Source of the DNA: Stutzerimonas decontaminans
GTDB lineage: Bacteria > Pseudomonadota > Gammaproteobacteria > Pseudomonadales > Pseudomonadaceae
DNA: 64,000 bases
Assembly: GCF_000661915.1 (NCBI RefSeq)
Contig: NZ_CP007509.1
Span: forward strand, 2,559,501 to 2,623,500
Reading direction: 5' to 3'
Below, one piece after another: positions 1 to 64,000 of this stretch. The notes beneath the pieces are model-generated. The model searched no databases, had not been told where the DNA came from, and was given only the letters and a program-made list of their open reading frames with translations. The stretch's first letter is position 1; each line of letters opens with the position of its first letter. Both the position numbers and the translations under genes were made by a program.

Positions 1-783
1 CGCGAGGTGCAGGCGCTGCAGTCGATCGACCTGGACATCCAGCCCAACGAGTTCGTCACCTTCGTCGGCGCCTCGGGCTGCGGCAAATCCACCCTGCTGC
101 GCATCATCGCGGGGCTGGAAACGCTGAGCCGCGGCGAAATCCTGCTCGACGGCAAGCCTATCGACGGCCCTGGCGTCGACCGCGCCATGGTCTTCCAGCA
201 CTACAGCCTCTACCCCTGGCTGACGGTGATGCAGAACATCAAGTTCTGCCGCCAGCTAAAGGTGATCGGCGACACGGTGCGCCATGACGGTGACGTGGAG
301 TCCGCCGCCGGCCGCGCCGACGCCCTGCTCAACCTGATGGGCCTAACGCGCTTCGCCGATGCCTATCCCAGCCAGCTCTCTGGCGGCATGCAGCAGCGCG
401 TTGCCATTGCGCGCGCCCTGCTCCCCAAGCCCGCGACGCTGTTGATGGACGAACCGTTCGGCGCGCTGGATGCGCAGACCCGCGAGGTCATGCACGACCT
501 GATCCGTCACGTGCACAGGCTGGAGAAGAGCACCATCCTGTTCGTCACCCACGATGTCGAGGAAGCCATCTATCTCGGCAGCCGCATTGTGCTGATGGCG
601 CCACGTCCCGGGCGTATCGATTCCATCTACGAGGTGCCGCTGCCAGCCCAGCGGCATCAGGACATGAAGCTCGCGCCGGAATTCACCGAACTCAAGCGCG
701 AGATCCTCGCCCGCATCCGCGAAACCTCTGGCATGCAGACCGACCTTGAGCAGCTGGCCAAACTCAGCGCCGTGGCCGGCTGA
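1..783 (+). CDS. ABC transporter ATP-binding protein, NitT/TauT type (5' end cut by window)
   Basis: The reading frame is open from base 1, so the true start lies upstream. It is an importer ATPase of the nitrate/sulfonate/taurine family, which couples ATP hydrolysis to uptake through a membrane permease. Counting from the first visible codon, Walker [10 protein letters not shown] is at about 23-31, the ABC signature LSGG at about 126-129, Walker B/D-loop DEPFGALD near 150, and the switch histidine in VTHD near 182. All catalytic motifs are intact. The permease gene is probably just upstream of the window. The matching substrate-binding protein is at 3332-4396, beyond a ligase gene. The hydrolase on the other strand ends 3 bp after this stop, so the two genes converge. 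The substrate cannot be read from the sequence; a nitrogen compound is likely from the context. Confidence 0.93.
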
Positions 784-786
784 AGG

Positions 787-1809
787 CTAGCGCCCGAGTA
801 GCTCGGCCATCGCTGCGAACACCTGCTGCATGGCCGCCGCGCTACGGCCGGGCCCACCGGCGCAATGACCCCAGTCCGATTCCAGCACCCGCAGTTCGGC
901 ACCGGGAATCAGCGAGGCCTCGTGGCGGGCATCCTCGACGGTGAAATACAGATCGCTGCTGCCGGGCATGAGGATGGCTCGCGCGCGGATGCGCCCCAGC
1001 GCTTCGGCCAGCGAGCCATCGCCGAAGCTGCGGGCCGGGTCGGCCGACTGCCAGGTATGCAGCACGCAGAGCAGGTCGTTGGCGTCCTGTTCCAGATGAT
1101 CCTGCTCCCAGTAGTCGAGCAGCGCCTCGAGGCTCTCGAAGCGCAGCTCGCGCCACAGCTCGTGACGATAGAACGCTTGCGAATAGGCCCAGCCGGCATA
1201 GGCGCGGCCGAAAGCCCGCAGGCCGCGTTCCGGCGGCACGCTGTAGCGACCACCCAGCCAGGCGGCGTCGGCGCAGAGCGCCGCCTTGACCCCCTCGAGA
1301 AACACCCGGTTGTGCGGCCAGCAGTGCGCCGTGCAGCAGAACGGCAGGATGGCGCGCACCCGCTCGGGATAGGCCATCGCCCAGAAAAGTGTCTGCATGC
1401 CGCCCATGGACCAGCCGGTCACCAGAGCGAGCTGCCAGTCTTCACCATACAGCCGGTCAAGTAGCGCCTTTTGCGCTCTTACGTTGTCCAGCAAGCTGAC
1501 CCGCGGGAAGTCCGCTCCGCCCTGGCCGGGTGCGGCGTTGCTCGGCGAGGTCGACCAGCCGGCGCCGAACAGGTTGGTCAGCACGACGCAGTAATCGCCA
1601 CCCGCCAAGGGCCCATCTGCACCAAGCAGGGGCAGGCTGCCCCAATGTGTGCCGCCGTAGTAGCTCGGAATCAGCACCAGGTTGTCCCGCGAGCGGTTCG
1701 GCGTACCCACCACCTGATAGCAAAGCTGCGCGTTGCGCAGACGCTCGCCGCTTTCGAGGCGGATTTCGCCCAGCGCGAAAAACTTCTTTTCCCTTTTTAT
1801 TTCAATCAT
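787..1809 (-). CDS. MetX-like alpha/beta hydrolase (homoserine O-acetyltransferase superfamily)
   Basis: This 340-residue alpha/beta-hydrolase resembles the MetX superfamily. The nucleophile elbow GWSMGG places the catalytic Ser near residue 134; the acid is probably in PGSSDLYF (near 285) and the His in DWGHCAGG (near 315). It lies in a nitrogen-scavenging cluster between an ABC ATPase and a GlnT-type ligase, so a role as an amide or ester hydrolase acting on the imported compound is more plausible than methionine synthesis, but this is inference. It is divergent from the ligase gene (142 bp between starts) and converges with the ATPase gene. The 142-bp region carries a palindrome that could control both directions. 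Confidence 0.8.
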   Translation of the reverse strand: MIEIKREKKFFALGEIRLESGERLRNAQLCYQVVGTPNRSRDNLVLIPSYYGGTHWGSLPLLGADGPLAGGDYCVVLTNLFGAGWSTSPSNAAPGQGGADFPRVSLLDNVRAQKALLDRLYGEDWQLALVTGWSMGGMQTLFWAMAYPERVRAILPFCCTAHCWPHNRVFLEGVKAALCADAAWLGGRYSVPPERGLRAFGRAYAGWAYSQAFYRHELWRELRFESLEALLDYWEQDHLEQDANDLLCVLHTWQSADPARSFGDGSLAEALGRIRARAILMPGSSDLYFTVEDARHEASLIPGAELRVLESDWGHCAGGPGRSAAAMQQVFAAMAELLGR

Positions 1810-1868
1810 CTACACGACTCCGGCATCTACGAAACGGGGACGAGGCGAAACCAGCGGCGGCCCGTTTC

Positions 1869-1892
1869 TATACACGCTGGCATGTATATTGG
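1869..1892 (+). promoter_or_regulatory. Palindrome TATACA-N8-TGTATA and possible -24/-12 element upstream of glnT
   Basis: The divergent region contains a perfect 6+6 palindrome: TATACA at 1869-1874, eight bases, TGTATA at 1883-1888. It looks like an operator for a dimeric regulator. Overlapping it, TGGCA at 1878-1882 and TTGG at 1889-1892 have sigma-54-like spacing, but the -12 GC is GG here, so that call is weak. An 8-bp inverted repeat (gaaacggg at 1831-1838, cccgtttc at 1861-1868) lies just upstream. Confidence 0.4.
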
Positions 1893-1951
1893 ATGAAGGA
1901 ATCGTGCCAGCGGCCCCGGCCGCCATTCATGACTCCAAGGAGCACAAGCCA

Positions 1952-3316
1952 ATGACCAGCTTTCCCCTCTCCTCCGTCGAGGAGCTGAAGCAGCAGTTGC
2001 AGGACAAGGGCGTGAAATACGCGATGGCCAGCTACGTCGACATCCACGGCGTGATCAAAGGCAAGTTCGTTCCGCTCGCCCACCTCGGCCAGATGCTGCG
2101 TGGCTCGGAGCTCTATACCGGCGCAGCGCTGGATGGCGTGCCGCAGGAGATCAGCGACAACGAAGTGGCTGCCATGCCCGACCCGGCCACCGCCACCCAG
2201 TGCAGCTGGAACCGCGACCTGGCCTGGTTCGCCAGCGATCTGTACCTCGATGGCAAACCGTTCGAAGCCTGCTCGCGCGGCATCCTCAAGCGCCAGACCG
2301 AAGCCGCCGCCGAGCTCGGCTACACCTTCAACCTCGGCATCGAGACCGAATTCTTCCTGTTCAAGGACACCCCGGATGGCGGCTTCGCGCCGATCTCCGA
2401 GCGCGACGACATGGCCAAGCCGTGCTACGACCCGCGTCTGCTGATGGACAACCTGCCTATCGTCGACGAACTGGTGCAGGCCATGAACGAGATGGGCTGG
2501 GGCGTCTACTCGTTCGACCACGAGGACGCCAACGGCCAGTTCGAAACCGACTTCAAGTACACCGACGCCCTCGGCATGGCCGACCGTTTCGTGTTCTTCC
2601 GCATGATGGCCAACGAAATCGCCCGCAAGCACGGCGCCTTTGCCACCTTCATGCCCAAGCCCTCGGCCAACCGCACCGGCAGCGGCGCGCACTACAACAT
2701 GTCGCTGGCCGACATCGAAACCGGCAAGAACCTCTTCGAAGTCGATGGCGAAGACACCTATGGCTGCGGCGTGACCCCGCTGGCCTATCACTTCATCGCC
2801 GGGGTGCTGAAGCACGCCAAAGCCATCTGCGCCGTCATCGCGCCGACGGTCAACAGCTACAAGCGGCTGATCCGCAAGGGCGCCATGTCCGGCTCGACCT
2901 GGGCCCCGGTGTTCTGCTGCTACGGCAACAACAACCGCACCAATATGCTGCGCATCCCGTCCCAGGGCGCGCGAGTCGAATGCCGCGCCGCTGACATCGG
3001 CTGCAACCCTTATCTCGGCGCCGCGATGATCCTCGCCGCCGGTCTCGAAGGCATCCGCGACAAGCTCGATCCGGGCCAGCCGCACCGCGAGAACATGTAC
3101 CACTACAGCGAACAGGAAGTGGCGCAGATGGGTATCGAAACCCTACCGCGCACCCTCAGCGAAGCCATCGACGCCTTCGAGGCCGACCCGCTGTCGCGCC
3201 AGGTGTTCGGCGATGCGATGTACCAGGCCTTCGTCGACTTCAAGCGCGACGAATGGAATGCCTACCACACCCACGTTTCCGACTGGGAAATCCAGCGCTA
3301 TCTGAAATTTTTCTGA
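1952..3316 (+). CDS. glnT: Type III glutamine synthetase-like ligase (GlnT / gamma-glutamylamide synthetase type)
   Basis: This 454-residue protein belongs to the glutamine synthetase fold family and would ligate ammonia or an amine to the gamma-carboxyl of glutamate using ATP. Visible family motifs are the N-terminal VDIHGVIKGKFVP, the DHEDANGQFE metal/glutamate block, FMPKPSANRTGSG, and the APTVNSYKR and YGNNNR nucleotide-site motifs. The C-terminus HVSDWEIQRYLKFF is close to that of gamma-glutamylmethylamide synthetases, so an amine other than ammonia is possible. The ATG at 1952 is preferred because AAGGAG lies 9 bases upstream; the frame is open farther upstream but has no better start. 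It is followed after 15 bp by the transporter's binding protein, so they probably form one operon. Confidence 0.88.
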   Translation: MTSFPLSSVEELKQQLQDKGVKYAMASYVDIHGVIKGKFVPLAHLGQMLRGSELYTGAALDGVPQEISDNEVAAMPDPATATQCSWNRDLAWFASDLYLDGKPFEACSRGILKRQTEAAAELGYTFNLGIETEFFLFKDTPDGGFAPISERDDMAKPCYDPRLLMDNLPIVDELVQAMNEMGWGVYSFDHEDANGQFETDFKYTDALGMADRFVFFRMMANEIARKHGAFATFMPKPSANRTGSGAHYNMSLADIETGKNLFEVDGEDTYGCGVTPLAYHFIAGVLKHAKAICAVIAPTVNSYKRLIRKGAMSGSTWAPVFCCYGNNNRTNMLRIPSQGARVECRAADIGCNPYLGAAMILAAGLEGIRDKLDPGQPHRENMYHYSEQEVAQMGIETLPRTLSEAIDAFEADPLSRQVFGDAMYQAFVDFKRDEWNAYHTHVSDWEIQRYLKFF

Positions 3317-3331
3317 ACAGGGAGTCTCACC

Positions 3332-4396
3332 ATGCACGGCACCATGAAAAAACTGTTCTGCGCCGGGGCCATTGCCCTCGCCGCTCTTTCCCCGTTCGCC
3401 CAGGCCGAGGAGAAGAAAACCTTCAACCTGGCCTGGACCATCTACGTCGGCTGGATGCCCTGGAAGTACGCCGACGAGTCCGGAATCATGAAGAAGTGGG
3501 CCGACAAGTACGGGATCGAGGTGAACATCAGCCAGATCAACGACTATGTCGAATCCATCAACCAGTACAGCGCCGGTCAGTTCGACGGCGTGGTCGCCAC
3601 CAGCATGGATGCGCTGTCCATCCCGGCGGCAGGTGGCGTCGATACCACCGCACTGATTGTCGGCAGTTACTCAAACGGCAACGACGGGCTGGTAATGAAA
3701 GGCACCAGCGACCTCAAGCAGATCAAGGGCCAGCAGGTGCACCTGGTCGAACTGTCGGTGTCGCACTACATACTGGCCAAGGCGCTGGACAGCGTCGGTC
3801 TTTCGGAGAAGGACGTGAAGGTGGTCAACACCTCGGACGCCGACATCGTCGCTGCCTTCAGCACGGCCGACGTGCGCAACGTGGCGACCTGGAGTCCGCT
3901 GCTGCAGGAAGTCGCCGCCACACCGGATGCACATCAGGTCTTCGACTCGGCCAGCGTGCCGGGCCATGTCAAGGACCTGCTGATCGTCAACAGCGAGACG
4001 CTGGCCGACAATCCGGCCTTCGGCAAGGCCGTCACCGGCGCCTGGTACGAGGTGATGGCAATCATGGCCAGCGATACGCCGGAAGGCGCCGAGCTGCGTG
4101 CCCAGTTGGGAGCTGCATCGGGTACCGACCAGGCCGGCTACGAGGCGCAGCTCGAGGGCACCCATATGTTCTTCCAGCCAGCCGAAGCGATCGCCTTCAT
4201 TTCCGGCGAACAGGCCCATGAAGCCATGGACAGCGTGCGCAAATTCTCCTTCGATCATGGTCTCTTGGGCGACGGTGCCGACTCGGCGGACTTCGTCGGT
4301 ATTGCCATGCCCAAGGGCACGCTCGGCGACCAGGGCAACCTGAAGCTGCGCTTCGACACCAGCTACATGCAAATGGCCGCCGACGGCGCGCTGTAA
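3332..4396 (+). CDS. ABC transporter periplasmic substrate-binding protein (NitT/TauT; urea-carboxylase-region type)
   Basis: This 354-residue periplasmic protein has a signal peptide: a basic start (MKK), a hydrophobic run, and probable cleavage after FAQA. The mature N-terminal region contains AWTIYVGWMPWKYA and NDYVESINQY. As I recall the families, this resembles the binding proteins encoded beside urea/guanidine carboxylase genes; the ligand here is unproven. It should deliver substrate to the permease served by the ATPase at 1-783. The ATG at 3332 has AGGGAG about 8 bases upstream; the internal ATG at 3344 is an alternative. It forms an operon with the ligase gene (15-bp gap), and the TetR gene follows 63 bp later. 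Confidence 0.88.
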   Translation: MHGTMKKLFCAGAIALAALSPFAQAEEKKTFNLAWTIYVGWMPWKYADESGIMKKWADKYGIEVNISQINDYVESINQYSAGQFDGVVATSMDALSIPAAGGVDTTALIVGSYSNGNDGLVMKGTSDLKQIKGQQVHLVELSVSHYILAKALDSVGLSEKDVKVVNTSDADIVAAFSTADVRNVATWSPLLQEVAATPDAHQVFDSASVPGHVKDLLIVNSETLADNPAFGKAVTGAWYEVMAIMASDTPEGAELRAQLGAASGTDQAGYEAQLEGTHMFFQPAEAIAFISGEQAHEAMDSVRKFSFDHGLLGDGADSADFVGIAMPKGTLGDQGNLKLRFDTSYMQMAADGAL

Positions 4397-4459
4397 AGCC
4401 TTGCCACGCAGCGTCCGGAAACGGCACGCTGCGTGGCCGCTGCGCATTCGAGGAGCCCC

Positions 4460-5068
4460 ATGCGCCGTACCAAAGAAGACGCCGAACAGACCCGCCTCAA
4501 GGTGATCGCCGCGGCACTCGAGCTGTTCAGTCGCAACGGCTACTCCAATACCACCCTGGCAATGATCGCCGAAGCCGCCGGCTTCAGCCGCGGGCCGATC
4601 TACTGGCATTTCAAGAGCAAGGACGAACTCTACGAAGCAGTCCTTGGCTATTCCCAGGTGCCACTGGAGCGGCTGATCGAACAGAGCCGAGAACTTGCCG
4701 CCGATCCGCGCGCCGCGCTGGAACACTTCATCACGGAATGGTTTCGCCTGCTGCTGGAGGAGCGCTGGTATCGCCAGTCCTTCGAGATCCTGCTGAACAA
4801 GACTGAGCTCACCGCGCAGATGGCCAGCACGCTGAAACGCGAGCGCAAGCTGACGCGGACCATGGTGCAATTGCTGGAAGAAATGATCGCAAAGGTGCAA
4901 GCGAACGAAGAATCGGCGCGCTCGCTCGCCGTGCTGCTCTATTCGAGCCTGATGGGCATCACCCACACCTGGCTGCTGTCACCGAAGCTGTTCTCGCTCA
5001 GAGAACAGGCGCCCTGCATGGTATGCAGCCTGTTGGCGCTGGTAGCGCCTGCCGCTAACACAGATTGA
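4460..5068 (+). CDS. TetR/AcrR family transcriptional regulator
   Basis: This 202-residue regulator has a typical N-terminal TetR helix-turn-helix at about residues 10-57, including LAMIAEAAGFSRGPIYWHF, followed by a helical ligand-binding domain. The recognition helix and the start MRRTKEDAEQTR resemble AcrR/TtgR-type efflux-pump repressors, but no pump is adjacent. It may regulate the transporter-ligase genes just upstream or a distant target. ATG 4460 is chosen because AGGAG lies about 6 bases upstream; an earlier in-frame start near 4433 would lie before the ribosome-binding site. The stop abuts the convergent DUF1652 gene. Confidence 0.88.
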   Translation: MRRTKEDAEQTRLKVIAAALELFSRNGYSNTTLAMIAEAAGFSRGPIYWHFKSKDELYEAVLGYSQVPLERLIEQSRELAADPRAALEHFITEWFRLLLEERWYRQSFEILLNKTELTAQMASTLKRERKLTRTMVQLLEEMIAKVQANEESARSLAVLLYSSLMGITHTWLLSPKLFSLREQAPCMVCSLLALVAPAANTD

Positions 5069-5341
5069 TCAACCCAATAGGCGCGGGCGCTTGAGCTTGC
5101 TCAACAACGCAGGCCGAAGCGCAGCGGCATCCAGATCAATGGTGTTGATCAGGCCGGTAATGTCGGCCTGGGAAAGAGATATGCGACACGGTAGGCCGGT
5201 CAGCAGTAACGACTCACCGGCTGCCTCGTCTATCAGCATCACCCGTATCGTGGATGGCGAATCCATTCGCGCACTGAACAGCAGCGGCGCGTAGTACTGC
5301 TGCACCATCGCGAAGGCTTCCGGTTGCCTGAAGCGTTTCAT
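5069..5341 (-). CDS. Small DUF1652-like pseudomonad protein
   Basis: This 90-residue protein has no signal peptide or membrane segment. The stretch IRVMLIDEAAGESLLLTGL followed by SQADITGLINTI resembles the DUF1652 family found mostly in Pseudomonas, whose function is unknown. The ATG at 5341 is chosen because GAGGGAG (complement of 5351-5357) lies 9 bases upstream; a TTG at 5350 would sit directly on that site. The gene converges with the TetR gene with no gap between stops. The family call is from memory of the pattern. Confidence 0.6.
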   Translation of the reverse strand: MKRFRQPEAFAMVQQYYAPLLFSARMDSPSTIRVMLIDEAAGESLLLTGLPCRISLSQADITGLINTIDLDAAALRPALLSKLKRPRLLG

Positions 5342-5630
5342 GAATGACAACTCCCTCTGTCAGGCGGCGGATTCTAGCAGCGGTAGGCACCCAGGCTCTG
5401 GTGGCAATTGCCAACTCCGCCACAGGCGTAATCGATTCTGGTTGAAGTGCTGTCGCTTACACCGCCCGCGCGGCTACGGCGCACCAGAACAGTGCTAGAT
5501 ACAGCCGCTAGAGAGAGAACCCTTCGGTACCTACGGCCTGGAAAATGGAGGCAGCCACGGTGGCTACGAACGCTTGCGATGGGAACGAATCGGGAACTCA
5601 GACAGGCCCAATTTGCGCACCCCAGAAACG

Positions 5631-5659
5631 CTGAAGGCCCCGGAATACGGGGCCTTCAG
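5631..5659 (-). terminator. Hairpin terminator downstream of tRNA-Ser
   Basis: A perfect 11-bp stem (5631-5641 with 5649-5659) and a 7-base loop lie 9 bases past the tRNA 3' end on the minus strand. The following U tract is short. The 5360-5630 stretch holds no gene I can support. Confidence 0.7.
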
Positions 5660-5668
5660 GTTTGCAGA

Positions 5669-5758
5669 TGGCGGAAGCGCAGAGATTCGAACTCTGGGAA
5701 AGGTCTCCCCTTCGGCGGTTTTCAAGACCGCTGCCTTCAACCACTCGGCCACACTTCC
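5669..5758 (-). tRNA. tRNA-Ser (anticodon TGA)
   Basis: The minus strand folds as a class II tRNA with a long variable arm, as expected for serine. The acceptor stem GGAAGTG pairs with CGCTTCC and is followed by a G discriminator and an encoded CCA (5669-5671). The T-arm contains GTTCGAATC. The anticodon loop CTTGAAA gives anticodon TGA at 5722-5724, reading UCA and other UCN codons. No integrase gene or attachment duplication is visible beside it, although tRNA-Ser genes are common integration sites. Confidence 0.96.
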
Positions 5759-5774
5759 GGATAAAGCGGGCGCA

Positions 5775-5802
5775 ATAGTACCGGATAGAAATACACTGTC
5801 AA
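5775..5802 (-). promoter_or_regulatory. Sigma-70 promoter of tRNA-Ser
   Basis: On the minus strand TTGACA (complement of 5797-5802) is followed by a 16-base spacer and TACTAT (complement of 5775-5780). Transcription would start about 8 bases before the mature tRNA 5' end. Confidence 0.75.
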
Positions 5803-5831
5803 ACACTGATGCTAGGCATCCAACTTGCCTC

Positions 5832-5840
5832 TGCTATGAT
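5832..5840 (+). promoter_or_regulatory. Extended -10 promoter of the YccA-like gene
   Basis: TGC followed by TATGAT at 5835-5840 forms an extended -10 element about 45 bases before the ATG at 5887. No good -35 is visible, which is common for extended -10 promoters. A ribosome-binding site AAGGAG is at 5874-5879. Confidence 0.5.
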
Positions 5841-5886
5841 CCGGGACAAATCGTCTCAGGCTTGAATTCATCCAAGGAGTGTCGCC

Positions 5887-6555
5887 ATGCACGAACACGA
5901 ATACGCGCTTAGCCACACGCAGGTCGAACAGCGTGAGGTCAGCAAGGTCCTGCGCAACACCTACGGGCTACTGGCCATGACCCTCGCGTTCAGCGGGCTG
6001 GTCGCCTACATGGCCATGCAGGCCAATGCCGCCTACCCGAATATCTTCGTGGTGCTGATCGGCTTCTATGGCCTGTTCTTCCTCACCGCCAAACTGCGCA
6101 ATTCGGTATGGGGCCTGGTTTCCACCTTCGCCCTGACCGGTTTCATGGGCTACACCCTTGGCCCGATCCTCAACATGTACCTGGGGTTGGCCAACGGCGG
6201 TGAGCTGATCAGCTCGGCGCTGTCGATGACCGCCCTGGTGTTCTTCGGTCTGTCGGCTTACGTGCTGATCACCCGCAAGGACATGAGCTTCCTCAGCGGT
6301 TTCATCACCGCGGGCTTCTTCGTGCTGATCGGTGCCATGCTGGCGGGCTTCTTCTTCCAGATCACCGGGCTGCAACTGGCGATCAGCGCCGGCTTCGTCC
6401 TGTTCTCCTCGGCCTGCATCCTGTTCCAGACCAGCGCCATCATCCACGGCGGTGAGCGCAACTACATCATGGCCACCATCGGCCTGTTCGTTTCGCTGTA
6501 CAACCTGTTCATCAGCCTGCTGCAGCTGCTGGGCATCTTCGGCGGCGACGACTGA
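5887..6555 (+). CDS. yccA: Bax inhibitor-1/YccA family inner-membrane protein
   Basis: This 222-residue protein has about seven hydrophobic segments from residue 30 to the C-terminus and the BI-1 family arrangement. E. coli YccA is a substrate and modulator of the FtsH membrane protease; the same role is expected here but not proven. The N-terminus ([24 protein letters not shown]) is cytosolic and polar, as in YccA. The start is supported by AAGGAG 8 bases upstream. The gene stands alone, divergent from the tRNA-Ser gene and closed by a strong terminator. Confidence 0.92.
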
Positions 6556-6591
6556 TTCAGGCGTAAGCCCGCCCGCTGAGGCGGGCACCCG

Positions 6592-6632
6592 ACACCCTGC
6601 GAAGGCCACGCTTTCGCAGGGTGTTTTTGTTT
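6592..6632 (+). terminator. Rho-independent terminator after yccA
   Basis: A perfect 12-bp stem (6592-6603 with 6613-6624) with a 9-base loop is followed by a T-rich tract to 6632. A smaller GC hairpin (cccgcc...ggcggg) sits just before it at about 6568-6586. The convergent MFS gene ends at 6665. Confidence 0.9.
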
Positions 6633-6664
6633 GGGCGTTCGATACGCCAGGTTGCAAGTCCGCC

Positions 6665-7933
6665 TCAGCCAGTACGGGCGGGCTGGGCCTCGGGCGCGGC
6701 ATCCTCGAAACGGTTCACCTGGCGCAGGCTCCTGAAGCCGAGCATCCAGCCGCCGGTGACCGCCAGCGTACAGAGGCTACCCAGCAGCGCTGCCGGCATC
6801 GCGCCAAACCAGGAGGCGCTAAAGCCCGCTCGGAATTCACCTAGCTCGTTGGACGAGCCAATAAACAGCATGTTCACCGCATTGACCCGCCCGCGCATTG
6901 CGTCCGGCGTAGAGAACTGGATCAGCGATGAACGGATGTACATGCTGACCATATCCGCACCGCCAGCAACGAACAGCGCGGCGAACGACAGCCAGAACAG
7001 GCTGGACAGCGCGAAGACCATGTTCGCCAGGCCGAATACCGCTACTGCAATGAACATGGTCATGCCGACGTGGCGGTTGAACGGCCGCGTGCTCAGGTAG
7101 AAGCCCACCAGCACTTCACCGAGAGCCATGGCGCTGCGCAATGCACCGAGGCCGGTCGGGCCGACTTCCAGTACTTCCTGGGCATAGATCGGCAGCAGCG
7201 CGACTACGCCACCGAGCAGCACGGCGAACAGATCCAGCGAAATGGTTCCGAGAATGATCGGCCGCGAGCGGATGAAGTGGATGCCCGCGGTGAAACGCTG
7301 CCAGGCCGTGGATTCCAGCGCCTGCATTGCCTCGCCGTAGCGCACCGGCACGCGCTGCAATAGCAGGATCGCCGCAAGGAAGAACAGCAGACAGGCTGCG
7401 TAGGTCAACCCGCCACCGCCCAGCGCATACAGGCCGCCGCCAACCACTGGCCCAGCGATGGTAGAGCCGCGCACGATCATGCTGTTGGCGGCGATGGCCG
7501 CAGCCAGGCGCTCGCGCGGCACGATCTGCGGCAGCAGGCTGGACAACGCCGGCCCGGTAAAGGCACGGGCGCAGCCGTAGAAGACCAAAACGATATAGAA
7601 GCTGAGCACCGCCCCGTCGCTGAGCGAGAGCCACAACAGAGCCGCCGCACAGATCGCCTCGAGCGCCCAGCTCAGGGCGAGGATGCGCTTGCGATCGTAA
7701 CGGTCGATCAGATCGCCGGCGGGCATCAGCAGCAGAAACATCGGGATGAACTGGGCCAGCCCGACATAAGCCAGCGACAGCGGATCACGGGTCATGTCGT
7801 ACACCTGCCACGCCACCACGACAGCGAGAATCTGCACGGCGAACATGGCCAGTACGCGACTGATCAGAAACGGCAAGAAGCCAGGCTGACGGTAGACGGA
7901 ATCAGGCAAAGCGGATGCGTCGGCAATAGACAT
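6665..7933 (-). CDS. MFS transporter, EntS/DHA3-like exporter
   Basis: This 422-residue protein has about twelve hydrophobic segments. The loop between helices 2 and 3 reads GDLIDRYDRKR, the MFS signature (G-x-x-x-D-R-x-x-R-K/R). The closest pattern I recognise is the MFS_3/EntS group, which includes the enterobactin exporter and related drug exporters. There is no siderophore gene nearby, so the substrate is open. It converges with yccA and is divergent from tusD with a 227-bp gap. Confidence 0.85.
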   Translation of the reverse strand: MSIADASALPDSVYRQPGFLPFLISRVLAMFAVQILAVVVAWQVYDMTRDPLSLAYVGLAQFIPMFLLLMPAGDLIDRYDRKRILALSWALEAICAAALLWLSLSDGAVLSFYIVLVFYGCARAFTGPALSSLLPQIVPRERLAAAIAANSMIVRGSTIAGPVVGGGLYALGGGGLTYAACLLFFLAAILLLQRVPVRYGEAMQALESTAWQRFTAGIHFIRSRPIILGTISLDLFAVLLGGVVALLPIYAQEVLEVGPTGLGALRSAMALGEVLVGFYLSTRPFNRHVGMTMFIAVAVFGLANMVFALSSLFWLSFAALFVAGGADMVSMYIRSSLIQFSTPDAMRGRVNAVNMLFIGSSNELGEFRAGFSASWFGAMPAALLGSLCTLAVTGGWMLGFRSLRQVNRFEDAAPEAQPARTG

Positions 7934-8160
7934 GGGATATCCAGACGGCCAGGCCCGGCAATGGGCCGAAAGCCGGCCAATCTACCGGAGCGGCAAAGAT
8001 GCGAGCAATGCTGACGCGCCCGGCTGGCCGCCACCCAGCACCGTTCGAGGGCTGGGAATTCGCGAAGCCTGCCCGACCAACGAACCCTGGAATAAACGAC
8101 GACGGATTCTCCATCTGCGTGGCTGGCGTATCATGTCGGCTGTTCTGCAATGGTGCCCCG

Positions 8161-8553
8161 ATGAAATTCGTAATCGCTCTGTTCGCCCCGCCTCACTCGC
8201 CGGCTGCCCGCCGCGCGTTGCGCTTCGCCGAAGCTGCACTGGCCGGCGGCCACGAGATCACCCGTTTGTTCTTCTATCAGGACGGCGTGCACAGCGCCTC
8301 AGCGAACATAGTCGCGGCCCAGGATGAGCTGGACGTGGCTGCCGAGTGGAGTCGCTTCGTCAGCGCCAACCAGCTGGACGGCGTGGTCTGCATTGCCGCC
8401 GGCCTGCGTCGCGGCGTACTGGATGCCGGCGAAGCGCAGCGCTACCAGCGGCCCGCTGCGAATCTTGCCGCCGGCTGGGAGCTGTCGGGGCTGGGCCAGC
8501 TGCATGAAGCGGCGCAACAGGCTGATCGACTCGTCTGCTTCGGAGGCCAATGA
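8161..8553 (+). CDS. tusD: Sulfurtransferase complex subunit TusD
   Basis: This 130-residue DsrE-family protein receives persulfide sulfur from TusA and passes it to TusE during 2-thiolation of wobble uridine in tRNA. The catalytic cysteine is visible at about residue 77 in VVCIAAGLRRG, matching the active Cys of E. coli TusD. The gene starts the tightly coupled tusDCBE-ybiB operon and overlaps tusC by 4 bases. The upstream 227 bp hold a weak TATCAT (8129-8134) as a possible -10 but no clear -35. Confidence 0.94.
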   Translation: MKFVIALFAPPHSPAARRALRFAEAALAGGHEITRLFFYQDGVHSASANIVAAQDELDVAAEWSRFVSANQLDGVVCIAAGLRRGVLDAGEAQRYQRPAANLAAGWELSGLGQLHEAAQQADRLVCFGGQ

Positions 8554-8912
8554 TGGCGCGTTCCATGCTTATCATCAGCCGCCAGGCGCCCTGGTCTGGC
8601 CCCTCGGCGCGCGAGGCGCTGGACATCGTGCTGGCTGGTGGGGCGTTCGAATTGCCGTTGGGGCTGCTGTTTCTCGACGACGGCGTGTTCCAGCTCGTCG
8701 CGTCACAGCGGGCTGCTTCGCTCGAGCAGAAAGACCTGACCGCGAATCTGCAGGCGCTGCCGTTGTTTGGTGTCGATGCGCTGTTCGCGGCACGCCGCAG
8801 CCTGGCCGAGCGCAACCTGAATGAATCCGCTCTGGCGCTGCCCGTCGAGGTGCTCGATGACGCTGGCCTGAGTGCCCTGATCAACCGCTATGACCATGTG
8901 ATCACGATCTGA
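8550..8912 (+). CDS. tusC: Sulfurtransferase complex subunit TusC
   Basis: This protein of about 120 residues is a DsrF-like structural subunit of the heterohexameric TusBCD complex. It has the family pattern IISRQAPWSG...REALDIVLAGG and a hydrophobic LLFLDDGVFQL strand. Two adjacent ATG codons (8550 and 8553) are possible; GGAGG at 8542-8546 gives better spacing for 8553. It overlaps both neighbours, a sign of translational coupling. Confidence 0.92.
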   Translation: MMARSMLIISRQAPWSGPSAREALDIVLAGGAFELPLGLLFLDDGVFQLVASQRAASLEQKDLTANLQALPLFGVDALFAARRSLAERNLNESALALPVEVLDDAGLSALINRYDHVITI

Positions 8913-9214
8913 TGGCAACCCTGCATCTGCTTTCCCACACGCCTTTTGCCGATAGCCGCTTCGCCAGCTGTCTGCCGCTTCTGGCCGATTCCGACGCCCT
9001 GCTGCTGACCGGCGACGCGACCTACGCCCTGACGGCAGGCACACAGCCTGCGGCCGAACTGGAGCGCCTGCCGGAACAGGTCGCCGTGTTCGCGCTGGAG
9101 GAAGACGTGCAAGCCCGTGCACTCGATGCCCTGCCCGCGCGGGTGCAGTTGCTGAACTATGCCGCCTTTGTCGAGCTGACCTGCCGTTACGAACGGGTCA
9201 ATAGCTGGTTATGA
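8912..9214 (+). CDS. tusB: Sulfurtransferase complex subunit TusB
   Basis: This 100-residue DsrH-like protein is the smallest TusBCD subunit. It starts with the family pattern MATLHLLSHTPF, and LLLTGDATYAL lies in the first half. TusB has a structural role and lacks a catalytic cysteine; none is seen in the usual place. The start codon overlaps the tusC stop by one base, and the end overlaps tusE by four. Confidence 0.9.
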   Translation: MATLHLLSHTPFADSRFASCLPLLADSDALLLTGDATYALTAGTQPAAELERLPEQVAVFALEEDVQARALDALPARVQLLNYAAFVELTCRYERVNSWL

Positions 9215-9546
9215 GCAGTCTGGTCGTAGATGGGCGCGAGATCGCGCTGGACAAGGACGGCTTCCTGGTCGATTTGACCGACTGGAACGAGGCCGTTGCC
9301 GAAGCGCTGGCGCGCCGTGAAGAGCTGGAGCTGGAAGCCGAGCACTGGGAGATCATCCACCTGCTGCGCGCCTTCTATGCCGAATTCCAGCTCTCGCCGG
9401 CGACGCGTCCATTAATCAAGTACGCCGCCCTGAAACTCGGCGCGGAAAAGGGCAACAGCCTGCACCTCAACCGCCTGTTCAAGGGCACTCCTGCCAAGCT
9501 GGCCGCCAAGCTGGCCGGCCTGCCGAAACCGAGCAATTGCCTATGA
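9211..9546 (+). CDS. tusE: TusE/DsrC family sulfur carrier
   Basis: This 111-residue DsrC-fold protein accepts persulfide from TusD and hands it to MnmA for tRNA 2-thiouridine synthesis. The essential cysteine is the penultimate residue (C-terminus PKPSNCL, Cys110), as in the family. The second conserved DsrC cysteine, found in dissimilatory DsrC, is absent, which supports the tRNA-modification role. It is in an operon with tusDCB and overlaps ybiB by the ATGA arrangement. Confidence 0.95.
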   Translation: MSSLVVDGREIALDKDGFLVDLTDWNEAVAEALARREELELEAEHWEIIHLLRAFYAEFQLSPATRPLIKYAALKLGAEKGNSLHLNRLFKGTPAKLAAKLAGLPKPSNCL

Positions 9547-10526
9547 GCCTCGAGACTCCAGCCGAACATCCCTTTGCCGTGTATGTGCGCATCCTCGGCA
9601 AGGGCAAACGCGGCGCACGCGACCTGACGCGTGAAGAAGCCCGCGAGGCGATGGGCATGCTGCTCGACGGCAAGGTGGAGGACGCTCAGCTCGGTGCCTT
9701 CCTCATGTTGCTGCGGCACAAGGAAGAAAGTGCCGAAGAGCTGGCCGGCTTCACGGAGGCCGTGCGCGAGCGCGTGCACGCGCCGGCTATCGCGGTCGAT
9801 CTCGACTGGCCGAGCTATGCCGGCAAGAAGCGTCACCTGCCCTGGTATCTCTTGGCAGCCAAATGCCTGGCCAACAATGGCGTGCGCATCCTCCTGCATG
9901 GCGGCGGCGCCCACACCGCTGGGCGCATCTATACCGAACAACAGCTTGAACTGCTGGGCATTCGTCGCTGCGAGAATTGGCAACAGGTCAGCGCTGCGCT
10001 GGACCAGAGCAACCTCGCGTTTATCCCGCTGGGAGCCTGGATGCCCGTTCTGCAGCGCATGATCGACATGCGCAACCTGCTCGGCCTGCGCTCGCCGGTG
10101 CATTCGCTGGCCCGCCTGCTCAATCCGCTCGGTGCCCACTGCGGCCTGCAGAGCATCTTCCACCCCGGCTATCAGGATGCCCATCGCCAGGCCAGCACCC
10201 TGCTCGGCGACCACGCCATCGTCATCAAGGGCGAAGGCGGCGAGATCGAGATGAACCCGGACAACATTTCCCACCTCTACGGCACCACCAGCGGAATGCC
10301 CTGGGATGAAGAGTGGCCAGCACTGTCCGAGCGCCGGCATGTGAAGCCCGCACAGCTCGACTCGCAACAGCTGTTCGCGGTCTGGAGCGGCGCGCATGAA
10401 GATGCCTACGGCGAACTGGCGGTAATCGCCACCATGGCGCTTGCCTTGCGCGGCTTGGGGATGGAGCGCGAGGCAGCATTCGCCCAGGCTCGAACCTACT
10501 GGCAGGCACGCCACTCATCGATTTAA
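9543..10526 (+). CDS. ybiB: YbiB/TrpD2-type glycosyltransferase-fold nucleic-acid-binding protein
   Basis: This 327-residue protein is related to anthranilate phosphoribosyltransferase but belongs to the YbiB/TrpD2 branch, which as I recall binds nucleic acid and lacks the biosynthetic reaction. Family-like features are VRILGKGKRGARDLTREEA at the N-terminus, NNGVRILLHGGGAHTAGR in the middle and IKGEGGEIEMNP near residue 235. The start ATG 9543 overlaps the tusE stop. Its fixed place after tusDCBE suggests a link with tRNA metabolism, but this is inference. Confidence 0.85.
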   Translation: MSLETPAEHPFAVYVRILGKGKRGARDLTREEAREAMGMLLDGKVEDAQLGAFLMLLRHKEESAEELAGFTEAVRERVHAPAIAVDLDWPSYAGKKRHLPWYLLAAKCLANNGVRILLHGGGAHTAGRIYTEQQLELLGIRRCENWQQVSAALDQSNLAFIPLGAWMPVLQRMIDMRNLLGLRSPVHSLARLLNPLGAHCGLQSIFHPGYQDAHRQASTLLGDHAIVIKGEGGEIEMNPDNISHLYGTTSGMPWDEEWPALSERRHVKPAQLDSQQLFAVWSGAHEDAYGELAVIATMALALRGLGMEREAAFAQARTYWQARHSSI

Positions 10527-10546
10527 GCGATAGGATTAACCCACCG

Positions 10547-10581
10547 TTCGGTCACATTAATCGAACCATGCTTCCTAGACT
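10547..10581 (+). promoter_or_regulatory. Possible LysR-type operator and -10 upstream of the hydroquinone reductase
   Basis: TTCG at 10547-10550 and CGAA at 10562-10565 form a dyad with an 11-base spacer, a common LysR-type shape. TAGACT at 10576-10581 could be the -10. No regulator gene is adjacent. Confidence 0.3.
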
Positions 10582-10608
10582 GCCTCCTATCCGCAACAGG
10601 AGGACAAA

Positions 10609-11625
10609 ATGGGATTACTGATAGATGGCCAGTGGCATGACCGCTGGTACGCAAGCCGCGACGGCAGATTCGAACGAGAGCATTCCAAGCGTCACAACTG
10701 GATCACCCGGGACGGCTCGCCGGGCCCGGGTGGCAAGCCGGCATCTCCAGCCGAGGCTGGCCGCTACCACCTCTACGTCTCTCTCGCCTGTCCCTGGGCG
10801 CATCGCACACTGATCTACCGCAAACTCAAAGGCCTCGAAAAGCTGATCGACGTGTCTGTAGTCAGCTGGCTGATGGCGGAAAATGGCTGGACGTTCGACA
10901 AGGCCACCGGCTCCAGCGGCGATGCGCTGGACAATCTGGAGTTTCTGCATCAGCGCTACACCCGCGATGATTCCGGCTACTCCGGGCGCGTCACCGTACC
11001 GCTGCTGTGGGATCGCGAGCGCCAGTGCATCGTCAACAATGAATCTTCCGAGATCATCCGCATTCTCAACAGCGCCTTCGACGACCTCACCGGCTCGCAC
11101 CTGGATTTCTACCCCGAGCCGCTACGCGGCGAGATAGATGCGCTCAATGCGCGGATCTATCCGGCCATCAACAACGGCGTATACCGCGCCGGCTTCGCCA
11201 CCACACAGGAGGCGTATGAAGAGGCATTCGACGAGCTGTTTCGCGAGCTAGATTGGGTCGAGCGGCGGCTGGGCAAACAGCGTTACCTGACCGGGGAATA
11301 TCTGACGGAAGCCGACTGGCGCCTGTTCACCACGGCCGTGCGCTTCGATGCGGTGTACTTCGGCCATTTCAAGTGCAACCTGCGCCGAATCGAGGACTAT
11401 CCGAACCTGTCGAACTGGCTGCGCGAGCTGTACCAGTGGCCTGGTATCGCCGAAACGGTGGACTTTACCCATATCAAGAGCCACTACTACGCCAGCCACC
11501 GTCAGATCAACGGCAACGGCATCATTCCCAAAGGGCCAGCCCTTGGGCTGCACCGACCGCATGACCGCGAGCGGCTTCCGGGACGCGGGATTTGGACGAG
11601 GGAGAGCGTGAAGCTGCAAGCGTGA
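10609..11625 (+). CDS. yqjG: Glutathionyl-hydroquinone reductase (Xi-class GST, YqjG/ECM4 family)
   Basis: This 338-residue cytosolic enzyme reduces glutathionyl-hydroquinones, releasing glutathione and protecting against quinone stress. The active cysteine is Cys61 in ACPWAHR, the hallmark of this class; ordinary GSTs use Tyr or Ser. The VNNESSEIIR glutathione-binding block is near residue 145, and the C-terminal helical domain follows. AGGAGG about 8 bases upstream supports the start. The last residues (ESVKLQA) are encoded by sequence resembling the intergenic repeat that follows, so the native end may have been altered by that repeat. Confidence 0.92.
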   Translation: MGLLIDGQWHDRWYASRDGRFEREHSKRHNWITRDGSPGPGGKPASPAEAGRYHLYVSLACPWAHRTLIYRKLKGLEKLIDVSVVSWLMAENGWTFDKATGSSGDALDNLEFLHQRYTRDDSGYSGRVTVPLLWDRERQCIVNNESSEIIRILNSAFDDLTGSHLDFYPEPLRGEIDALNARIYPAINNGVYRAGFATTQEAYEEAFDELFRELDWVERRLGKQRYLTGEYLTEADWRLFTTAVRFDAVYFGHFKCNLRRIEDYPNLSNWLRELYQWPGIAETVDFTHIKSHYYASHRQINGNGIIPKGPALGLHRPHDRERLPGRGIWTRESVKLQA

Positions 11626-11637
11626 AGCTTGAAGAGC

Positions 11638-11713
11638 ATCGCCGCGAGGGCGCGCCTCCCACAGCTTTGTGCCGCACGTGGTGCCTTTGTGGGACGCCCG
11701 ACCTCGGGGCGAT
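11638..11713. repeat. REP-like inverted repeat pair
   Basis: Two 26-base arms (11638-11663 and 11688-11713) are inverted copies with four mismatches, starting atcgcc and ending cccaca. This is the shape of pseudomonad REP elements. It may act as a bidirectional terminator between the convergent reductase and nahK genes. Confidence 0.65.
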
Positions 11714-11744
11714 TGCGTGGTCTGGTCTGTACGGGATCGCGTAG

Positions 11745-14384
11745 TTACCCGGCGCTGCCATGTTCGAGCATGTGGCACATGGCGGTTTTCAGCTTCATCG
11801 GCCGCACCGGTTTGTGCATCAGCATATGCCCGAGCTCGCGCACCTGCTGCTTGAGTTCGTTGCTGTAGTTGGCAGTGATCATCAGCGCCGGTAACGGGCT
11901 GGCGCGTCGCGCGTTGACGGTGGCGACGACGTCGATGCCGGTGTGGCCGTTGTCGAGGTGGTAATCGGCAATCATCAGGTCGGCTTCAGCATGGAAGTTG
12001 TCGACCTGCCGCGCCAGGTCTTCCTCGGACAGCGCCGTGATGACCTTGCAACCCCAGCCTTCCAGCAACGTGCGCATGCCGGCGCAGATCGCAGTATCGT
12101 TATCCAGCACCCATACCCGGGCGCCCTGCAGGCGCTGCAGTACGAGTTCCGTGGTGCTTGGCTCCGGGCGTGCCTTGGGCGCGCGCTTGGCCAGCGGCAC
12201 CTCGATGGCGAAGCAGGAGCCACGTCCCGGTTGCGAAGTGACACGAATCCGATGACCGAGGATGCGCGCGATCTTCTCGACGATGGCGAGGCCTAGGCCC
12301 AGCCCGCGATCCTGATTCGGCCGTACGCCCTCCCCGCGTTTGAATTCCTGGAAGATCTCCTCGAGCTTGTCCGAGGCGATGCCGACGCCGGTATCCCACA
12401 CTTCGATGGACAGGCTCTGCCGATGCCGGCGGCAGCCCAACAGCACGCGCCCCTTGGGCGTGTAGCGAATGGCATTGGTCAGCAGATTGCGCAGGATGCG
12501 CGCCAGCAGCTGGATATCGCTGCGCACCAGTGCCGAACAGGGAATGAAATCCAGCTGCAGCTGCTCGGCCCCGGCGATCTGGCGAAACTCCATGGCGAGG
12601 TTTTCCAGCAGCTCGCTGACGGCAAATGGGGCGATATCCGGCTTGATCACGCCGGCATCCAGCTTGGAAATATCGACCAGCGTGCCGAGCAGGTTTTCTA
12701 CGTCTTCCAGCGAATTGCTGATATTGCGGATCAACCCGCCATTGAGCGCGCCCGGCTGTTCGAGCAAGGCGCTGGTGAACAACCGTGCAGCGTTGAGCGG
12801 CTGCAACAGATCGTGGCTGACCGCCGCGAGGAACTTGGTCTTGGACAGGTTGGCCACTTCCGCTTCGCGCTTGGCCTCGCGCAGCCGCGCCTCGGCATGA
12901 CTGCGCTCGTCGATCTCGCGCAACAGCTGGTCGTTGAGACTGGTCAACTCGGCAGTGCGCTCTCGCACGCGCTGTTCGAGGTTCTGGTAGGCCTGATGCA
13001 GCGCCTCGGCGGTGCGCCGGCGGTCGGTGATGTCCTGGATCAGCACGAAGATACCGGCCACCTCACCATTGGCCTGCCGGTTCGGCACATAGGAGCGCAG
13101 CATGTAGCGCTGCTGGCCGGCATGGTTGCGCTCGGCCATTTCGAAACTTACGCTTTCGCCGGACAGTGCGCGATCGATGTAAGGCTCCAGTTGCCGCCAA
13201 TGCTCGCCGCTGTGGACCTCGCGCAGGGACTGGCCGAGCATGCCGTCGCTGGGCCAGCGGTACCACTCCTCGTAGACCTTGTTGGTGAACTCGTAGGTAA
13301 GATCGGCCGAGACATAGGCAATCAGCGCCGGCACGTGGTCGGTGATCAGGCGAATCCAGCGCTCGCTCTCGCGCAGCGCCTCGGCATGGCGGTAGCGCTC
13401 GGTGATATCGGTGAAAGTATTGACGAAGCCGCCGGTGGGCAGCGCGTGGGTGCGAATTTCCAGCACTCGCCCGTCGAACAGCCGCTGTTCCAGCTCGCGA
13501 ATCGGCCGGCCGCGGGCATCGCGGCTGTTGGGCGTGAGCAGGGTCAGCTCGCTGTCGGCCATGACCTCCTCGAACGGCCGATGCGCCTCGATCGGCGCCA
13601 GCCCGCAGAGTTCAAGAAAGCGCCGATTCCACAGTTCCAGCGCGCCTTCGGCGCTGACCATGGCGACGCCCTGGGACAGGTTGTCCACCGCGCGCTGCAG
13701 CAGCCGCGACTTCTGCGCCAGCGCCTGCTCGCGGCGCATGGTTTCGCTGACCTTCACTTCGGTGATGTCGGTGTAGAGGATGACCAGACCGCCTTCGCGG
13801 GTCGGGCGCTCACTGACCTGCACCCAGCGCCCGTTGTTCAGCCGATACACCGTCGGCTCGTCGCCCTTGCCGCGGTGTTCCTCGACGATCAGCCCGGTGC
13901 TTTCCGCCAGCCGCCGCACCTCCGCCAGCCGCGTGCCGGCGTTGATGCGCGCGCGCGTGCGTGTCCACAGCGACTTGAAGCGGCGATTGAAGAGGACGAT
14001 GCGCTGGTCGCGGTCGAACAGCACGAAAGCGTCGGAGATGCTCTCGATGGCGTCGACCAGGTGCTGGTGCGCGGTTTCCGCGCGCAACCGCGCATCGCTG
14101 AGCAGCTGGTTGCTGCCCTTGAGTTCGGCCATTGCCTGATTCAGGGCATCGGTGCGCTCGCGGACCTGCTCGGCCAATTCCACCGAATGCTGGAAGGCCG
14201 CGTAAGAGGCATCCCGTCCGGCACCGCTGGATTCCACGCGCTCAATCAGGGCAGCGTTGATGCGTTTGAGTTTGTGGTTCTCTCGCTCGAGTTCGGCCTG
14301 CCGTGCCAGCAGCTCAGCGACCTGCCCGGCCTCCGGGTCGGCCAATGGCGACACCGGTGAAGGTCTGGTTGATGTGCATGCCAT
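11745..14384 (-). CDS. nahK: PAS-rich hybrid sensor histidine kinase, NahK-like
   Basis: This protein of about 879 residues has an N-terminal coiled coil, three PAS domains (roughly 110-470, with LVDAIESISDAFVLFDRDQRIV and ITDHVPALIAYVSADL), a HisKA domain with the phosphorylatable His524 in AAVSHDLLQPLNAAR, a HATPase domain (NLLTNAIRYTP, DTGVGI, GLGLGLAIV) and a C-terminal receiver with Asp807 in IADYHLDNG. The neighbouring FIST gene identifies it as NahK, the nitric-oxide-associated kinase that in P. aeruginosa is controlled by NosP and feeds HptB and biofilm control. The start is uncertain: the given ATG overlaps nosP by 71 bases, and a GTG a few codons later is possible. No membrane segment is visible. 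Confidence 0.88.
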   Translation of the reverse strand: MACTSTRPSPVSPLADPEAGQVAELLARQAELERENHKLKRINAALIERVESSGAGRDASYAAFQHSVELAEQVRERTDALNQAMAELKGSNQLLSDARLRAETAHQHLVDAIESISDAFVLFDRDQRIVLFNRRFKSLWTRTRARINAGTRLAEVRRLAESTGLIVEEHRGKGDEPTVYRLNNGRWVQVSERPTREGGLVILYTDITEVKVSETMRREQALAQKSRLLQRAVDNLSQGVAMVSAEGALELWNRRFLELCGLAPIEAHRPFEEVMADSELTLLTPNSRDARGRPIRELEQRLFDGRVLEIRTHALPTGGFVNTFTDITERYRHAEALRESERWIRLITDHVPALIAYVSADLTYEFTNKVYEEWYRWPSDGMLGQSLREVHSGEHWRQLEPYIDRALSGESVSFEMAERNHAGQQRYMLRSYVPNRQANGEVAGIFVLIQDITDRRRTAEALHQAYQNLEQRVRERTAELTSLNDQLLREIDERSHAEARLREAKREAEVANLSKTKFLAAVSHDLLQPLNAARLFTSALLEQPGALNGGLIRNISNSLEDVENLLGTLVDISKLDAGVIKPDIAPFAVSELLENLAMEFRQIAGAEQLQLDFIPCSALVRSDIQLLARILRNLLTNAIRYTPKGRVLLGCRRHRQSLSIEVWDTGVGIASDKLEEIFQEFKRGEGVRPNQDRGLGLGLAIVEKIARILGHRIRVTSQPGRGSCFAIEVPLAKRAPKARPEPSTTELVLQRLQGARVWVLDNDTAICAGMRTLLEGWGCKVITALSEEDLARQVDNFHAEADLMIADYHLDNGHTGIDVVATVNARRASPLPALMITANYSNELKQQVRELGHMLMHKPVRPMKLKTAMCHMLEHGSAG

Positions 14385-15486
14385 TGAACTGCTCTCCGTA
14401 GGTGTTGAAGCCGATCACCTGCTGGCGTCGGAGAAAAGCCGAAGTCTGTTCGCTGGTGTCGTTGCCCTCGATTTCCAGCCGGCGCAAGAAGCAGTCACAA
14501 CCAATGGTCAGCAGCGGCGGCCCGAGGCGCTGTTCCAGCCGCTCGAACAGGGCTTCCAGATTCGGCATCAGCGGGCCGGGTTCCATGGCGGTGAGCACGA
14601 TGCCGTTCTCCACGGCGCAATAGAAGGTCAGGCTCATGTCCTCGTTGACCTTCTGGATCGAGCGCACGTAGTAGTGCTCGTTGATCCGCACCGCCAGCGG
14701 ATGGGCCGCGAACAAGCGGTGATCGAGATCGCTTACCGGCACACCGATCAGCCGGGCATATTCCTCCGCGGCCGGCTCGGCGTTCAGCTCGTAGACTCGC
14801 CGGCTGTTGCTGTCGGCGCGGGTCACCACCAGTTTGTCTTCCAGCGGCAGGATGTGATGGGTGGTGAACACCTCGAAATCCAGCCAAGTGTTGATCAGCA
14901 CCACGATCGCCGCGCCACTGTAGAAACGGCCGTCGTAATACACATAGGTATCGCTGAGGTGGTTGTCGTCGCCGGCTGAGCCACCGAAATGCGGGATGCT
15001 GCCGAAGGCGGCGCTCAGTGCCGAGAGCACCACCTCCTCGCGACTGGATAGCCCGTCGAGCAGAGTCAACGCAAAGCTGTGGTCCTTGATCGGCGCCAGC
15101 GAGTTGCTGCGGCAGTCACTGCCCAGACGTTCGACCAGCTGCTGCGCCTCGATCAGGCTGAAGCGATCCATCTCGTCGATCAGCTCGCAGGCAATGGAGA
15201 AGCTGCGATGGTCGAAACCAACCGCTGTCACGCAGCTGCGACCGTAGCCCTGGGAGGTAATCTCGCCCGCCGAGGTGCAACCGACCAGACGCACGCCACC
15301 GAAGTATTGACGCAGCGCATCGCCCAGCGCCGGCAGGTCGTATTCAGCCGAACAGAAGAACAGCACGAAGCCCAGATGCGGATGCATCAGTTGGCGCGCC
15401 AGGTCTTGTGCCACCGTTTCGGGTAGCCGGGCGTCGGACATCGCCGTGCGTATTACTTCGCCTTGTTCATCAGTCACGCACGGCAC
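14314..15486 (-). CDS. nosP: FIST-domain nitric-oxide sensor, NosP-like
   Basis: This protein of up to 390 residues has a FIST_N domain (about 40-230, including GCTSAGEIT and HFGGSAGDDNH) and a FIST_C domain (about 240-380, ending in IGFNTYGEQFNG). NosP in P. aeruginosa is a haem protein that binds NO and inhibits the autophosphorylation of the adjacent kinase NahK. The same order and overlap here support that assignment. The start is a GTG at 15486; an ATG at 15441 (MSDARL) is an alternative with a similar weak ribosome-binding site. NO sensing fits a denitrifying pseudomonad. Confidence 0.85.
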   Translation of the reverse strand: MPCVTDEQGEVIRTAMSDARLPETVAQDLARQLMHPHLGFVLFFCSAEYDLPALGDALRQYFGGVRLVGCTSAGEITSQGYGRSCVTAVGFDHRSFSIACELIDEMDRFSLIEAQQLVERLGSDCRSNSLAPIKDHSFALTLLDGLSSREEVVLSALSAAFGSIPHFGGSAGDDNHLSDTYVYYDGRFYSGAAIVVLINTWLDFEVFTTHHILPLEDKLVVTRADSNSRRVYELNAEPAAEEYARLIGVPVSDLDHRLFAAHPLAVRINEHYYVRSIQKVNEDMSLTFYCAVENGIVLTAMEPGPLMPNLEALFERLEQRLGPPLLTIGCDCFLRRLEIEGNDTSEQTSAFLRRQQVIGFNTYGEQFNGMHINQTFTGVAIGRPGGRAGR

Positions 15487-15650
15487 CCCGCACCACTTGA
15501 ATCGGATGACCCCATTCTTAGGCAGGGCATATGGGACGAAAATGCTACTTGAGTACCGGTAAAGGCCTGCCTAGGTAGCATCGCGACAAAACAACGCTGG
15601 CTGCGATCAGTTCCGCTGCGGACAGCATCCCTCTCGGGATGCGCAGACAG

Positions 15651-15684
15651 CAAAAAGGCTGGCCCCTCACGGGTACCAGCCTTT
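15651..15684 (-). terminator. Rho-independent terminator after the porin gene
   Basis: On the minus strand a 9-bp stem (15654-15662 with 15676-15684) is followed by a TTTTTG tract. It lies about 120 bases past the porin stop. A separate small hairpin, gcatccc...gggatgc, is at about 15625-15642. Confidence 0.8.
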
Positions 15685-15804
15685 CAGGATGCAGCGGTAG
15701 TCGCTGCAGTCAGGGCGTGGGGACGATCAACGTACGCTCCACTGCATCGCAACGGCTGGCGCGACCTACGGTTCGGCTGCCATCCGCGCCCTGTTTCCAG
15801 CGAC

Positions 15805-16992
15805 TTAGAAGCTGAGCGCGGCGCCCACTGCAAAGGTGCGGGTTTCCTCATCCAGCGTCGGGGTATCGCGACCTTCGATCTCGAACTGATTCAGCTCGGC
15901 AACCAGCGTCAGGTTGTCATTGATGCTGTGGAACAGCGCGATGCCGCGGGTTTCATAATCAGCCGCACTGCCCAGGCCATTGCCGTCATCCTTGGTCTTG
16001 CCGTAGGACAGCGCTACACGGTTCTTGCCGAAACGGTAGGAGCCCTGCAGCAGGTAGCCGTCGCTATCCACTTCGCGCAGCAGTGCCTCGCCGGCGTTAT
16101 TGGTGAAGAACGGGTTGATGCCTTCTGCCTGGAAGCCCGAGGCGGTCAGCGACAGGTTGCCCATCTTGGCCTGTACGCCATAACCGAGGCCCTTCGAATC
16201 GACTTTTTCGATGCTGCTGTCGGTGTTGTCCGAGCTCTGCTGCATGCCGTTGATCCAGGTGTAGAACTGGGTGCCGCCCAGGTCGAACTCGTAGGTGATT
16301 TCGGTTTCGAAGCGCGGCGCTTCCTGGTAGGCCTTGTCCAGGGCAGTGCTGGTGTCGCTGGTAGTGTCAACCGGGTCCATGACGCCGGCAGCGATGCGCA
16401 GACCGTTCATCTTCGGCGAGCGGTAAGTGATCTGCGAGGTCGGGAACGGGTACGGATAGCCGGTACCGATGTTGCCGAAGGACACGCCACCACCATCAAC
16501 CAGACCCAGGGTGTCGCTCACCTGACCATAACCGCTGAGCAGTTCATCGAGCAGGATGTTGGAGCGACCGAACAGGCCAAAGTCCTTACCGAACAGCACC
16601 TCACCCCACTGATCGTTGGCAACGGTGGCGTAGAACTGACGAACATCGATGCCGGTTTCGGTGCCATTGGTATCGCTGTCGTTGATCGAGACCCAGAACG
16701 ACGAGCGACCACCCAGCTTGAGGTCGCCGACCTGCTTGCCGAAGTTGAAGCCGATCCAGTTGGGCAGGAAGCCCATCTTCACCCGCGACTGCTTGCGATC
16801 GAACTGCTCGCCGTCCCGCTCCACGTCGCTGTGGACGTAGAAGGTGTTGAAGTAACCATCGGTGGAGAAGGTTGTGTCGTTCTCATCGTAAAGCACGATT
16901 TCGGCAACAGCCGACTGGCTCACTGTCATGGCGACGGCACTGGCCAGGACCAGTGGCAACAGGGTTGATACGGCTTTCTTGTTGTTGTGCAT
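15805..16992 (-). CDS. Outer-membrane porin, general trimeric porin family
   Basis: This 395-residue protein has a signal peptide (MHNNKK, hydrophobic core, cleavage near AVAE), then alternating beta-strand sequence, and ends in the terminal Phe typical of outer-membrane barrels (FAVGAALSF). The pattern DGYFNTFYVHSDVERDGEQFDRKQSRVKMG and LFGKDFGLFGRSNILLDELL resembles pseudomonad Gram-negative porins of unknown solute preference. GGAGAG lies 6 bases before the start. It is a single-gene unit between a terminator and a 10-bp inverted repeat upstream. Confidence 0.88.
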   Translation of the reverse strand: MHNNKKAVSTLLPLVLASAVAMTVSQSAVAEIVLYDENDTTFSTDGYFNTFYVHSDVERDGEQFDRKQSRVKMGFLPNWIGFNFGKQVGDLKLGGRSSFWVSINDSDTNGTETGIDVRQFYATVANDQWGEVLFGKDFGLFGRSNILLDELLSGYGQVSDTLGLVDGGGVSFGNIGTGYPYPFPTSQITYRSPKMNGLRIAAGVMDPVDTTSDTSTALDKAYQEAPRFETEITYEFDLGGTQFYTWINGMQQSSDNTDSSIEKVDSKGLGYGVQAKMGNLSLTASGFQAEGINPFFTNNAGEALLREVDSDGYLLQGSYRFGKNRVALSYGKTKDDGNGLGSAADYETRGIALFHSINDNLTLVAELNQFEIEGRDTPTLDEETRTFAVGAALSF

Positions 16993-17075
16993 GGCGCTCT
17001 CCGCGGTATTGACGACAAGCAGTCGTGACGGGAGCGATTATCGAAAGCCCATCAAAGCGGACATACGCTGCGATG

Positions 17076-17102
17076 GCGGCGAAAGGCTAGTACTTTCGCC
17101 GC
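17076..17102. repeat. 10-bp perfect inverted repeat upstream of the porin gene
   Basis: GCGGCGAAAG at 17076-17085 and its exact complement at 17093-17102 are separated by seven bases. It lies 84-110 bp upstream of the porin ATG and 140 bp past the pqqF stop. It could be an operator or a weak terminator for pqqF; there is no T tract. Confidence 0.5.
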
Positions 17103-17242
17103 GGGTGCAGTCTTGCATGCAAAGCATTTCATCCGTGCGGCTGAGCCGCTGCGCTTAGGTCGTACACCCAAAGCAGCGACCGCCGTCCTGCTGAACGACA
17201 TGGGGCTGCTCAAGGACCGGCATTCAGGTCGAACTGGATCGC

Positions 17243-19783
17243 TCAGCGCTGCTGCCAGCGCCCATCCGGTGCATCGGCATTGGCGACGACATGCCAGCCG
17301 CCCTCCGCCGCACGCAGCGACCGGAGCTGGAGGCGAACATCGACGACATCGACAGTAGCAATCGCCGCCGCGACCGCCGCCGGGTGTTCGGCGTCACAGC
17401 CCGCCAGGCGTGCCTGCCAGACAGCCTCGGCGCGCCGACGAAGATCGCGGCTCAGCCCATTGGCCGACTCACCAGCGCAGAGGACCTGCAACAGGTCGGC
17501 TGATGGCGTTTCCAGACTGGCTGCAAAGGATTCGAGAAAGACTTCCATATGGCCGAGAATCTCGGCGGCCGACGCGCTAGGCGACTGCACCGCAAAGATG
17601 ATTCCGCTGCGTTCACCGAGTTGGCGAAAGCCGCAGAACACCGCATAGCCAAGCTGCAGCTCACTGCGCAGACGACGGAAGAAGCTACCTTCCATCAGTC
17701 GTGCCAGCTGACGCCAGGCCGCCTCGACTGCGGCGCTACGAACGGGTAACGGACAGAACAACACCAGTGCGGTCTCGACGCCTGGATTGCCGAAGCGAGA
17801 CCACTGATAGCGCAGAGGATGTCCCGTCTGCCGTTCGACAGGCAGCTCGCTCCGGCCGGGCATTGCCGCCAGCACGTCCTGCAACGGCCCGCTCAGATGG
17901 GCAGGAAGACCCACCGCCAACGCATCCCATGGCGCACCTTGCCATACCCGCTCCAGAGCAGGCTGATCCGGCACGGCATGGTCCTCAACTGCTGCTGGCT
18001 CGACCAACATCGGCAAGCGTCGCAGGAGTTGCCGTATCAGCAGCTCGTTCGCACCCGGCGCCGTCGCCTCGCCGAGCAGGCGCTGACCGTTATCGAAAGC
18101 CTCGATTGGTGGTGCTTTGAGCACGTCGAGCAGGTCCTGCAACACGAGCGGCAACGCCTCGGCATAGCCGAACAGCATGAGGCTCCAGCTGCTACCCAGG
18201 TCATCGAAGCGCAGTTCGACACCCGCCTGGACAGCGGCAACGATGTGCACCTGCAGCGCGGCATGGAGCGCATGCCAGAGCCCAGCCGGAGGTCGATCCG
18301 TTGCGAATTGCCAGCGCAGGTAAAGCGCGCCCTGCCCGCGCGAATCGTCGTCATGTTCCAACCAGCACAAGGCTGGCACTGCAACTGGCGCAACCCGCGG
18401 CCGGGCATGTGCGCTCAGCCAGCGGTTGCGCGCTGCCAGTCGCCACTGCCATGCCCGGTCGCCAGCCACGGGCCACCGCTCCGGCGCCAGTCGCAATGCG
18501 AACCCTGTTTGGGTGCTGGCGATGCTCGCGCACTGATTGCCGCCCACGCCATCCACGGTGAGGACAATAGGCTTTGCCTCAGTGATCTGGGTGCCAAGCG
18601 CCTGCAGTGCTTGCCGGACCCGATCCGTAGCGATCGACGGCGCCCAGGCTGCCGGGTCGATCCAGTAGCGCAACAGCGCCAGGGGTTCCTTGCCCAGCAG
18701 CCCGCGCTGACGGATCTGCACATACTCGTCCCATAACTCGGCCCAGGGCGCCTGCAACGTCATGAACTGCAGCCAGCTGCGAACCGCCGCGACGACCTCT
18801 GCGCGATCCGCCATGCCCTGCTCGGTCAGCTGCGCCTCGATGACGACCACGCCCTGCCCGTCATGCCAGTACGGCACCCGCAACGCCAGCGCGTCGCACC
18901 AGCAGGTCTCGCGTAATACCGCACTAAGGCTGCCGCTGGCCTGCGATGCCAACCACGCCCCCAGAACATCCAGCGCCACGCAGGCCTGATCCGGCAGCCC
19001 ATCCAGCGCGAACGCCAGATTCAGGCATGGCCGCGCACCATCGACCTCAAGATGCAACACAGCCCCATCGTCCGCGCGCAACGGCGCCAGCGGCCTCGCC
19101 ACGGCAGGAGCAACAGGCAACTGGCATTCGCTGCATTGCAGCAGTTCCAGCAGCTGCTCAATGCTGCAAGGCGCGGCGACCAGCAGCTCCATCTGCCCGG
19201 TGTGATAGAAGCGCTGGTGATAGCCCTTGAGTGCCTGCTGGAACGCAGCGGCCTCTACAGGCAGGGTGTCGCGATTGCCCGCATGGAAAGCGGCAAAGGG
19301 ATGCGCAGCGCTAAGTGCCGTGCCGATTGCGGCGTCGCATAGCGTTTCACGGTCCCGCCCTCGGGCGAGGAACTCCGCTTGCAAAACCTCGCGCTCGCGC
19401 AACTGCGCTGCTTCGTCGAGCAGGGGCCGGGCAAGCATATCGAGCAGGCGCCGGAGTCCTTCGCCGAACGTCTCGGTCGCTACCTGAAAGAAGAAATCGG
19501 TGTGGCGCTCACGGGTCGACGCATTGAGCTGACCGCCACGCCCCTGCACGAACGGCATCAGGCTGTCAGTCGCGGCATAGGCCTGGCTGCCGAGAAACAA
19601 CAGATGCTCGAGAAAATGCGCAAGTCCCGGATATTCAGACGGCGTGTCGTGCGCCCCGGCATGTACGCGAACCAAGGCAGCGGCCTGACTACCCACAGGT
19701 AGCTGGATATAGCCCAGTCGCAGCCCGTTGGGCAGCACCCGGCGTACTGGAAGCAGGTCAGACGCAACGCTGTCCGGCGTCAT
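17243..19783 (-). CDS. pqqF: PqqF-like M16 zinc metallopeptidase
   Basis: This 846-residue insulinase-family protease has the inverted zinc motif HFLEH (HxxEH) near residue 57, with the third ligand Glu about 76 residues later in EREVLQAEF. Length and pattern fit PqqF, which trims the PqqA peptide in PQQ cofactor synthesis. No other pqq gene is in the window, so the name is provisional; a general M16 peptidase is the alternative. The ATG at 19783 is preferred over a GTG at 19792 because GGGAG lies 8 bases before it. It follows the MerR gene after 34 bp on the same strand, so the two are probably cotranscribed. Confidence 0.78.
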   Translation of the reverse strand: MTPDSVASDLLPVRRVLPNGLRLGYIQLPVGSQAAALVRVHAGAHDTPSEYPGLAHFLEHLLFLGSQAYAATDSLMPFVQGRGGQLNASTRERHTDFFFQVATETFGEGLRRLLDMLARPLLDEAAQLREREVLQAEFLARGRDRETLCDAAIGTALSAAHPFAAFHAGNRDTLPVEAAAFQQALKGYHQRFYHTGQMELLVAAPCSIEQLLELLQCSECQLPVAPAVARPLAPLRADDGAVLHLEVDGARPCLNLAFALDGLPDQACVALDVLGAWLASQASGSLSAVLRETCWCDALALRVPYWHDGQGVVVIEAQLTEQGMADRAEVVAAVRSWLQFMTLQAPWAELWDEYVQIRQRGLLGKEPLALLRYWIDPAAWAPSIATDRVRQALQALGTQITEAKPIVLTVDGVGGNQCASIASTQTGFALRLAPERWPVAGDRAWQWRLAARNRWLSAHARPRVAPVAVPALCWLEHDDDSRGQGALYLRWQFATDRPPAGLWHALHAALQVHIVAAVQAGVELRFDDLGSSWSLMLFGYAEALPLVLQDLLDVLKAPPIEAFDNGQRLLGEATAPGANELLIRQLLRRLPMLVEPAAVEDHAVPDQPALERVWQGAPWDALAVGLPAHLSGPLQDVLAAMPGRSELPVERQTGHPLRYQWSRFGNPGVETALVLFCPLPVRSAAVEAAWRQLARLMEGSFFRRLRSELQLGYAVFCGFRQLGERSGIIFAVQSPSASAAEILGHMEVFLESFAASLETPSADLLQVLCAGESANGLSRDLRRRAEAVWQARLAGCDAEHPAAVAAAIATVDVVDVRLQLRSLRAAEGGWHVVANADAPDGRWQQR

Positions 19784-19817
19784 GGATTGCACTCCCGCTG
19801 CCAGACAGCCGTTTGCA

Positions 19818-20765
19818 TCAGGTATCCAGCTGACCGGCGAGAAACTGCCGCAGACGGCGCTGCATCAGCTTGCCGGAACTTCCCAGACAGGCGATCGGCG
19901 TACCGGCCAGGGCTTCACGCCCGAGTTCGGCCGCCTCGCCGGCCAGCGCCAGCGGGCAATCAAGGCCTAGCGAAAGCCTGTTGAGCTGACGCAGCTGCAC
20001 CTCGCCATGGGGAACGTTGGAGAACAGTACCAGCCCCTGAGGCTTCATCTTGTCGCAGACCAGCGCGAGTTCTTCCAGCGGTTGGCCGATCGGCAGCACG
20101 CTGATGGCGAGACTGTCGCCACTCAGCATCAGCCCTGCCACCAGCAGTTCCAGTTCGCGGCACTGGCCTGGCATTGCCGCGAGCAGTACCCGCTCGCAGG
20201 CTGGCATGCGGGCCAGTTGCAGGCGCTGCAGCACCCGTGCGCGCAGGAAGGCATCAAGGAACAACCACTCGCTGGTGCCGCCGAACTCGTCCTGGCGTAA
20301 CAAGAGTTCCTGCCAGACCGGCAACAGCACATCCTGAAACACCACGGCCAGCGGATAGGTGGAGAACACCTGGCCGTACAACTGCTCCAGGCGTACTTCG
20401 TCGAAGCCATTCACCGCTTCGCGCAGCTGCCCCTGCCATTCACCCCATTCGCCGCTGACGGTCGCGACCGGCTCCTCGGCTTCGCGAGTCGCCGCACTGC
20501 GGGCGAGTATGCTGCCTACCTTGCTAACCGCCACGCCGCGCTCGGTCCAGGAAAGGATGCTGCGAACCGCCTCCACATCAGCCATCGAATAGAGCCGGTG
20601 GCCGCTGTCGGTGCGCGTCGGGCGGATCAACCCGTAGCGACGCTCCCACGCACGCAAGGTGACCGGGTTTACGCCAGTCAGGCGGGCAACTTCGCGAATG
20701 GGGAAAAGCTCCTGCTGCTCGAACGCACTCGAGGACAGGGTCGAAGCGCCGGAGGATTCGGTCAT
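19818..20765 (-). CDS. MerR-family regulator, LitR/CarH-like without visible cobalamin ligands (MerR-1)
   Basis: This 315-residue protein has an N-terminal MerR winged helix (about 20-88: LFPIREVARLTGVNPVTLRAW, then ERRYGLIRPTR) and a C-terminal B12-binding-like fold. CarH needs histidines in the cobalamin region; at the matching place here the sequence reads PGQCRELELLVAGL, and no DxHxxG motif is found. This matches class II LitR proteins of pseudomonads, which sense light indirectly. The ATG at 20765 is chosen because the longer frame starts in the promoter region. It is divergent from the DUF393 gene across a TTGTACA-containing region and followed by pqqF. Confidence 0.85.
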   Translation of the reverse strand: MTESSGASTLSSSAFEQQELFPIREVARLTGVNPVTLRAWERRYGLIRPTRTDSGHRLYSMADVEAVRSILSWTERGVAVSKVGSILARSAATREAEEPVATVSGEWGEWQGQLREAVNGFDEVRLEQLYGQVFSTYPLAVVFQDVLLPVWQELLLRQDEFGGTSEWLFLDAFLRARVLQRLQLARMPACERVLLAAMPGQCRELELLVAGLMLSGDSLAISVLPIGQPLEELALVCDKMKPQGLVLFSNVPHGEVQLRQLNRLSLGLDCPLALAGEAAELGREALAGTPIACLGSSGKLMQRRLRQFLAGQLDT

Positions 20766-20814
20766 GAGGCGGCTCGCTGGAAAAGAATGCCGAGATTGTA
20801 ACCCAGCGTTTCGC

Positions 20815-20841
20815 AGCATACCCTCTACAAACGTTGTACAA
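20815..20841 (-). promoter_or_regulatory. Candidate LitR-controlled promoter of MerR-1
   Basis: On the minus strand TTGTAC (complement of 20836-20841), a 15-base spacer and TATGCT (complement of 20815-20820) have the same layout as the folE and epimerase promoters. The 11-bp direct repeat TCTACAAACGT / TGTACAAACGC (20824-20845, plus strand) overlaps it. This suggests autoregulation. Confidence 0.55.
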
Positions 20842-20858
20842 ACGCGAGATGCGATGAA

Positions 20859-21308
20859 ATGACTCCTGACCTCCCGCTGACGCTCTTCGTCGACCGCTCA
20901 TGCCCGCTGTGTGCCCGCGAAGTTCACTGGCTGGAGCGCAGCGCTGATCCTGCACGGCTGCTGCTGGTGGACATCAGCGCCGCCGACTTCTCCACCGCGG
21001 GGCTCGGCCGGGATTTAGCGCAGTTACGTCGTCGCCTGCACGCGCGCAGTGCCAGCGGGGCCTGGCTGACCGGCGTGGATGCCACCTACTGGAGCTGGCG
21101 CCTGGCCGGGCATGGTCGCTGGGCCGCGCCGCTTGGCTGGCGGCCGCTGCGCCCGTTCTTGCTGCTCGGCTACCAGCTGTTCGCTGTATTACGTCCGCAC
21201 CTGGACTGGCTGCCACACCCGGACGGCGCGAGTCGCTGCACCACCCAATGCAGCGCGCCGCAGCCCTCCTCGCCCGCCTCCGACAGCCAGGCGACCAAGC
21301 AACCCTAG
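20859..21308 (+). CDS. DUF393/DCC family thiol-disulfide oxidoreductase-like protein
   Basis: This 149-residue protein has the DCC-family motif: DRSCPLC at residues 12-18 carries the CPxC pair, followed by a central HARSASGAWLTGVDA strand and a hydrophobic WRPLRPFLLLGYQLFAVL region. Members are thioredoxin-like and of uncertain function. The C-terminal 25 residues are low-complexity (Ser, Pro, Gln). The gene is divergent from MerR-1 and may respond to the same light operator. The ribosome-binding site is poor. Its end overlaps the convergent DUF6482-like gene by four bases. Confidence 0.75.
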   Translation: MTPDLPLTLFVDRSCPLCAREVHWLERSADPARLLLVDISAADFSTAGLGRDLAQLRRRLHARSASGAWLTGVDATYWSWRLAGHGRWAAPLGWRPLRPFLLLGYQLFAVLRPHLDWLPHPDGASRCTTQCSAPQPSSPASDSQATKQP

Positions 21309-21619
21309 CTTTCGGCAACCAGCGGCATGCGCAGACCGCACTCTGGCTCAACCGCTGACGGGCGACCAATCATTTCGTCATGGCTGACTGGCTGCCGCCA
21401 GTAGACCTCACGCACACCGCAGGCCTGCAGCGCTCGCTTCAAGCTGCCCTGATCACTCCAGACCGTGCGCTGGCCCTCGCTGAACTGCCGCCGGTTACCG
21501 TTGCGTTCGACCACCCAGGCGCTGTAGCCACAGCAGCGCAGGCCATGCAACTCGACCCGATCTATCCGGCCTCTGCACAGTGCGAAGCGCAGCCCAAGCT
21601 TGGAAAGTTTGTTGTTCAA
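21305..21619 (-). CDS. Small DUF6482-like pseudomonad protein
   Basis: This 104-residue protein has no signal or membrane segment. The pattern SEGQRTVWSDQGSLKRALQA followed by SHDEMIGRP resembles the small pseudomonad family annotated DUF6482; the function is unknown. The start appears to be TTG at 21619, because the frame is closed by a stop a few codons upstream and no ATG fits. A TGTACA lies at 21632-21637, only 13 bases upstream, so it is too close to be a normal -35 for this gene. Confidence 0.55.
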   Translation of the reverse strand: MNNKLSKLGLRFALCRGRIDRVELHGLRCCGYSAWVVERNGNRRQFSEGQRTVWSDQGSLKRALQACGVREVYWRQPVSHDEMIGRPSAVEPECGLRMPLVAES

Positions 21620-21631
21620 GGTCCCAATACC

Positions 21632-21637
21632 TGTACA
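21632..21637. promoter_or_regulatory. Additional TGTACA half-site between DUF6482 and folE genes
   Basis: A lone TGTACA within cTTGTACAGG (read on the minus strand) sits 91 bases upstream of the folE operator. It may be an auxiliary binding site. No second half-site at 12-base spacing is found. Confidence 0.3.
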
Positions 21638-21726
21638 AGTTCAGCCCTCCCCAGGGCCTGGCAGCTTGCAAACGTTGGATGTAGCGCCTGCTGCGGGATG
21701 CCGGCAGCGTATTCCTTTACATTTAC

Positions 21727-21753
21727 TTGTACAATATCAATTGTTCGTATAGC
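21727..21753 (+). promoter_or_regulatory. Candidate LitR-controlled promoter of the folE operon
   Basis: TTGTAC at 21727-21732, 15 bases, and TATAGC at 21748-21753. Within it TGTACA-N12-CGTATA differs by one base from the class II LitR consensus T(G/A)TACA-N12-TGTA(C/T)A as I recall it. A 19-base block beginning TTTACTTGTACAA (21722-21740) matches the DUF523 upstream region at 17 of 19 positions. Confidence 0.65.
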
Positions 21754-21828
21754 TTTACCTCACAACGGTCGCTGACCGTCTTCAGCTCCTTCCAATACAT
21801 CAGCGCTAGCCGCACTAAAGGTCCCGAG

Positions 21829-22386
21829 ATGAACGATTTGCCTGGTCATTACCGCGAAATACTGTCCGGGGTAGGCGAAGACCCGGAGCGCGAGGGTCTG
21901 CGCGATACGCCGTTGCGTGCGGCGAAGGCCATGCAGTACCTGTGCGGCGGCTACAACCGCAGCCTGGAAGAAGTGGTCAATGGCGCACTGTTCGCCTCTG
22001 ACAATGACGAGATGGTCATCGTCAAGGACATCGAGCTGTACTCGCTGTGCGAGCACCACATCCTGCCCTTTATCGGCAAGGCGCATGTCGCCTATATCCC
22101 CACCGGCCGCGTGCTGGGGCTGTCCAAGGTGGCGCGGATCGTCGACATGTACGCTCGCCGCCTGCAGATCCAGGAAAACCTGACCCGTCAGATCGCCGAA
22201 GCCATTCAGGAAGTCACCGGCGCCGCCGGTGTTGCGGTGGTCATCGAAGCCAAGCACATGTGCATGATGATGCGCGGTGTGGAAAAGCAGAATTCGGTGA
22301 TGAACACCTCGGTGATGCTTGGCGCCTTCCGCAGCTCCTGCAATACGCGGATGGAATTCCTTCAGCTGATCGGGAGGGGGCAGTGA
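21829..22386 (+). CDS. folE: GTP cyclohydrolase I
   Basis: This 185-residue enzyme converts GTP to 7,8-dihydroneopterin triphosphate, the first step to folate and pterins. Zinc and active-site residues are visible in [11 protein letters not shown] (Cys and two His) and in [11 protein letters not shown] (second zinc Cys). The length fits the zinc-dependent type IA enzyme. The ATG at 21829 follows AAGG/GAG; the frame is open farther upstream into the promoter, so longer calls are wrong. It heads a coupled operon (folX, chalcone-isomerase-like, MFS, DUF3833, then LOV). The promoter carries a LitR-type operator. In a light regulon its product could feed folate or a photolyase chromophore. Confidence 0.95.
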
Positions 22387-22757
22387 TGCCGCGCCTGGAA
22401 CCGGGCATGGCGCGCATCCGAGTAAAGGACCTGCGCCTGCGCACCTATATAGGTATCAACGAGGACGAGATCCTCAATCGCCAGGATGTGCTGATCAACC
22501 TGAGCATCCTCTACCCGGCGGTGGAAGCGGTGCGCGACAACGACATCGGACAGGCGCTCAACTATCGCACCATCACCAAAGCGATCATTCGTCATGTGGA
22601 GCAGAACCGCTTTGCCCTGCTCGAGCGCATGACCCAGGAGATCCTCGATCTGGTGATGGCGCATCCTGCGGTGAGCTATGCCGAAGTGGAAGTCGACAAG
22701 CCTCATGCGCTGCGTTTTGCCGATTCCGTTTCGATCACGCTCGCCGGCAGTCGCTGA
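22386..22757 (+). CDS. folX: Dihydroneopterin triphosphate 2'-epimerase (FolX)
   Basis: This 123-residue protein closely matches E. coli Fol[19 protein letters not shown] at the start, [20 protein letters not shown] in the middle and [18 protein letters not shown] at the end. FolX epimerises dihydroneopterin triphosphate to the monapterin form, used in Pseudomonas as a hydroxylase cofactor precursor. The start ATG overlaps the folE stop by one base, so the two steps are translationally coupled. A FolB aldolase is the related alternative, but the motifs fit FolX better. Confidence 0.93.
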
Positions 22758-22765
22758 GCGCCGCC

Positions 22766-23287
22766 ATGAGCAGCCGCCGAAACGTCATCATCGCCAGCCT
22801 GCTATGCCTGCTGCCGATGCTTGCGGCTGCCAACTGGCGCGAGTCCGTGCCCCAGGCTCGCCTGGTCGGTGAAGGTGAGCTGCGCTTCTTCGGTTTCCGC
22901 ATCTATGACGCTCGGCTGTGGAGCGAACAGGCGCCGCTGCAAGCCCAGGCGCCGTTCGCGCTGGAACTGACGTATCACCGTTCCATCAGCCGCGAAGACT
23001 TCGTGCGCACCAGCCTCGAAGAAATCCAGCGGCTCTCCGGCGAGCCGGCCGATTCCCCGCGCCTGCGCCAGTGGCGCGCAGAGATGCAGCGGGCCTTCGT
23101 CGATGTCACGCCGGGTGAGCGCATTACCGGTGTCTTTCTGCCCGGTCGCGGCTGCCGCTTCTACGTGAATGATCGACTGCAGCATGAAGTAGCCGACCCC
23201 GCCTTCGCCGATGCCTTCTTCGCCATCTGGCTCGACCCGCGCAGTCGCGACCAGAAGCTGCGGCGCAACCTGCTGGGCGAACGGTGA
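22766..23287 (+). CDS. Chalcone isomerase-like exported protein
   Basis: This 173-residue protein has a signal peptide (MSSRRN, hydrophobic core, cleavage near LAAA-N) and the bacterial chalcone-isomerase-like pattern: GEGELRFFGFRIYDARLW, then LELTYHRSISREDFVRTSLEEI. These bacterial proteins probably do not isomerise flavonoids; several sit beside fatty-acid-modifying genes and may bind lipids in the periplasm. It follows folX after 8 bp and overlaps the MFS gene by 4 bases. In other gammaproteobacteria, as I recall, this family travels with DUF3833 and CFA-synthase genes. Confidence 0.8.
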   Translation: MSSRRNVIIASLLCLLPMLAAANWRESVPQARLVGEGELRFFGFRIYDARLWSEQAPLQAQAPFALELTYHRSISREDFVRTSLEEIQRLSGEPADSPRLRQWRAEMQRAFVDVTPGERITGVFLPGRGCRFYVNDRLQHEVADPAFADAFFAIWLDPRSRDQKLRRNLLGER

Positions 23288-24522
23288 AGAGCGCGGCGCT
23301 GGCAGCCTATGGCGTGCTCGGCCTGCCGCTGGCGATGGCCATGCTGCCGATCTACGTGCTGGTGCCAAACTTCTACGCGGCGGACCTCGGGCTGGGTCTG
23401 GCTCTGACCGGCACGGTGCTGTTTCTTGCCCGCTTGCTGGACACCGTGCAAGACCCCTGGCTAGGCCGCTTCATCGACCGCCGTTCGCCACGTGGCTGGA
23501 CCATCATGCTGGCCGGCTCGGCCATCCTGCTGAGCCTGGCAATGGCGGCGCTGCTGATTCCGCCGGTGCGCCTTGGCAGTTTCAGCCTTGCCTTCTGGCT
23601 CGGTGCATTGCTCGCCCTCACCTACACCCTGCACAGCCTCGTCAATATCACCTACCTGGCTTGGGGTGCACGCCTCTCCGATCAGCCTCACACCCGCACC
23701 CGGGTCGCCGCCTGGCGCGAAGGCGCGGGGCTTTTCGGCGTGGTTCTGGCCAGCGTGCTGCCCAGCGTACTGGCGACGCAGTACGGCATGGCCGCGGCGC
23801 TGACGACCTTCGCCGCCACATTCGCCGCACTGCTGTGTATCGGCGCCGCTGTACTCTTGCTGGCCGCACCCAGGCCACAGCGAATCGCACGCACCACCGC
23901 CGGAAGCTGGCGCCTGCCGCTGCGCAACCCGGCGTTTCGGCGGTTGGCGGGCGTCTATTTCATCAACGCCGTGGCGGTAGCGATTCCAGCCACTCTTGCG
24001 CTGTTCTTCATTGCCGACCGGCTGCAACTGGCGCAACTGACCGGACTGTTCCTGGCACTGTATTTCGTTAGCGGCGCCCTTGGTCTGCCGTTCTGGACGC
24101 GCCTGGCCGATCGCCTGGGTAAGCGGCGTAGCTGGCGGATCGGCATGCTCACCGGTTGCGCCGCCTTCATCTGGGCAGTGCTACTGGAGCCCGGCTCCGC
24201 CTGGGCCTATGCCGGCGTCTGCGTGATGTCGGGCCTCGCCCTCGGCGCGGACCTGGCCCTGCCACCGGCCTTGCTGGCGGACATCATTCCTGCGGATGAG
24301 CGCGACTCGACTGCCGCCTACTTCGGTCTATGGAGCTTTCTCGCCAAGCTGGCGCTGGCCATCGCCGGCCTCGCCTTGCCGCTGTTGGCATTAAGCGACT
24401 ACCAACCGGGCACACCGGCCGGCTGGAACCTCGCACTGGTCTACGCCGGCCTGCCCTGCCTGCTGAAGCTCGTGGCGGCGCGCCTGCTCACTTCCCTTCC
24501 CTGCGGAGAACCCAAACCATGA
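23284..24522 (+). CDS. MFS transporter, MelB/GPH-like
   Basis: This 412-residue protein has about twelve hydrophobic segments. The N-terminal LARLLDTVQDPWLGRFIDRRS block is the hallmark of the glycoside-pentoside-hexuronide (MFS_2) group. In eukaryotic relatives (MFSD2A) the group moves lysolipids, so a lipid substrate is conceivable given the neighbours; this is inference. The start is GTG at 23284, overlapping the previous gene by four bases, and its stop overlaps the DUF3833 start by the ATGA arrangement. Confidence 0.82.
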   Translation: MKSAALAAYGVLGLPLAMAMLPIYVLVPNFYAADLGLGLALTGTVLFLARLLDTVQDPWLGRFIDRRSPRGWTIMLAGSAILLSLAMAALLIPPVRLGSFSLAFWLGALLALTYTLHSLVNITYLAWGARLSDQPHTRTRVAAWREGAGLFGVVLASVLPSVLATQYGMAAALTTFAATFAALLCIGAAVLLLAAPRPQRIARTTAGSWRLPLRNPAFRRLAGVYFINAVAVAIPATLALFFIADRLQLAQLTGLFLALYFVSGALGLPFWTRLADRLGKRRSWRIGMLTGCAAFIWAVLLEPGSAWAYAGVCVMSGLALGADLALPPALLADIIPADERDSTAAYFGLWSFLAKLALAIAGLALPLLALSDYQPGTPAGWNLALVYAGLPCLLKLVAARLLTSLPCGEPKP

Positions 24523-25046
24523 AAAAGGTCCTGATACTGGCGTGCTGCCTGCTCCTGCTCAGCTGCACCGCAGTCGACGTCGAGCATTACCGCAACGAGG
24601 AACCGCAGCTGGACCTGCGTAAATACTTCGTTGGCAAGGTCGACGCCTGGGGCATGTTCCAGAAGCGTTCCGGTGAGGTGGTGAAGCGCTTTCACGTCGA
24701 GATCGACGGCAGTCTGGATGGCGACAAGCTGATTCTCGACGAACACTTCCGCTACAGCGATGGCACCACCCAGCAACGTGTCTGGACCCTCACCGAAGAA
24801 CGCCCCGGTCACTGGCGCGGCACCGCTGCCGACGTGGTTGGCGAAGCTCATGGCGAAGTGGCCGGCAACGCGCTGCGCTGGCGCTATGTGCTCAGCCTGC
24901 CGGTGGATGACAAGGTCTACGACGTGCATCTGGATGACTGGATGTATCTCATCGACGAACACACCCTGGCCAACCGTTCGTTCATGAGCAAGTTCGGCGT
25001 CGAGGTGGGTCAGGTCACGCTGTTTTTCCGCAAGCGCATCGAATGA
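24519..25046 (+). CDS. DUF3833 family lipoprotein
   Basis: This 175-residue protein has a lipoprotein signal peptide with lipobox LLSC at Cys16; the next residue is Thr, not Asp, so outer-membrane sorting is expected. The mature part reads like DUF3833: LDLRKYFVGKVDAWGMFQKRSG, then WTLTEERPGHWRG and DWMYLIDEHTLANRS. The fold is probably lipocalin-like. The family co-occurs with chalcone-isomerase-like and CFA-synthase genes in light- or stress-linked lipid clusters. It is coupled to the MFS gene. The LOV gene follows after 85 bp. Confidence 0.82.
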   Translation: MKKVLILACCLLLLSCTAVDVEHYRNEEPQLDLRKYFVGKVDAWGMFQKRSGEVVKRFHVEIDGSLDGDKLILDEHFRYSDGTTQQRVWTLTEERPGHWRGTAADVVGEAHGEVAGNALRWRYVLSLPVDDKVYDVHLDDWMYLIDEHTLANRSFMSKFGVEVGQVTLFFRKRIE

Positions 25047-25131
25047 GCTGATGTTTCGAGCACTACGGCGAGGCACTGATCAGGCCAAGTTGTTCTAGAA
25101 TGCGCCGCATGCCCCTTCAGGATGTCGTGAC

Positions 25132-25578
25132 ATGATCAATGCCAAGCTGCTGCAACTGGTTATCGAAGCCTCCAACGATGGAATCGTGGTCGCCGAGCAG
25201 GAAGGCGACGACAACATCCTGATCTACGCCAACCCGGCCTTCGAACGCCTGACTGGCTACGCGGTCGACGACATCCTCTACCGCGACTGTCGCTTCCTGC
25301 AGGGCGAGGACCGGGACCAGGCTGGGCTGCAGGCGATCCGCGAGGCGGTGAAGAGCAACCAGCCCTGCCGCCAGATCATTCGCAACTACCGCAAGGACGG
25401 CACACCGTTCTGGAACGAGCTTTCCATTACCCCGGTGTTCAACGAGGCCGATCAGCTGACCTACTTCATCGGTATCCAGAAGAACGTCACCGCCGAAGTC
25501 GATGCCCTGCAGCGGGTCGAAGCGCTAGAAGCCGAAATACGCGACCTCAAGGAGCAGATCGCCCGCAGCCAGGGCTGA
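25132..25578 (+). CDS. Short LOV blue-light photoreceptor
   Basis: This 148-residue protein is a single LOV/PAS core with a C-terminal helix and no effector domain. The flavin-binding signature is YRDCRFLQG, with the adduct-forming Cys at residue 53 and the following RFLQ that holds FMN. NYRKDGTPFWNEL and YFIGIQKNVT are the other conserved LOV strands. It is strikingly similar in pattern and cysteine position to the P. putida short LOV protein PpSB1-LOV. In P. putida, as I recall, such a protein relieves repression by a class II LitR regulator in blue light. The gene ends the folE operon; the 85-bp gap may hold its own promoter (TAGAAT at about 25096-25101). Confidence 0.92.
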   Translation: MINAKLLQLVIEASNDGIVVAEQEGDDNILIYANPAFERLTGYAVDDILYRDCRFLQGEDRDQAGLQAIREAVKSNQPCRQIIRNYRKDGTPFWNELSITPVFNEADQLTYFIGIQKNVTAEVDALQRVEALEAEIRDLKEQIARSQG

Positions 25579-25621
25579 GCCGCGTTCCCACCGGACACTG
25601 ATCGCGAACTGATCGTCCGCT

Positions 25622-25640
25622 GCGCACCGCCCTGGTGCGC
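25622..25640 (+). terminator. Possible hairpin terminator after the LOV gene
   Basis: A perfect 7-bp stem gcgcacc / ggtgcgc with a 5-base loop lies 44 bases past the LOV stop. No T tract follows, so it may be a weak or Rho-assisted terminator. The rest of the 190-bp gap to the next gene holds nothing I can assign. Confidence 0.45.
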
Positions 25641-25767
25641 GAATAACCGACAAGCCTGCCACAGGCCTACCTAAGTGCGGTGCCCTCGCGCGCTGCGATA
25701 TGGGATACTGGCCACCCGCCATACACCGAATCCTGCTGTGGGCATGAGCACGCCCTAGGATGCTGTC

Positions 25768-28428
25768 TTGACTCTAAATTCAGTTGTAGAAAACGCAGTC
25801 ATACTGCTCGCGTTGTGCTGGCTGCTGGCTTTCACCACATGCGAATGGAACCGCAGCGCAAAGCTCTCTGCAAAACTGTTGGCCGGACTCTGGTTTGGCA
25901 GTGCCTGCGTCTTCGGCATGATGATCACCAGCGTCGGCCAGAGCGGCATCATCCTCGATGCACGCACCGTGGTGCTGAGCATGGCCGGTCTGTTCGGCGG
26001 CCCCTTGGTGGCCGGGACAGCCGGCATGCTGGCAGCGGCCTACCGTTTATGGATTGGTGGCGTTGGGGTAATTCCCGGGCTCGGGAACATCCTGCTTCCT
26101 ATCGTGCTTGGCCTCACCTACCGCTTTCTCCTTCAACGAGGTTTGGTACGTCTCGGCTTTTGGCAATTGCTCGCTTTTGGCATGCTGCTGCACATCGGTG
26201 TACTGCTGGTACTGACGGCGCTGATGCCCGGTCATCTCCGTATCCTGGCCTTGAAAGACGCCGCGGCGCCGATGCTGCTGGCCTTACCCCTTGCAACCGT
26301 TGCCCTGGGCCTGCTGCTCAATGATCTGCTCAAGCGCGACCAGGTCGAGCGTGCACTGCGCCTGAGTGAAGCCCGGCTACGCGCCATCACCCACGCAATA
26401 CCCGATCTGCTACTGGTCATCGACGAAGATGGCTGTTATCTCGACATCATCTGCGCCGATCGCAGCATGCTCTACGCTGATCCGAGCCTGCTGCTCGGGC
26501 GACACCTGCACGACGTGATGCCGCAAGCCGAAGAACACCGCTTCCTCGAGTTCATCCGACAAACCCTCGACAGCGATACCCCGCAGTTGATCGAGTACAG
26601 CATGCCTACCCTTGGCGGCAGCAAGGTATTCGAGGGGCGTGCCCTGCCGCTGGAACAGCCGCAAGGACAGAAGCGTGCCGTGGTCTGGCTGAGCCGCGAC
26701 ATCACTGAACGGGTCAACACCGAACTGGAGCGCCGGATCGCCGCTATCGCCTTCGAATCACAGCAGGGCATGCTGATCACCGACGCGCAAAGCCGCATCC
26801 TGCGCGTCAATCGCGCCTTCACCCGTATCAGCGGCTTCAGCGCCGAAGAAGCCATTGGCAACACCACTGCCCTGCTCGGCTCGGGCAAGCATGGCCCGGA
26901 CTTCTATCGCACGATGTGGGCGGGTATCGAGGCAACCGGGGCTTGGGAAGGCGAGATCTGGAACCGGCGCAAGAGCGGGGAAATCTTCCCCGAGTGGCTG
27001 ACCATCAGTGCGGTGCGCAACACCGCCGGCGAGATTACCCACTATGTCGCGGCCTTCACCGATATCACCGATCGCAAGGCGGCCGAGGAGCGCATTCATC
27101 ACCTGGCGTTCTACGACCCCCTGACCGGCCTGCCGAACCGCCGACTGTTGCTCGATCGTCTGCAACAGGCCATGGCCGCCAGCTGCCGCAGCGAGCAGCT
27201 GGGCGCCTTGATGTTCATCGACCTGGACAACTTCAAGAACATCAATGATCTGCACGGACACCAGACTGGCGATCAGGTACTGCGTATCGCCGCCGAACGC
27301 CTGCAGAACGAAGTGCGCGCCAGCGACACGGTGGCACGTCTCGGTGGCGACGAATTCGTGGTCATGCTGGAGAACCTCGGTGACGCCCCGGAGCTTGCCG
27401 CAGCGCAGGCCGAACATATCGGCATGAAGCTGCTCAACTCTCTCGGAAAGCCCTATCGACTGAATGATCTGGGGCTGTATAGCAGCGCCAGTATCGGCGT
27501 CGTGCTGTTCGGCGCAGACGGCAGCAGTAGCGATGAGCTGATGAAGCGCGCCGACATGTCGATGTACGAGGCCAAGGTATCGGGCAAGAACGCGTTGCGC
27601 TTCTTCGACCCGCGCATGCAACAGGCCGTGCAGGAACGCCTGCACCTTGAAAACGAGATCCGTCAGGGACTGAAGAACGGCGAGTTCATCCTGCATTATC
27701 AGGCACAGCTGGAGCAGTCGCAGGGCATCGTCGGTGCCGAAGCACTGGTGCGCTGGCTGCATCCGCAACGTGGGCTGCTGGCGCCAGGCGCGTTCATCAG
27801 CCAGGCGGAGCACGCTGGCCTGATCCAGGCGCTCGACCAGCGTGTACTCGAACAGGCTTGCGCCGAGCTGGCGCTGTGGGCAGAGCAGCCAGCTCTGGCG
27901 CAGCTGACCCTGTCGGTGAACCTCAGCGCAAACCTGCTATACGAGGACAACTTCGTCGGTAGCCTGCTCGAACTGTTGGAGAGCAGCGGCGCCAATCCGG
28001 CCCGGCTCAAGCTGGAACTGACCGAGACGCTGCTGCTGGACAACATGCCCGAAGCGATTGCCCGGATGACGCAGCTCAAGAACCACGGTATCCGCTTCTC
28101 CATCGACGATTTCGGCACCGGCTATTCGTCGATGAGCTATCTGCAGCAGCTACCGCTGGATCAGCTGAAAATCGATCAGAGCTTCGTCCGTGGCCTGCCC
28201 GAGGATACCAACAGCCTCACCATCGTCCGAGCAACCTGCGCCCTGGCAGCGGGGCTGAATCTGGAAGTCATTGCCGAGGGCGTTGAAAGCGAAGCCCAGC
28301 GCGCGATGCTGCTCGCCAACGGCTGCCACCGTTTTCAGGGCTACCTGTTCGGCAAGCCACTGGCGTTGGGGGCGTTCGAGCAGATGGTGATGGCCGACCG
28401 CGCCGAGAGACAAGCCAGCCGCTCCTGA
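25768..28428 (+). CDS. Membrane GGDEF-EAL protein with 5TM-LYT-like sensor and two PAS domains
   Basis: This 886-residue protein has an N-terminal 5- to 6-helix membrane sensor (about 1-190, 5TM-5TMR_LYT style: SMAGLFGGPLVAGTAGMLAAA), a PAS domain (about 205-320), a second PAS (about 325-440), a GGDEF domain with intact RLGGDEF near 530, and an EAL domain with EALVRW near 660, SIDDFGTGYSS and IAEGVE. Both the diguanylate cyclase and phosphodiesterase signatures are intact, so it may be bifunctional for c-di-GMP. The start is TTG at 25768; no ATG fits the membrane segment. It is a single-gene unit between the LOV gene and convergent hemH. Confidence 0.9.
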   Translation: MTLNSVVENAVILLALCWLLAFTTCEWNRSAKLSAKLLAGLWFGSACVFGMMITSVGQSGIILDARTVVLSMAGLFGGPLVAGTAGMLAAAYRLWIGGVGVIPGLGNILLPIVLGLTYRFLLQRGLVRLGFWQLLAFGMLLHIGVLLVLTALMPGHLRILALKDAAAPMLLALPLATVALGLLLNDLLKRDQVERALRLSEARLRAITHAIPDLLLVIDEDGCYLDIICADRSMLYADPSLLLGRHLHDVMPQAEEHRFLEFIRQTLDSDTPQLIEYSMPTLGGSKVFEGRALPLEQPQGQKRAVVWLSRDITERVNTELERRIAAIAFESQQGMLITDAQSRILRVNRAFTRISGFSAEEAIGNTTALLGSGKHGPDFYRTMWAGIEATGAWEGEIWNRRKSGEIFPEWLTISAVRNTAGEITHYVAAFTDITDRKAAEERIHHLAFYDPLTGLPNRRLLLDRLQQAMAASCRSEQLGALMFIDLDNFKNINDLHGHQTGDQVLRIAAERLQNEVRASDTVARLGGDEFVVMLENLGDAPELAAAQAEHIGMKLLNSLGKPYRLNDLGLYSSASIGVVLFGADGSSSDELMKRADMSMYEAKVSGKNALRFFDPRMQQAVQERLHLENEIRQGLKNGEFILHYQAQLEQSQGIVGAEALVRWLHPQRGLLAPGAFISQAEHAGLIQALDQRVLEQACAELALWAEQPALAQLTLSVNLSANLLYEDNFVGSLLELLESSGANPARLKLELTETLLLDNMPEAIARMTQLKNHGIRFSIDDFGTGYSSMSYLQQLPLDQLKIDQSFVRGLPEDTNSLTIVRATCALAAGLNLEVIAEGVESEAQRAMLLANGCHRFQGYLFGKPLALGAFEQMVMADRAERQASRS

Positions 28429-28435
28429 GCGAGGA

Positions 28436-28454
28436 AGCCCGCTCGGCGCGGGCT
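28436..28454. terminator. Bidirectional hairpin between the GGDEF-EAL gene and hemH
   Basis: A 7-bp stem agcccgc / gcgggct with a 5-base loop sits between two convergent stop codons (28428 and 28465). The flanking gagga...ctcccacc resembles the REP-like repeat near 11638. Confidence 0.55.
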
Positions 28455-28464
28455 CCCACCGTGG

Positions 28465-29490
28465 TCAGATCGCCAGTGGTGCGCGGCTGCAGAGTTTGAC
28501 CAGCGCCTGCACCCAGTCCTCATGGGTGTTCAGGCAAGGCACCAGCACCAAATCCTCGCCGCCGGCCTCGATGAACTGTTCGCGCCCGCGATCACCGATC
28601 TCCTCCAGCGTCTCGATGCAGTCGGAGACGAATGCCGGGCACATCACCAGCAGCTTCTTCACGCCTTGCTGGGCCAGCTCATCCAACCGGGTTTCGGTGT
28701 AGGGCTCGATCCACTTGGCCCGACCCAGTCGAGACTGGAAGGAAACCGACCACTGATCGTCACGCAACCCCACCTGCACCGCGAAACCCGCGGCGGTGCG
28801 CATGCACTGCGCGCGATAGCAACTGGCGAGCACTTCTCCCTCGGCCCGCTGGCAGCAGTCGGCGCTCTTGAGGCAGTGCGAGCCGGTCGGGTCGGTCTTG
28901 TGCAGGTGGCGCTCGGGCAGACCGTGGAAGCTCAGCAGCAGGTGGTCGAACGGTTGCTCCAGGTGAGGCCTGGCGCTGGCCGCCAGCGCTCCGAGGTATT
29001 CCGGCTGGTCGTAGAACGGCTGCAGGATCGACAGCTGCAGGCTCAACCCACGTTCGCGAATGACCCGCCGCGCTTCCTGAATGACAGTGGTGGTGGTGCT
29101 GTCGGCGAACTGTGGATAGAGCGGCGCCAGAGTCACCTGGGTGATGCCCTGCCCGGCCAGGCGGGTCAGCGTCGTTTCGATGGACGGCTCGCCGTAGCGC
29201 ATCGCCAATTCCACCGGCCCCTGCGTCCAGTGTGGGCGCACCGCTTCCTGCAACCGGCGACTGAGAACCACCAGCGGCGAACCCTCCGGCCACCAGATCG
29301 AAGCATATGCATGAGCGGACTGTTCGGGGCGCTTGACCAGAATCAGCGAAACCAGCAGACGCCGCAGCGGCCACGGCAGATCGATCACATAGGGATCCAT
29401 CAGGAACTGGTTCAGATAACGGCGCACATCCGCCACTTCCGTAGAGGCTGGCGACCCCAGATTGACCAACAACAACGCCTGCTCTGTCAT
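28465..29490 (-). CDS. hemH: Ferrochelatase
   Basis: This 341-residue enzyme inserts Fe2+ into protoporphyrin IX to make protohaem. Family motifs are LLLVNLGSP at the N-terminus, the [10 protein letters not shown] metal-site block (catalytic His), and the C-terminal [14 protein letters not shown] block with its conserved Glu. The ATG at 29490 has AGGAAAG upstream; the longer frame (to 29553) lacks a site. It lies downstream of the TIGR01777 epimerase gene (78-bp gap) on the same strand, so light control of that promoter would extend to haem synthesis. The same pairing is, as I recall, found in P. aeruginosa. Confidence 0.95.
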
Positions 29491-29568
29491 GCAACTTTCC
29501 TGACTGCTTAATGAGGTGCGCCTGGCTCCAAGCGGCAGGCGCGCTATTTTCACACAGGGCGCACCCCT

Positions 29569-30471
29569 TCAGGGGTGCATCAAAAGGTCGGCCAGCGCCG
29601 AATCCAGATGGGTATAGCGAAAGCTGAAACCCTCCTCCTGCGACCGCTGCGGCAACACATGCTGGCCGCCAAGCAGCAGCCCGGCGAGTTCGCCAAGCAG
29701 AGGCTTGAGCACCGCTGCCGGCACTGGCAATAGCGCAGGACGGTGCAGGCAGTGCGCGAGGCTGCGGGTGAAGTCGGCATTGCGCACCGGCGTCGGCGCA
29801 CAGGCATTGTAGGGGCCACTGGCCGCTGGCTGCCGCAGAAGAAAATCAATCAGGGCGATTTGATCGTCGATATGGATCCAGGGCATCCACTGCCGACCGT
29901 TCCCCAGCCGCCCGCCCAGGCCAAGCTTGAACACAGGCAACAGACGTTGCAGAAAACCACCATCGCGAGCCAGTACCAACCCGGTACGCACCAGCACCAC
30001 GCGAATCCCCAGCACAGTCGCCTCGTTGGCGCGCTCCTCCCAGGCATTGCACAGCTGACTGGCGAAATCGGTGGAGACCGGCTGATCGGCTTCGGTCAGC
30101 CGATGTTCACCACCATCGCCATACCAGCCCACAGCGGAACCGGAGATCAGCAGTGCCGGTTTCTGCTCACGCTTGCCCAGCCATTCGACCAGCTGTTCGG
30201 TGAGTTTGACCCGGCTGTCCCAGAGCAGCGTCTTGCGCGACTTCGTCCATGGCCGATCGGCGATCGGCGCTCCCGCCAGATTGACCACGGCGTCCAATGC
30301 CACCGCTTCCAGTTGCTGCAAGCTGCCAACACCCTGCACCTCGGCGCCGCACAGCTTGGCCACGCTCTGCGGCGTGCGACTCCAGACCCACAGCCGATGC
30401 CCCTCGGCCAGCCAGTGCCGGCATAGCGCGCGGCCAATCAACCCGGTACCGCCAGTCAGCAAGATGTTCAT
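29569..30471 (-). CDS. TIGR01777 family SDR-type epimerase (YfcH-like)
   Basis: This 300-residue extended-SDR protein begins with the Rossmann motif TGGTGLIG (residues 6-13) and contains VNLAGAPIADRPWTKSRK and SGSAVGWYGDGG, the latter carrying the YfcH/TIGR01777-type active-site region. The C-terminal DUF1731 block (PQRSQEEGFSFRY) is present. The substrate is unknown. The ATG at 30471 has AGGAGCTC upstream. Its promoter region holds an exact LitR-type operator, so it is probably part of the light regulon, and it precedes hemH. Confidence 0.88.
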   Translation of the reverse strand: MNILLTGGTGLIGRALCRHWLAEGHRLWVWSRTPQSVAKLCGAEVQGVGSLQQLEAVALDAVVNLAGAPIADRPWTKSRKTLLWDSRVKLTEQLVEWLGKREQKPALLISGSAVGWYGDGGEHRLTEADQPVSTDFASQLCNAWEERANEATVLGIRVVLVRTGLVLARDGGFLQRLLPVFKLGLGGRLGNGRQWMPWIHIDDQIALIDFLLRQPAASGPYNACAPTPVRNADFTRSLAHCLHRPALLPVPAAVLKPLLGELAGLLLGGQHVLPQRSQEEGFSFRYTHLDSALADLLMHP

Positions 30472-30531
30472 GGTGAGCTCCTGATGCGCCGCCACGCTGC
30501 GCGAGTTCGACGATAACGATTACAGCATACA

Positions 30532-30558
30532 CCTATACAGTGAAAACCGGCTGTACAG
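30532..30558 (-). promoter_or_regulatory. LitR-type operator/promoter of the TIGR01777 epimerase gene
   Basis: TATACA at 30534-30539, twelve bases, TGTACA at 30552-30557: an exact match to the class II LitR consensus as I recall it. Read on the minus strand, CTGTAC (30553-30558), a 15-base spacer and TATAGG (30532-30537) form the promoter, 61 bases before the ATG. Confidence 0.7.
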
Positions 30559-30682
30559 CACCTGAGCGCCGTGCCGCGATCCCTAACGACCGGTCACACC
30601 GGCTCCGCCGCTCGCGTTTAGAAGCACGTAAGTCTGCATATGACAGGTCAATCGTCCTTCCAAAGCGCTTGGACGGCACCAC

Positions 30683-30780
30683 TGTACAAGAAAAACGCAC
30701 TTCCTTGTACATGCCCAGTTGACTTGTACAAGATCAAGATTAAGATAGCCTCAAGTTGTACAGAAATTCTGTTTGTACAA
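30683..30780 (+). promoter_or_regulatory. Cluster of five TGTACA sites upstream of the DUF523-MerR-phrB operon
   Basis: TGTACA occurs at 30683, 30706, 30725, 30757 and 30774, five times in 97 bp. TTGACT (30719-30724) with TAAGAT (30741-30746) at 16 bases is a reasonable sigma-70 promoter. The last two sites form a near-perfect palindrome around ACAGAAATTCTGT (30760-30772). Spacings are N13 and N11, not N12. The start codon of the DUF523 gene is 16 bases further on. Confidence 0.65.
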
Positions 30781-30795
30781 GACGAGGTCGCCATC

Positions 30796-31755
30796 ATGCA
30801 CACCACGCTTCCAACTCCCAAGATCGGTATCAGTGCCTGCCTGCTCGGCAACCCGGTGCGGTTCAATGGTGGCCACAAGGAATCACGGCTGTGCAGCGAA
30901 ACCCTGGCACAGCACTTCGAGTTCGTGCCGGTTTGCCCGGAAGTCGCCATCGGTCTCGGCACTCCTCGCGAACCGATCCGGCTGGTGGGCGAAACCGATG
31001 CACCGCGGGCAGTAGGTACCGTTCGCCCGGAGCTTGACGTGACCGAAGCGCTCGCCGCCTATGGCCGGCAAATCGCCGAGCAACTGCACGACATCAGCGG
31101 CTACATCCTGATGCAGAAGTCACCGTCCTGCGGCATGGAGCGGGTTAAGGTCTACGCTGCCAACGGTCACACGCAGCCCGGCGGCGGCGCTGGGATTTTC
31201 GCCCGTGCACTGATGGAACTGCGTCCGGACCTGCCGGTGGAAGAAGACGGCCGGCTGAACGATGCCGTGCTGCGAGAGAACTTTCTCACCCGCGTCTATG
31301 CCTATGCCGACTGGCAGCGCCTGCTGCAGAGCGGGATTACCCGCCGCGCCATCGTCGACTTCCACTCGCGCTACAAATATCAGCTGATGGCCAGCAACCC
31401 GTTGCAATACAGGGTGCTCGGCCGGCTGGTAGCCAACCTCGCCGAGCGTTCGCTGGACGAATTCGCCACCCACTACTTCAGCCAGATGATGCAGGCGCTG
31501 AAGAAGCCGGCCACCCGCGGCACGCATTGCAACGTGCTGCTGCACCTGAGCGGTTACCTGAAGGACGCGCTGGGCTCGGAAGACCGTCGGGAAATGCGTC
31601 ATCTGATCGATCAGTACCGCGCCGGCGTGATTCCGCTGGTGGTGCCGCTGACGCTGCTCAAACACCACTTCCGCCGCCATCCCGACCACTACATCGCACG
31701 CCAGGCCTATCTGCAGCCGCACCCCGAAACCCTAAGTCTGCGCAACGGAATCTGA
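30796..31755 (+). CDS. DUF523/DUF1722 (YbgA-like) protein
   Basis: This 319-residue two-domain protein has an N-terminal DUF523 (about 1-160: GISACLLGNPVRFNGGHK, FVPVCPEVAIGLGTPR, MQKSPSCGMERVKVY, with conserved cysteines) and a C-terminal DUF1722/YbgA domain (about 190-310, ending LLKHHFRRHPDHYIARQAYL). The function is unknown; the family is often next to photolyase genes, and E. coli ybgA precedes phr. The ATG at 30796 has GAGG 8 bases upstream. It leads the operon with MerR-2 (2-bp gap) and phrB, behind the TGTACA cluster. Confidence 0.9.
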   Translation: MHTTLPTPKIGISACLLGNPVRFNGGHKESRLCSETLAQHFEFVPVCPEVAIGLGTPREPIRLVGETDAPRAVGTVRPELDVTEALAAYGRQIAEQLHDISGYILMQKSPSCGMERVKVYAANGHTQPGGGAGIFARALMELRPDLPVEEDGRLNDAVLRENFLTRVYAYADWQRLLQSGITRRAIVDFHSRYKYQLMASNPLQYRVLGRLVANLAERSLDEFATHYFSQMMQALKKPATRGTHCNVLLHLSGYLKDALGSEDRREMRHLIDQYRAGVIPLVVPLTLLKHHFRRHPDHYIARQAYLQPHPETLSLRNGI

Positions 31756-31757
31756 CC

Positions 31758-32693
31758 ATGACTGAACAACCGGACCTGGCGCAGCTGACCGCCGACGGCC
31801 TGCTGCCAATCCGCGAAGTGGCGCGTATCACCGGCGTCAATGCGGTAACCCTGCGCGCGTGGGAGCGCCGTTACGGCCTGATCGTCCCAGCGCGCACGGC
31901 CAAGGGCCATCGGCTTTACGAGGCCGGGCACGTCCAGCGTATCCGCGACATCCTGACCTGGCTCAACCGCGGCGTCGCGGTGAGCCAGATCAAGCCGCTC
32001 CTGGATACCACCACGCCGCCCGAGCTACCGCAGCAGAATCAGTGGTCCGAACTGGTAGATGAATTGCTGCAGGCCATCGACCGGCTCAGCGAACGCCACC
32101 TGGACGATGCCTTCAACCGTGCCATGGCGCTGTATCCGCCACGCACACTCTGTCAGCACCTGCTGCAACCTCTGCTGGCAGCACTCGACAAGCGCTGGCG
32201 CGGGCAATACGGCGCCGCGCTGGAGCGGGTGCTGTTTCAGTCGTGGCTGCGCAGCAAACTCGCAACCCGCATCTACTTCAACAACCGTCAGCAGAGCGGC
32301 CGCCCCCTGCTGATCGCCAGCCTCGACGAGGAGGCCTTCTCCCCCGGTCTGTGGCTGACCGCCTGGATGGTGTCCAGCACCGATTGCCCGGTTGAGCTCG
32401 TCGAGTGGGCGGTGCCGCTGAATGAACTCAACCTCGCCGTCGAACGCGTGTGGCCACGAGGGTTGCTGCTCTATGCCGGCAACTGCCTCTCTGCCAGCTG
32501 CCTGCAGCGCCATCTGCCGCGCCTGCTCGAGCAGAGCGCCGCACCGCTTCTGGTTGCCGGCCCAGCCGTACATATCCACGCCCCGGAGCTGCGTCAGCAC
32601 CGCGGCCTGCTGCTTGCTGACTGTCCGTTCGACGCTCTGCAGCAGCTTCACCACGCCGGCCTCCTGCCCGGCAGCGAAGGGAGCGCGTCATGA
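31758..32693 (+). CDS. MerR-family regulator, class II LitR-like (MerR-2)
   Basis: This 311-residue protein is a paralogue of MerR-1 (19818-20765). The N-terminal helix-turn-helix (LPIREVARITGVNAVTLRAW, then ERRYGLIVPARTAKGHRLY) is nearly the same in both, so both may read the same TGTACA operator. The C-terminal B12-like domain has no His-based cobalamin motif; the matching stretch reads ASLDEEAFSPGLWLTAWM. A light signal would therefore have to come from a partner such as the short LOV protein. It is cotranscribed with the DUF523 gene and phrB (4-base overlap). Confidence 0.88.
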   Translation: MTEQPDLAQLTADGLLPIREVARITGVNAVTLRAWERRYGLIVPARTAKGHRLYEAGHVQRIRDILTWLNRGVAVSQIKPLLDTTTPPELPQQNQWSELVDELLQAIDRLSERHLDDAFNRAMALYPPRTLCQHLLQPLLAALDKRWRGQYGAALERVLFQSWLRSKLATRIYFNNRQQSGRPLLIASLDEEAFSPGLWLTAWMVSSTDCPVELVEWAVPLNELNLAVERVWPRGLLLYAGNCLSASCLQRHLPRLLEQSAAPLLVAGPAVHIHAPELRQHRGLLLADCPFDALQQLHHAGLLPGSEGSAS

Positions 32694-34120
32694 CCCAGGT
32701 GATCTGGTTGCGCAACGATCTGCGCACAAGCGACAACACCGCGCTGGCCGCCGCCATGGCCGCAGGCCCTACTGTGGCGCTCTATCTGATCACGCCCGGC
32801 CAATGGCTCGCCCATGACGACGCTCCCTGCAAGGTCGACTTCTGGCTGCGCAACCTTGGCGAGCTGTCGGCGCAGCTGCGCGCGCTCAATGTGCCGCTAC
32901 TGATCCGTGAGGTCGAGGACTGGCAAGCCGTGCCTCATGCGCTGCTGAAGCTGTGCCGCGAGTTCGATGTGCAGGGCGTGCATTACAACGAAGAGTACGG
33001 CGTCAACGAACGGCGTCGGGATCGGGCCGTCGCGGCGCTACTGAGCGACTGCGGCATTCGCGTACGCGGACATGTCGATCAAGTGCTGTTTGCCCCGGGC
33101 AGCGTGCTGACCCAGTCAGGCGGTCACTTCAAGGTATACAGCCAGTTCCGCAAACAATGTCTCTCGCGTCTCGACGTGTCGTTGCCGCCATGTGTACCGT
33201 CGCCGGCAGCACAGGCACCGTTGGCGATCAGCAGCGACCCCGTTCCCACCGCCGTTGCCGGTTTCCCGCGGCCTACGGACTACCTGCGCGCGCTGTGGCC
33301 TGCAGGCGAAGCCTTCGCCCAGCGACGCCTGGCGCTGTTTGTCGAGGATGATCTCGACCAGTACCACGAACGCCGTGATCTTCCTGCCGAGCCGGGCACC
33401 AGCCAGTTGTCCGCCTACCTCGCCGCCGGCGTCATCTCGATCCGTCAGTGCCTGCACGCTGCACTCGGCTACAACCGCGGCGAGCTGGACAGCGGCAATA
33501 CCGGTGCCACCACCTGGATCAACGAGCTGCTCTGGCGCGAGTTCTACAAGCACGTGCTGGACGGCCACCCGCAGGTGTCGATGCACCGCGCTTTCCGCAG
33601 CGAAACCGACGCCCTGCCCTGGCGCCGTGCACCCTACGAACTCGAAGCCTGGCAGCAGGGGCGCACCGGGTTTCCGATTATCGATGCGGCGATGCGCCAG
33701 TTGCAGGAAACCGGCTGGATGCACAATCGCCTGCGCATGGTGGTCGCCATGTTCCTTAGCAAGAACCTGCTGATCGACTGGCGTGAAGGCGAGCGCTGGT
33801 TCATGCGTCATCTGATCGACGGTGACCTGGCCGCCAACAACGGCGGCTGGCAATGGAGCGCCTCCACCGGTACCGACTCGGTGCCCTACTTCCGGCTGTT
33901 CAACCCGATCAGCCAATCCCAGCGTTTCGATCCTGACGGCCAGTTCCTGCGCCGCTGGCTTCCCGAGCTGCAGCACCTGGACAAGCGCGACATCCACAAC
34001 CCGGCGGCGCACCGCAGCCTGTTCGGCGTAACGGAATATCCCGCGCCCATCGTCGATCTGGGCGCAAGCCGGGCGCGCGCGCTGGACGCGTTCCGCAATC
34101 TGTCGGAGGCCCGCCCATGA
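32690..34120 (+). CDS. phrB: Deoxyribodipyrimidine photolyase
   Basis: This 476-residue enzyme repairs UV-induced cyclobutane pyrimidine dimers using blue light and FADH-. The N-terminal antenna domain (about 1-150) starts VIWLRNDLRTSDNTAL. The FAD-binding helical domain contains LSAYLAAGVISIRQCL, WINELLWREFYKH, RTGFPIIDAAMRQLQETGWMHNR and GGWQWSASTGTD, all class I CPD photolyase hallmarks. It overlaps MerR-2 and the following SnoaL-like gene by four bases each. A cryptochrome is the alternative but less likely from these motifs. Confidence 0.96.
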   Translation: MTQVIWLRNDLRTSDNTALAAAMAAGPTVALYLITPGQWLAHDDAPCKVDFWLRNLGELSAQLRALNVPLLIREVEDWQAVPHALLKLCREFDVQGVHYNEEYGVNERRRDRAVAALLSDCGIRVRGHVDQVLFAPGSVLTQSGGHFKVYSQFRKQCLSRLDVSLPPCVPSPAAQAPLAISSDPVPTAVAGFPRPTDYLRALWPAGEAFAQRRLALFVEDDLDQYHERRDLPAEPGTSQLSAYLAAGVISIRQCLHAALGYNRGELDSGNTGATTWINELLWREFYKHVLDGHPQVSMHRAFRSETDALPWRRAPYELEAWQQGRTGFPIIDAAMRQLQETGWMHNRLRMVVAMFLSKNLLIDWREGERWFMRHLIDGDLAANNGGWQWSASTGTDSVPYFRLFNPISQSQRFDPDGQFLRRWLPELQHLDKRDIHNPAAHRSLFGVTEYPAPIVDLGASRARALDAFRNLSEARP

Positions 34121-34545
34121 GCAGCTTCCTGCATCGGTTCGCCGAGGAGTTCGCGCGGCTGGAGGCGAGCAATCTCGACCGACTCGCCGAACTCTACAGC
34201 GGCGACGTGCACTTCACCGATCCGCTGCACGAGGTCTACGGGCTGGCCGAACTGCGGCGCTACTTCAGCGAGCTGTACGCCAACGTCGAGCACCTGCATT
34301 TCGAGTTCATCAGCCACGACGAGGTGTGCGAGGGTCAGGGCTATCTGCGCTGGATCATGAGCTACCGTCATCCGCGTCTCAACGGCGGCGGGCTTATCAG
34401 CCTGGAGGGTTGCTCGCTGCTGCGCTGGAACGGCGAAGGCAAGGTCGAACGCCACCGCGATTACTTCGACGCCGGCGCCCTGCTCTACCAGCACGTGCCG
34501 CTGCTCGGCGGGGCGATCCGCTGGCTGCAACGGAGGCTCGCATGA
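34117..34545 (+). CDS. SnoaL-like/NTF2-fold protein
   Basis: This 142-residue protein has an NTF2-like fold pattern: FAEEFARLEASNLDRLAELYSGDVHFTDPLHEVYG, then a central FEFISHDEVCEGQ strand. Such proteins bind or transform small hydrophobic molecules. It is translationally coupled to phrB and to the following SDR gene. The family regularly sits in this SDR / FAD oxidoreductase / DUF1365 / CFA-synthase cluster, suggesting a part in lipid modification. No catalytic residue can be assigned. Confidence 0.8.
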   Translation: MSSFLHRFAEEFARLEASNLDRLAELYSGDVHFTDPLHEVYGLAELRRYFSELYANVEHLHFEFISHDEVCEGQGYLRWIMSYRHPRLNGGGLISLEGCSLLRWNGEGKVERHRDYFDAGALLYQHVPLLGGAIRWLQRRLA

Positions 34546-35309
34546 ACCTCTCACGGCGTATCTGGCTGACCGGCGCCAGCAGCGGCATCGGTCTGGAGCT
34601 GGCGCGTCTGCTGCTGGCCGAGGGTCATTGCCTGGCCCTGTCGGCACGCAGCGCCGGGCCACTGCAGGCCTTTGCCCGACGCTATCCGGGACGGGTCCTG
34701 GCGTTGCCCGGCGATCTCACCGACAGCGAGCAGGTACGCGCCATCGGCGCTGCGATCGAAGCGCAATGGGGTGCGCTGGACAGCGCGATCCTCAATGCCG
34801 GCAACTGCGAATACATCGACATAGAGCACTTCGAGGCGGCGCTGCTCGAGCGCGTGGTGCAAGCCAACCTGCTTTCGGCCGGCTACTGCATCGAGGCGGC
34901 GCTGCCCCTGCTGCGTCAGGGCGTGCGACCGCATCTGGTCGGTGTCGGCAGCTCGGTGACCTGGTTCGCGCTGCCTCGTGCCGGCGCCTACGGCGCATCC
35001 AAGGCCGCATTGCGCTATCTGCTCGAATCACTGCGGCTTGATCTGGCCAGTGAAGGCATCGACGTCACCCTGGTCAGCCCCGGATTCGTCGATACGCCAC
35101 TGACCCGCCGTAACGACTTCCCCATGCCACTGCGCTGGCCGGCGGACCGGGCTGCACGGCAGATCGCCCGACACCTCGAACGTCGCCCGCTGCACATCGA
35201 TTTCCCCGCGCCATTCATCTGGGCGCTGCGTCTGCTTTCACTTCTGCCCGCGCGCCTGCAGTTCGCCCTTGGCCGGCGAATGGCGCGCTCGCCCCTCAAG
35301 GAAGGTTAA
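34542..35309 (+). CDS. Short-chain dehydrogenase/reductase
   Basis: This 255-residue classical SDR has the NAD(P)-binding motif TGASSGIG (10-17), the LNAGN motif, the catalytic Ser in VGVGSSVTW and the YxxxK pair in YGASKAAL. The C-terminus is hydrophobic (FIWALRLLSLLPARLQFALG), suggesting membrane association. The ATG at 34542 overlaps the SnoaL stop. It lies in the photolyase-to-CFA operon, where it may reduce a modified acyl chain; the substrate is unknown. Confidence 0.9.
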   Translation: MNLSRRIWLTGASSGIGLELARLLLAEGHCLALSARSAGPLQAFARRYPGRVLALPGDLTDSEQVRAIGAAIEAQWGALDSAILNAGNCEYIDIEHFEAALLERVVQANLLSAGYCIEAALPLLRQGVRPHLVGVGSSVTWFALPRAGAYGASKAALRYLLESLRLDLASEGIDVTLVSPGFVDTPLTRRNDFPMPLRWPADRAARQIARHLERRPLHIDFPAPFIWALRLLSLLPARLQFALGRRMARSPLKEG

Positions 35310-35311
35310 CC

Positions 35312-36559
35312 ATGAAGATCGCCATCATCGGCAGCGGCATTTCCGGCCTCACCTGTGCCCACCTGCTTTCCCGCCAGCATCAGGTGACCGTATTCGAGTC
35401 GGCCAGCTGGATCGGAGGCCACACCCATACCGTGGACTTCCATCTACATGGTCGCGACTACGCCGTGGATACCGGTTTCATCGTCTTCAACGACTGGACC
35501 TATCCGAACTTCATCAAGCTGCTTGGGCAGCTCGGGGTGCGCTACAAGCCGACCGAGATGAGCTTCTCGGTCAGCGATCCGTTCAGCGACCTGGAATACA
35601 ATGGGCACGATCTCAATACCCTGTTCGCCCAGCGCAGCAACCTGTTCTCGCCGCCGTTCTGGGGGATGATCCGCGACATCCTCCGATTCAACCGCGAAGC
35701 GCTAGACGACTACCAGAATGGCCGCATCGGCCCGCATGTCACGCTGGGCAACTACCTCAAGCTCGGTCGCTACAGCCAGCGTTTCATCGATCACTACATC
35801 GTGCCCATGGGCGCGGCGATCTGGTCGATGTCGCTGGCCGATATGCTCGAGTTTCCGGTCGAGTTCTTCATCCGCTTTTTCAAGAACCACGGGCTGCTGT
35901 CGGTCAGCGATCGCCCGCAGTGGTACGTCATCGAGGGCGGCTCCAGCGCCTATGTTTCGCCGCTGACCAAGGGCTTCAGCGAACACATCCGCCTCAACTG
36001 CCCGGTGTTCGAGGTGCTGCGCGACGCCCACGGCGTGACCCTGCACAGCCCGGCAGGCGCCGAGCGTTTCGACAAGGTGGTGTTCGCCTGCCACAGCGAC
36101 CAGGCGCTACGCATGCTCGCCGAGCCTAGCCGGGCCGAGCGGGACATCCTCGGCGCACTCGGTTACGCCAGCAATGACGTGGTCCTGCACACCGACACCC
36201 GTCTGCTGCCCAAGCGGCGCCGTGCGTGGGCCAGCTGGAACTACCGGCTGGGCGGCCCGAGCGAACAGCTGGCGGCCGTGACCTACAACATGAACATCCT
36301 GCAGGGTATCGACTCGCCGGAAACCTTCTGCGTCAGCCTCAACCAGACCGACGCCATCGACCCGGAACAGATCCTCGCCCGCTTCACCTATGACCATCCG
36401 CAGTACAGCCTGGCCGGCATCGCCGCCCATGCCCGCGCCGACGAACTGCTCGGCGCGCACCATAGCTACTTCTGCGGCGCCTACTGGGGTAATGGGTTCC
36501 ATGAAGACGGCGTGGTCAGCGCATTGCGCGTCGCCGGCGCGTTCGGAGAGTCGCTGTGA
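35312..36559 (+). CDS. FAD-dependent oxidoreductase (amine-oxidase/desaturase-like)
   Basis: This 415-residue protein starts with the Rossmann FAD motif IIGSGISGLTCAHLLS (4-19), followed by FESASWIGGHTHTVDF and the C-terminal CGAYWGNGFHEDGVVSAL FAD-binding block. It belongs to the predicted NAD/FAD-binding group found beside CFA synthases and DUF1365 proteins in many bacteria. In furan-fatty-acid or light-linked lipid clusters this family may oxidise or desaturate the acyl chain; the exact reaction here is unknown. It follows the SDR gene by 2 bp and overlaps the DUF1365 gene by 4. Confidence 0.88.
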   Translation: MKIAIIGSGISGLTCAHLLSRQHQVTVFESASWIGGHTHTVDFHLHGRDYAVDTGFIVFNDWTYPNFIKLLGQLGVRYKPTEMSFSVSDPFSDLEYNGHDLNTLFAQRSNLFSPPFWGMIRDILRFNREALDDYQNGRIGPHVTLGNYLKLGRYSQRFIDHYIVPMGAAIWSMSLADMLEFPVEFFIRFFKNHGLLSVSDRPQWYVIEGGSSAYVSPLTKGFSEHIRLNCPVFEVLRDAHGVTLHSPAGAERFDKVVFACHSDQALRMLAEPSRAERDILGALGYASNDVVLHTDTRLLPKRRRAWASWNYRLGGPSEQLAAVTYNMNILQGIDSPETFCVSLNQTDAIDPEQILARFTYDHPQYSLAGIAAHARADELLGAHHSYFCGAYWGNGFHEDGVVSALRVAGAFGESL

Positions 36560-37371
36560 GCGCCGCCATCGAGCACAGCGCGCTGTATCGCGGCTGGGTG
36601 CAGCATCGGCGCTTCTCGCCGCGCGCCCACGCCTTCAGCTATCGCATGGGCCTGCTGTACCTCGATCTGGCCGAACAGGACGCCGTCTTCGGACTCTCGC
36701 CACTGAGCGGCCGCGCGCGCTTCGCGCCGTTCTCCTTCCGTGAACGCGACTACCTGCCGGAATACACCCGCCAGGGCATCGCTCTGGCCGATGCGGTCCG
36801 CCAGCGCGTTTCCGAGGCCCTCGGCCGTCCGGTCACTGGCGCCGTGCGTCTGCTGACCCAGCCGCGCAGCTGGGGGCTGTGTTTCAACCCGGTCAGCTTC
36901 TTCTATTGCTTCGATGAGCAGGAGCAGCTGGCAGCGGTGCTCTGCGAGGTCAGCAACACCCCGTGGCGCGAGCGCTATCACTACGTGCTGCCGGCCGCCG
37001 GCAATCGCAACCTGCGCTGCACAGTGGCCAAGACCTTCCATGTGTCGCCGTTCCTGCCGGGCAAACTGGAATACCGGATGCGTTTCAACCTACCGGGCCG
37101 GCGCATCGGCGTGCACATGGAGGACTGGCAAGGCGAGCGCAAGCTGTTCGATGCCACCCTCGGCCTGGAGCGTGAGGCACTGTCGCGCGGTGCGATACAC
37201 CGCTACCTGCTCGGTTTCCCCTGGATGACCGCCAAGACGCTGCTCGCCATCTACTGGCAAGCCTTGCGTCTGCTGCTCAAGCGCACCCCGATCTTCGCCC
37301 ACCAGCCCGCCAAGGCCCCCTACGGACTAGCCGTCACCCACACATCCGGAGCCCGCCATGAAGAGCACTAG
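36556..37371 (+). CDS. DUF1365 family protein
   Basis: This 271-residue protein has the DUF1365 pattern: SALYRGWVQHRRFSPRAHAF, VRLLTQPRSWGLCFNPVSF, FHVSPFLPGKLEYRMRF and a C-terminal hydrophobic PWMTAKTLLAIYWQALRLLLK helix that may associate with the membrane. The function is unknown; it is almost always next to a CFA synthase and an FAD oxidoreductase. The start is GTG at 36556, overlapping the previous stop, and its end overlaps cfa by 14 bases, so all these genes are coupled. Confidence 0.88.
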   Translation: MSAAIEHSALYRGWVQHRRFSPRAHAFSYRMGLLYLDLAEQDAVFGLSPLSGRARFAPFSFRERDYLPEYTRQGIALADAVRQRVSEALGRPVTGAVRLLTQPRSWGLCFNPVSFFYCFDEQEQLAAVLCEVSNTPWRERYHYVLPAAGNRNLRCTVAKTFHVSPFLPGKLEYRMRFNLPGRRIGVHMEDWQGERKLFDATLGLEREALSRGAIHRYLLGFPWMTAKTLLAIYWQALRLLLKRTPIFAHQPAKAPYGLAVTHTSGARHEEH

Positions 37372-38647
37372 CCTGACTGTCAAAGCCCGTCCACTGGCCG
37401 GCGTGGGGCTGGCCAGCGGTCTGTTGCGCCGCACTGTACTGCGTCAGCTGGAAAAGCTGCGCCACGGCCAGCTGACCTTGCGCGTCGGCGACGAGAGCCA
37501 GCTGTTCGGCGACCTGGCCAGCCCGCTGCAGGCTGAAATCCATATCGTCGACGGTGCCGCCTGGGGCCTGATCGCTGCCCGAGGCTCAATCGGCGCTGGT
37601 GAGGCCTACATCCATGGCTATTGGCACAGCCCGGACCTTACCGCGGTGATCCGCCTGTTCGTCGCCAACCTGGATGTGCTGGACAACATCGAGCGCGGCA
37701 GCCTCGCGCTGTTCGGCCAGCCGGTGATCAAGGCGCTGCACTGGCTCAATCGCAACACCCGTGCCGGTTCGCAGCGCAACATCGCCGCCCATTACGATCT
37801 CGGCAACGAGCTGTTCGAGCAGTTCCTCGACCCGACCATGATGTACTCGGCAGCGATGTTCACCTCCACCGAGCAGACTCTGGAACAGGCCCAGCTGCAC
37901 AAACTGGAACGCATCTGCGAGAAGCTCGATCTGCAGCCCGAGGACCATCTGCTGGAAATCGGCACCGGCTGGGGCAGCATGGCCCTCTATGCCGCCATCC
38001 ACCGTGGTTGCCGGGTGACCACCACCACGCTATCGCGCGAACAGTTCGCCTACACCCAGCGGCGCATCGAAGAACAGGGCCTGCAGGACCGCATCACCCT
38101 GCTACTCAAGGATTACCGCGACCTCGAAGGCCAGTTCGACAAGCTGGTGTCCATCGAGATGATCGAAGCGGTCGGCCATGATTTCCTGCCGACCTACTTC
38201 CGCCAATGCGCGCGCCTGCTCAAGGACGACGGCCTGATGTTGCTGCAGGCGATCACCATCCGTGACCAGCGCTACGAGCAGGCGCGGCGCAACGTCGACT
38301 TCATCCAGCGCTACATCTTTCCCGGCGGCGCTCTGCCGTCGATGCAGCGGATGCTCAATGTGGTGTCGCAGGACACCGACATGAACCTCCTGCACATGGA
38401 GGACTTTGGCGAGCATTACGCGCGCACCCTGCGCCTGTGGTACGAGAACTTCCGCCGCGCCCGCAGCGAGCTGGAGCGCCATGGCTACGACGACTATTTC
38501 TACCGGCTCTGGGAGTTCTACCTGTGCTACTGCGAGGGCGGCTTCATCGAGCGCGCCATCGGCACCGCACAGCTGCTGCTGGCCAAACCGGGCGCCCGTC
38601 GGAAACCGCTCTACGTCGCTTCAAGCGGCTCGAGCACCAACCGATAA
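37358..38647 (+). CDS. cfa: Cyclopropane-fatty-acid-phospholipid synthase family methyltransferase
   Basis: This 429-residue SAM-dependent enzyme adds a methylene group to unsaturated acyl chains of membrane phospholipids. The N-terminal lipid-binding domain (about 1-130) is followed by the SAM motif [12 protein letters not shown] (near 198-209), the substrate region [12 protein letters not shown] and [10 protein letters not shown] UfaM-like furan-fatty-acid methyltransferase is the main alternative, since in P. putida, as I recall, both types are light-induced. It ends the photolyase-lipid operon; the chemoreceptor gene follows after 31 bp and might be cotranscribed. Confidence 0.92.
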
Positions 38648-38678
38648 CCGCGGCGCGTATCTTCATTCGGAGCATCCC

Positions 38679-40172
38679 ATGAACACCGACAGCGTCACGC
38701 TGCAAGCGCATTACCTCAAGGCCGATCGCATCATGCTCGGTGTTATCTGGTTCCTGGTGGCCTACTCCTTCGCGATTGCGGCGTTCTACGGCAATTGGGC
38801 TCAGGCGCTGGTCATCGGCGGGCTCACGGCTGTGGCAGTGACGGCGCTTCATCTGCTGATCCCCGGCCAGCGCCTGCTGCGCTGCGTGATCGGCGCCGCG
38901 TTCATGGTGCTGACGGCACTGCATATCAACCAGGCGCACGGCATGCTGGAGATGCACTTCGGCATCTTTGCCCTGCTGGCGTTCCTGGTGTACTACCGCG
39001 ACTGGCTGCCGATCGTGGTCGCCGCGGCAACCATCGCCGTGCATCACCTGAGCTTCTTCGCCCTACAGCAACAGGGCGGCAGCGTATTCCTGATTCCCGA
39101 TGGCAGTTGGAGTGCGGTATTCCTTCACGCCTTTTACGTGGTGCTGGAGAGCGCGATCCTGATCTACCTGGCGATACGCGCCAACGCCGAGGCCCGTGAG
39201 GGCGAAGCGTTGCTCGGGGCGGCAGCGGCTATCACCGCACATCCCGAGCGCATCGACCTGAGCTATCGCAGCCAGGCCAGCGGGCCGGTCACGCAGCGAT
39301 TCAATCATCTGCTGGATCAGCTGGGTGAGCTGGTCGGCGCGGTTGTGCGGGACACCGCCGGACTCGGCGGCACGGCTGCCAATCTGAGCGACGCCACACG
39401 CCAGATGCGGGACGGCGCCAGCCGTCAGCAGGACGAAACCGCTTACATGGTCGATGCAATGCAACAGATGGCCGTGGCCATCGACGACGTTGCGGGCCAT
39501 GCCGATCGCGCCGCCCAGGCGGCACAAGGCGCTAGCCAGAAGGCCGGTGAGGGCCGCAACGCAGTCAGCGGCGTGCGCAGCGAGATCAACACGCTTGCCG
39601 AGCACATCGAAGGGACCGACCGCACGGTCCAGGATCTCGCCGCGCAATCGGAGCAGATCGACCGGGTACTGGAAGTCATCCGTACCATCGCCGAACAGAC
39701 CAACCTGCTCGCCCTGAATGCCGCGATCGAAGCAGCACGTGCCGGCGAACAGGGCCGCGGCTTCGCCGTGGTCGCCGACGAGGTGCGCAATCTGGCGCAG
39801 AAGACTGCCGCCTCCACCACCGAAATCCAGGGCATCATCAGCCGCCTGCAGCAAGGTAGCCGCAAGGCTACCGACGCGATGCAGAACAGCCGTGACAGCG
39901 TGACTCGATGCGTCAGTAGCAGTCAGCAGACGACCGCTCTGCTGGATGCCATTGCCAGCGAGATCGAGGCGATCAGCCAGATGAACGAGATGATTGCCGC
40001 GGCGACCCACCAGCAGACCGCTGTCTCAGCCGATATGGGCCGCCATCTGCAGAGCGTTCAGCAGGTTGCCGAACGCAACGCCGATGACGCTAGCCGGCTG
40101 GACAACGAGGGTCGGCAGCTGCATGAACTCGCCGGCCGCCTGGGTAGCCTGAGCGGGCGCTTCACGCTCTAG
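38679..40172 (+). CDS. Methyl-accepting chemotaxis protein with membrane-embedded sensor
   Basis: This 497-residue protein has about six membrane helices in residues 18-165 and no periplasmic ligand domain or clear HAMP domain. A long cytosolic coiled-coil signalling domain follows, with the highly conserved hairpin tip [20 protein letters not shown] and [15 protein letters not shown]. Such receptors sense intramembrane cues such as redox or energy state. No CheR-binding pentapeptide is seen at the C-terminus. The ATG at 38679 follows GGAG 6 bases upstream; the frame extends upstream into cfa but without a usable start. It is only 31 bp after cfa. Confidence 0.92.
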
Positions 40173-40191
40173 TCGGCCGGACGGCCCGCAT

Positions 40192-41529
40192 TCATCGGCG
40201 CCTGCGGGCGGTAGCCGAATGGGCCAGAGCCGCCGCGCTGGGCTGCTCGAAGGCCGCACATACCGCGGCGACCAGCAGCCGGGCGTGGGCCGGGATCACC
40301 AGGCCGCCCTCGTCGAGTTCGATCACGCCATCGGCGTGCAGCTGCCGCAGCGCCGGCCATTGCTGGGCATAGCGCTGCCTTGCATCTACGCCGCTGTGCA
40401 ATGCCAATGCGTCGAAATCCAGCTCGAAGGTGCAGTGCAGACGCTCGAACAGCAGGCGCTGCAGCTGGTCGACACGGCTGGCGTGCAGGCCGCAGACGCT
40501 TGGTAACTGTCCCTGATCGAGCGCCTGCTGATAGGCCTGCAGCGTGCAGGCGTTCTGCGAGTACAGCCCGCCGACGCGGCTGATGGCACCGACACCCAGA
40601 CCCAGGTGATCGCAATCACCGTGCAGCGTGTAGCCGACGATGTCGTGGTGCAGCGCGCCGATCTCCTGAGCCATGGCGAGGTCGTCATGGGGCAGGACGA
40701 ACTTGCCCAGCCCGATATAGCGATAGCCCGCAGCGCTCAGCTGCTCGACGCCGTGCCGGTACATCGCCAGCGTGTCGCAGGGCGAAGCCAGCCCCAGCCG
40801 CCCGGCACCGCCCGAGGCCGCTGGCGCCGCGTCTCGATAATCGAACATCGTCACCTGATCGGGCGCCAGCTCAATGATCGACGCCAACTTGCGCGCGAAG
40901 CTGGCCGGGGTCTGCCAGGATCTGCCGTAGCCCAGATCGAGGTTCACCGAGCGGTAATGCAGTGCGTGAGCCGCCTCGATCACAGCGCGGATGCGCGCGG
41001 AGCTGCGGAAATATTCCACGGTGCAGCCGTCATCGGCGCGCAGATCCGGCACGCCAACGCTGAGTTGGTTGAAACCGAGTTCGTGCAGCGCACCGATCAG
41101 CGGCCAGTCGACATGCGCCAGCTCGACTTCGGCAGTGAAGCTGGCAGCACCGGGCTCGGCGAAATGAAAGCGCGACTTGAGCACGCTCACCAGGTGCCGC
41201 ACGGATTCGATGCTCAACGCGCCAACGCCCAGCTGCAATTGCTCGACCCGCTGGAACGGGCCCACATGGCAGCCGAGTTGTTCGATTTCGCGCTCCAGAC
41301 GCAGCATGTAGCCCGCAATATCGTCTGGCTGCGAGCAAGCGCCGCCCGCCTGCTGAACCGATACGGAAAGCGCACGCCCAGCCCTACGGCTTTCGCGAAG
41401 TGCCCGCAGCAAATCCAGCGGAGCGATCCGGTCGCTGAAATCGGACGCAGCCGGATAGGTGCAATGCAGTTGCCCGATCTGTCCGTAGCGTTGTACCAGC
41501 GCGTCGTCCCAGGTCACTGAGCCAAGCAT
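40192..41529 (-). CDS. HemN-like protein lacking the radical-SAM cysteines
   Basis: This 445-residue protein aligns by eye with oxygen-independent coproporphyrinogen III oxidase, with conserved blocks such as GFNQLSVGVPDL, RSVNLDLGYGRSWQTPASFARKL, AGYRYIGLGKFVLP and LGLGVGAISRVGGLYSQNA. The CxxxCxxC Fe-S motif that should follow RALSVSV is absent: residues 52-70 read RALSVSVQQAGGACSQPDD, and the GGGTPT SAM-binding loop is LGVGALS. It can hardly do the radical-SAM reaction and may be a haem-binding or regulatory paralogue. The start has GGGAGG upstream. A candidate ANR/DNR box lies about 73 bp upstream. Confidence 0.85.
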   Translation of the reverse strand: MLGSVTWDDALVQRYGQIGQLHCTYPAASDFSDRIAPLDLLRALRESRRAGRALSVSVQQAGGACSQPDDIAGYMLRLEREIEQLGCHVGPFQRVEQLQLGVGALSIESVRHLVSVLKSRFHFAEPGAASFTAEVELAHVDWPLIGALHELGFNQLSVGVPDLRADDGCTVEYFRSSARIRAVIEAAHALHYRSVNLDLGYGRSWQTPASFARKLASIIELAPDQVTMFDYRDAAPAASGGAGRLGLASPCDTLAMYRHGVEQLSAAGYRYIGLGKFVLPHDDLAMAQEIGALHHDIVGYTLHGDCDHLGLGVGAISRVGGLYSQNACTLQAYQQALDQGQLPSVCGLHASRVDQLQRLLFERLHCTFELDFDALALHSGVDARQRYAQQWPALRQLHADGVIELDEGGLVIPAHARLLVAAVCAAFEQPSAAALAHSATARRRR

Positions 41530-41601
41530 GAGTGCCTCCCGCCTGCGAATATCGCGTCTATTGCCTTACGCGGCATCATCCGCGAGCCAGGGCAGACGAC
41601 G

Positions 41602-41615
41602 TTGACGTCCGTCAA
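41602..41615 (-). promoter_or_regulatory. ANR/DNR (FNR-type) box
   Basis: TTGAC-GTCC-GTCAA is a perfect dyad close to the TTGAT-N4-ATCAA consensus, with one change in each half. It lies between the HemN-like gene (start 41529) and the sirtuin gene (start 41788) and could place the HemN-like gene under low-oxygen or NO control. Confidence 0.5.
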
Positions 41616-41787
41616 GTAGGTGACAGATGGCATCGACGCACGGCTGGACGGTCAGAACTCCGACGCGAAACAGGCCGACTTCCTGAAGGGAACATGCCGG
41701 CGAACGCCGCTGGCGCCCCTCTACGCTTTGGAAAAGCCAGGAGCGCGGTGGTATTCATAGGCAGCCCATCCATACCCGGAGCCGATC

Positions 41788-42546
41788 GTGATTCCAGATT
41801 CCCTGATTTGCGCCCTGCGCTCGGCGCGCCATGTCGTCGTGTTCACCGGAGCCGGCGTTTCCGCCGAGAGCGGTATCCCGACCTTCCGCGATGCACTGAG
41901 CGGTTTATGGGAGCGCTTCGACCCCAGCGAGCTGGCGACACCCGAAGCGTTCCGCCGCGACCCGGCGCTGGTCTGGGGTTGGTACGAATGGCGGCGCATG
42001 CAGGTCCTCAAAGCTCGGCCGAATCCTGCTCATGTGGCCATCGCCGAACTGGCGCACCATGTACCGCGGCTGACGCTGATCACGCAGAACGTCGATGACC
42101 TGCACGAGCGCGCTGGCAGTCAGGGCGTCATTCACCTGCACGGCAACCTGCACCGACCGCGCTGCTTCGCCTGCGCCCGCGAGCCGGCCGAGCCACTGCC
42201 GGTGGCTGAGGAGCCCGAAGGTGGCCGACGCCTCGAACCGCCCCGCTGCAGCCATTGCGGCGGACAGCTGCGCCCCGGGGTGGTGTGGTTCGGCGAAAGC
42301 CTGCCGGTCGACGCCCTGAACGCGGCGTTCCAGGCGGCTGGCGAATGCGATCTGCTGCTGTCGGTGGGCACCTCCGGCGTGGTCTATCCCGCCGCTGAGG
42401 TGCCGCACCGGGCGCGTGACGCCGGAGCCACCGTGGTGCACGTCAACCCACAGGGCGAGCCGACTGCCGGCAACCGCGAGTACCTGATCGCCCTGCCCGC
42501 CGGCGAGGCACTGCCCGAATTGCTCCGAGCGGCGTCTGGCGCCTGA
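41788..42546 (+). CDS. cobB: Sir2-family NAD-dependent deacylase, class III (CobB/SIRT5-like)
   Basis: This 252-residue enzyme removes acyl groups from lysines using NAD+. The NAD motif GAGVSAESGIPTFRD is at 21-35, TQNVDDLHERAG at about 99-110, and the catalytic His is near 118 in HLHGN. Zinc cysteines are at about 126, 129, 154 and 157. Tyr66 and Arg69 in WYEWRR form the YxxR pair that in SIRT5-type enzymes favours succinyl- and malonyl-lysine, so desuccinylase activity is likely. The start is GTG at 41788 with GGAG upstream. The gene stands alone; the nitrite reductase leader begins about 230 bp after its stop. Confidence 0.93.
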   Translation: MIPDSLICALRSARHVVVFTGAGVSAESGIPTFRDALSGLWERFDPSELATPEAFRRDPALVWGWYEWRRMQVLKARPNPAHVAIAELAHHVPRLTLITQNVDDLHERAGSQGVIHLHGNLHRPRCFACAREPAEPLPVAEEPEGGRRLEPPRCSHCGGQLRPGVVWFGESLPVDALNAAFQAAGECDLLLSVGTSGVVYPAAEVPHRARDAGATVVHVNPQGEPTAGNREYLIALPAGEALPELLRAASGA

Positions 42547-42752
42547 CGCCGAGACAATCTGCTCCCTGCCTCGGGGACCTGATCGCCCCAAAGCGGGGAG
42601 CGCGATTGCATCGCCGCACTGTTCTGGTTCAAGTCTGCCGCGCTCAGGTCGCAGTGACGGACGCTGATTCGCTCAGCATCCCGGCAAGCAACACCGCGTA
42701 ACGCCGCGCAATCGCGCGACTTACAGCCGCAAGTCCACGCTAACGGACAAGC

Positions 42753-42768
42753 TGGCATACAACCTGCA
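42753..42768 (+). promoter_or_regulatory. Sigma-54 promoter of the nirBD operon
   Basis: TGGCAT at 42753-42758 and CTGCA at 42764-42768 place the -24 GG and -12 GC ten bases apart, as required for RpoN. Transcription would start near 42780, giving a leader of about 215 nt. This fits NtrC-type nitrogen control. No NtrC site was identified with confidence in 42547-42750. Confidence 0.75.
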
Positions 42769-42810
42769 ATCACCCTGGCAACACCTGCCGCCTCGCGGCA
42801 GGACGTCCCA

Positions 42811-42947
42811 GACGGTCAGCGGCGACCGTCAAGCCAAGCGGCGCGGGACCGGGTGTAGCAGGCAACGAGGCCTGACCGACCACCCCACACACCACTAATT
42901 ACCAGGCAAAGGCGCCTGGAGCTGATACCAGCTCCAGGCGCCTTTTT
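42811..42947 (+). promoter_or_regulatory. ANTAR-type antitermination leader with intrinsic terminator before nirB
   Basis: Three hairpins have 6-base loops with A at position 1 and G at position 4, the ANTAR-protein target rule: 42811-42830 (loop AGCGGC), 42859-42874 (loop AACGAG, with GGGTG/CACCC flanks that can pair) and 42902-42919 (loop AAAGGC). The third shares its 3' arm with the 5' arm of a terminator: a 14-bp stem at 42910-42923 / 42930-42943 followed by TTTTTGCGTTTT. Binding of a NasT-like protein would stabilise the loop hairpins and prevent termination. Confidence 0.75.
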
Positions 42948-42993
42948 GCGTTTTGCCGGCCCAGTGCCGCAGCAGCTCGACTGAGGAAAGGCC

Positions 42994-45552
42994 ATGAGTT
43001 CTACCGTCACTCCGCTCACGCTCGAAAAACTGGTCATCGTCGGCAACGGCATGGTCGGTCATCACTGCATCGAACAGCTGATCGAGCGCGGCGCCCTCAC
43101 CCGCTACGAGCTGCATGTGTTCGGCGAGGAGCGCCAGCGCGCCTATGACCGCGTGCACCTGTCCGAATACTTCGGCGGCCGCGATGCCGAGTCGCTGGCC
43201 ATGTGCGATGCCGACTACTACAGCAGCCACGGCGTCTACACTCATCTGGGCGTACAGGTGCTGGGCATCGACCGCGAGCGCAAGGAGGTCATTACCAGCG
43301 CCGGCCGCCAGCCCTACGACCAACTGATTCTTGCCACCGGCTCCTACCCCTTCGTGCCACCGATCACCGGTGCCGAAGGCAGTGCGCGACTGGTCTACCG
43401 CACGCTGGATGATCTCGACGCCATCCGCGCCGCCGCGACCAATGCCCGTCGCGGTGTGGTGGTCGGCGGCGGTCTGCTCGGCCTGGAAGCAGCCAACGCG
43501 CTGAAGTCGCTCGGACTGGAAGCCCATGTCGTCGAATTCGCCCCGCGCCTGATGCCGGTGCAGCTGGACGCCGAAGGCGGTGCGGCATTGAAGGCGCGCA
43601 TCGAGGCCCTCGGCGTTGGCGTGCACCTGTCGCGCGCCACCCAGGAGATCGTTGCCGGCGAGGACTACACCTGGCGGATGAACTTCACCGATGGCGAATT
43701 CCTCGAAACAGACCTGATCGTGTTCTCCGCCGGCATCCGCCCGCAGGATGTCCTCGGCCGTGTCGCGGATCTGGAGATTGCCCCGCGCGGCGGCATCGTT
43801 ATCGACAGCGAATGCCGCGCCTCGGACCCGGCGATCTTCGCCATCGGCGAGTGCGCCAGCTGGAACGGCAGCGTGTTCGGCCTGGTTGCACCGGGCTATA
43901 GCATGGCGCGCAGCGTCGCCGCGCAGCTGGCCGAGGAACCGCATGAGCCCTTCTACGGCGCCGACATGTCGACCAAGCTCAAGCTGCTCGGCGTGGATGT
44001 AGGCTCCATCGGCGATGCCCACGGCGCCACACCCGGCTCGCGCAGTTACCGTTTCATCGATGAGGCCAGTGCCAGCTACCGTCGACTGGTGGTATCCGCC
44101 GATGGCAAGACGGTGCTCGGCGCGGTGTTGGTCGGCGACAATAGCTACTACGACACCCTGCTGCAGTACGCACAGAACGGCATCAAGCTGCCGGCCGACC
44201 CATCCGGGCTGATACTGCCGCAGACCGAGGGCGCTCCGACCCTTGGTCCGGACGCCCTGCCGGCCAGCGCAACCATCTGTTCCTGTCACAACGTCAGCAA
44301 AGGCGCGGTGTGCTGCCAGGTCGATGCCGGCGTCACCGATCTCGGCGAACTCAAGGCGGCAACCAAGGCGGCCACCGGCTGCGGTGGCTGCAATGCCCTG
44401 CTCAAGCTGGTGTTCGATGCCGAGCTGGCGGCGCGTGGCGTGGCGGTGGACAAGAGCCTCTGCGAGCACTTCGCCTACACCCGCCAGGAGCTCTACGGCA
44501 TCGTCCGCGTCGAGGGCATCCAGAGCTTCGCCGAATTGCTGGCCAAGCATGGGCGCGGGCATGTGGGCTGCGACATCTGCAAGCCGACGGTGGGTTCGAT
44601 CCTCGCCTCCTGCTGGAACCAGCCGATCACCGATCCGGCGCTGATTCCGCTGCAGGACACCAACGACACCTTCATGGCCAACATGCAGAAGAACGGCACC
44701 TACTCAGTGGTGCCGCGCATCCCAGGCGGCGAGATCACCCCCGAGGGGCTGATCGCCATCGGCCAGGTCGCGAAGAAATACGACCTCTACACCAAGATCA
44801 CCGGCGGCCAGCGCATCGACCTGTTCGGCGCCCAGCTGCACGAGCTGCCGTACATCTGGGGCGAACTGATCGCCGCAGGCTTCGAGACTGGCCACGCCTA
44901 CGGCAAGAGTCTGCGCACAGTGAAATCCTGCGTCGGCAGCACCTGGTGTCGCTACGGCGTGCAGGACAGCGTCGGCATGGCGCTGCGCCTGGAGGACCGC
45001 TACAAGGGCCTGCGCGCGCCGCACAAGATCAAGTTCGCCGTGTCCGGTTGCACCCGCGAATGCGCCGAGGCACAGAGCAAGGACATCGGCGTGATCGCGA
45101 CCGACAAGGGCTGGAACCTCTACGTCTGCGGTAACGGCGGCATGCGCCCGCGGCATGCCGAGCTGTTCGCCACCGACCTCGACGACGAAGGGCTGATCCG
45201 CACCATCGACCGCGTGCTGATGTTCTACGTGCGCACCGCAGACAAGCTGCAACGCACCTCGGTCTGGCGCGAGAGCCTGGAAGGTGGCCTGGACTATCTG
45301 AAGGCGGTGGTCCTCGACGACAGCCTGGGCCTTGCCGCCGAGCTGGAAAGCCAGATGCAGCACGTCGTCGACAGCTATGAGTGCGAATGGGCCAACGCCA
45401 TCAACGACCCGGAAAAGCTCAAGCGCTTCCGCACCTTCGTCAATGATCGGCGCGGCGATCCCGATATCCACTTCGTCAAGGAACGCGGCCAGCGTCGGCC
45501 GGTGCGCGCCAGCGAACTTCACCTGATTCCCCTCACCCAGGAGGTGCTCTGA
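42994..45552 (+). CDS. nirB: Assimilatory nitrite reductase [NAD(P)H] large subunit
   Basis: This 852-residue cytosolic flavo-Fe-S-sirohaem enzyme reduces nitrite to ammonia. The N-terminal FAD/NAD domain starts LVIVGNGMVGHH; a second Rossmann motif GVVVGGGLLGLEAA is near 152. A BFD-like [2Fe-2S] domain follows (CSCHNVSKGAVCC and TGCGGCNALL, about 428-470). The C-terminal sirohaem/[4Fe-4S] region contains SCVGSTWCRYG and SGCTRECAEAQSKD. GAGGAAAG precedes the ATG. The stop overlaps the nirD start by one base. Expression is controlled by the sigma-54 promoter and the ANTAR leader upstream. The nitrate reductase gene is not in the window. Confidence 0.96.
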   Translation: MSSTVTPLTLEKLVIVGNGMVGHHCIEQLIERGALTRYELHVFGEERQRAYDRVHLSEYFGGRDAESLAMCDADYYSSHGVYTHLGVQVLGIDRERKEVITSAGRQPYDQLILATGSYPFVPPITGAEGSARLVYRTLDDLDAIRAAATNARRGVVVGGGLLGLEAANALKSLGLEAHVVEFAPRLMPVQLDAEGGAALKARIEALGVGVHLSRATQEIVAGEDYTWRMNFTDGEFLETDLIVFSAGIRPQDVLGRVADLEIAPRGGIVIDSECRASDPAIFAIGECASWNGSVFGLVAPGYSMARSVAAQLAEEPHEPFYGADMSTKLKLLGVDVGSIGDAHGATPGSRSYRFIDEASASYRRLVVSADGKTVLGAVLVGDNSYYDTLLQYAQNGIKLPADPSGLILPQTEGAPTLGPDALPASATICSCHNVSKGAVCCQVDAGVTDLGELKAATKAATGCGGCNALLKLVFDAELAARGVAVDKSLCEHFAYTRQELYGIVRVEGIQSFAELLAKHGRGHVGCDICKPTVGSILASCWNQPITDPALIPLQDTNDTFMANMQKNGTYSVVPRIPGGEITPEGLIAIGQVAKKYDLYTKITGGQRIDLFGAQLHELPYIWGELIAAGFETGHAYGKSLRTVKSCVGSTWCRYGVQDSVGMALRLEDRYKGLRAPHKIKFAVSGCTRECAEAQSKDIGVIATDKGWNLYVCGNGGMRPRHAELFATDLDDEGLIRTIDRVLMFYVRTADKLQRTSVWRESLEGGLDYLKAVVLDDSLGLAAELESQMQHVVDSYECEWANAINDPEKLKRFRTFVNDRRGDPDIHFVKERGQRRPVRASELHLIPLTQEVL

Positions 45553-45935
45553 TGAGCCAGTCCAACGTCGTTCGTCTCGACTCCCGTTCAACCGCACCAG
45601 CGGTCTGGCAGGCGCTGTGCAGCCGGAATGATCTGGTCGCCAACTCCGGTGTGGTGGCCTGGCACGAAGGTGCCCAGGTGGCGCTGTTCCACCTGCCCGA
45701 CAACGCCGAAGGCGAACAGCTGTTCGCCATCGACAATCGCGACCCCAAGTCCGGCGCCAACGTCATCGGCCGCGGCATCGTTGCCAGCCTAAAGGGTGAA
45801 CTGGTGATCGCCTCACCGCTGTACAAGCAGCATTTCCGCCTGCAGGACGGCAGCTGCATGGAATACCCCGAACAAAGCCTGCGCGTCTGGCCGGTACGCC
45901 TGATCGGCGACGAGGTGCAGATCGCCGTGGGCTGA
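45552..45935 (+). CDS. nirD: Nitrite reductase small subunit NirD
   Basis: This 127-residue protein has a Rieske-like fold without the Cys/His cluster ligands, as is normal for NirD: GARVALF-type strands are present as GAQVALFHLP, followed by LFAIDNRDPKSGANVIGRGI and LYKQHFRLQDG. It partners NirB in nitrite reduction to ammonia. It is translationally coupled to nirB (ATG overlaps TGA). No terminator is obvious before the convergent helicase gene, 100 bp away. Confidence 0.95.
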   Translation: MSQSNVVRLDSRSTAPAVWQALCSRNDLVANSGVVAWHEGAQVALFHLPDNAEGEQLFAIDNRDPKSGANVIGRGIVASLKGELVIASPLYKQHFRLQDGSCMEYPEQSLRVWPVRLIGDEVQIAVG

Positions 45936-46035
45936 TGGCAATTCGGTTTCGGAGCAGCCGTCCTTGCGCGCGCGTTAAAAAGGCATCACCCGATTGCCCG
46001 GCGCGGCCGTCGCGCGCGCAGTGCCACAAGCCGCA

Positions 46036-48006
46036 CTAACCGCGCCGCGCCAGGCACTCGGTGGCGCCCTGGGCCTTGCGCGTATACCAGAGCACCCGAC
46101 TGACGCCGCGGGTGATCGCCACGTAGCCCAAGCGCAGGCTTTCATCGGCCATCGCCTGGTCATAGCTGTTGCGGAAGAAACCCGAGTAGGCATACAGCGC
46201 GTTGCGCAACGGATGCGGCTGCACCGGTGCGCAATCGTCGACGATAATCGCCACCTCGGCCTGTAGCCCCTTGGCACGATGGATGGTGTAGGCCTTGACC
46301 GGCAGCTTGCGGTCCAGCTGCGCCTGAATAGCCCGCAGCGGCTCGTTGCGCCGGCTGAGCAGCAGCACCGCGGTGCGTTCGCGGCTTTGCCGTTCGGCCA
46401 CATGGGCGCACTGCGCGGTGATCGCCTCGATCAACTTCGGCAGGCCCTTGTTCAGCTCGAAACCGGTGACCAGCTTTACCCCGTGGTCGCCAGGCTGCGT
46501 CGGTTTGCATGGCCGGCTGGTCTTGGCCTGCTTGAACCTAACCCCGGCCAGCACCGCCTCGCCATCGCGAATCACCGGCTCGATGGAGCGGTAGTTGGTT
46601 TCCAGTAGCAACGTCTCGCTGCCCTTGGCGCCGCGCCGTGGGAAATACTTGTCGAAGTCCATGAACAGCTCCGGCGAACTGCCGCGCCAGCCGTAGATCG
46701 ACTGCCAGTCGTCACCGATGGCCATCAGGCTCGGGCTGCCCTTCTGTCGCGCCAGCTGGCGGTGCAAGGCCTGCAGCCATTGGACGATCTGCGGGGAAAT
46801 GTCCTGGAATTCGTCGATCAAGAGATGCTCGAACGGCGCAAGACTGGCCTGCGGCACATCCGTTGATGAGCCCAGGCGCTCGGTGAGCTGTTCGAAAGCC
46901 TCGTTGAAGGTCATCAGCCCCTGCTCACGCAACGCGGCCCGGAAGTAGCCATGGAAGCTCACCAGCGCTTCGACGAAGTCCCGTTCGCGCGCTGTGCACT
47001 GCAGACTGGCCGGTTGCAGCTGATCGATGCGAATGCCGATGCTTTCGATAAAGCCCGCCTGGGCATGGAACGCCTCGTACAGCGGCAGCGGCGTGAACTC
47101 GCCGGCCAGGGTGAAGGTGTCGCCTGGCGCTTTCGGGGCGGCACGCTGGCCCTGCTCGGTTTCAGATGGCGGCGCAGGAAGATCGAGCAGCCGGTGCACC
47201 CGCTCGCGGAATGTCGCCTGCTCGGCGTAGCACTGCTGATAGGCCTGCTTGAGCAGGCGAACTTGCGCCGGGCGCAGACGGGCGGAAGCCAGCGGGTTGT
47301 CCGGCTCGTCCGCCGCGGCGGCCTTGTCATCCAGCTGCTCAAACCACACCGGCCGGCTCAGCACTTCACGCGCCAGCTGCGCCATGGCCGAATGAAAGGT
47401 ACGCACGCACTGGCGTGCCTGCTGCGCATCGAATGGCACTTGCCAGAAGCCGAGCACCCGCACCAGCTGTTCGCGCAGCTGCGCGCAGGAGGCGTTGGTA
47501 AAGGAAATGACCGTCAGGCGCCCGGGCTCGACGCCCATGTGGCAGAGCATGAACACCACCCGCAGCAGCAAGGTGGTGGATTTGCCGGAGCCGGCACCGG
47601 CGAAGATCCGCGTCACCGGGCTGCGGCTGAGGATCATCGCCCATTGCTCGTCCGACGGCGCACTGATGATGCCCGCGGCCACCGCCTGCTCGACGCGGTC
47701 GCGCATCGCCTGAACCTTGGCGTCATCCACCTTCAGTTGTGCCGCTGCGTAGATCCCCTGCGCTGCCGTCCTGCGCGGCTTGCCGGCAGCGCGAGCCGGC
47801 CCCTCCGACTTGCTCTTCGGCTTGGCCTTGGCTGCAGGTTTGCCCTTGCGCTTGGCGGCCGCAGCCTTGTTCGTCTTGCCGGGCGCACTGCCCCAGCGAC
47901 GAAACAACAGCTCGTCCTCTTCGCGCAGATGGGCCGAGGTACGTGGAAAACAGCGCTGCAGCACCCCGGCGACCAGGGCCCTGTAGCGCTTGACGGCAGA
48001 AAGCAT
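46036..48006 (-). CDS. UvrD/Rep-like superfamily 1 DNA helicase
   Basis: This 656-residue ATPase has SF1A helicase motifs: Walker A AGAGSGKST (near 139-147), motif Ia ISFTNASCAQL, motif II IDEFQDISPQIVQWL, motif III GDDWQSIYGWRG, motif IV LLLETNYRS and motif V/VI regions TIHRAKGLQAEVAIIV and LGYVAITRGVSRVLW. The N-terminal 100 residues include a Lys/Ala-rich basic linker (about 45-85). It is more compact than UvrD and resembles the stand-alone 'UvrD-like' helicases of pseudomonads, of unproven role in repair. It converges with nirD. Confidence 0.9.
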   Translation of the reverse strand: MLSAVKRYRALVAGVLQRCFPRTSAHLREEDELLFRRWGSAPGKTNKAAAAKRKGKPAAKAKPKSKSEGPARAAGKPRRTAAQGIYAAAQLKVDDAKVQAMRDRVEQAVAAGIISAPSDEQWAMILSRSPVTRIFAGAGSGKSTTLLLRVVFMLCHMGVEPGRLTVISFTNASCAQLREQLVRVLGFWQVPFDAQQARQCVRTFHSAMAQLAREVLSRPVWFEQLDDKAAAADEPDNPLASARLRPAQVRLLKQAYQQCYAEQATFRERVHRLLDLPAPPSETEQGQRAAPKAPGDTFTLAGEFTPLPLYEAFHAQAGFIESIGIRIDQLQPASLQCTARERDFVEALVSFHGYFRAALREQGLMTFNEAFEQLTERLGSSTDVPQASLAPFEHLLIDEFQDISPQIVQWLQALHRQLARQKGSPSLMAIGDDWQSIYGWRGSSPELFMDFDKYFPRRGAKGSETLLLETNYRSIEPVIRDGEAVLAGVRFKQAKTSRPCKPTQPGDHGVKLVTGFELNKGLPKLIEAITAQCAHVAERQSRERTAVLLLSRRNEPLRAIQAQLDRKLPVKAYTIHRAKGLQAEVAIIVDDCAPVQPHPLRNALYAYSGFFRNSYDQAMADESLRLGYVAITRGVSRVLWYTRKAQGATECLARRG

Positions 48007-48214
48007 CGGAAATCACCGTGGGCATTGCATATCGTTGATATGGTACGGGTTTTTCCCTGTACTCTGGCCGCTACAAGGACGAACAGCAGCGAATGAATGT
48101 GGCAATCGCTCGCGTCGCCGGCAAGACTTCCTGGGCTATCGGCTGTCCGAGTTGAACCAGCTCTTAAGCTGAATCACCCTGCCCTGCCTTCACACCGGAC
48201 ACGGATCGCTACTG

Positions 48215-51211
48215 ATGGACCCAGCAGCCAACAACCTCTCGCCTGACGACTCGAGCCACGCATTCCTCCCCGACGGCGGTGAGCTCGGCGCGCTGATCCG
48301 CCGTTTCGACTGGTCGACAACGGCGCTGGGGCCTCTGGCTGAATGGCCGTCGAGCCTGAAGACCGTCACCGCCATGTTGCTGCTTTCGCCAACGCCCATC
48401 GTGCTGCTCTGGGGCGAGCGCGGCATCATGATCTACAACGACGCCTACTCCGGGTTCGCCGGTAGCCGGCACCCGCAGTTGCTGGGTTCGGAAGTGCGCG
48501 AAGGCTGGCCGGAGGTCGCCGAGTTCAACGACAACGTGATGAAGGTCGGCCTGGCGGGCGGCACGCTTTCGTACAAGGACCAGGAGCTGGTGCTGTACCG
48601 CAACGGCCGGCCTGAACGTGCCTGGATGAATCTGGACTACTCGCCGGTGTTCGATGATCAGGCGCAGCCGGCCGGCGTCATCGCCATGGTGGTGGAAACC
48701 ACCGAACGGGTAATGGCCGAACGAGAGCTGCAGGGCCAGCAGGCGCGCCTGCAACAGATGTTCGAACAGGCACCCGGGCTGATGGCGATGTTGCGCGGCC
48801 CGGAACATGTCTTCGAGATGGCCAACCCTGCCTATCTGCGCGTGGTGGGCGAACGTGACATCATCGGCAAGCCGGTGCGCGAAGCGCTGCCGGAAGTCGA
48901 GCGCCAGGGCTTCATCGATATTCTCGACCGGGTCTACCGCAGCGGCACGGCCTTCGTCGGCTCCAGTATCCGCGTCGGCCTGCAGCGTACCCAAGGCGAG
49001 GCGGAGGAAGAGCGCCTGCTGGATTTCGTCTTTCAGCCGGTGGCCGACGGCGATGGCAACGTCGGCGGCATCTTCATCGAGGGTTATGACGTCACCGAGC
49101 GCGCCGAGGCCGAACAGGCTCTGCGCGAGAACGAACGGCGCCTGCGCTTTCTCGATGCGTTGTCCAAGGAGACAGCGCGCAGTGTCGATGCCGATGCCAT
49201 CCTGAGCATCACCACACGCATGCTCGGTGAGCAGCTGGGCCTGTCCAGCTGCGCCTATGCCGATATGGACCCGGATCAGGATGGCTTCACCATCCGCGGC
49301 GACTGGGCGGCGCCAGGGTGCGTCAGCATCGTCGGGCGCTACCGGCTGGAGGCGTTCGGCGCAATGGCAGTGACGAAACTGCGTGGTGGTGAAGCCTTCA
49401 TCATCGACGATCACTGTGCGCAGCTGCCGCCGGCCGAGGCGGCCACCTTCCAGCAGCTCGACATCGCGGCGACCATCTGCCTGCCGTTGGTCAGGGAAGG
49501 CCGGCTGACCGCGCTGATGGCCATCCATGATCGCAAGCCCCGCGTCTGGAACGCCTGCGAACTGGCCCTGCTCAGCGAAGTAACCGACCGCTCCTGGGCA
49601 CATATCGAGCGCGTGCGCTCAGCGGCAGCCGTCCGCCAGCGCGAGCAGTGTTTCCTGGAAGAACTGGAAGCCAAGGTGGCCGAGCGCACGGCGGCGCTGG
49701 CACGCAGCGAGGCGAACATCCGCGCAGTGCTGGAAACCTCGCATCTGTACAAGGCGATGCTCGCACCGGACGGCTCGATTCTTTACGTCAACGCCACGGC
49801 GCTGGCCGGTATCGACGCACGCTTCCACCAATTGGCGGGCACGCCGTTCTGGGATTCACCCTGGTTCAGCGCCACCCCCGGGATGCCGGAAGCGATGAAG
49901 GCCATGACCCTGCGCGTCGCGGCCGGCGCCACCGAGCATGTGACCATGAGCCTGAACATGCCGGGCGGCACTCGTATCTTCGATTTTTCCATGCGACCGG
50001 TGCTTGACGAGGACGGCGACGTCGTCGCCCTGGTGCCGGAGGCGCTGGATATCAGCGAACGCATCGCCACTGAACAGACGCTACAGCAGCTGCACAAGAT
50101 GGAAGCGCTGGGCAACCTAACCGGCGGCATCGCCCATGACTTCAACAATCTGCTGATGGCGGTGCTCGGCAGCCTGGAGCTGTTGCGTCGGCGCATGCCG
50201 GCCGACCCCGCGCTGCTGCGCCTGGTGGACAACGCCCGGGCCGGTGCCGAGCGCGGCGCCTCGCTCACCGCGCGCATGCTCTCGTTCGCACGCAAGCAAG
50301 AGCTGCACAAGGCCCCGATCGACCTTCGTCAGCTGATCGAAGGCATGCAGCCGCTGCTGCACAGCTCGCTCGGCCCGACCATTCAGCTGCAGGTCGAGCT
50401 GCCACGGCAGCTGGCGCGGGTACAGACCGATCCCAATCAGCTGGAAACCGCCCTGCTCAACCTCGCCGCCAATGCGCGCGACGCCATGGCCGGCGAAGGG
50501 CGCATTCTGATTGCTGCGGAGGAATGCGCGCTGACCAGCGAACAGAGCAGCCTGCCGGTCGGTCGCTACGTTCGCCTGGCACTCAGCGACAGCGGTACCG
50601 GCATGGACGAAGCGACGCTCAAGCGCGCCGTCGAGCCGTTCTTTACCACCAAGGGGGTCGGCAAAGGCACCGGTCTCGGGTTGTCGATGGTGCACGGACT
50701 GGCGGAACAGTCCGGCGGGCGGCTGATGCTGCACAGCAGCCCAGGCCTGGGCACCACGGCGGAGATCTGGTTGCCGGCGTTGGAACAGGACGAAGCTGCA
50801 TCGATACCGGCGCACAGCTCGCCACCCGAAGACAGGCAGCGCCCGGTCGCCGATCCCCTGACCCTGTTGGCGGTCGACGACGACGAACTGGTGCTGTTCG
50901 GCACCGCGGGCATGCTCGAAGCGGCGGGCCATCGCGTTCTGACGGCGCGCTCGGGCGGCGAGGCGCTTGACCTGTTGCAGACCAATCAGATCGACGTGCT
51001 TATCACCGATCATGCGATGCCGCTGATGAGCGGCGCGCAACTGGCCGCCGTCGTCCGGGGAACTCACCCTGGTCTGCCAATCCTGCTGGTGTCCGGCTAC
51101 GCCGACCTGCCCTCGGCTACCCCGGCTCTGCCGCTGCGCCGGCTGGCCAAGCCTTTCAGCCAGAACGAGCTGCTCGATGCGGTCGAGCAACTGAGCATCG
51201 GCGAAGCCTGA
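48215..51211 (+). CDS. Hybrid sensor histidine kinase with PAS, GAF and receiver domains
   Basis: This 998-residue soluble kinase begins with a PAS-like domain (IRRFDWSTTALGPLAEWPSS, about 20-165), a second PAS (about 185-300), a GAF domain (about 320-470), a coiled coil, a third PAS (about 500-620), HisKA with the phospho-acceptor His in GGIAHDFNNLLMAVLG (near 644), HATPase (LETALLNLAANARDAM, GTGMDE, GKGTGLGLSMV) and a C-terminal receiver (VDDDELVLF, Asp in LITDHAMP, Lys in LAKPF). No membrane segment is present, so it senses an internal signal. It stands alone; phoX converges 36 bp later. The 208-bp gap upstream holds no gene. Confidence 0.9.
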   Translation: MDPAANNLSPDDSSHAFLPDGGELGALIRRFDWSTTALGPLAEWPSSLKTVTAMLLLSPTPIVLLWGERGIMIYNDAYSGFAGSRHPQLLGSEVREGWPEVAEFNDNVMKVGLAGGTLSYKDQELVLYRNGRPERAWMNLDYSPVFDDQAQPAGVIAMVVETTERVMAERELQGQQARLQQMFEQAPGLMAMLRGPEHVFEMANPAYLRVVGERDIIGKPVREALPEVERQGFIDILDRVYRSGTAFVGSSIRVGLQRTQGEAEEERLLDFVFQPVADGDGNVGGIFIEGYDVTERAEAEQALRENERRLRFLDALSKETARSVDADAILSITTRMLGEQLGLSSCAYADMDPDQDGFTIRGDWAAPGCVSIVGRYRLEAFGAMAVTKLRGGEAFIIDDHCAQLPPAEAATFQQLDIAATICLPLVREGRLTALMAIHDRKPRVWNACELALLSEVTDRSWAHIERVRSAAAVRQREQCFLEELEAKVAERTAALARSEANIRAVLETSHLYKAMLAPDGSILYVNATALAGIDARFHQLAGTPFWDSPWFSATPGMPEAMKAMTLRVAAGATEHVTMSLNMPGGTRIFDFSMRPVLDEDGDVVALVPEALDISERIATEQTLQQLHKMEALGNLTGGIAHDFNNLLMAVLGSLELLRRRMPADPALLRLVDNARAGAERGASLTARMLSFARKQELHKAPIDLRQLIEGMQPLLHSSLGPTIQLQVELPRQLARVQTDPNQLETALLNLAANARDAMAGEGRILIAAEECALTSEQSSLPVGRYVRLALSDSGTGMDEATLKRAVEPFFTTKGVGKGTGLGLSMVHGLAEQSGGRLMLHSSPGLGTTAEIWLPALEQDEAASIPAHSSPPEDRQRPVADPLTLLAVDDDELVLFGTAGMLEAAGHRVLTARSGGEALDLLQTNQIDVLITDHAMPLMSGAQLAAVVRGTHPGLPILLVSGYADLPSATPALPLRRLAKPFSQNELLDAVEQLSIGEA

Positions 51212-51247
51212 GCGCAGCCAGCGTAGGGCGAAGCAGCTGAAAGAACC

Positions 51248-53209
51248 TCAGCTGCCGATCACGCCGCCATCATTCTTGGTAATGAGCACGGTGGACGAGC
51301 GCGGCCGTGAGCGGCCGTCACTGGCCGGGAAGCTGAGCGCCGGGTGCTGCACATTGATCCACATCGCGCGGTAATCCGGGCTCCAGGTGATACCGGTGAT
51401 TTCGCAGCCACGAGGCCCGACCAGAAAGCGCCGCACCTCGCGCGTTTTCGGATCGGCGCAGAGCAACTGATTGGTGCCCATGGCCTGCATTGTCGGCTTG
51501 TCATCGTCAAAGTCGGTCTGAATCCACAGCCGCCCGTCGCGGTCGAAGGCCAGTCCATCCGGCGAGGAAAAGCAGTCGCCGTCGATGGTGCCGACCAGGT
51601 TGGCGGCGACCGCCTGACCCTGAGCGTCGCGCGCCCCGCGGTTTTCGCCAGCGAGCAGGAAGACTTCCCAATCGAAGCGCGTCGCCGTCGGGTCACCGCC
51701 CTCTTCCTGCCAACGCAGGATCTGCCCGTGCAGGTTGTTCGGTCGCGGGTTGGCCTTGTCCAGCGGCTGCTTGGCGCCGCGCCCGTCATTGTTGGTCAGC
51801 GTTACATAGACTTCGCGGGTCTCGGGATGCACCGCAACCCACTCCGGCCGGTCCATCGGCGTCGCCCCGGCGCGGTCGGCGGCAGCCCGAGCGTTGAGCA
51901 GCACCTCGGCCTGGCTGGGGAAGCCGTTTTCCGCGGTCAGGCCATGCTCGCCGTGCGCCAGCGCCAGCCACTGGCCGCTGCCGTCAGCGTCGAAACGCGC
52001 AACGTATAAGGTGCCCTCATCCAGCAGGCGGCGGTTGGCGGCGTCGGCGCCAGGCACGAAGCGGCCGTTGGGGACGAACTTGTAGACGTACTCGCCCTTG
52101 GTGTCATCGCCCGAGTAGAAGGCCATGCGCCCATCCTCGCCCAGCGACAGCACCGAGCATTCGCGGCAATAACGGCCAAACGCGGTGCGCTTGATCGGTG
52201 TGCTCTGCGGGTCGAACGGATCGACCTCCACCACCCAGCCGAACCGGTGCGGCTCGTTGACGAAGCCGCCATGGGGCTGACCCGCCTGCGGCGTGGCGTC
52301 AAAACGCGGGTCTACCGTGCCCCAGCCGTAGAGCTTGCTCATGCCGCTGCCGGCGATGCCGTAGCGGTTATGCGAGACGCGTGCGGCGAGGTCGTCGGCG
52401 TCGTGGTTGACGAAGTAGTTGTGCCAGTTCTCCTCGCAGACCAGATAGGTGCCCCAGGGCGTGAAGCCGCTGGAGCAGTTGTTCAGCGTGCCGAGCACCG
52501 TCTGTCCTTCAGGGTCATCCATGGTCTGCATCGCTGCATGGCCGGCCAGCGGCCCGGCAATGGCCATCGGCGTCATGCCGGAAATGCGGCGGTTGTAGGG
52601 TGAATCCATCACCCGCTGCCATTCGCCCTGCGCATCCTTGCGCACCTCGATGACGCTCAGCCCATGGGCCGCCTGCTCCTTGCGCACCTGTTCCAGCGGG
52701 CGCCGGCCATCGACTAGGCTGATGCCGTCGGGATGCAGCGTCGGGTTGACGTACTCGTGGTTGATCGCCAGCAGGCCGCGGCTGTCGGGCGCGTCGGGGA
52801 ACGGGAAGAAATGCATGCCGTCGTGGTTGTCGCCGGCCTGCTTGAGCTGGGCTTGCCAATCGTCGCTGGCATCCGGCTGCCACTCGGGTGCGTCGGCATG
52901 CACCGGATCGCCCCAGGAGAAGAACACCCGGGCGCTGTAGCCCGGCGCCACTTCGACCCGGTCGAAATGCTGGTCGAGCTGGGTCGGAATACCTTCGAAG
53001 CCGAGCAGCGAATCGCCCCGGGTTGCGGCTCGCGCGCCGGCCATTCCGCCGCCGAGAAAGGCGATGCCGGCCAGGCCGAGGCCGCCCTTGAGCAGCCCGC
53101 GCCGGCGGTGATCGATCGCCTGCTGCAGCGGCACGTTGCCGCTCGGATTGACCGGCTGGTCGTCATGAGCGCCCACGCTCGCGTGAAAATCGGTGAAATC
53201 CTGTTTCAT
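51248..53209 (-). CDS. phoX: PhoX-like Tat-exported phosphatase (DUF839)
   Basis: This 653-residue protein has a twin-arginine signal (HRRRGLLKGG near 34-43, then a hydrophobic core and cleavage near ARAA), so it folds with its cofactor before export. The mature part carries the PhoX/DUF839 pattern: GWGTVDPRFDATP, HRFGWVVEVDPFDP, RYCRECSVL and SSPDGLAFDRDGRLWIQTD. PhoX enzymes are calcium/iron alkaline phosphatases that release phosphate from organophosphates. The ATG at 53209 has AGGAA upstream; the longer frame starts at 53242. It is the last gene of the phytate cluster, 29 bp after tonB. Confidence 0.92.
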   Translation of the reverse strand: MKQDFTDFHASVGAHDDQPVNPSGNVPLQQAIDHRRRGLLKGGLGLAGIAFLGGGMAGARAATRGDSLLGFEGIPTQLDQHFDRVEVAPGYSARVFFSWGDPVHADAPEWQPDASDDWQAQLKQAGDNHDGMHFFPFPDAPDSRGLLAINHEYVNPTLHPDGISLVDGRRPLEQVRKEQAAHGLSVIEVRKDAQGEWQRVMDSPYNRRISGMTPMAIAGPLAGHAAMQTMDDPEGQTVLGTLNNCSSGFTPWGTYLVCEENWHNYFVNHDADDLAARVSHNRYGIAGSGMSKLYGWGTVDPRFDATPQAGQPHGGFVNEPHRFGWVVEVDPFDPQSTPIKRTAFGRYCRECSVLSLGEDGRMAFYSGDDTKGEYVYKFVPNGRFVPGADAANRRLLDEGTLYVARFDADGSGQWLALAHGEHGLTAENGFPSQAEVLLNARAAADRAGATPMDRPEWVAVHPETREVYVTLTNNDGRGAKQPLDKANPRPNNLHGQILRWQEEGGDPTATRFDWEVFLLAGENRGARDAQGQAVAANLVGTIDGDCFSSPDGLAFDRDGRLWIQTDFDDDKPTMQAMGTNQLLCADPKTREVRRFLVGPRGCEITGITWSPDYRAMWINVQHPALSFPASDGRSRPRSSTVLITKNDGGVIGS

Positions 53210-53238
53210 CGAAAACGGTTCCTGAGTTCGTAACGGCA

Positions 53239-54069
53239 TCATTCGATGCGGTAATGGAAGGTGTTCTTTACGTCGGGCACGGCAACCGCGCGGCCGTCGA
53301 CGATGCGCGGCTGGTAGCGAAAGCTCTTGGCGGCGGTGAGTGATGGGCGGATGAACAGCGGATGGCAGTCGCCGACCACTTCGGGCGAGCGCACGCGCCC
53401 CTGCACATCGACCGTGTAGCTGACCGTGCAGGAACCCTGCAGCCCGGCATCCAGCGCCCGTTGCGGGTAGACCGGCGGCTGCTTGGCAATCGGCAGGTAT
53501 TGCCGGCTGGCTGCCTTGGCCGCCGCAGCCTGTCGTGCGCGCTCAGCCGCTTCGGCGCGTGCCATTGCCTCGGCTTCGCGCGCCGCCTGCAACCGTGCCT
53601 CTTCCTGAGCCATCCGCTCCCGCTCCTGTGCCTGTTCCTGGCGGCGTTGCTCGTCGCGCTGACGCTGCTGTTCGCGCTGGCGTTCCAACTGCTCGCGCTG
53701 CTGCTTCAGCTGCTCGGCCTTGCGCTCCTCTTCGGCGCGCTTGAAGGCCAGCTCGGCCTGCTCGAGCCGCTGCTGCTGGGCGTGGGTATCGACCTGCGGC
53801 TCGCGCGGCGGCGGTTCGACCGCGGGCTCGACGGGCGGTTCGACCGGCGCTGCGCTCGCGGGCGGTGCCGGCGGCGGCAGGCTGATCAACTGGGTCTGCA
53901 TCACCTGGGTGGCGACCGGCATTTCCAGCGCTGGCGACCAGCTGCCGAGCAACAGCGCGAACAGTCCGGCGTGCATCCCGAGGGTCAGCAATGCAGCCCC
54001 GGCCGGACCGATCCACTGTCGCGGGACAACTTCGCTGCCATGCGCGACGGGCGTGCTGAAGGTCATCAT
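53239..54069 (-). CDS. tonB: TonB-family energy transducer with TolA-like coiled coil
   Basis: This 276-residue protein has an N-terminal membrane anchor (about 24-45), a Pro/Glu-rich stretch (PPPAPPASAAPVEPPVEP), then an unusually long charged Gln/Glu/Arg coiled coil (about 95-190) like that of TolA, and a TonB C-terminal domain (about 200-276: PPVYPQRALDAGLQGSCTVSY, YQPRIVDGR). It transmits proton-motive force from ExbB-ExbD to the TonB-dependent receptor at 57318-59801. The start ATG at 54069 overlaps the exbD stop; ATG 54066 is equivalent. It is cotranscribed with exbBD and phoX. Confidence 0.88.
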   Translation of the reverse strand: MMTFSTPVAHGSEVVPRQWIGPAGAALLTLGMHAGLFALLLGSWSPALEMPVATQVMQTQLISLPPPAPPASAAPVEPPVEPAVEPPPREPQVDTHAQQQRLEQAELAFKRAEEERKAEQLKQQREQLERQREQQRQRDEQRRQEQAQERERMAQEEARLQAAREAEAMARAEAAERARQAAAAKAASRQYLPIAKQPPVYPQRALDAGLQGSCTVSYTVDVQGRVRSPEVVGDCHPLFIRPSLTAAKSFRYQPRIVDGRAVAVPDVKNTFHYRIE

Positions 54070-54530
54070 CACGGCTGCCCGACTCCGGGCGGCGCCTCGG
54101 TGATCAGCCCCAGGTTGACCACCCCGCCGCGTTGCAGCTCGGCGATACCGGCGACCACGCGTCCGTAATCCGCCGCCTCATCGGCACGGACATAGACCTG
54201 GGTGTCACCGCGCTCGGCGATGATCGCGCCGACCTTGGCCTGCAGCTCGGCCAGGTCGACGGCGCTGTCGGTCTGGTTGTCGATGTCCAGCTCGCTGCCC
54301 AGGTTCCAGTAGAAGCCGCCATCGGCCTTTACCGAGAGTGTGAGGATCTGCCGCTCGTTCTCCACCGGCAGCGCTTCGGCTGCGACCTTGGGCAGCTCGA
54401 TCTTGACGCCCTGCACCAGCATCGGCGCGGTGACCATGAAGATCACCAGCAGCACCAGCATCACGTCGATGTAGGGCACCACGTTCATTTCCGCCTTGGG
54501 CCCGTGTTTGTGCTGTGGTTTGACCAGCAT
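54069..54530 (-). CDS. exbD: ExbD/TolR family biopolymer transport protein
   Basis: This 153-residue protein has one N-terminal membrane helix containing the conserved Asp (MNVVPYIDVMLVLLVIFMV, Asp near 22), essential for proton use, and a periplasmic domain. With ExbB it forms the motor that energises TonB. The start ATG at 54530 replaces a longer frame that runs into exbB. The stop overlaps the tonB start, and exbB ends 13 bp upstream of this gene. Confidence 0.93.
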   Translation of the reverse strand: MLVKPQHKHGPKAEMNVVPYIDVMLVLLVIFMVTAPMLVQGVKIELPKVAAEALPVENERQILTLSVKADGGFYWNLGSELDIDNQTDSAVDLAELQAKVGAIIAERGDTQVYVRADEAADYGRVVAGIAELQRGGVVNLGLITEAPPGVGQP

Positions 54531-54543
54531 GAAGGCGTCCTCC

Positions 54544-55257
54544 TCAGGCGGCTGCAGCGACGTTGGGTGAAGCGGCGTGCAGGCGCCGATGCAGGCGCGC
54601 CTGTAGCTCGTTGCCGAAGGCGTAGTAACGGCCGACCAGCGTCTGCCCACGGGCAGCGAAGCGGTTGTAGGCCATCACCGCGGGAATCGCCGCGAACAGG
54701 CCGATGGCCGTGGCGATCAGCGCTTCGGCGATACCCGGGGCAACGGTGGAAAGCGTGGCCTGCTGCACCTGCGAAAGGCCGAGGAAGGAGTTCATGATTC
54801 CCCACACGGTGCCGAACAGACCGATGTAAGGGCTCACCGAACCCACCGTGGCGAGGAACTGCAGGCCCTTTTCCAGACGCTCCTCCTGTTCGGCGACAGC
54901 CACGTACAGGCTGCGCTCGACACCCTGCGCCACCACATCCGGCGCGATGCCCGGCTGGCGTTGCAGCTGGGCGAACTCGCCGTACCCGGCGAGGAAGATG
55001 CGTTGCAGCGCCGCCTCGTCCGGCAGCGGCTGCGCCTGGCCTTCGCGATAGAGCTGGGCGAGATCGCCGCCCTGCCGGAAGCGCTGCAGGAAGCCGCGCT
55101 GCAGGCGTTCAGCGCTGCGCAACGCCACACTGCGACGGATGATCAGGTACCAGCTCGAAACCGACGCGAGGACCAAAATCATCATCACCGCCTGCACCAC
55201 CAGGCTGGCTTCGCTGATCAGGCCCCAGATGGACATGTGCTCGAGAGTCGTTTGCAT
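54544..55257 (-). CDS. exbB: ExbB/TolQ family proton channel
   Basis: This 237-residue inner-membrane protein has three membrane helices (about 15-37, 135-160, 170-195). The typical MotA/TolQ motifs are present: LATVGSVSPYIGLFGTVWGIMNSF and TVAPGIAEALIATAIGLFAAIPAV, the latter with the proton-path Thr residues. It forms the stator around ExbD. It follows the phytase gene by 69 bp and precedes exbD by 13 bp, so the whole block is one operon. Whether it is called ExbB or TolQ is arbitrary; TonB and the receptor favour ExbB. Confidence 0.93.
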   Translation of the reverse strand: MQTTLEHMSIWGLISEASLVVQAVMMILVLASVSSWYLIIRRSVALRSAERLQRGFLQRFRQGGDLAQLYREGQAQPLPDEAALQRIFLAGYGEFAQLQRQPGIAPDVVAQGVERSLYVAVAEQEERLEKGLQFLATVGSVSPYIGLFGTVWGIMNSFLGLSQVQQATLSTVAPGIAEALIATAIGLFAAIPAVMAYNRFAARGQTLVGRYYAFGNELQARLHRRLHAASPNVAAAA

Positions 55258-55326
55258 GAATCTTTTCCTCCTGCCCCGACTGGGGCAGCTGCTATTGGAT
55301 GGCGGGTCGGTTACCGGGCGATGACG

Positions 55327-57243
55327 TCAGTCCAGACCGAGCGCATCGGCGACCGCCGACCAGGGCAGGTACTTGTAGTTCTGCGTACCCTCGGGCATGC
55401 GCTTGCGGCCGTCCTGCACCACCAGCATGCCGCGGTTCCAGACGCCGCCGAGGTTGGCCGAGGTGACTTCAAGCCCATCGGTCTCGGACGCGCCGTCGAT
55501 GCCGCGTTCGGCGTTCAGGCCGATGCGGAACGCACCGCGCACGGCATAGGGCGCCTGGGCGTCGAGCACCAGGTAGCTGTCGTTGCCCTGGCTGGAAATC
55601 ACCAGGTAGTCGCCGCGCTCGCCGTGGTAGAGCGCCAGGCCTTCGATGTCGTCGTATACCGGTCCGCCGACGCCGATGACCTTCTCCGGCGCCGCCGGCA
55701 TCTCCGCACGGGCATCGACCACCCAGACGGCTACGTCCTCCTCACCGAGAAACAGCCGCTCGCTGCGGTCGTCGGCCACGCAACCCTCAGGCTGGCTGTC
55801 GAGCTTGAAGCGCCGCACCAGCTCGCCGCGCGGCTGGCCGGAGCTGCCATCGAGGCGGTACTGGAGGAAGGTGCCGTCCTTGTCGTTGGCGATGGCGTAG
55901 GTGGCGCCCTGGCGGTCCTGGAACATGCACAGGCCGTAGATATCGCTGAGCGACGTGGCGATCTGACCGAGATCTTCGAGTAGGCCGCTTGCCCGGTCGA
56001 TGGCGAACAGCTGCAGGCTGTTGTGATCGCGGTTGCTGGCCACGGCCAGATCCACGCGCTTGCTGCCGAGGCGGAAGCCGCTGCGCACGTCGACGTTGTT
56101 CAGCCGGCCGACGGGCAGGCTTTGCACCTGGCGACCATCCAGGTCGTACACCACCAGGCCACCCTTCTTGTCGGTGCCAAGCACGCGACTCTGCGCCGGA
56201 TTGCGCGGATGGACCCAGATCGCCGGATCATCGGCCGCATCGCCAAGGCTCGGCACCGGGCCGGTTTCCACCGCGGCCGGCAGGCTGACGATCGGCTCGG
56301 GCTGTGCAAGTGCGGTCGGCTGCCAGGCCAGACGGGCCGAATGCAGACCACGCTCGTCAGCCAGCAGCAGCTCGACACCCTCCTGAGTACGGCGCGCGCT
56401 CACCTGCTCTGGTTCGTCGAAGCCGTCGAGTGCGATTACGCCATCGGCTTGCCAGCCGGACTCGCCCTGACGGTACAGGTGCAGCGCCGGCGCTTCGGGA
56501 TCGAGCGCCAGCAAGCCACCCGGCACCACTGCCAAACCTGCCGCAGCCTTTTGCAGCGCACCGAACGGCTTGACCAAATCGACCGGCTCACGCTGCAACG
56601 GCGCCTCGGCATCCGCCGGGTAGCGCCAGAAACCGACATTTTCCTCGTTGACGTAGAGCTGCCCGGCCGCGTCATCGGTCTGACAGAAGGCGCTCTGCGG
56701 CGGCAGGCTGAGCCCGCGCACACGCCGTGCTTCACCGAGCAGGCGACCCTGGCTGCCCACCAGCCACTGCTCGCCGACGCCCTCTTCGCCCAGCAGAAAA
56801 ACGAAATCGTTGCGCGCGCTGTCGCGGTACAGGCACAGCCCTTCGATGGCGAATGCGGTGCGCGGTAGGTAGAGCGGCTGGCTCCAGGTCCGTTTGTCAT
56901 CCAGGCCGATCAGCATCGCCTGCTGGCGCTTGCGCTCGACGGTTGCCAATAACAGCCCACGCCGGTCGACGCGGTGATCGAGGCCTTCGAAGCGCCCGGC
57001 ATACTCGGCAACGCTGGCGCCTGTGCCATCCAGCAGGCGCAGGCCCTGCTTGTCCACCAGGATGCGCTTTGCATCGGCCCAGGGGCCAACGTCGCTCATC
57101 AGCTGGCCATATTCGAAACCAGCCTGCATGGATTCGCTGATGCTCAGCTGCGTCGTTTTTTGCGGCTCTTCCTGGGGGGCGGACTGGCAGGCCGCCAGGG
57201 CGATACACAGGCCGAGCAGCGCGGTTTTGGGTAATGCGTACAT
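55327..57243 (-). CDS. Beta-propeller phytase lipoprotein with two propeller-like domains
   Basis: This 638-residue protein has a lipoprotein signal (lipobox LAAC, Cys19, followed by Gln, so outer-membrane sorting). The C-terminal half (about 300-638) is a complete beta-propeller phytase with DDPAIWVHP, NNVDVRSGF, EGCVADDRS, DIEGLALYHGE and ETDGLEVTS; the acidic residues bind the Ca2+ needed for phytate cleavage. The N-terminal half is a diverged propeller-like domain (AIEGLCLYR, LLGEEGVGEQWLV) without the DDPAIW signature. The ATG at 57243 is chosen because the longer frame is not signal-like. It lies between the receptor and exbB genes. Confidence 0.9.
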   Translation of the reverse strand: MYALPKTALLGLCIALAACQSAPQEEPQKTTQLSISESMQAGFEYGQLMSDVGPWADAKRILVDKQGLRLLDGTGASVAEYAGRFEGLDHRVDRRGLLLATVERKRQQAMLIGLDDKRTWSQPLYLPRTAFAIEGLCLYRDSARNDFVFLLGEEGVGEQWLVGSQGRLLGEARRVRGLSLPPQSAFCQTDDAAGQLYVNEENVGFWRYPADAEAPLQREPVDLVKPFGALQKAAAGLAVVPGGLLALDPEAPALHLYRQGESGWQADGVIALDGFDEPEQVSARRTQEGVELLLADERGLHSARLAWQPTALAQPEPIVSLPAAVETGPVPSLGDAADDPAIWVHPRNPAQSRVLGTDKKGGLVVYDLDGRQVQSLPVGRLNNVDVRSGFRLGSKRVDLAVASNRDHNSLQLFAIDRASGLLEDLGQIATSLSDIYGLCMFQDRQGATYAIANDKDGTFLQYRLDGSSGQPRGELVRRFKLDSQPEGCVADDRSERLFLGEEDVAVWVVDARAEMPAAPEKVIGVGGPVYDDIEGLALYHGERGDYLVISSQGNDSYLVLDAQAPYAVRGAFRIGLNAERGIDGASETDGLEVTSANLGGVWNRGMLVVQDGRKRMPEGTQNYKYLPWSAVADALGLD

Positions 57244-57317
57244 GGCTATTCCATTTAGCTGCCGCGGGCCGGCGCCCGGCCGTAAAGGGGAACGGCGGGC
57301 ACCGGAGCGGCATGGGG

Positions 57318-59801
57318 TCAGAAGTGGGTCAGGGTCAGGCCGAGCTTGTAGGTCGGGCCGTACTCTTCGTACTGGGCGTTGTAGGAACGGTGCCCGGTGT
57401 AGACGTAGTAGGACTCGTCCGTCAGGTTCAGCGCTTCGAAGGTCAGCTGCAGGTTCGGCGTGAGGAAGTAGCCGGCCTTGAAGTCGACGAACAGCTGATC
57501 GTCGACGTACAGGTCGTGAGCCTTGTCGTCGATACCGGCCACCTCGTACAGGTAGTCGGACTTGTAGTTGGCGGCCAGGCGCAGGTTGAGCCGGTCGTTC
57601 TCCCAGCCGACCATCAGGTTGCCGACCGTATCGGAGTGGTTCGGCAGGTCGATACTGCGGCGCATGCCCTGCCCCTCGATGTCCGCGTCGGACTGGCTGA
57701 AGGTGGCATTGGCGCCCAGCAACAGGCCGTTCCACGGCGCCGGCAGCCAGTCGAGCTTCTGCGAGTAGGCCAGCTCCAGGCCGTAGAGCTTCGCGCTGCT
57801 GCCGTTCTGGAAGCTGAGCGCTTCGTCGAAGGCTGCCCACTGGCCAGTGCCGGCCAGATCCGTGTTGTAGATGAAGTTGTCGATGTCCTTGTAGAACAGG
57901 TAGGCGGACACCACGCCGGCGCGGCCCATGTAGTGCTCGATGCCAAGGTCGTAGTTGACCGACTCCAGCGGCTTGAGATCGGGATTGCCGAACTCGGCGT
58001 CGTCGCCGTCGATGACGAAACCGGGCGCCAGCTGGCCGAAGGTCGGGCGTACCACGCTGTTGGTCCAGGCGGCGCGGATCAGCGTGTCATCGGTCAGCTG
58101 GTAGCGTACGTGCAGCCCAGGCAGCCAGTGGTGGTAGTCGTTGCTGCTGGAAATCGACTCGAACTGGTCGTCGCGCATGCCGGTGCCCTTGGCCCGAAAG
58201 CGTGTGCCCTCGTAGCGCAGGCCAGCGATGACGCGCCAGCGGTCGATGTCCACCGTGTTCATCAGGTACGCGGCGTTGATGTCCTCGTGCATGTCGAAGT
58301 CGTTGATGCGCGACTCTTCCTCGTCGTAGAACTCGCTGGCGTCCAGCCCGGCGATCGCACCCTTGATCGCCGAGGCGCTGATGCCGCGGCCGAAGCGGCC
58401 GAGGACGTAGTCGACATTGCCGCCCTGAAAATCGGCCAGGGTCAGGTCGTCGAAGTCGTCGTAGACCCAGACCTCGCTGTCGTTGTCCTTGTGCCGGCGG
58501 CTGAGCTTGCCGCCGAACTTGGCCTGCGCCGCGTAGCCCTGGATGTCATATTCGCGCGCCAGATCCAGCCGAATGTTCTTCTCGCGGTCGCGGGTGTCGC
58601 TCTTCGCCCATTCCACTTCGTCCAGTTCGAAGGAGGCCGGATCGTAAAAGGCCGAATCCACTGTCAGGCGCGGCTTGCGGCTGCTGGAGAAACCGGCGTC
58701 GGCGAAGTCGCCTTCGAAGGTCGCGCCGGCGATGCCACCCGGGTTGCGCTCGCGGGACTGGCTGTAGCCGACCTGCCCGCTCAGAGTCCAGAGCCCCATC
58801 ATGCGTTCGCCACCGAATACGTAGGACTGGATGGTCTGGGTTTCCTCGCGCGATTTCAGCTCGCGCCAACCCTCGGCATCGCCGGTTTCGCCGGGCAACT
58901 GAGCGTCCTCGAACTCCACGCCGGCGGCGTTGCGCGTTTCGGTGTCCTTGAAGCGGCTGTACAGCGTGCGCAGGTAATAGCTGCTGACATCGTCCGGCTT
59001 GTAGTCGAAGTTCAAGCCGAAACCGGTGCGCTCACGGGTGATCTCGTAGTCGCGCTGCTCGAACTCCTCCAGGCGTGCGCCATCGTCGGCGAAGTCCCAC
59101 TTGCCGCCGGTTTCGACGTTATCGGAGCCGAAGTCACGCTCCTGCCAGCTGATGGCCGCGGCGACGCCGAAGTTGTCGACGCCACCACCGAGGCTGAAGC
59201 GGTTGCTGATCGCACCGGAGAATTTCGGGCTGGTTTTCTCGACGTTCTCGTCGTAGCTGCCTTCGCCGCTGATGCTGTAGAACAGGCCGTCGTGGTCGAA
59301 GGCAGACAGGCTCTCCACCTCAATGGTGCCGCCCAGAGAGTTGGCGTCCATGTCCGGGGTGAGGGTCTTCACTACCGACAACGACTGCACCAGCTCCGAG
59401 GGCAGCACGTCGAGGGCCACCGCGCGGCGCTTGCTTTCCGGCGAGGGCACCAGGGTGCCGTTGATGGTGACGCTGTTCAGGTCCGGCGCGATGCCGCGCA
59501 CGCTAACGAAACGCCCTTCACCCTGATCGCGCTCCACCGAGATGCCCGGAATGCGCTGCAGCGCCTCGGCGGCGTTGTCGTCCGGCAGCTGGCCGATGCC
59601 GTCGGCGTGAACCACGCTCTTGACGCTGTCGGAATTGCGCTGGTCCTTCAGTGCTTCGTCGATGCTGACGGCCTGGCCGATCACTTCGACATGCTCCATG
59701 ACCAGCGGCTCCTCAGCCCAGGCCGAACCGGCGCTGACGGCCAGGGCCAGCAGGCTGATGCGGAATCCTGCATGGCGGATGCCGCTGCGGTATGTGCTCA
59801 T
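57318..59801 (-). CDS. TonB-dependent outer-membrane receptor (TIGR01782-like)
   Basis: This 827-residue receptor has a signal peptide (cleaved near SAWA-E), a plug domain (about 35-160: SVRGIAPDLNSVTINGT, LPSELVQSLSVVKTLTPDMDANSLGGTIEV) and a 22-strand barrel ending in a terminal Phe (LGLTLTHF). The plug style is that of TIGR01782 (Xanthomonas/Caulobacter type) receptors, which often take up organic nutrients. As first gene of the phytase operon it may import phytate or its breakdown products. The ATG at 59801 with GGGGG upstream is preferred to a TTG at 59807. Confidence 0.93.
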   Translation of the reverse strand: MSTYRSGIRHAGFRISLLALAVSAGSAWAEEPLVMEHVEVIGQAVSIDEALKDQRNSDSVKSVVHADGIGQLPDDNAAEALQRIPGISVERDQGEGRFVSVRGIAPDLNSVTINGTLVPSPESKRRAVALDVLPSELVQSLSVVKTLTPDMDANSLGGTIEVESLSAFDHDGLFYSISGEGSYDENVEKTSPKFSGAISNRFSLGGGVDNFGVAAAISWQERDFGSDNVETGGKWDFADDGARLEEFEQRDYEITRERTGFGLNFDYKPDDVSSYYLRTLYSRFKDTETRNAAGVEFEDAQLPGETGDAEGWRELKSREETQTIQSYVFGGERMMGLWTLSGQVGYSQSRERNPGGIAGATFEGDFADAGFSSSRKPRLTVDSAFYDPASFELDEVEWAKSDTRDREKNIRLDLAREYDIQGYAAQAKFGGKLSRRHKDNDSEVWVYDDFDDLTLADFQGGNVDYVLGRFGRGISASAIKGAIAGLDASEFYDEEESRINDFDMHEDINAAYLMNTVDIDRWRVIAGLRYEGTRFRAKGTGMRDDQFESISSSNDYHHWLPGLHVRYQLTDDTLIRAAWTNSVVRPTFGQLAPGFVIDGDDAEFGNPDLKPLESVNYDLGIEHYMGRAGVVSAYLFYKDIDNFIYNTDLAGTGQWAAFDEALSFQNGSSAKLYGLELAYSQKLDWLPAPWNGLLLGANATFSQSDADIEGQGMRRSIDLPNHSDTVGNLMVGWENDRLNLRLAANYKSDYLYEVAGIDDKAHDLYVDDQLFVDFKAGYFLTPNLQLTFEALNLTDESYYVYTGHRSYNAQYEEYGPTYKLGLTLTHF

Positions 59802-59867
59802 GAACAATCCCCCGAACGGTGTTTACCGGGTCCATCCCGGAACTGCAGCGGACGGTAGGTGGGGGAT

Positions 59868-59885
59868 ATGGCGGTTCTGTGACAG
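59868..59885 (-). promoter_or_regulatory. Candidate Pho box upstream of the receptor-phytase operon
   Basis: On the minus strand CTGTCAC-AGAA-CCGCCAT matches the PhoB half-sites CTGTCAT at 6/7 and 5/7 with the required 4-base spacer. It ends 66 bases before the receptor ATG and would replace the -35 element. It fits phosphate-starvation induction. Confidence 0.55.
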
Positions 59886-60011
59886 GAGGTTCGGGGAGGG
59901 CTTGGAACAGGGGGTTTTCGGGGATTTTGCGAGCGGGATTGAGCTGATATGACCTGTTTTCAGGGCGGACTGCGCGCCAGAGCCGTTTTTTCGAAGGGGT
60001 CGAAAGTTTCT

Positions 60012-60663
60012 GTTTCGCCCTGCTGGGCGAGTCACTTTTTCCAGACGCGCCTGCCCGGCCGGGAAAAAAGTAACCAAAAACGCTAAGCCCCTGCATACGG
60101 CCCCGCGCTACGCGCGGGGTTCGTTCGCTACATCGCTGCTCCAGGGGTCGGCTTACAAGGGACGCCTAGTTCTCTCGCGGCATCCATGCCGCTCGCTCTC
60201 CTACGCAACGATTCCATTCGACCTCCTGAAAGGGGCATTCGGTATTACCTGGTGATCTGTGCAAGTACATGCAGAGCTACTCCCCTTTTATGTGGACAGG
60301 TCGTAGAAATGCTTCGCGTACGTAATGCAGAGCGCCAAAGCACGGCTCCCATGCTGAAACGTAGAAACCTTGAGTGATCCTCTAACCCGCGGAAGCCTAG
60401 GCTGCTTATCGTTCTGCTTGCACTGCCTCCCAGGCGACTCCCAATCGCCCCTTCAGGAGGGTGAACGGAGCCGTCGTGTAGAGGGGCGAGCGGCATGGAT
60501 GCCGCGAGAGCCGTAAAGGGCCATGGATGGCCCTTGTACGGCGACCCTCGGAACAGCGGCGTAGAGAACGAACCCCGGCGCAGCCGGGGCCGGATGCAGG
60601 GGCAAGCGTTTTTGCCTACTTTTTCCGCGACTGGAAAAAGTAGGTCGCCCAGCAGGGCGAAAC
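60012..60663. repeat. 652-bp inverted-duplication element (two ~240-bp diverged arms)
   Basis: The left arm (60012 to about 60252) and the right arm (about 60431-60663) are inverted copies sharing gtttcgccctgctgggcga at the outer ends, then the ctttttcc...ggaaaaa.gta hairpin, cccctgcat, ggccccg...cggggttcgtt, and ctctcgcggcatccatgccg in order. Small mirror-image ORFs (60186-60377 plus, 60245-60496 minus) start with related peptides (MPLALLRNDSIRPPE and MPLAPLHDGSVHPPE). No transposase is present. The element fills most of the 59860-60815 gene-free gap. Confidence 0.75.
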
Positions 60664-60815
60664 CCAGCTATCAAGCAACTCCCTAATTCGTCTGACGCCC
60701 CAAAAGATTAAAAACCCCCTGAGCCAATTCAACCCCCACCCCATTCATCCAACCGTCACATCCATCTGTTTCCGTGCCCTCACGCACTGGCGCGATCCCT
60801 CGCCACGGAGACACG

Positions 60816-61730
60816 ATGAAATCCCTCCTCAAACTCCACACCCTCACCCTCCTCGGCCTCGCCCTGGCCGCCAACGTCGGCCTGCAGCTGCTGCTCGCCG
60901 TCGGCCAGCTCAAATCCTGGGGCGAGATCGACTGGATGGACGTCGTCGGTGAAGGCGGTTGCGCCGCCCTTGCCCTCGCCTGGCTGATCATGCTGCTGCA
61001 CAGCCGCCCGGCCGGCCGGGTGACGCGGTTGCTGGCGCTGGGGCTGGCCTGTATCTGTTTTTCCTGGTGGATGGACCTGCTCGACGAGTTCATCCAGATC
61101 CCCGCCACCATCGCCTGGGACAACTGGCTGGAAACCGCGCCCATGCCGGTCGGCCTGATCCTGCTGACCTTCGGCATCTACCACCTGAATCAGGAACAGC
61201 GTGCGATCAACGCGCAGATGCACAAGCGCGAGCGACTGTTTCGCGAGCATCGCCTGTTCGACAACCTGACCCCGCTTGGCACCGCCGAGTACCTGCGTCG
61301 GCAGCTCGACCACACCCTACGCCAAGCCAATGAGGAACAGCGCCCGCTGTCGCTGCTGGCGGTGGATCTCGACGAATTCAGTCGGGTCAACCAGCGCTAC
61401 GGCCAGGAAGAAGGCGACCTCGTGTTGCAGGCCGTGGCGCAGTTGCTGGTGCTCAACCTGCGCCATCAGGACCTGCTCTGCCGCCTCGCCGGGGATCGCT
61501 TCGTCGTGCTGCTGCCCGATACCGCCGAGCAACAGGCGCGGCAGCTCGCCGAGGAGTTGCAGACCGCCGTCGCCAGCCTCGCGCACAAGACGCGCCAGCA
61601 CGGGGAACGCCTGCATCTGCGCGCCAGCACCGCGGTGGTGATGGCCTTCGACGACGATGCCGAGCAGTTGCTCAAACGCCTCAACCTCGGTTTGGCCAAG
61701 GCCAAGCAGTCACTGCCACGCTGCGCCTGA
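60816..61730 (+). CDS. Degenerate GGDEF-domain membrane protein
   Basis: This 304-residue protein has three or four N-terminal hydrophobic segments (about 7-125) followed by a GGDEF-fold domain (about 145-300). The active-site loop reads RLAGDRFVV (225-229 AGDRF in place of GGDEF), so the catalytic Glu is Arg, and the LTGLxNR block is LTPLGTAEYLRR. Diguanylate cyclase activity is therefore unlikely; it may bind GTP or act as a scaffold. The metal-site DLDEFSRVN is kept. CACGGAG precedes ATG 60816. The AraC regulator gene starts 7 bp after its stop, so the two are probably cotranscribed. Confidence 0.85.
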   Translation: MKSLLKLHTLTLLGLALAANVGLQLLLAVGQLKSWGEIDWMDVVGEGGCAALALAWLIMLLHSRPAGRVTRLLALGLACICFSWWMDLLDEFIQIPATIAWDNWLETAPMPVGLILLTFGIYHLNQEQRAINAQMHKRERLFREHRLFDNLTPLGTAEYLRRQLDHTLRQANEEQRPLSLLAVDLDEFSRVNQRYGQEEGDLVLQAVAQLLVLNLRHQDLLCRLAGDRFVVLLPDTAEQQARQLAEELQTAVASLAHKTRQHGERLHLRASTAVVMAFDDDAEQLLKRLNLGLAKAKQSLPRCA

Positions 61731-61737
61731 GGCGACC

Positions 61738-62775
61738 ATGGAAAGCCCGTTACGCTGGTACGAATGGGACACCCGCTTCATCGCCGCCCACCACCAGCCG
61801 GCGGTGTTGCTCGACCTGGCACTCTCGCGCGGTATCGACAGCCATGCGCTGCTGCGCGGCAGCGGGCTGTTCTACGAGGACGTCGCCAGCGGCCGCGCCC
61901 GCGTCAGCCCGGAGCAGCTGCTGACGCTCATCGGCAATACCGAGCGCTTGTTGGGTGCTGCGGACAGCAGCTTTCTGTTCGGCCAGCGCTTGCTGCCCGG
62001 GCACTACGGCGATGTCAGCCTTGCCTTGGCCAACGCCGGCAACCTCGAACAGGCGCTGGAGCGGCTTAGCCAGTTCCGCGCCCTGCTCTGCCCGCTGCTG
62101 GCGCCAAGGCTGCTGCTGGACGAGCAGCAGCTGCACATCTATTGGCTGGACAACGGCAGCGCCGGCCGCCACCAACGGTTTCTCATCGAAGCGCACCTGA
62201 CCGCCATCGTCGCGCTGTGCAAGCGCGGCAGCGGCCTGCGCCTGCCGTGGCGCTTCCAGTTCGCCTACCCGCAGCCGCGCCATGTCGAGCAGTACTGGGT
62301 GCACCTGGGTGACGCGCTGCAGTTCGACCGCCACCTGACCCTGCTCAGCCTGCCTCGCGAGTACCTGCACCAGCCCTGGCCCGATGCTTCGGCCACGGTA
62401 GGCCAGGTCGCGCAGCAGGCCAGCCAGCAGCAGATCGAGGCGCTGGAAGGCCCCTGTGCGTTTCTCGATGCGTTCTACCAATACCTGCATGACAACATCC
62501 GCGAGCCGCTGAACCTGGAGCGCGTCGCGCTGGCGTTCGCCATGAGTCCGGCGACGCTCAAGCGCAAGCTGGCCAAGCACGGCACGCACTTCCAGGAACA
62601 GCTCGATCTGGTGCGCACGCACGTTGCGCTCTACCTCTATCAGGCCCGCGGCCTAGGCAACGAGGCCGTGGCGCGGCACCTCGGCTTCAACGACACCACC
62701 AACTTCCGTCGCGCCTTCAAGCGCTGGACCGGGGTGGTGCCCAGCGGGCTGCAGCCGCTGTTCGACGCCCCCTGA
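61738..62775 (+). CDS. AraC-family transcriptional regulator with Arabinose_bd-type N-terminal domain
   Basis: This 345-residue regulator has an N-terminal domain of the OruR/GbdR-like Arabinose_bd family (about 20-210: LSRGIDSHALLRGSGLFYEDVA, LLDEQQLHIYWLDNG) and a C-terminal AraC double helix-turn-helix (about 245-340: LNLERVALAFAMSPATLKRKL, HLGFNDTTNFRRAFKRWTGVVPS). It is 7 bp downstream of the degenerate GGDEF gene. The target and inducer are unknown; the LysR gene follows after 45 bp. Confidence 0.9.
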   Translation: MESPLRWYEWDTRFIAAHHQPAVLLDLALSRGIDSHALLRGSGLFYEDVASGRARVSPEQLLTLIGNTERLLGAADSSFLFGQRLLPGHYGDVSLALANAGNLEQALERLSQFRALLCPLLAPRLLLDEQQLHIYWLDNGSAGRHQRFLIEAHLTAIVALCKRGSGLRLPWRFQFAYPQPRHVEQYWVHLGDALQFDRHLTLLSLPREYLHQPWPDASATVGQVAQQASQQQIEALEGPCAFLDAFYQYLHDNIREPLNLERVALAFAMSPATLKRKLAKHGTHFQEQLDLVRTHVALYLYQARGLGNEAVARHLGFNDTTNFRRAFKRWTGVVPSGLQPLFDAP

Positions 62776-62820
62776 CGGCATGCTAAGGTGCCGCCCGCAT
62801 TACCTTCGAGGCGAGCGGGC

Positions 62821-63723
62821 ATGGATATCAAGCAGCTGAAGTTTCTCGTGGCGCTGGATGAAACGCGTCATTTCGGTCAGGCCGCGGCGCGCTGCCATGT
62901 CACCCAGCCGACGCTGTCGATGCGCCTGCGCGGCCTCGAAGACGAGCTCGGCCTGCAACTGGTGATCCGCAGCCAGCGTTTCGAAGGCTTCACCCCCGAA
63001 GGCGAACGCATCCTCGCCTGGGCGCGCAGTCTGCTCGCCGCACAGGACGGCCTGCTGGCCGAAGCCGCCTCCTGCCGTGGTCAGCTGGTCGGCACCTTGC
63101 GCCTGGGCGTGGTGCCGCTGGCCGGTTTCGACCCGATGCAATTGGTGCAGGCCTTCGGCGAGCGCCACCCGAATCTGCGCTTCGAGTTGTTCGCGTTGAG
63201 CAGCGATCAGATTCTCGAACGGCTCAATCGCAATCTGCTGGACCTGGGCCTGTCCTACCTGGAACGGCTGGATGACGCGCACTTCACCAGCCTGCCGCTC
63301 GGCGAAACCCGCATGGGGCTGTTGCATGACGAGTGCCATTTTCGCTTCGACGCGCCATCGCTGCGCTGGGAAGCGCTCGCCGATCTTCCGCTAGGTCTTT
63401 TGACCGGCGGCATGCACTTTCGCCAGTCCATCGACCATGCGCTGCGTAGCCGTGGCCTGAGCCTGGCGCCGCGACTGCAGACCGATGCCGTGCATCATCT
63501 GCTGCAGGCCGTAGGCGCCGGACTGTGTTGCGCAATCATGCCGCTGGATAGCGGCCTCGAAGCACTGGACAGCCGACTGACCCTGACGCCCATCGACAAC
63601 GCCAGTACCCTCGCGCCGCTGGGGCTGATCCTGCGTCGCGGCTCACCGCGATCCGCGCTGGGCGAAGCCTGTTTCAACGAAGCGCGCGAGCTGTTGCAGC
63701 GGCAAAGACCTGCCATCTCCTGA
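62821..63723 (+). CDS. LysR-family transcriptional regulator
   Basis: This 300-residue regulator has the N-terminal LysR helix-turn-helix (LKFLVALDETRHFGQAAARC, then HVTQPTLSMRL at about 26-36) and a periplasmic-binding-like effector domain (about 90-290, LRLGVVPLAGFDPM). The ATG at 62821 is directly preceded by GCGAGCGGGC, a moderate site. It is immediately upstream of fdhD in the same orientation, and a LysR-type dyad lies in the gap, so it probably controls fdhD and formate dehydrogenase maturation. Confidence 0.92.
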   Translation: MDIKQLKFLVALDETRHFGQAAARCHVTQPTLSMRLRGLEDELGLQLVIRSQRFEGFTPEGERILAWARSLLAAQDGLLAEAASCRGQLVGTLRLGVVPLAGFDPMQLVQAFGERHPNLRFELFALSSDQILERLNRNLLDLGLSYLERLDDAHFTSLPLGETRMGLLHDECHFRFDAPSLRWEALADLPLGLLTGGMHFRQSIDHALRSRGLSLAPRLQTDAVHHLLQAVGAGLCCAIMPLDSGLEALDSRLTLTPIDNASTLAPLGLILRRGSPRSALGEACFNEARELLQRQRPAIS

Positions 63724-63750
63724 CGGGCGATCGATACGCTCGATCACCCT

Positions 63751-63794
63751 ATCGAACATAGCGATTGGACGATCCCTCCCTGCGCTCCTAGGCT
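63751..63794 (+). promoter_or_regulatory. LysR-type operator and promoter of fdhD
   Basis: ATCG-N7-CGAT (63751-63765) contains the T-N11-A dyad typical of LysR sites. TTGGAC (63765-63770), an 18-base spacer and TAGGCT (63789-63794) follow as -35 and -10. Confidence 0.5.
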
Positions 63795-63824
63795 CCCTGC
63801 GTCGACCTGTCGCAGGCCATCGCC

Positions 63825-64000
63825 ATGCAATACGCCACCCTCAACGCCCCAAGCGCCAGTGCTCCGGATCTCGGCGCAGCGCCCTTGGCTGACGAATGCG
63901 CCCTGGCCATCAGCTACAACGGCCTCAATCAGGCCGTGATGATGGTGACACCGCTGGATCTGGAAGACTTCGTTATCGGCTTCAGCCTGAGCAGCGGCTT
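63825..64000 (+). CDS. fdhD: Formate dehydrogenase accessory sulfurtransferase FdhD (3' end cut by window)
   Basis: The visible 58 residues match the FdhD N-terminus: a variable start, then [21 protein letters not shown] and [17 protein letters not shown], the family's substrate-channel region. FdhD transfers sulfur from IscS to the molybdenum cofactor of formate dehydrogenases. The catalytic cysteines lie beyond the window. The ATG at 63825 follows the operator and promoter above. The upstream LysR gene is probably its regulator. Confidence 0.88.

Follow-up and report, generated by a model that had tools for sequence, protein, structure and literature searches.

A compact region of Stutzerimonas as a probable class II LitR/short-LOV light switch, with a candidate operator before hemH

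A region of about 19 kb in Stutzerimonas holds the genome's sole short LOV protein and its sole two LitR-like MerR regulators together with their likely targets, and very probably represents the form that the class II LitR/short-LOV light switch takes in this genus. The switch itself is already known from P. mendocina, and since that species shows the same kind of switch, we assign the region to this known kind, of which it is an unusually compact form. The new element added by the region's DNA is the predicted blue-light control of hemH. The region lies in a window of 64 kb, the whole stretch of DNA that was analysed, and all genes that the initial annotation had named within 19 kb were recovered by profile or Pfam matches for each gene. 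Its reading of these genes as a light-response regulon also appears sound by analogy to P. mendocina, which has the same set of parts, with the amendments given below. A literature search found no work on LitR with LOV in Stutzerimonas.

The sensor and the two regulators are encoded as follows:

25132..25578, plus strand: short LOV photoreceptor (Cys53 in DCRFLQ)
19818..20819, minus strand: MerR2, class II LitR-like repressor, PmlR2 counterpart (Pfam MerR_1)
31758..32693, plus strand: MerR1, class II LitR-like (MerR_1; B12-binding_2 at 6.1e-5)

The LOV protein (148 aa) is a stand-alone photoreceptor as had been claimed, consisting of a PAS/LOV domain without effector domain; among solved structures it comes closest to Sensory box proteins, and it is 77% identical to the LOV protein of P. 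mendocina FFL34. MerR2, for which an alternative ATG at 20765 yields a protein of 315 aa that better fits its relatives, is 65% identical over 317 aa to the FFL34 protein and 80% identical in the HTH part. The two MerR proteins are indeed paralogues, sharing 33% of the residues at 284 aligned positions. Both align to known structures beyond the HTH (MerR1 residues 7–239 with CarH/LitR, MerR2 residues 34–265 with CarH), and the class I LitR/CarH proteins of Thermus and Bacillus megaterium likewise combine a MerR HTH with a CarH-like C-terminal part. Together with the weak B12-binding_2 match, found in MerR1 alone, this would suit a scheme in which the MerR proteins are themselves cobalamin light sensors of the class I type and the LOV protein is a side partner. 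However, neither MerR1 nor MerR2 contains the motifs D-x-H-x-x-G and W-x9-E-H, which we take to be the ligands of cobalamin in CarH; a class II LitR is expected to retain the four-helix part without binding cobalamin. A point against the class II assignment is that a Pfam search at 1e-3 gave no B12-binding_2 match in MerR2, although PmlR2 of P. mendocina does match B12-binding_2 (PMC9758184). Class II LitR has been called adenosyl-B12-dependent (PMC11417400), contrary to PMC9758184, according to which the P. putida response does not require B12. We consider direct cobalamin sensing extremely improbable and retain the LOV protein as the light input.

In P. mendocina, PmlR2 is a dark-state repressor acting at TGTACA-N12-TGTACA, from which blue-lit PmSB-LOV removes it; light induction, light-dependent LOV binding and anti-repression have been demonstrated there (PMC9758184). 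By analogy, we infer light induction, PmlR2-like repression and LOV anti-repression for the Stutzerimonas region. The PmlR1/PmlR2-PmSB-LOV system of P. mendocina NBRC 14162 equally comprises two class II LitR proteins, one short LOV with Cys53, a phrB-ufaM operon with pmlR1, folE-folX near pmlR2, and TGTACA pairs over the promoter and between start and ATG. While the pmlR1 and pmlR2 regions are separate loci, their Stutzerimonas counterparts lie within 19 kb with hemH and its operator in between; here, folM is missing beside folE, the chalcone-isomerase-like (chi), MFS and DUF3833 genes follow folX, and the pairs before rudS have spacers of N13 and N11, unlike the N12 reported for P. mendocina. 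P. putida KT2440 (PplR1-3) shares LitR-controlled phrB, ufaM, folE and cryB with short-LOV input but possesses three LitR and two LOV proteins (PpSB1-LOV, PpSB2-LOV) and targets spread over the genome, as the initial annotation had noted (PMC9758184, PMC8508746).

An operator pair was defined as T(G/A)TACA and TGTA(C/T)A separated by 11–13 bases, with no more than one mismatch in the 12 positions. Five such pairs occur in the window (at 21613, 21728, 30534, 30706 and 30757), whereas 60 shuffles gave 0.12 on average and never five, and all five fall within three promoter regions of the region's genes, near folE, rudS and TIGR01777-hemH, which agrees with the claim that both gene blocks share TGTACA-type operators. 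The hexamer TGTACA is present 14 times in the window (3.66 expected; none of 100 shuffles reached 14), nine times within the 19-kb region. Perfect pairs are found at three places in the whole genome of 4,833,395 bases, all of them here, as against one place for the reversed-pattern control; a whole-genome scan with two mismatches was set aside as too noisy (195 places on a strand vs 154 in the reversed control), and of its one-mismatch places the one before a cryB-type gene was taken further. Relative to the consensus T(G/A)TACA-N12-TGTA(C/T)A, the site before TIGR01777-hemH is a perfect N12 pair and that before folE matches at 11 of 12 positions.

For each gene type, the upstream stretches from the best 80 of 541 confirmed LOV-homologue loci, a sample that leans to close relatives, were used to rank TGTACA among all 64 palindromic hexamers. 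With upstream stretches that begin at the alignment edge, not at a proven start codon, and that divergent genes share, TGTACA ranks first in these 80 loci for rudS (17/17), DUF6482 (13/13), DCC (18/20), chi (10/14), TIGR01777 (9/12), SnoaL (9/16) and merR2 (26/58), the DCC and merR2 counts being non-redundant loci, and second for folE (12/36). In the same best 80 of 541, it was found upstream of none of merR1 (0/9), phr (0/14), SDR (0/16) and ufaM (0/9), which sit inside operons; the LOV promoter, with TGTACA in 4 of 60, was discarded as a target of the switch. The weak or missing enrichment at the folE and LOV promoters in these best 80 loci, and the other known or likely roles of hemH and of a GGDEF/EAL gene, would fit chance neighbours with a light response confined to the rudS-ufaM operon. 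We regard this as very unlikely, as the five pairs are spread over three promoter regions, folM/folE of P. mendocina respond to light 1.6- to 3.3-fold (PMC9758184), and the compact gene order recurs in five other loci among the best 80 of 541, four of them from Stutzerimonas or P. songnenensis-like relatives. Within the Pseudomonadaceae, the region's genes recur in many orders among the same best 80 of 541 loci.

The switch as a regulon of several promoters is our preferred reading, and one of its probable target units is the photolyase operon:

30683..30688, unstranded: extra TGTACA half-site upstream of rudS
30706..30730, plus strand: operator pair TGTACA-N13-TGTACA, covering the rudS promoter
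30719..30746, plus strand: promoter-like TTGACT-N16-TAAGAT (promoter scan)
30757..30779, plus strand: operator pair TGTACA-N11-TGTACA, between promoter and rudS ATG
30796..31755, plus strand: rudS-like gene (PF04463 at residues 10-151 fused to PF08349 at residues 194-310), followed by merR1
32690..34120, plus strand: phrB, deoxyribodipyrimidine photolyase (NF007955, 542.3 bits, cut-off 506)
34117..34545, plus strand: SnoaL-like protein (PF12680)
34539..35309, plus strand: short-chain dehydrogenase, SDR (PF00106)
35312..36559, plus strand: FAD-dependent oxidoreductase (PF01593)
36556..37371, plus strand: DUF1365 protein, UfaO type (PF07103)
37358..38647, plus strand: ufaM-like CFA-family methyltransferase (PF02353)

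The promoter scan returned four such sites in 19.2 kb vs 3.2 in shuffles, so that the argument is one of position, not number. Judged by its fusion of a TudS desulfidase domain (PF04463) to DUF1722 (PF08349), the criterion for RudS, the first gene of the operon is predicted to encode a RudS-type tRNA 4-thiouridine desulfidase; light-linked RudS operons, compared by domain content, join the same fusion with LitR and PhrB (PMC11417400). At the distal end, the SDR, FAD and DUF1365 partners of the supposed CFA synthase are present, but the name fits less well than UfaM, which we predict since the protein scores below the cut-offs of all CFA synthase models (best model 285.5 bits, cut-off 400) and shares the context of ufaM in P. 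mendocina. Its CMAS domain and DUF1365 neighbour resemble the furan fatty acid pathway, in which a CFA-family methyltransferase, UfaM, has a DUF1365-carrying partner, UfaO, and forms a methylated fatty acid instead of a cyclopropane one; these were studied in other bacteria, whereas the Stutzerimonas copy stands under LitR-type operators (PMC7380195).

The second block adjoins merR2:

20835..20840, unstranded: single TGTACA half-site between merR2 and the DCC1-like gene
20859..21308, plus strand: DCC1-like thiol-disulfide oxidoreductase family protein (PF04134, 2e-18)
21305..21619, minus strand: DUF6482 protein (PF20090, 4.3e-8)
21613..21637, unstranded: operator pair TGTTCA-N13-TGTACA (11/12 matches)
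21728..21751, unstranded: operator pair TGTACA-N12-CGTATA before folE (11/12 matches)
21829..22386, plus strand: folE, GTP cyclohydrolase I (TIGR00063, 254.8 bits)
22386..22757, plus strand: folX, dihydroneopterin triphosphate 2'-epimerase (NF008418, 198.2 bits, cut-off 152)
22766..23287, plus strand: chalcone-isomerase-like protein (PF16036, 8.9e-15)
23284..24522, plus strand: MFS transporter, GPH type (PF13347, 7.8e-57)
24522..25046, plus strand: DUF3833 protein (PF12915, 6.8e-72)

The start codon of the DUF6482 gene is uncertain, its listed TTG start being overlapped by the operator. The folE gene is the second of two copies in the genome, and folM of P. mendocina carries a comparable TGTACA-N12-GGTATA (PMC9758184). 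The second lipid block (22766-25046) is present as described, and the division of the lipid genes between two operons holds as well: elsewhere the chi gene adjoins ufaM in 10 of the best 80 of 541 loci, with DUF3833 too in nine of the ten, and in P. putida-group loci of this sample both chi and DUF3833 adjoin ufaM, unlike in Stutzerimonas.

The link of haem synthesis to the switch rests on the separate operator pair of the TIGR01777-hemH unit, from which we predict that blue light controls hemH:

28465..29553, minus strand: hemH, ferrochelatase (TIGR00109, 231.6 bits, cut-off 124.6)
29569..30495, minus strand: TIGR01777 family oxidoreductase (TIGR01777, 350.1 bits, cut-off 207.35), with a likely ATG at 30471
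30534..30557, minus strand: operator pair TGTACA-N12-TGTATA, then GGTGTATGCT (perfect match, one of three in the genome)

For hemH, relatives suggest a start at the ATG at 29493. The pair is found in 41 of the 46 loci of the genus examined, the fair control being a shuffle rate of 0.6% per sequence, and the information content of its half-sites is inflated by the choice of the best pair. It could be a relic of a displaced FAD-oxidoreductase promoter or a distal rudS site, with the core switch correct and hemH not light-controlled, a reading that is quite possible while falling somewhat short of probable. Of 40 pair-bearing loci in the wider family, 27 have the pair at a distance of 47–49 bases from the FAD gene; among the rudS-facing loci, six carry the old and the new motif and three the old motif alone. 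All four loci in which the haem unit is flanked by different genes lack the pair, including L207, where hemH is still adjacent. As a property of hemH itself the operator was rejected, since no operator lies within 150 bases of the hemH-first units classed without FAD gene (0/14), although this sorting was mechanical and misplaced some FAD-gene loci, e.g. L153 with two TGTACA further up. Genes PP_0738-PP_0742 of P. putida rose jointly in one study, and the passage on them mentions no haem gene (PMC11014904). Against a relic or a distal site, the pair of the 38 rudS-facing loci is anchored to the TIGR01777 gene, at 86.4 +/- 7.4 bases, whereas its distance to rudS varies widely (280 +/- 96 bases); in 35 of the 38, rudS has sites of its own (at least three half-sites within 140 bases). 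Kinship in the genus is to be read with this: 30 of these 38 pair loci are less than 80% identical across the 160 bases. Moreover, all 19 window-type loci retain the pair together with the GTGTATGCT behind it but have lost the old motif; in these genomes the pair has outlasted the gene that it probably served at first. The relocated FAD gene has no pair with at least 11 matches in its own locus.

We tentatively propose, with a little less than even confidence, that blue light acting via LOV/LitR raises ferrochelatase and its TIGR01777 partner through an operator inherited from a departed divergent FAD-oxidoreductase gene, clearing protoporphyrin IX alongside DNA repair, 4-thiouridine stripping and furan fatty acid formation. 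In the dark, MerR2 and probably also MerR1, likewise as a repressor, would occupy the TGTACA pairs at the promoters of rudS, folE and TIGR01777-hemH and silence these promoters. Under blue light the Cys53-flavin bond would form, and the lit LOV protein would bind the HTH part of MerR2, which would leave the DNA. Pterin synthesis would then be switched on, photolyase would repair DNA, RudS would remove 4-thiouridine, the near-UV target in tRNA, UfaM and its partners would supply furan fatty acids as protectants against singlet oxygen, and the TIGR01777-hemH unit would convert the photosensitiser protoporphyrin IX to haem. A search by titles and abstract openings yielded no paper in which hemH of Pseudomonas is controlled by light.

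Should the haem operator be functional, a non-photosynthetic bacterium would use a flavin photoreceptor to tune one step of its haem synthesis. PMC8508746 names porphyrins as the presumed point of action of blue light in bacteria; a working haem operator would hence bear on differences in blue-light sensitivity. With sensor, both repressors and most targets in one 19-kb piece, the whole response is easy to delete or move, and the repeated reshuffling of the same genes and operators offers a natural experiment on the importance of each promoter.

The DUF6482 (21305-21619, minus strand), GGDEF/EAL and RudS-like genes had been missing from the initial gene list. The GGDEF/EAL gene (25768-28428) lies between the LOV gene and hemH and was rejected as a member of the regulon, with TGTACA upstream in just two of nine cases among the best 80 of 541 LOV-homologue loci. 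From the set of targets, phrB, ufaM and folE are in the region, and a cryB-type gene is located at another place in the genome, where it follows a DUF6482 gene that has a pair with one mismatch.

The gene list of the initial annotation proved correct, as the listed genes are all present in the window, and by layout they form the following units:

merR2 unit (class II LitR-like MerR regulator), minus strand
DCC1-like (DCC) unit, plus strand
DUF6482 unit, minus strand
folE-folX-chalcone-isomerase-like (chi)-MFS-DUF3833 unit, plus strand, neighbouring genes overlapping or at most 9 bases apart
GGDEF/EAL unit, plus strand
TIGR01777-hemH unit, minus strand
rudS-merR1-phrB-SnoaL-SDR-FAD-DUF1365-ufaM unit, plus strand, overlaps or 2-base gaps

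The LOV gene lies 85 bases beyond the folE to DUF3833 unit. The GGDEF/EAL protein (25768-28428), placed between LOV and hemH, carries a 5TM-LYT sensor and PAS domains; the position of its gene is constant in window-type loci, and no operator support was found for this gene.

In Pseudomonas mendocina, light is reported to raise pmlR1, phrB and ufaM about 6- to 33-fold, folM and folE 1.6- to 3.3-fold and pmlR2 1.4- to 1.5-fold, with LOV unchanged (PMC9758184). PmlR2 is described there as binding the operator and repressing in vitro. Illuminated PmSB-LOV is reported to attach to the HTH part of PmlR2 and to lift the repression, while the C53A variant of PmSB-LOV neither bound nor inhibited PmlR2 (PMC9758184). 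UfaO is reported to contain a DUF1365 domain, and furan fatty acid to protect against singlet oxygen (PMC7380195); P. putida PP_0738-PP_0742 are reported as raised in co-culture (PMC11014904). Since the LOV Cys53, the regulators, the operator and the target set match those of P. mendocina, the cluster is a member of that kind. It is a compact form of the known LitR/short-LOV system; the observation is sound and holds one new testable element.

Genome-wide matches show the short LOV gene to be single-copy in the 4.83-Mb genome, the four other matches being 23-28% identical and lying inside frames of 523-975 codons. There are two LitR-like MerR proteins, the next three matches covering just 69-85 residues, and two folE genes. 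The one cryB-type gene lies ~1.7 Mb from the cluster. Ahead of it is another DUF6482 gene (PF20090, 1.2e-22), which has TGTACA-N12-TGTTCA 56 bases upstream (L187:1072-1095, own-genome C1 916237-916260); in P. mendocina, cryB is the last gene of a light-induced unit of two genes.

The window contains an excess of TGTACA (14 observed, 3.66 expected). Five pairs of predicted half-sites with 11 or 12 matches and 11-13 bases between them occur, all at promoters of the cluster region, a number never reached in 60 shuffles of the window (mean 0.12); the three perfect pairs of this region are the only ones in the whole genome. Five further TGTACA sites outside the cluster (6497, 6937, 45820, 49746, 58958) are unpaired. 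When TGTACA was ranked among the 64 palindromic hexamers in the named loci around LOV homologues (best 80 of 541, near-identical stretches removed), it was the top hexamer upstream of rudS (17/17), DUF6482 (13/13), DCC (18/20), merR2 (26/58), chi (10/14), TIGR01777 (9/12) and SnoaL (9/16), and second upstream of folE (12/36). In these same loci no enrichment was seen upstream of LOV (4/60), hemH itself (2/15), GGDEF (2/9) or DUF3833 (3/11), and TGTACA did not occur upstream of merR1 (0/9), phr (0/14), SDR (0/16) or ufaM (0/9). One relative (L077:17742-17786) has three TGTACA in steps of 19-20 bases upstream of its chalcone-isomerase-like gene.

The rudS gene is preceded by a promoter-like TTGACT-N16-TAAGAT with a half-site directly 3' of the first hexamer and a second predicted operator pair between this site and the ATG. 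The layout is that of P6650 in P. mendocina, but the spacings are N13 and N11 here and N12 there. The N11 and N13 spacings recur in L009-L012 and L068, where the half-sites (30683-30779 in the window, ~22, 39, 71 and 90 bases from the gene) are near-fixed.

The closest named locus among the best 80 of 541 is that of 'Pseudomonas songnenensis' (LOV 97% identical), with 17 of 20 genes in window order over the 20.4 kb compared. The window order folE-folX-chi-MFS-DUF3833-LOV is found in 6/80 of these loci (L009-L012, L020, L068), and in 10/80 chi lies beyond ufaM on the opposite strand (L051, L060, L065, L070, L073, L075, L077, L078, L081, L088), in nine together with DUF3833. As the lipid block thus stands by ufaM or by folE, in one or other of two operons of a single regulon, the proposed split of lipid functions over two operons is borne out.

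A perfect TGTACA-N12-TGTATA lies 86 bases from the ATG of TIGR01777, upstream of TIGR01777-hemH. Such a pair (11 or 12 matches, no more than 160 bases away) is present at 41/46 loci of the genus, namely 38/39 facing rudS, 3/3 facing the FAD gene and 0/4 with other neighbours, compared with a shuffle rate of 0.6% per sequence; hemH follows TIGR01777 in 30/30 loci with downstream flank in the data. Via this pair hemH may be under blue-light control, a tentative reading to which we assign slightly less than an even chance. In its favour, the pair is anchored to TIGR01777 (86.4 +/- 7.4 bases versus 280 +/- 96 to rudS, 38 loci), it has survived, and the physiology would be sensible, because hemH loss sensitises cells to light through protoporphyrin IX, as reported for a Shewanella double mutant in PMC6664582, which cites E. 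coli visA. Against it, the pair is absent beside other neighbours, among them L207, which keeps hemH adjacent; hemH is needed in the dark; and a further promoter may sit in the 75-base gap that separates hemH from TIGR01777. Moreover, 7/38 rudS-facing loci are without a -10-like motif after the pair, and nine of the 38 retain the old FAD-gene-side motif.

Across the wider family, TIGR01777 often has an FAD-dependent amine-oxidase-like gene as its divergent neighbour, and a pair is present in 40/53 loci classed as having this FAD gene. Since the pair lies 47-49 bases from the FAD-gene start in 27 of these 40, the sequence comparison suggests that the FAD-dependent oxidoreductase gene was likely its first client. 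This fixed distance in 27/40, not nearly all, and the plain losses of the pair slightly lower our weighting of hemH light control. The window-type loci, 19 in number with that of the own genome among them (L188-L206), have kept the pair and the following GTGTATGCT on the TIGR01777 side and lost the FAD-gene-side motif, which is present in 3/3 loci retaining the FAD gene. In the own genome the FAD-oxidoreductase gene lies ~0.8 Mb away (L184, C1 1761713-1762690), and no operator pair was found in this relocated locus. The gene heads the rudS operon in many relatives. Elsewhere in the window, a TwoAYGGAY RNA motif at 60482-60548 scores 44.2 bits, above the gathering score of 43.
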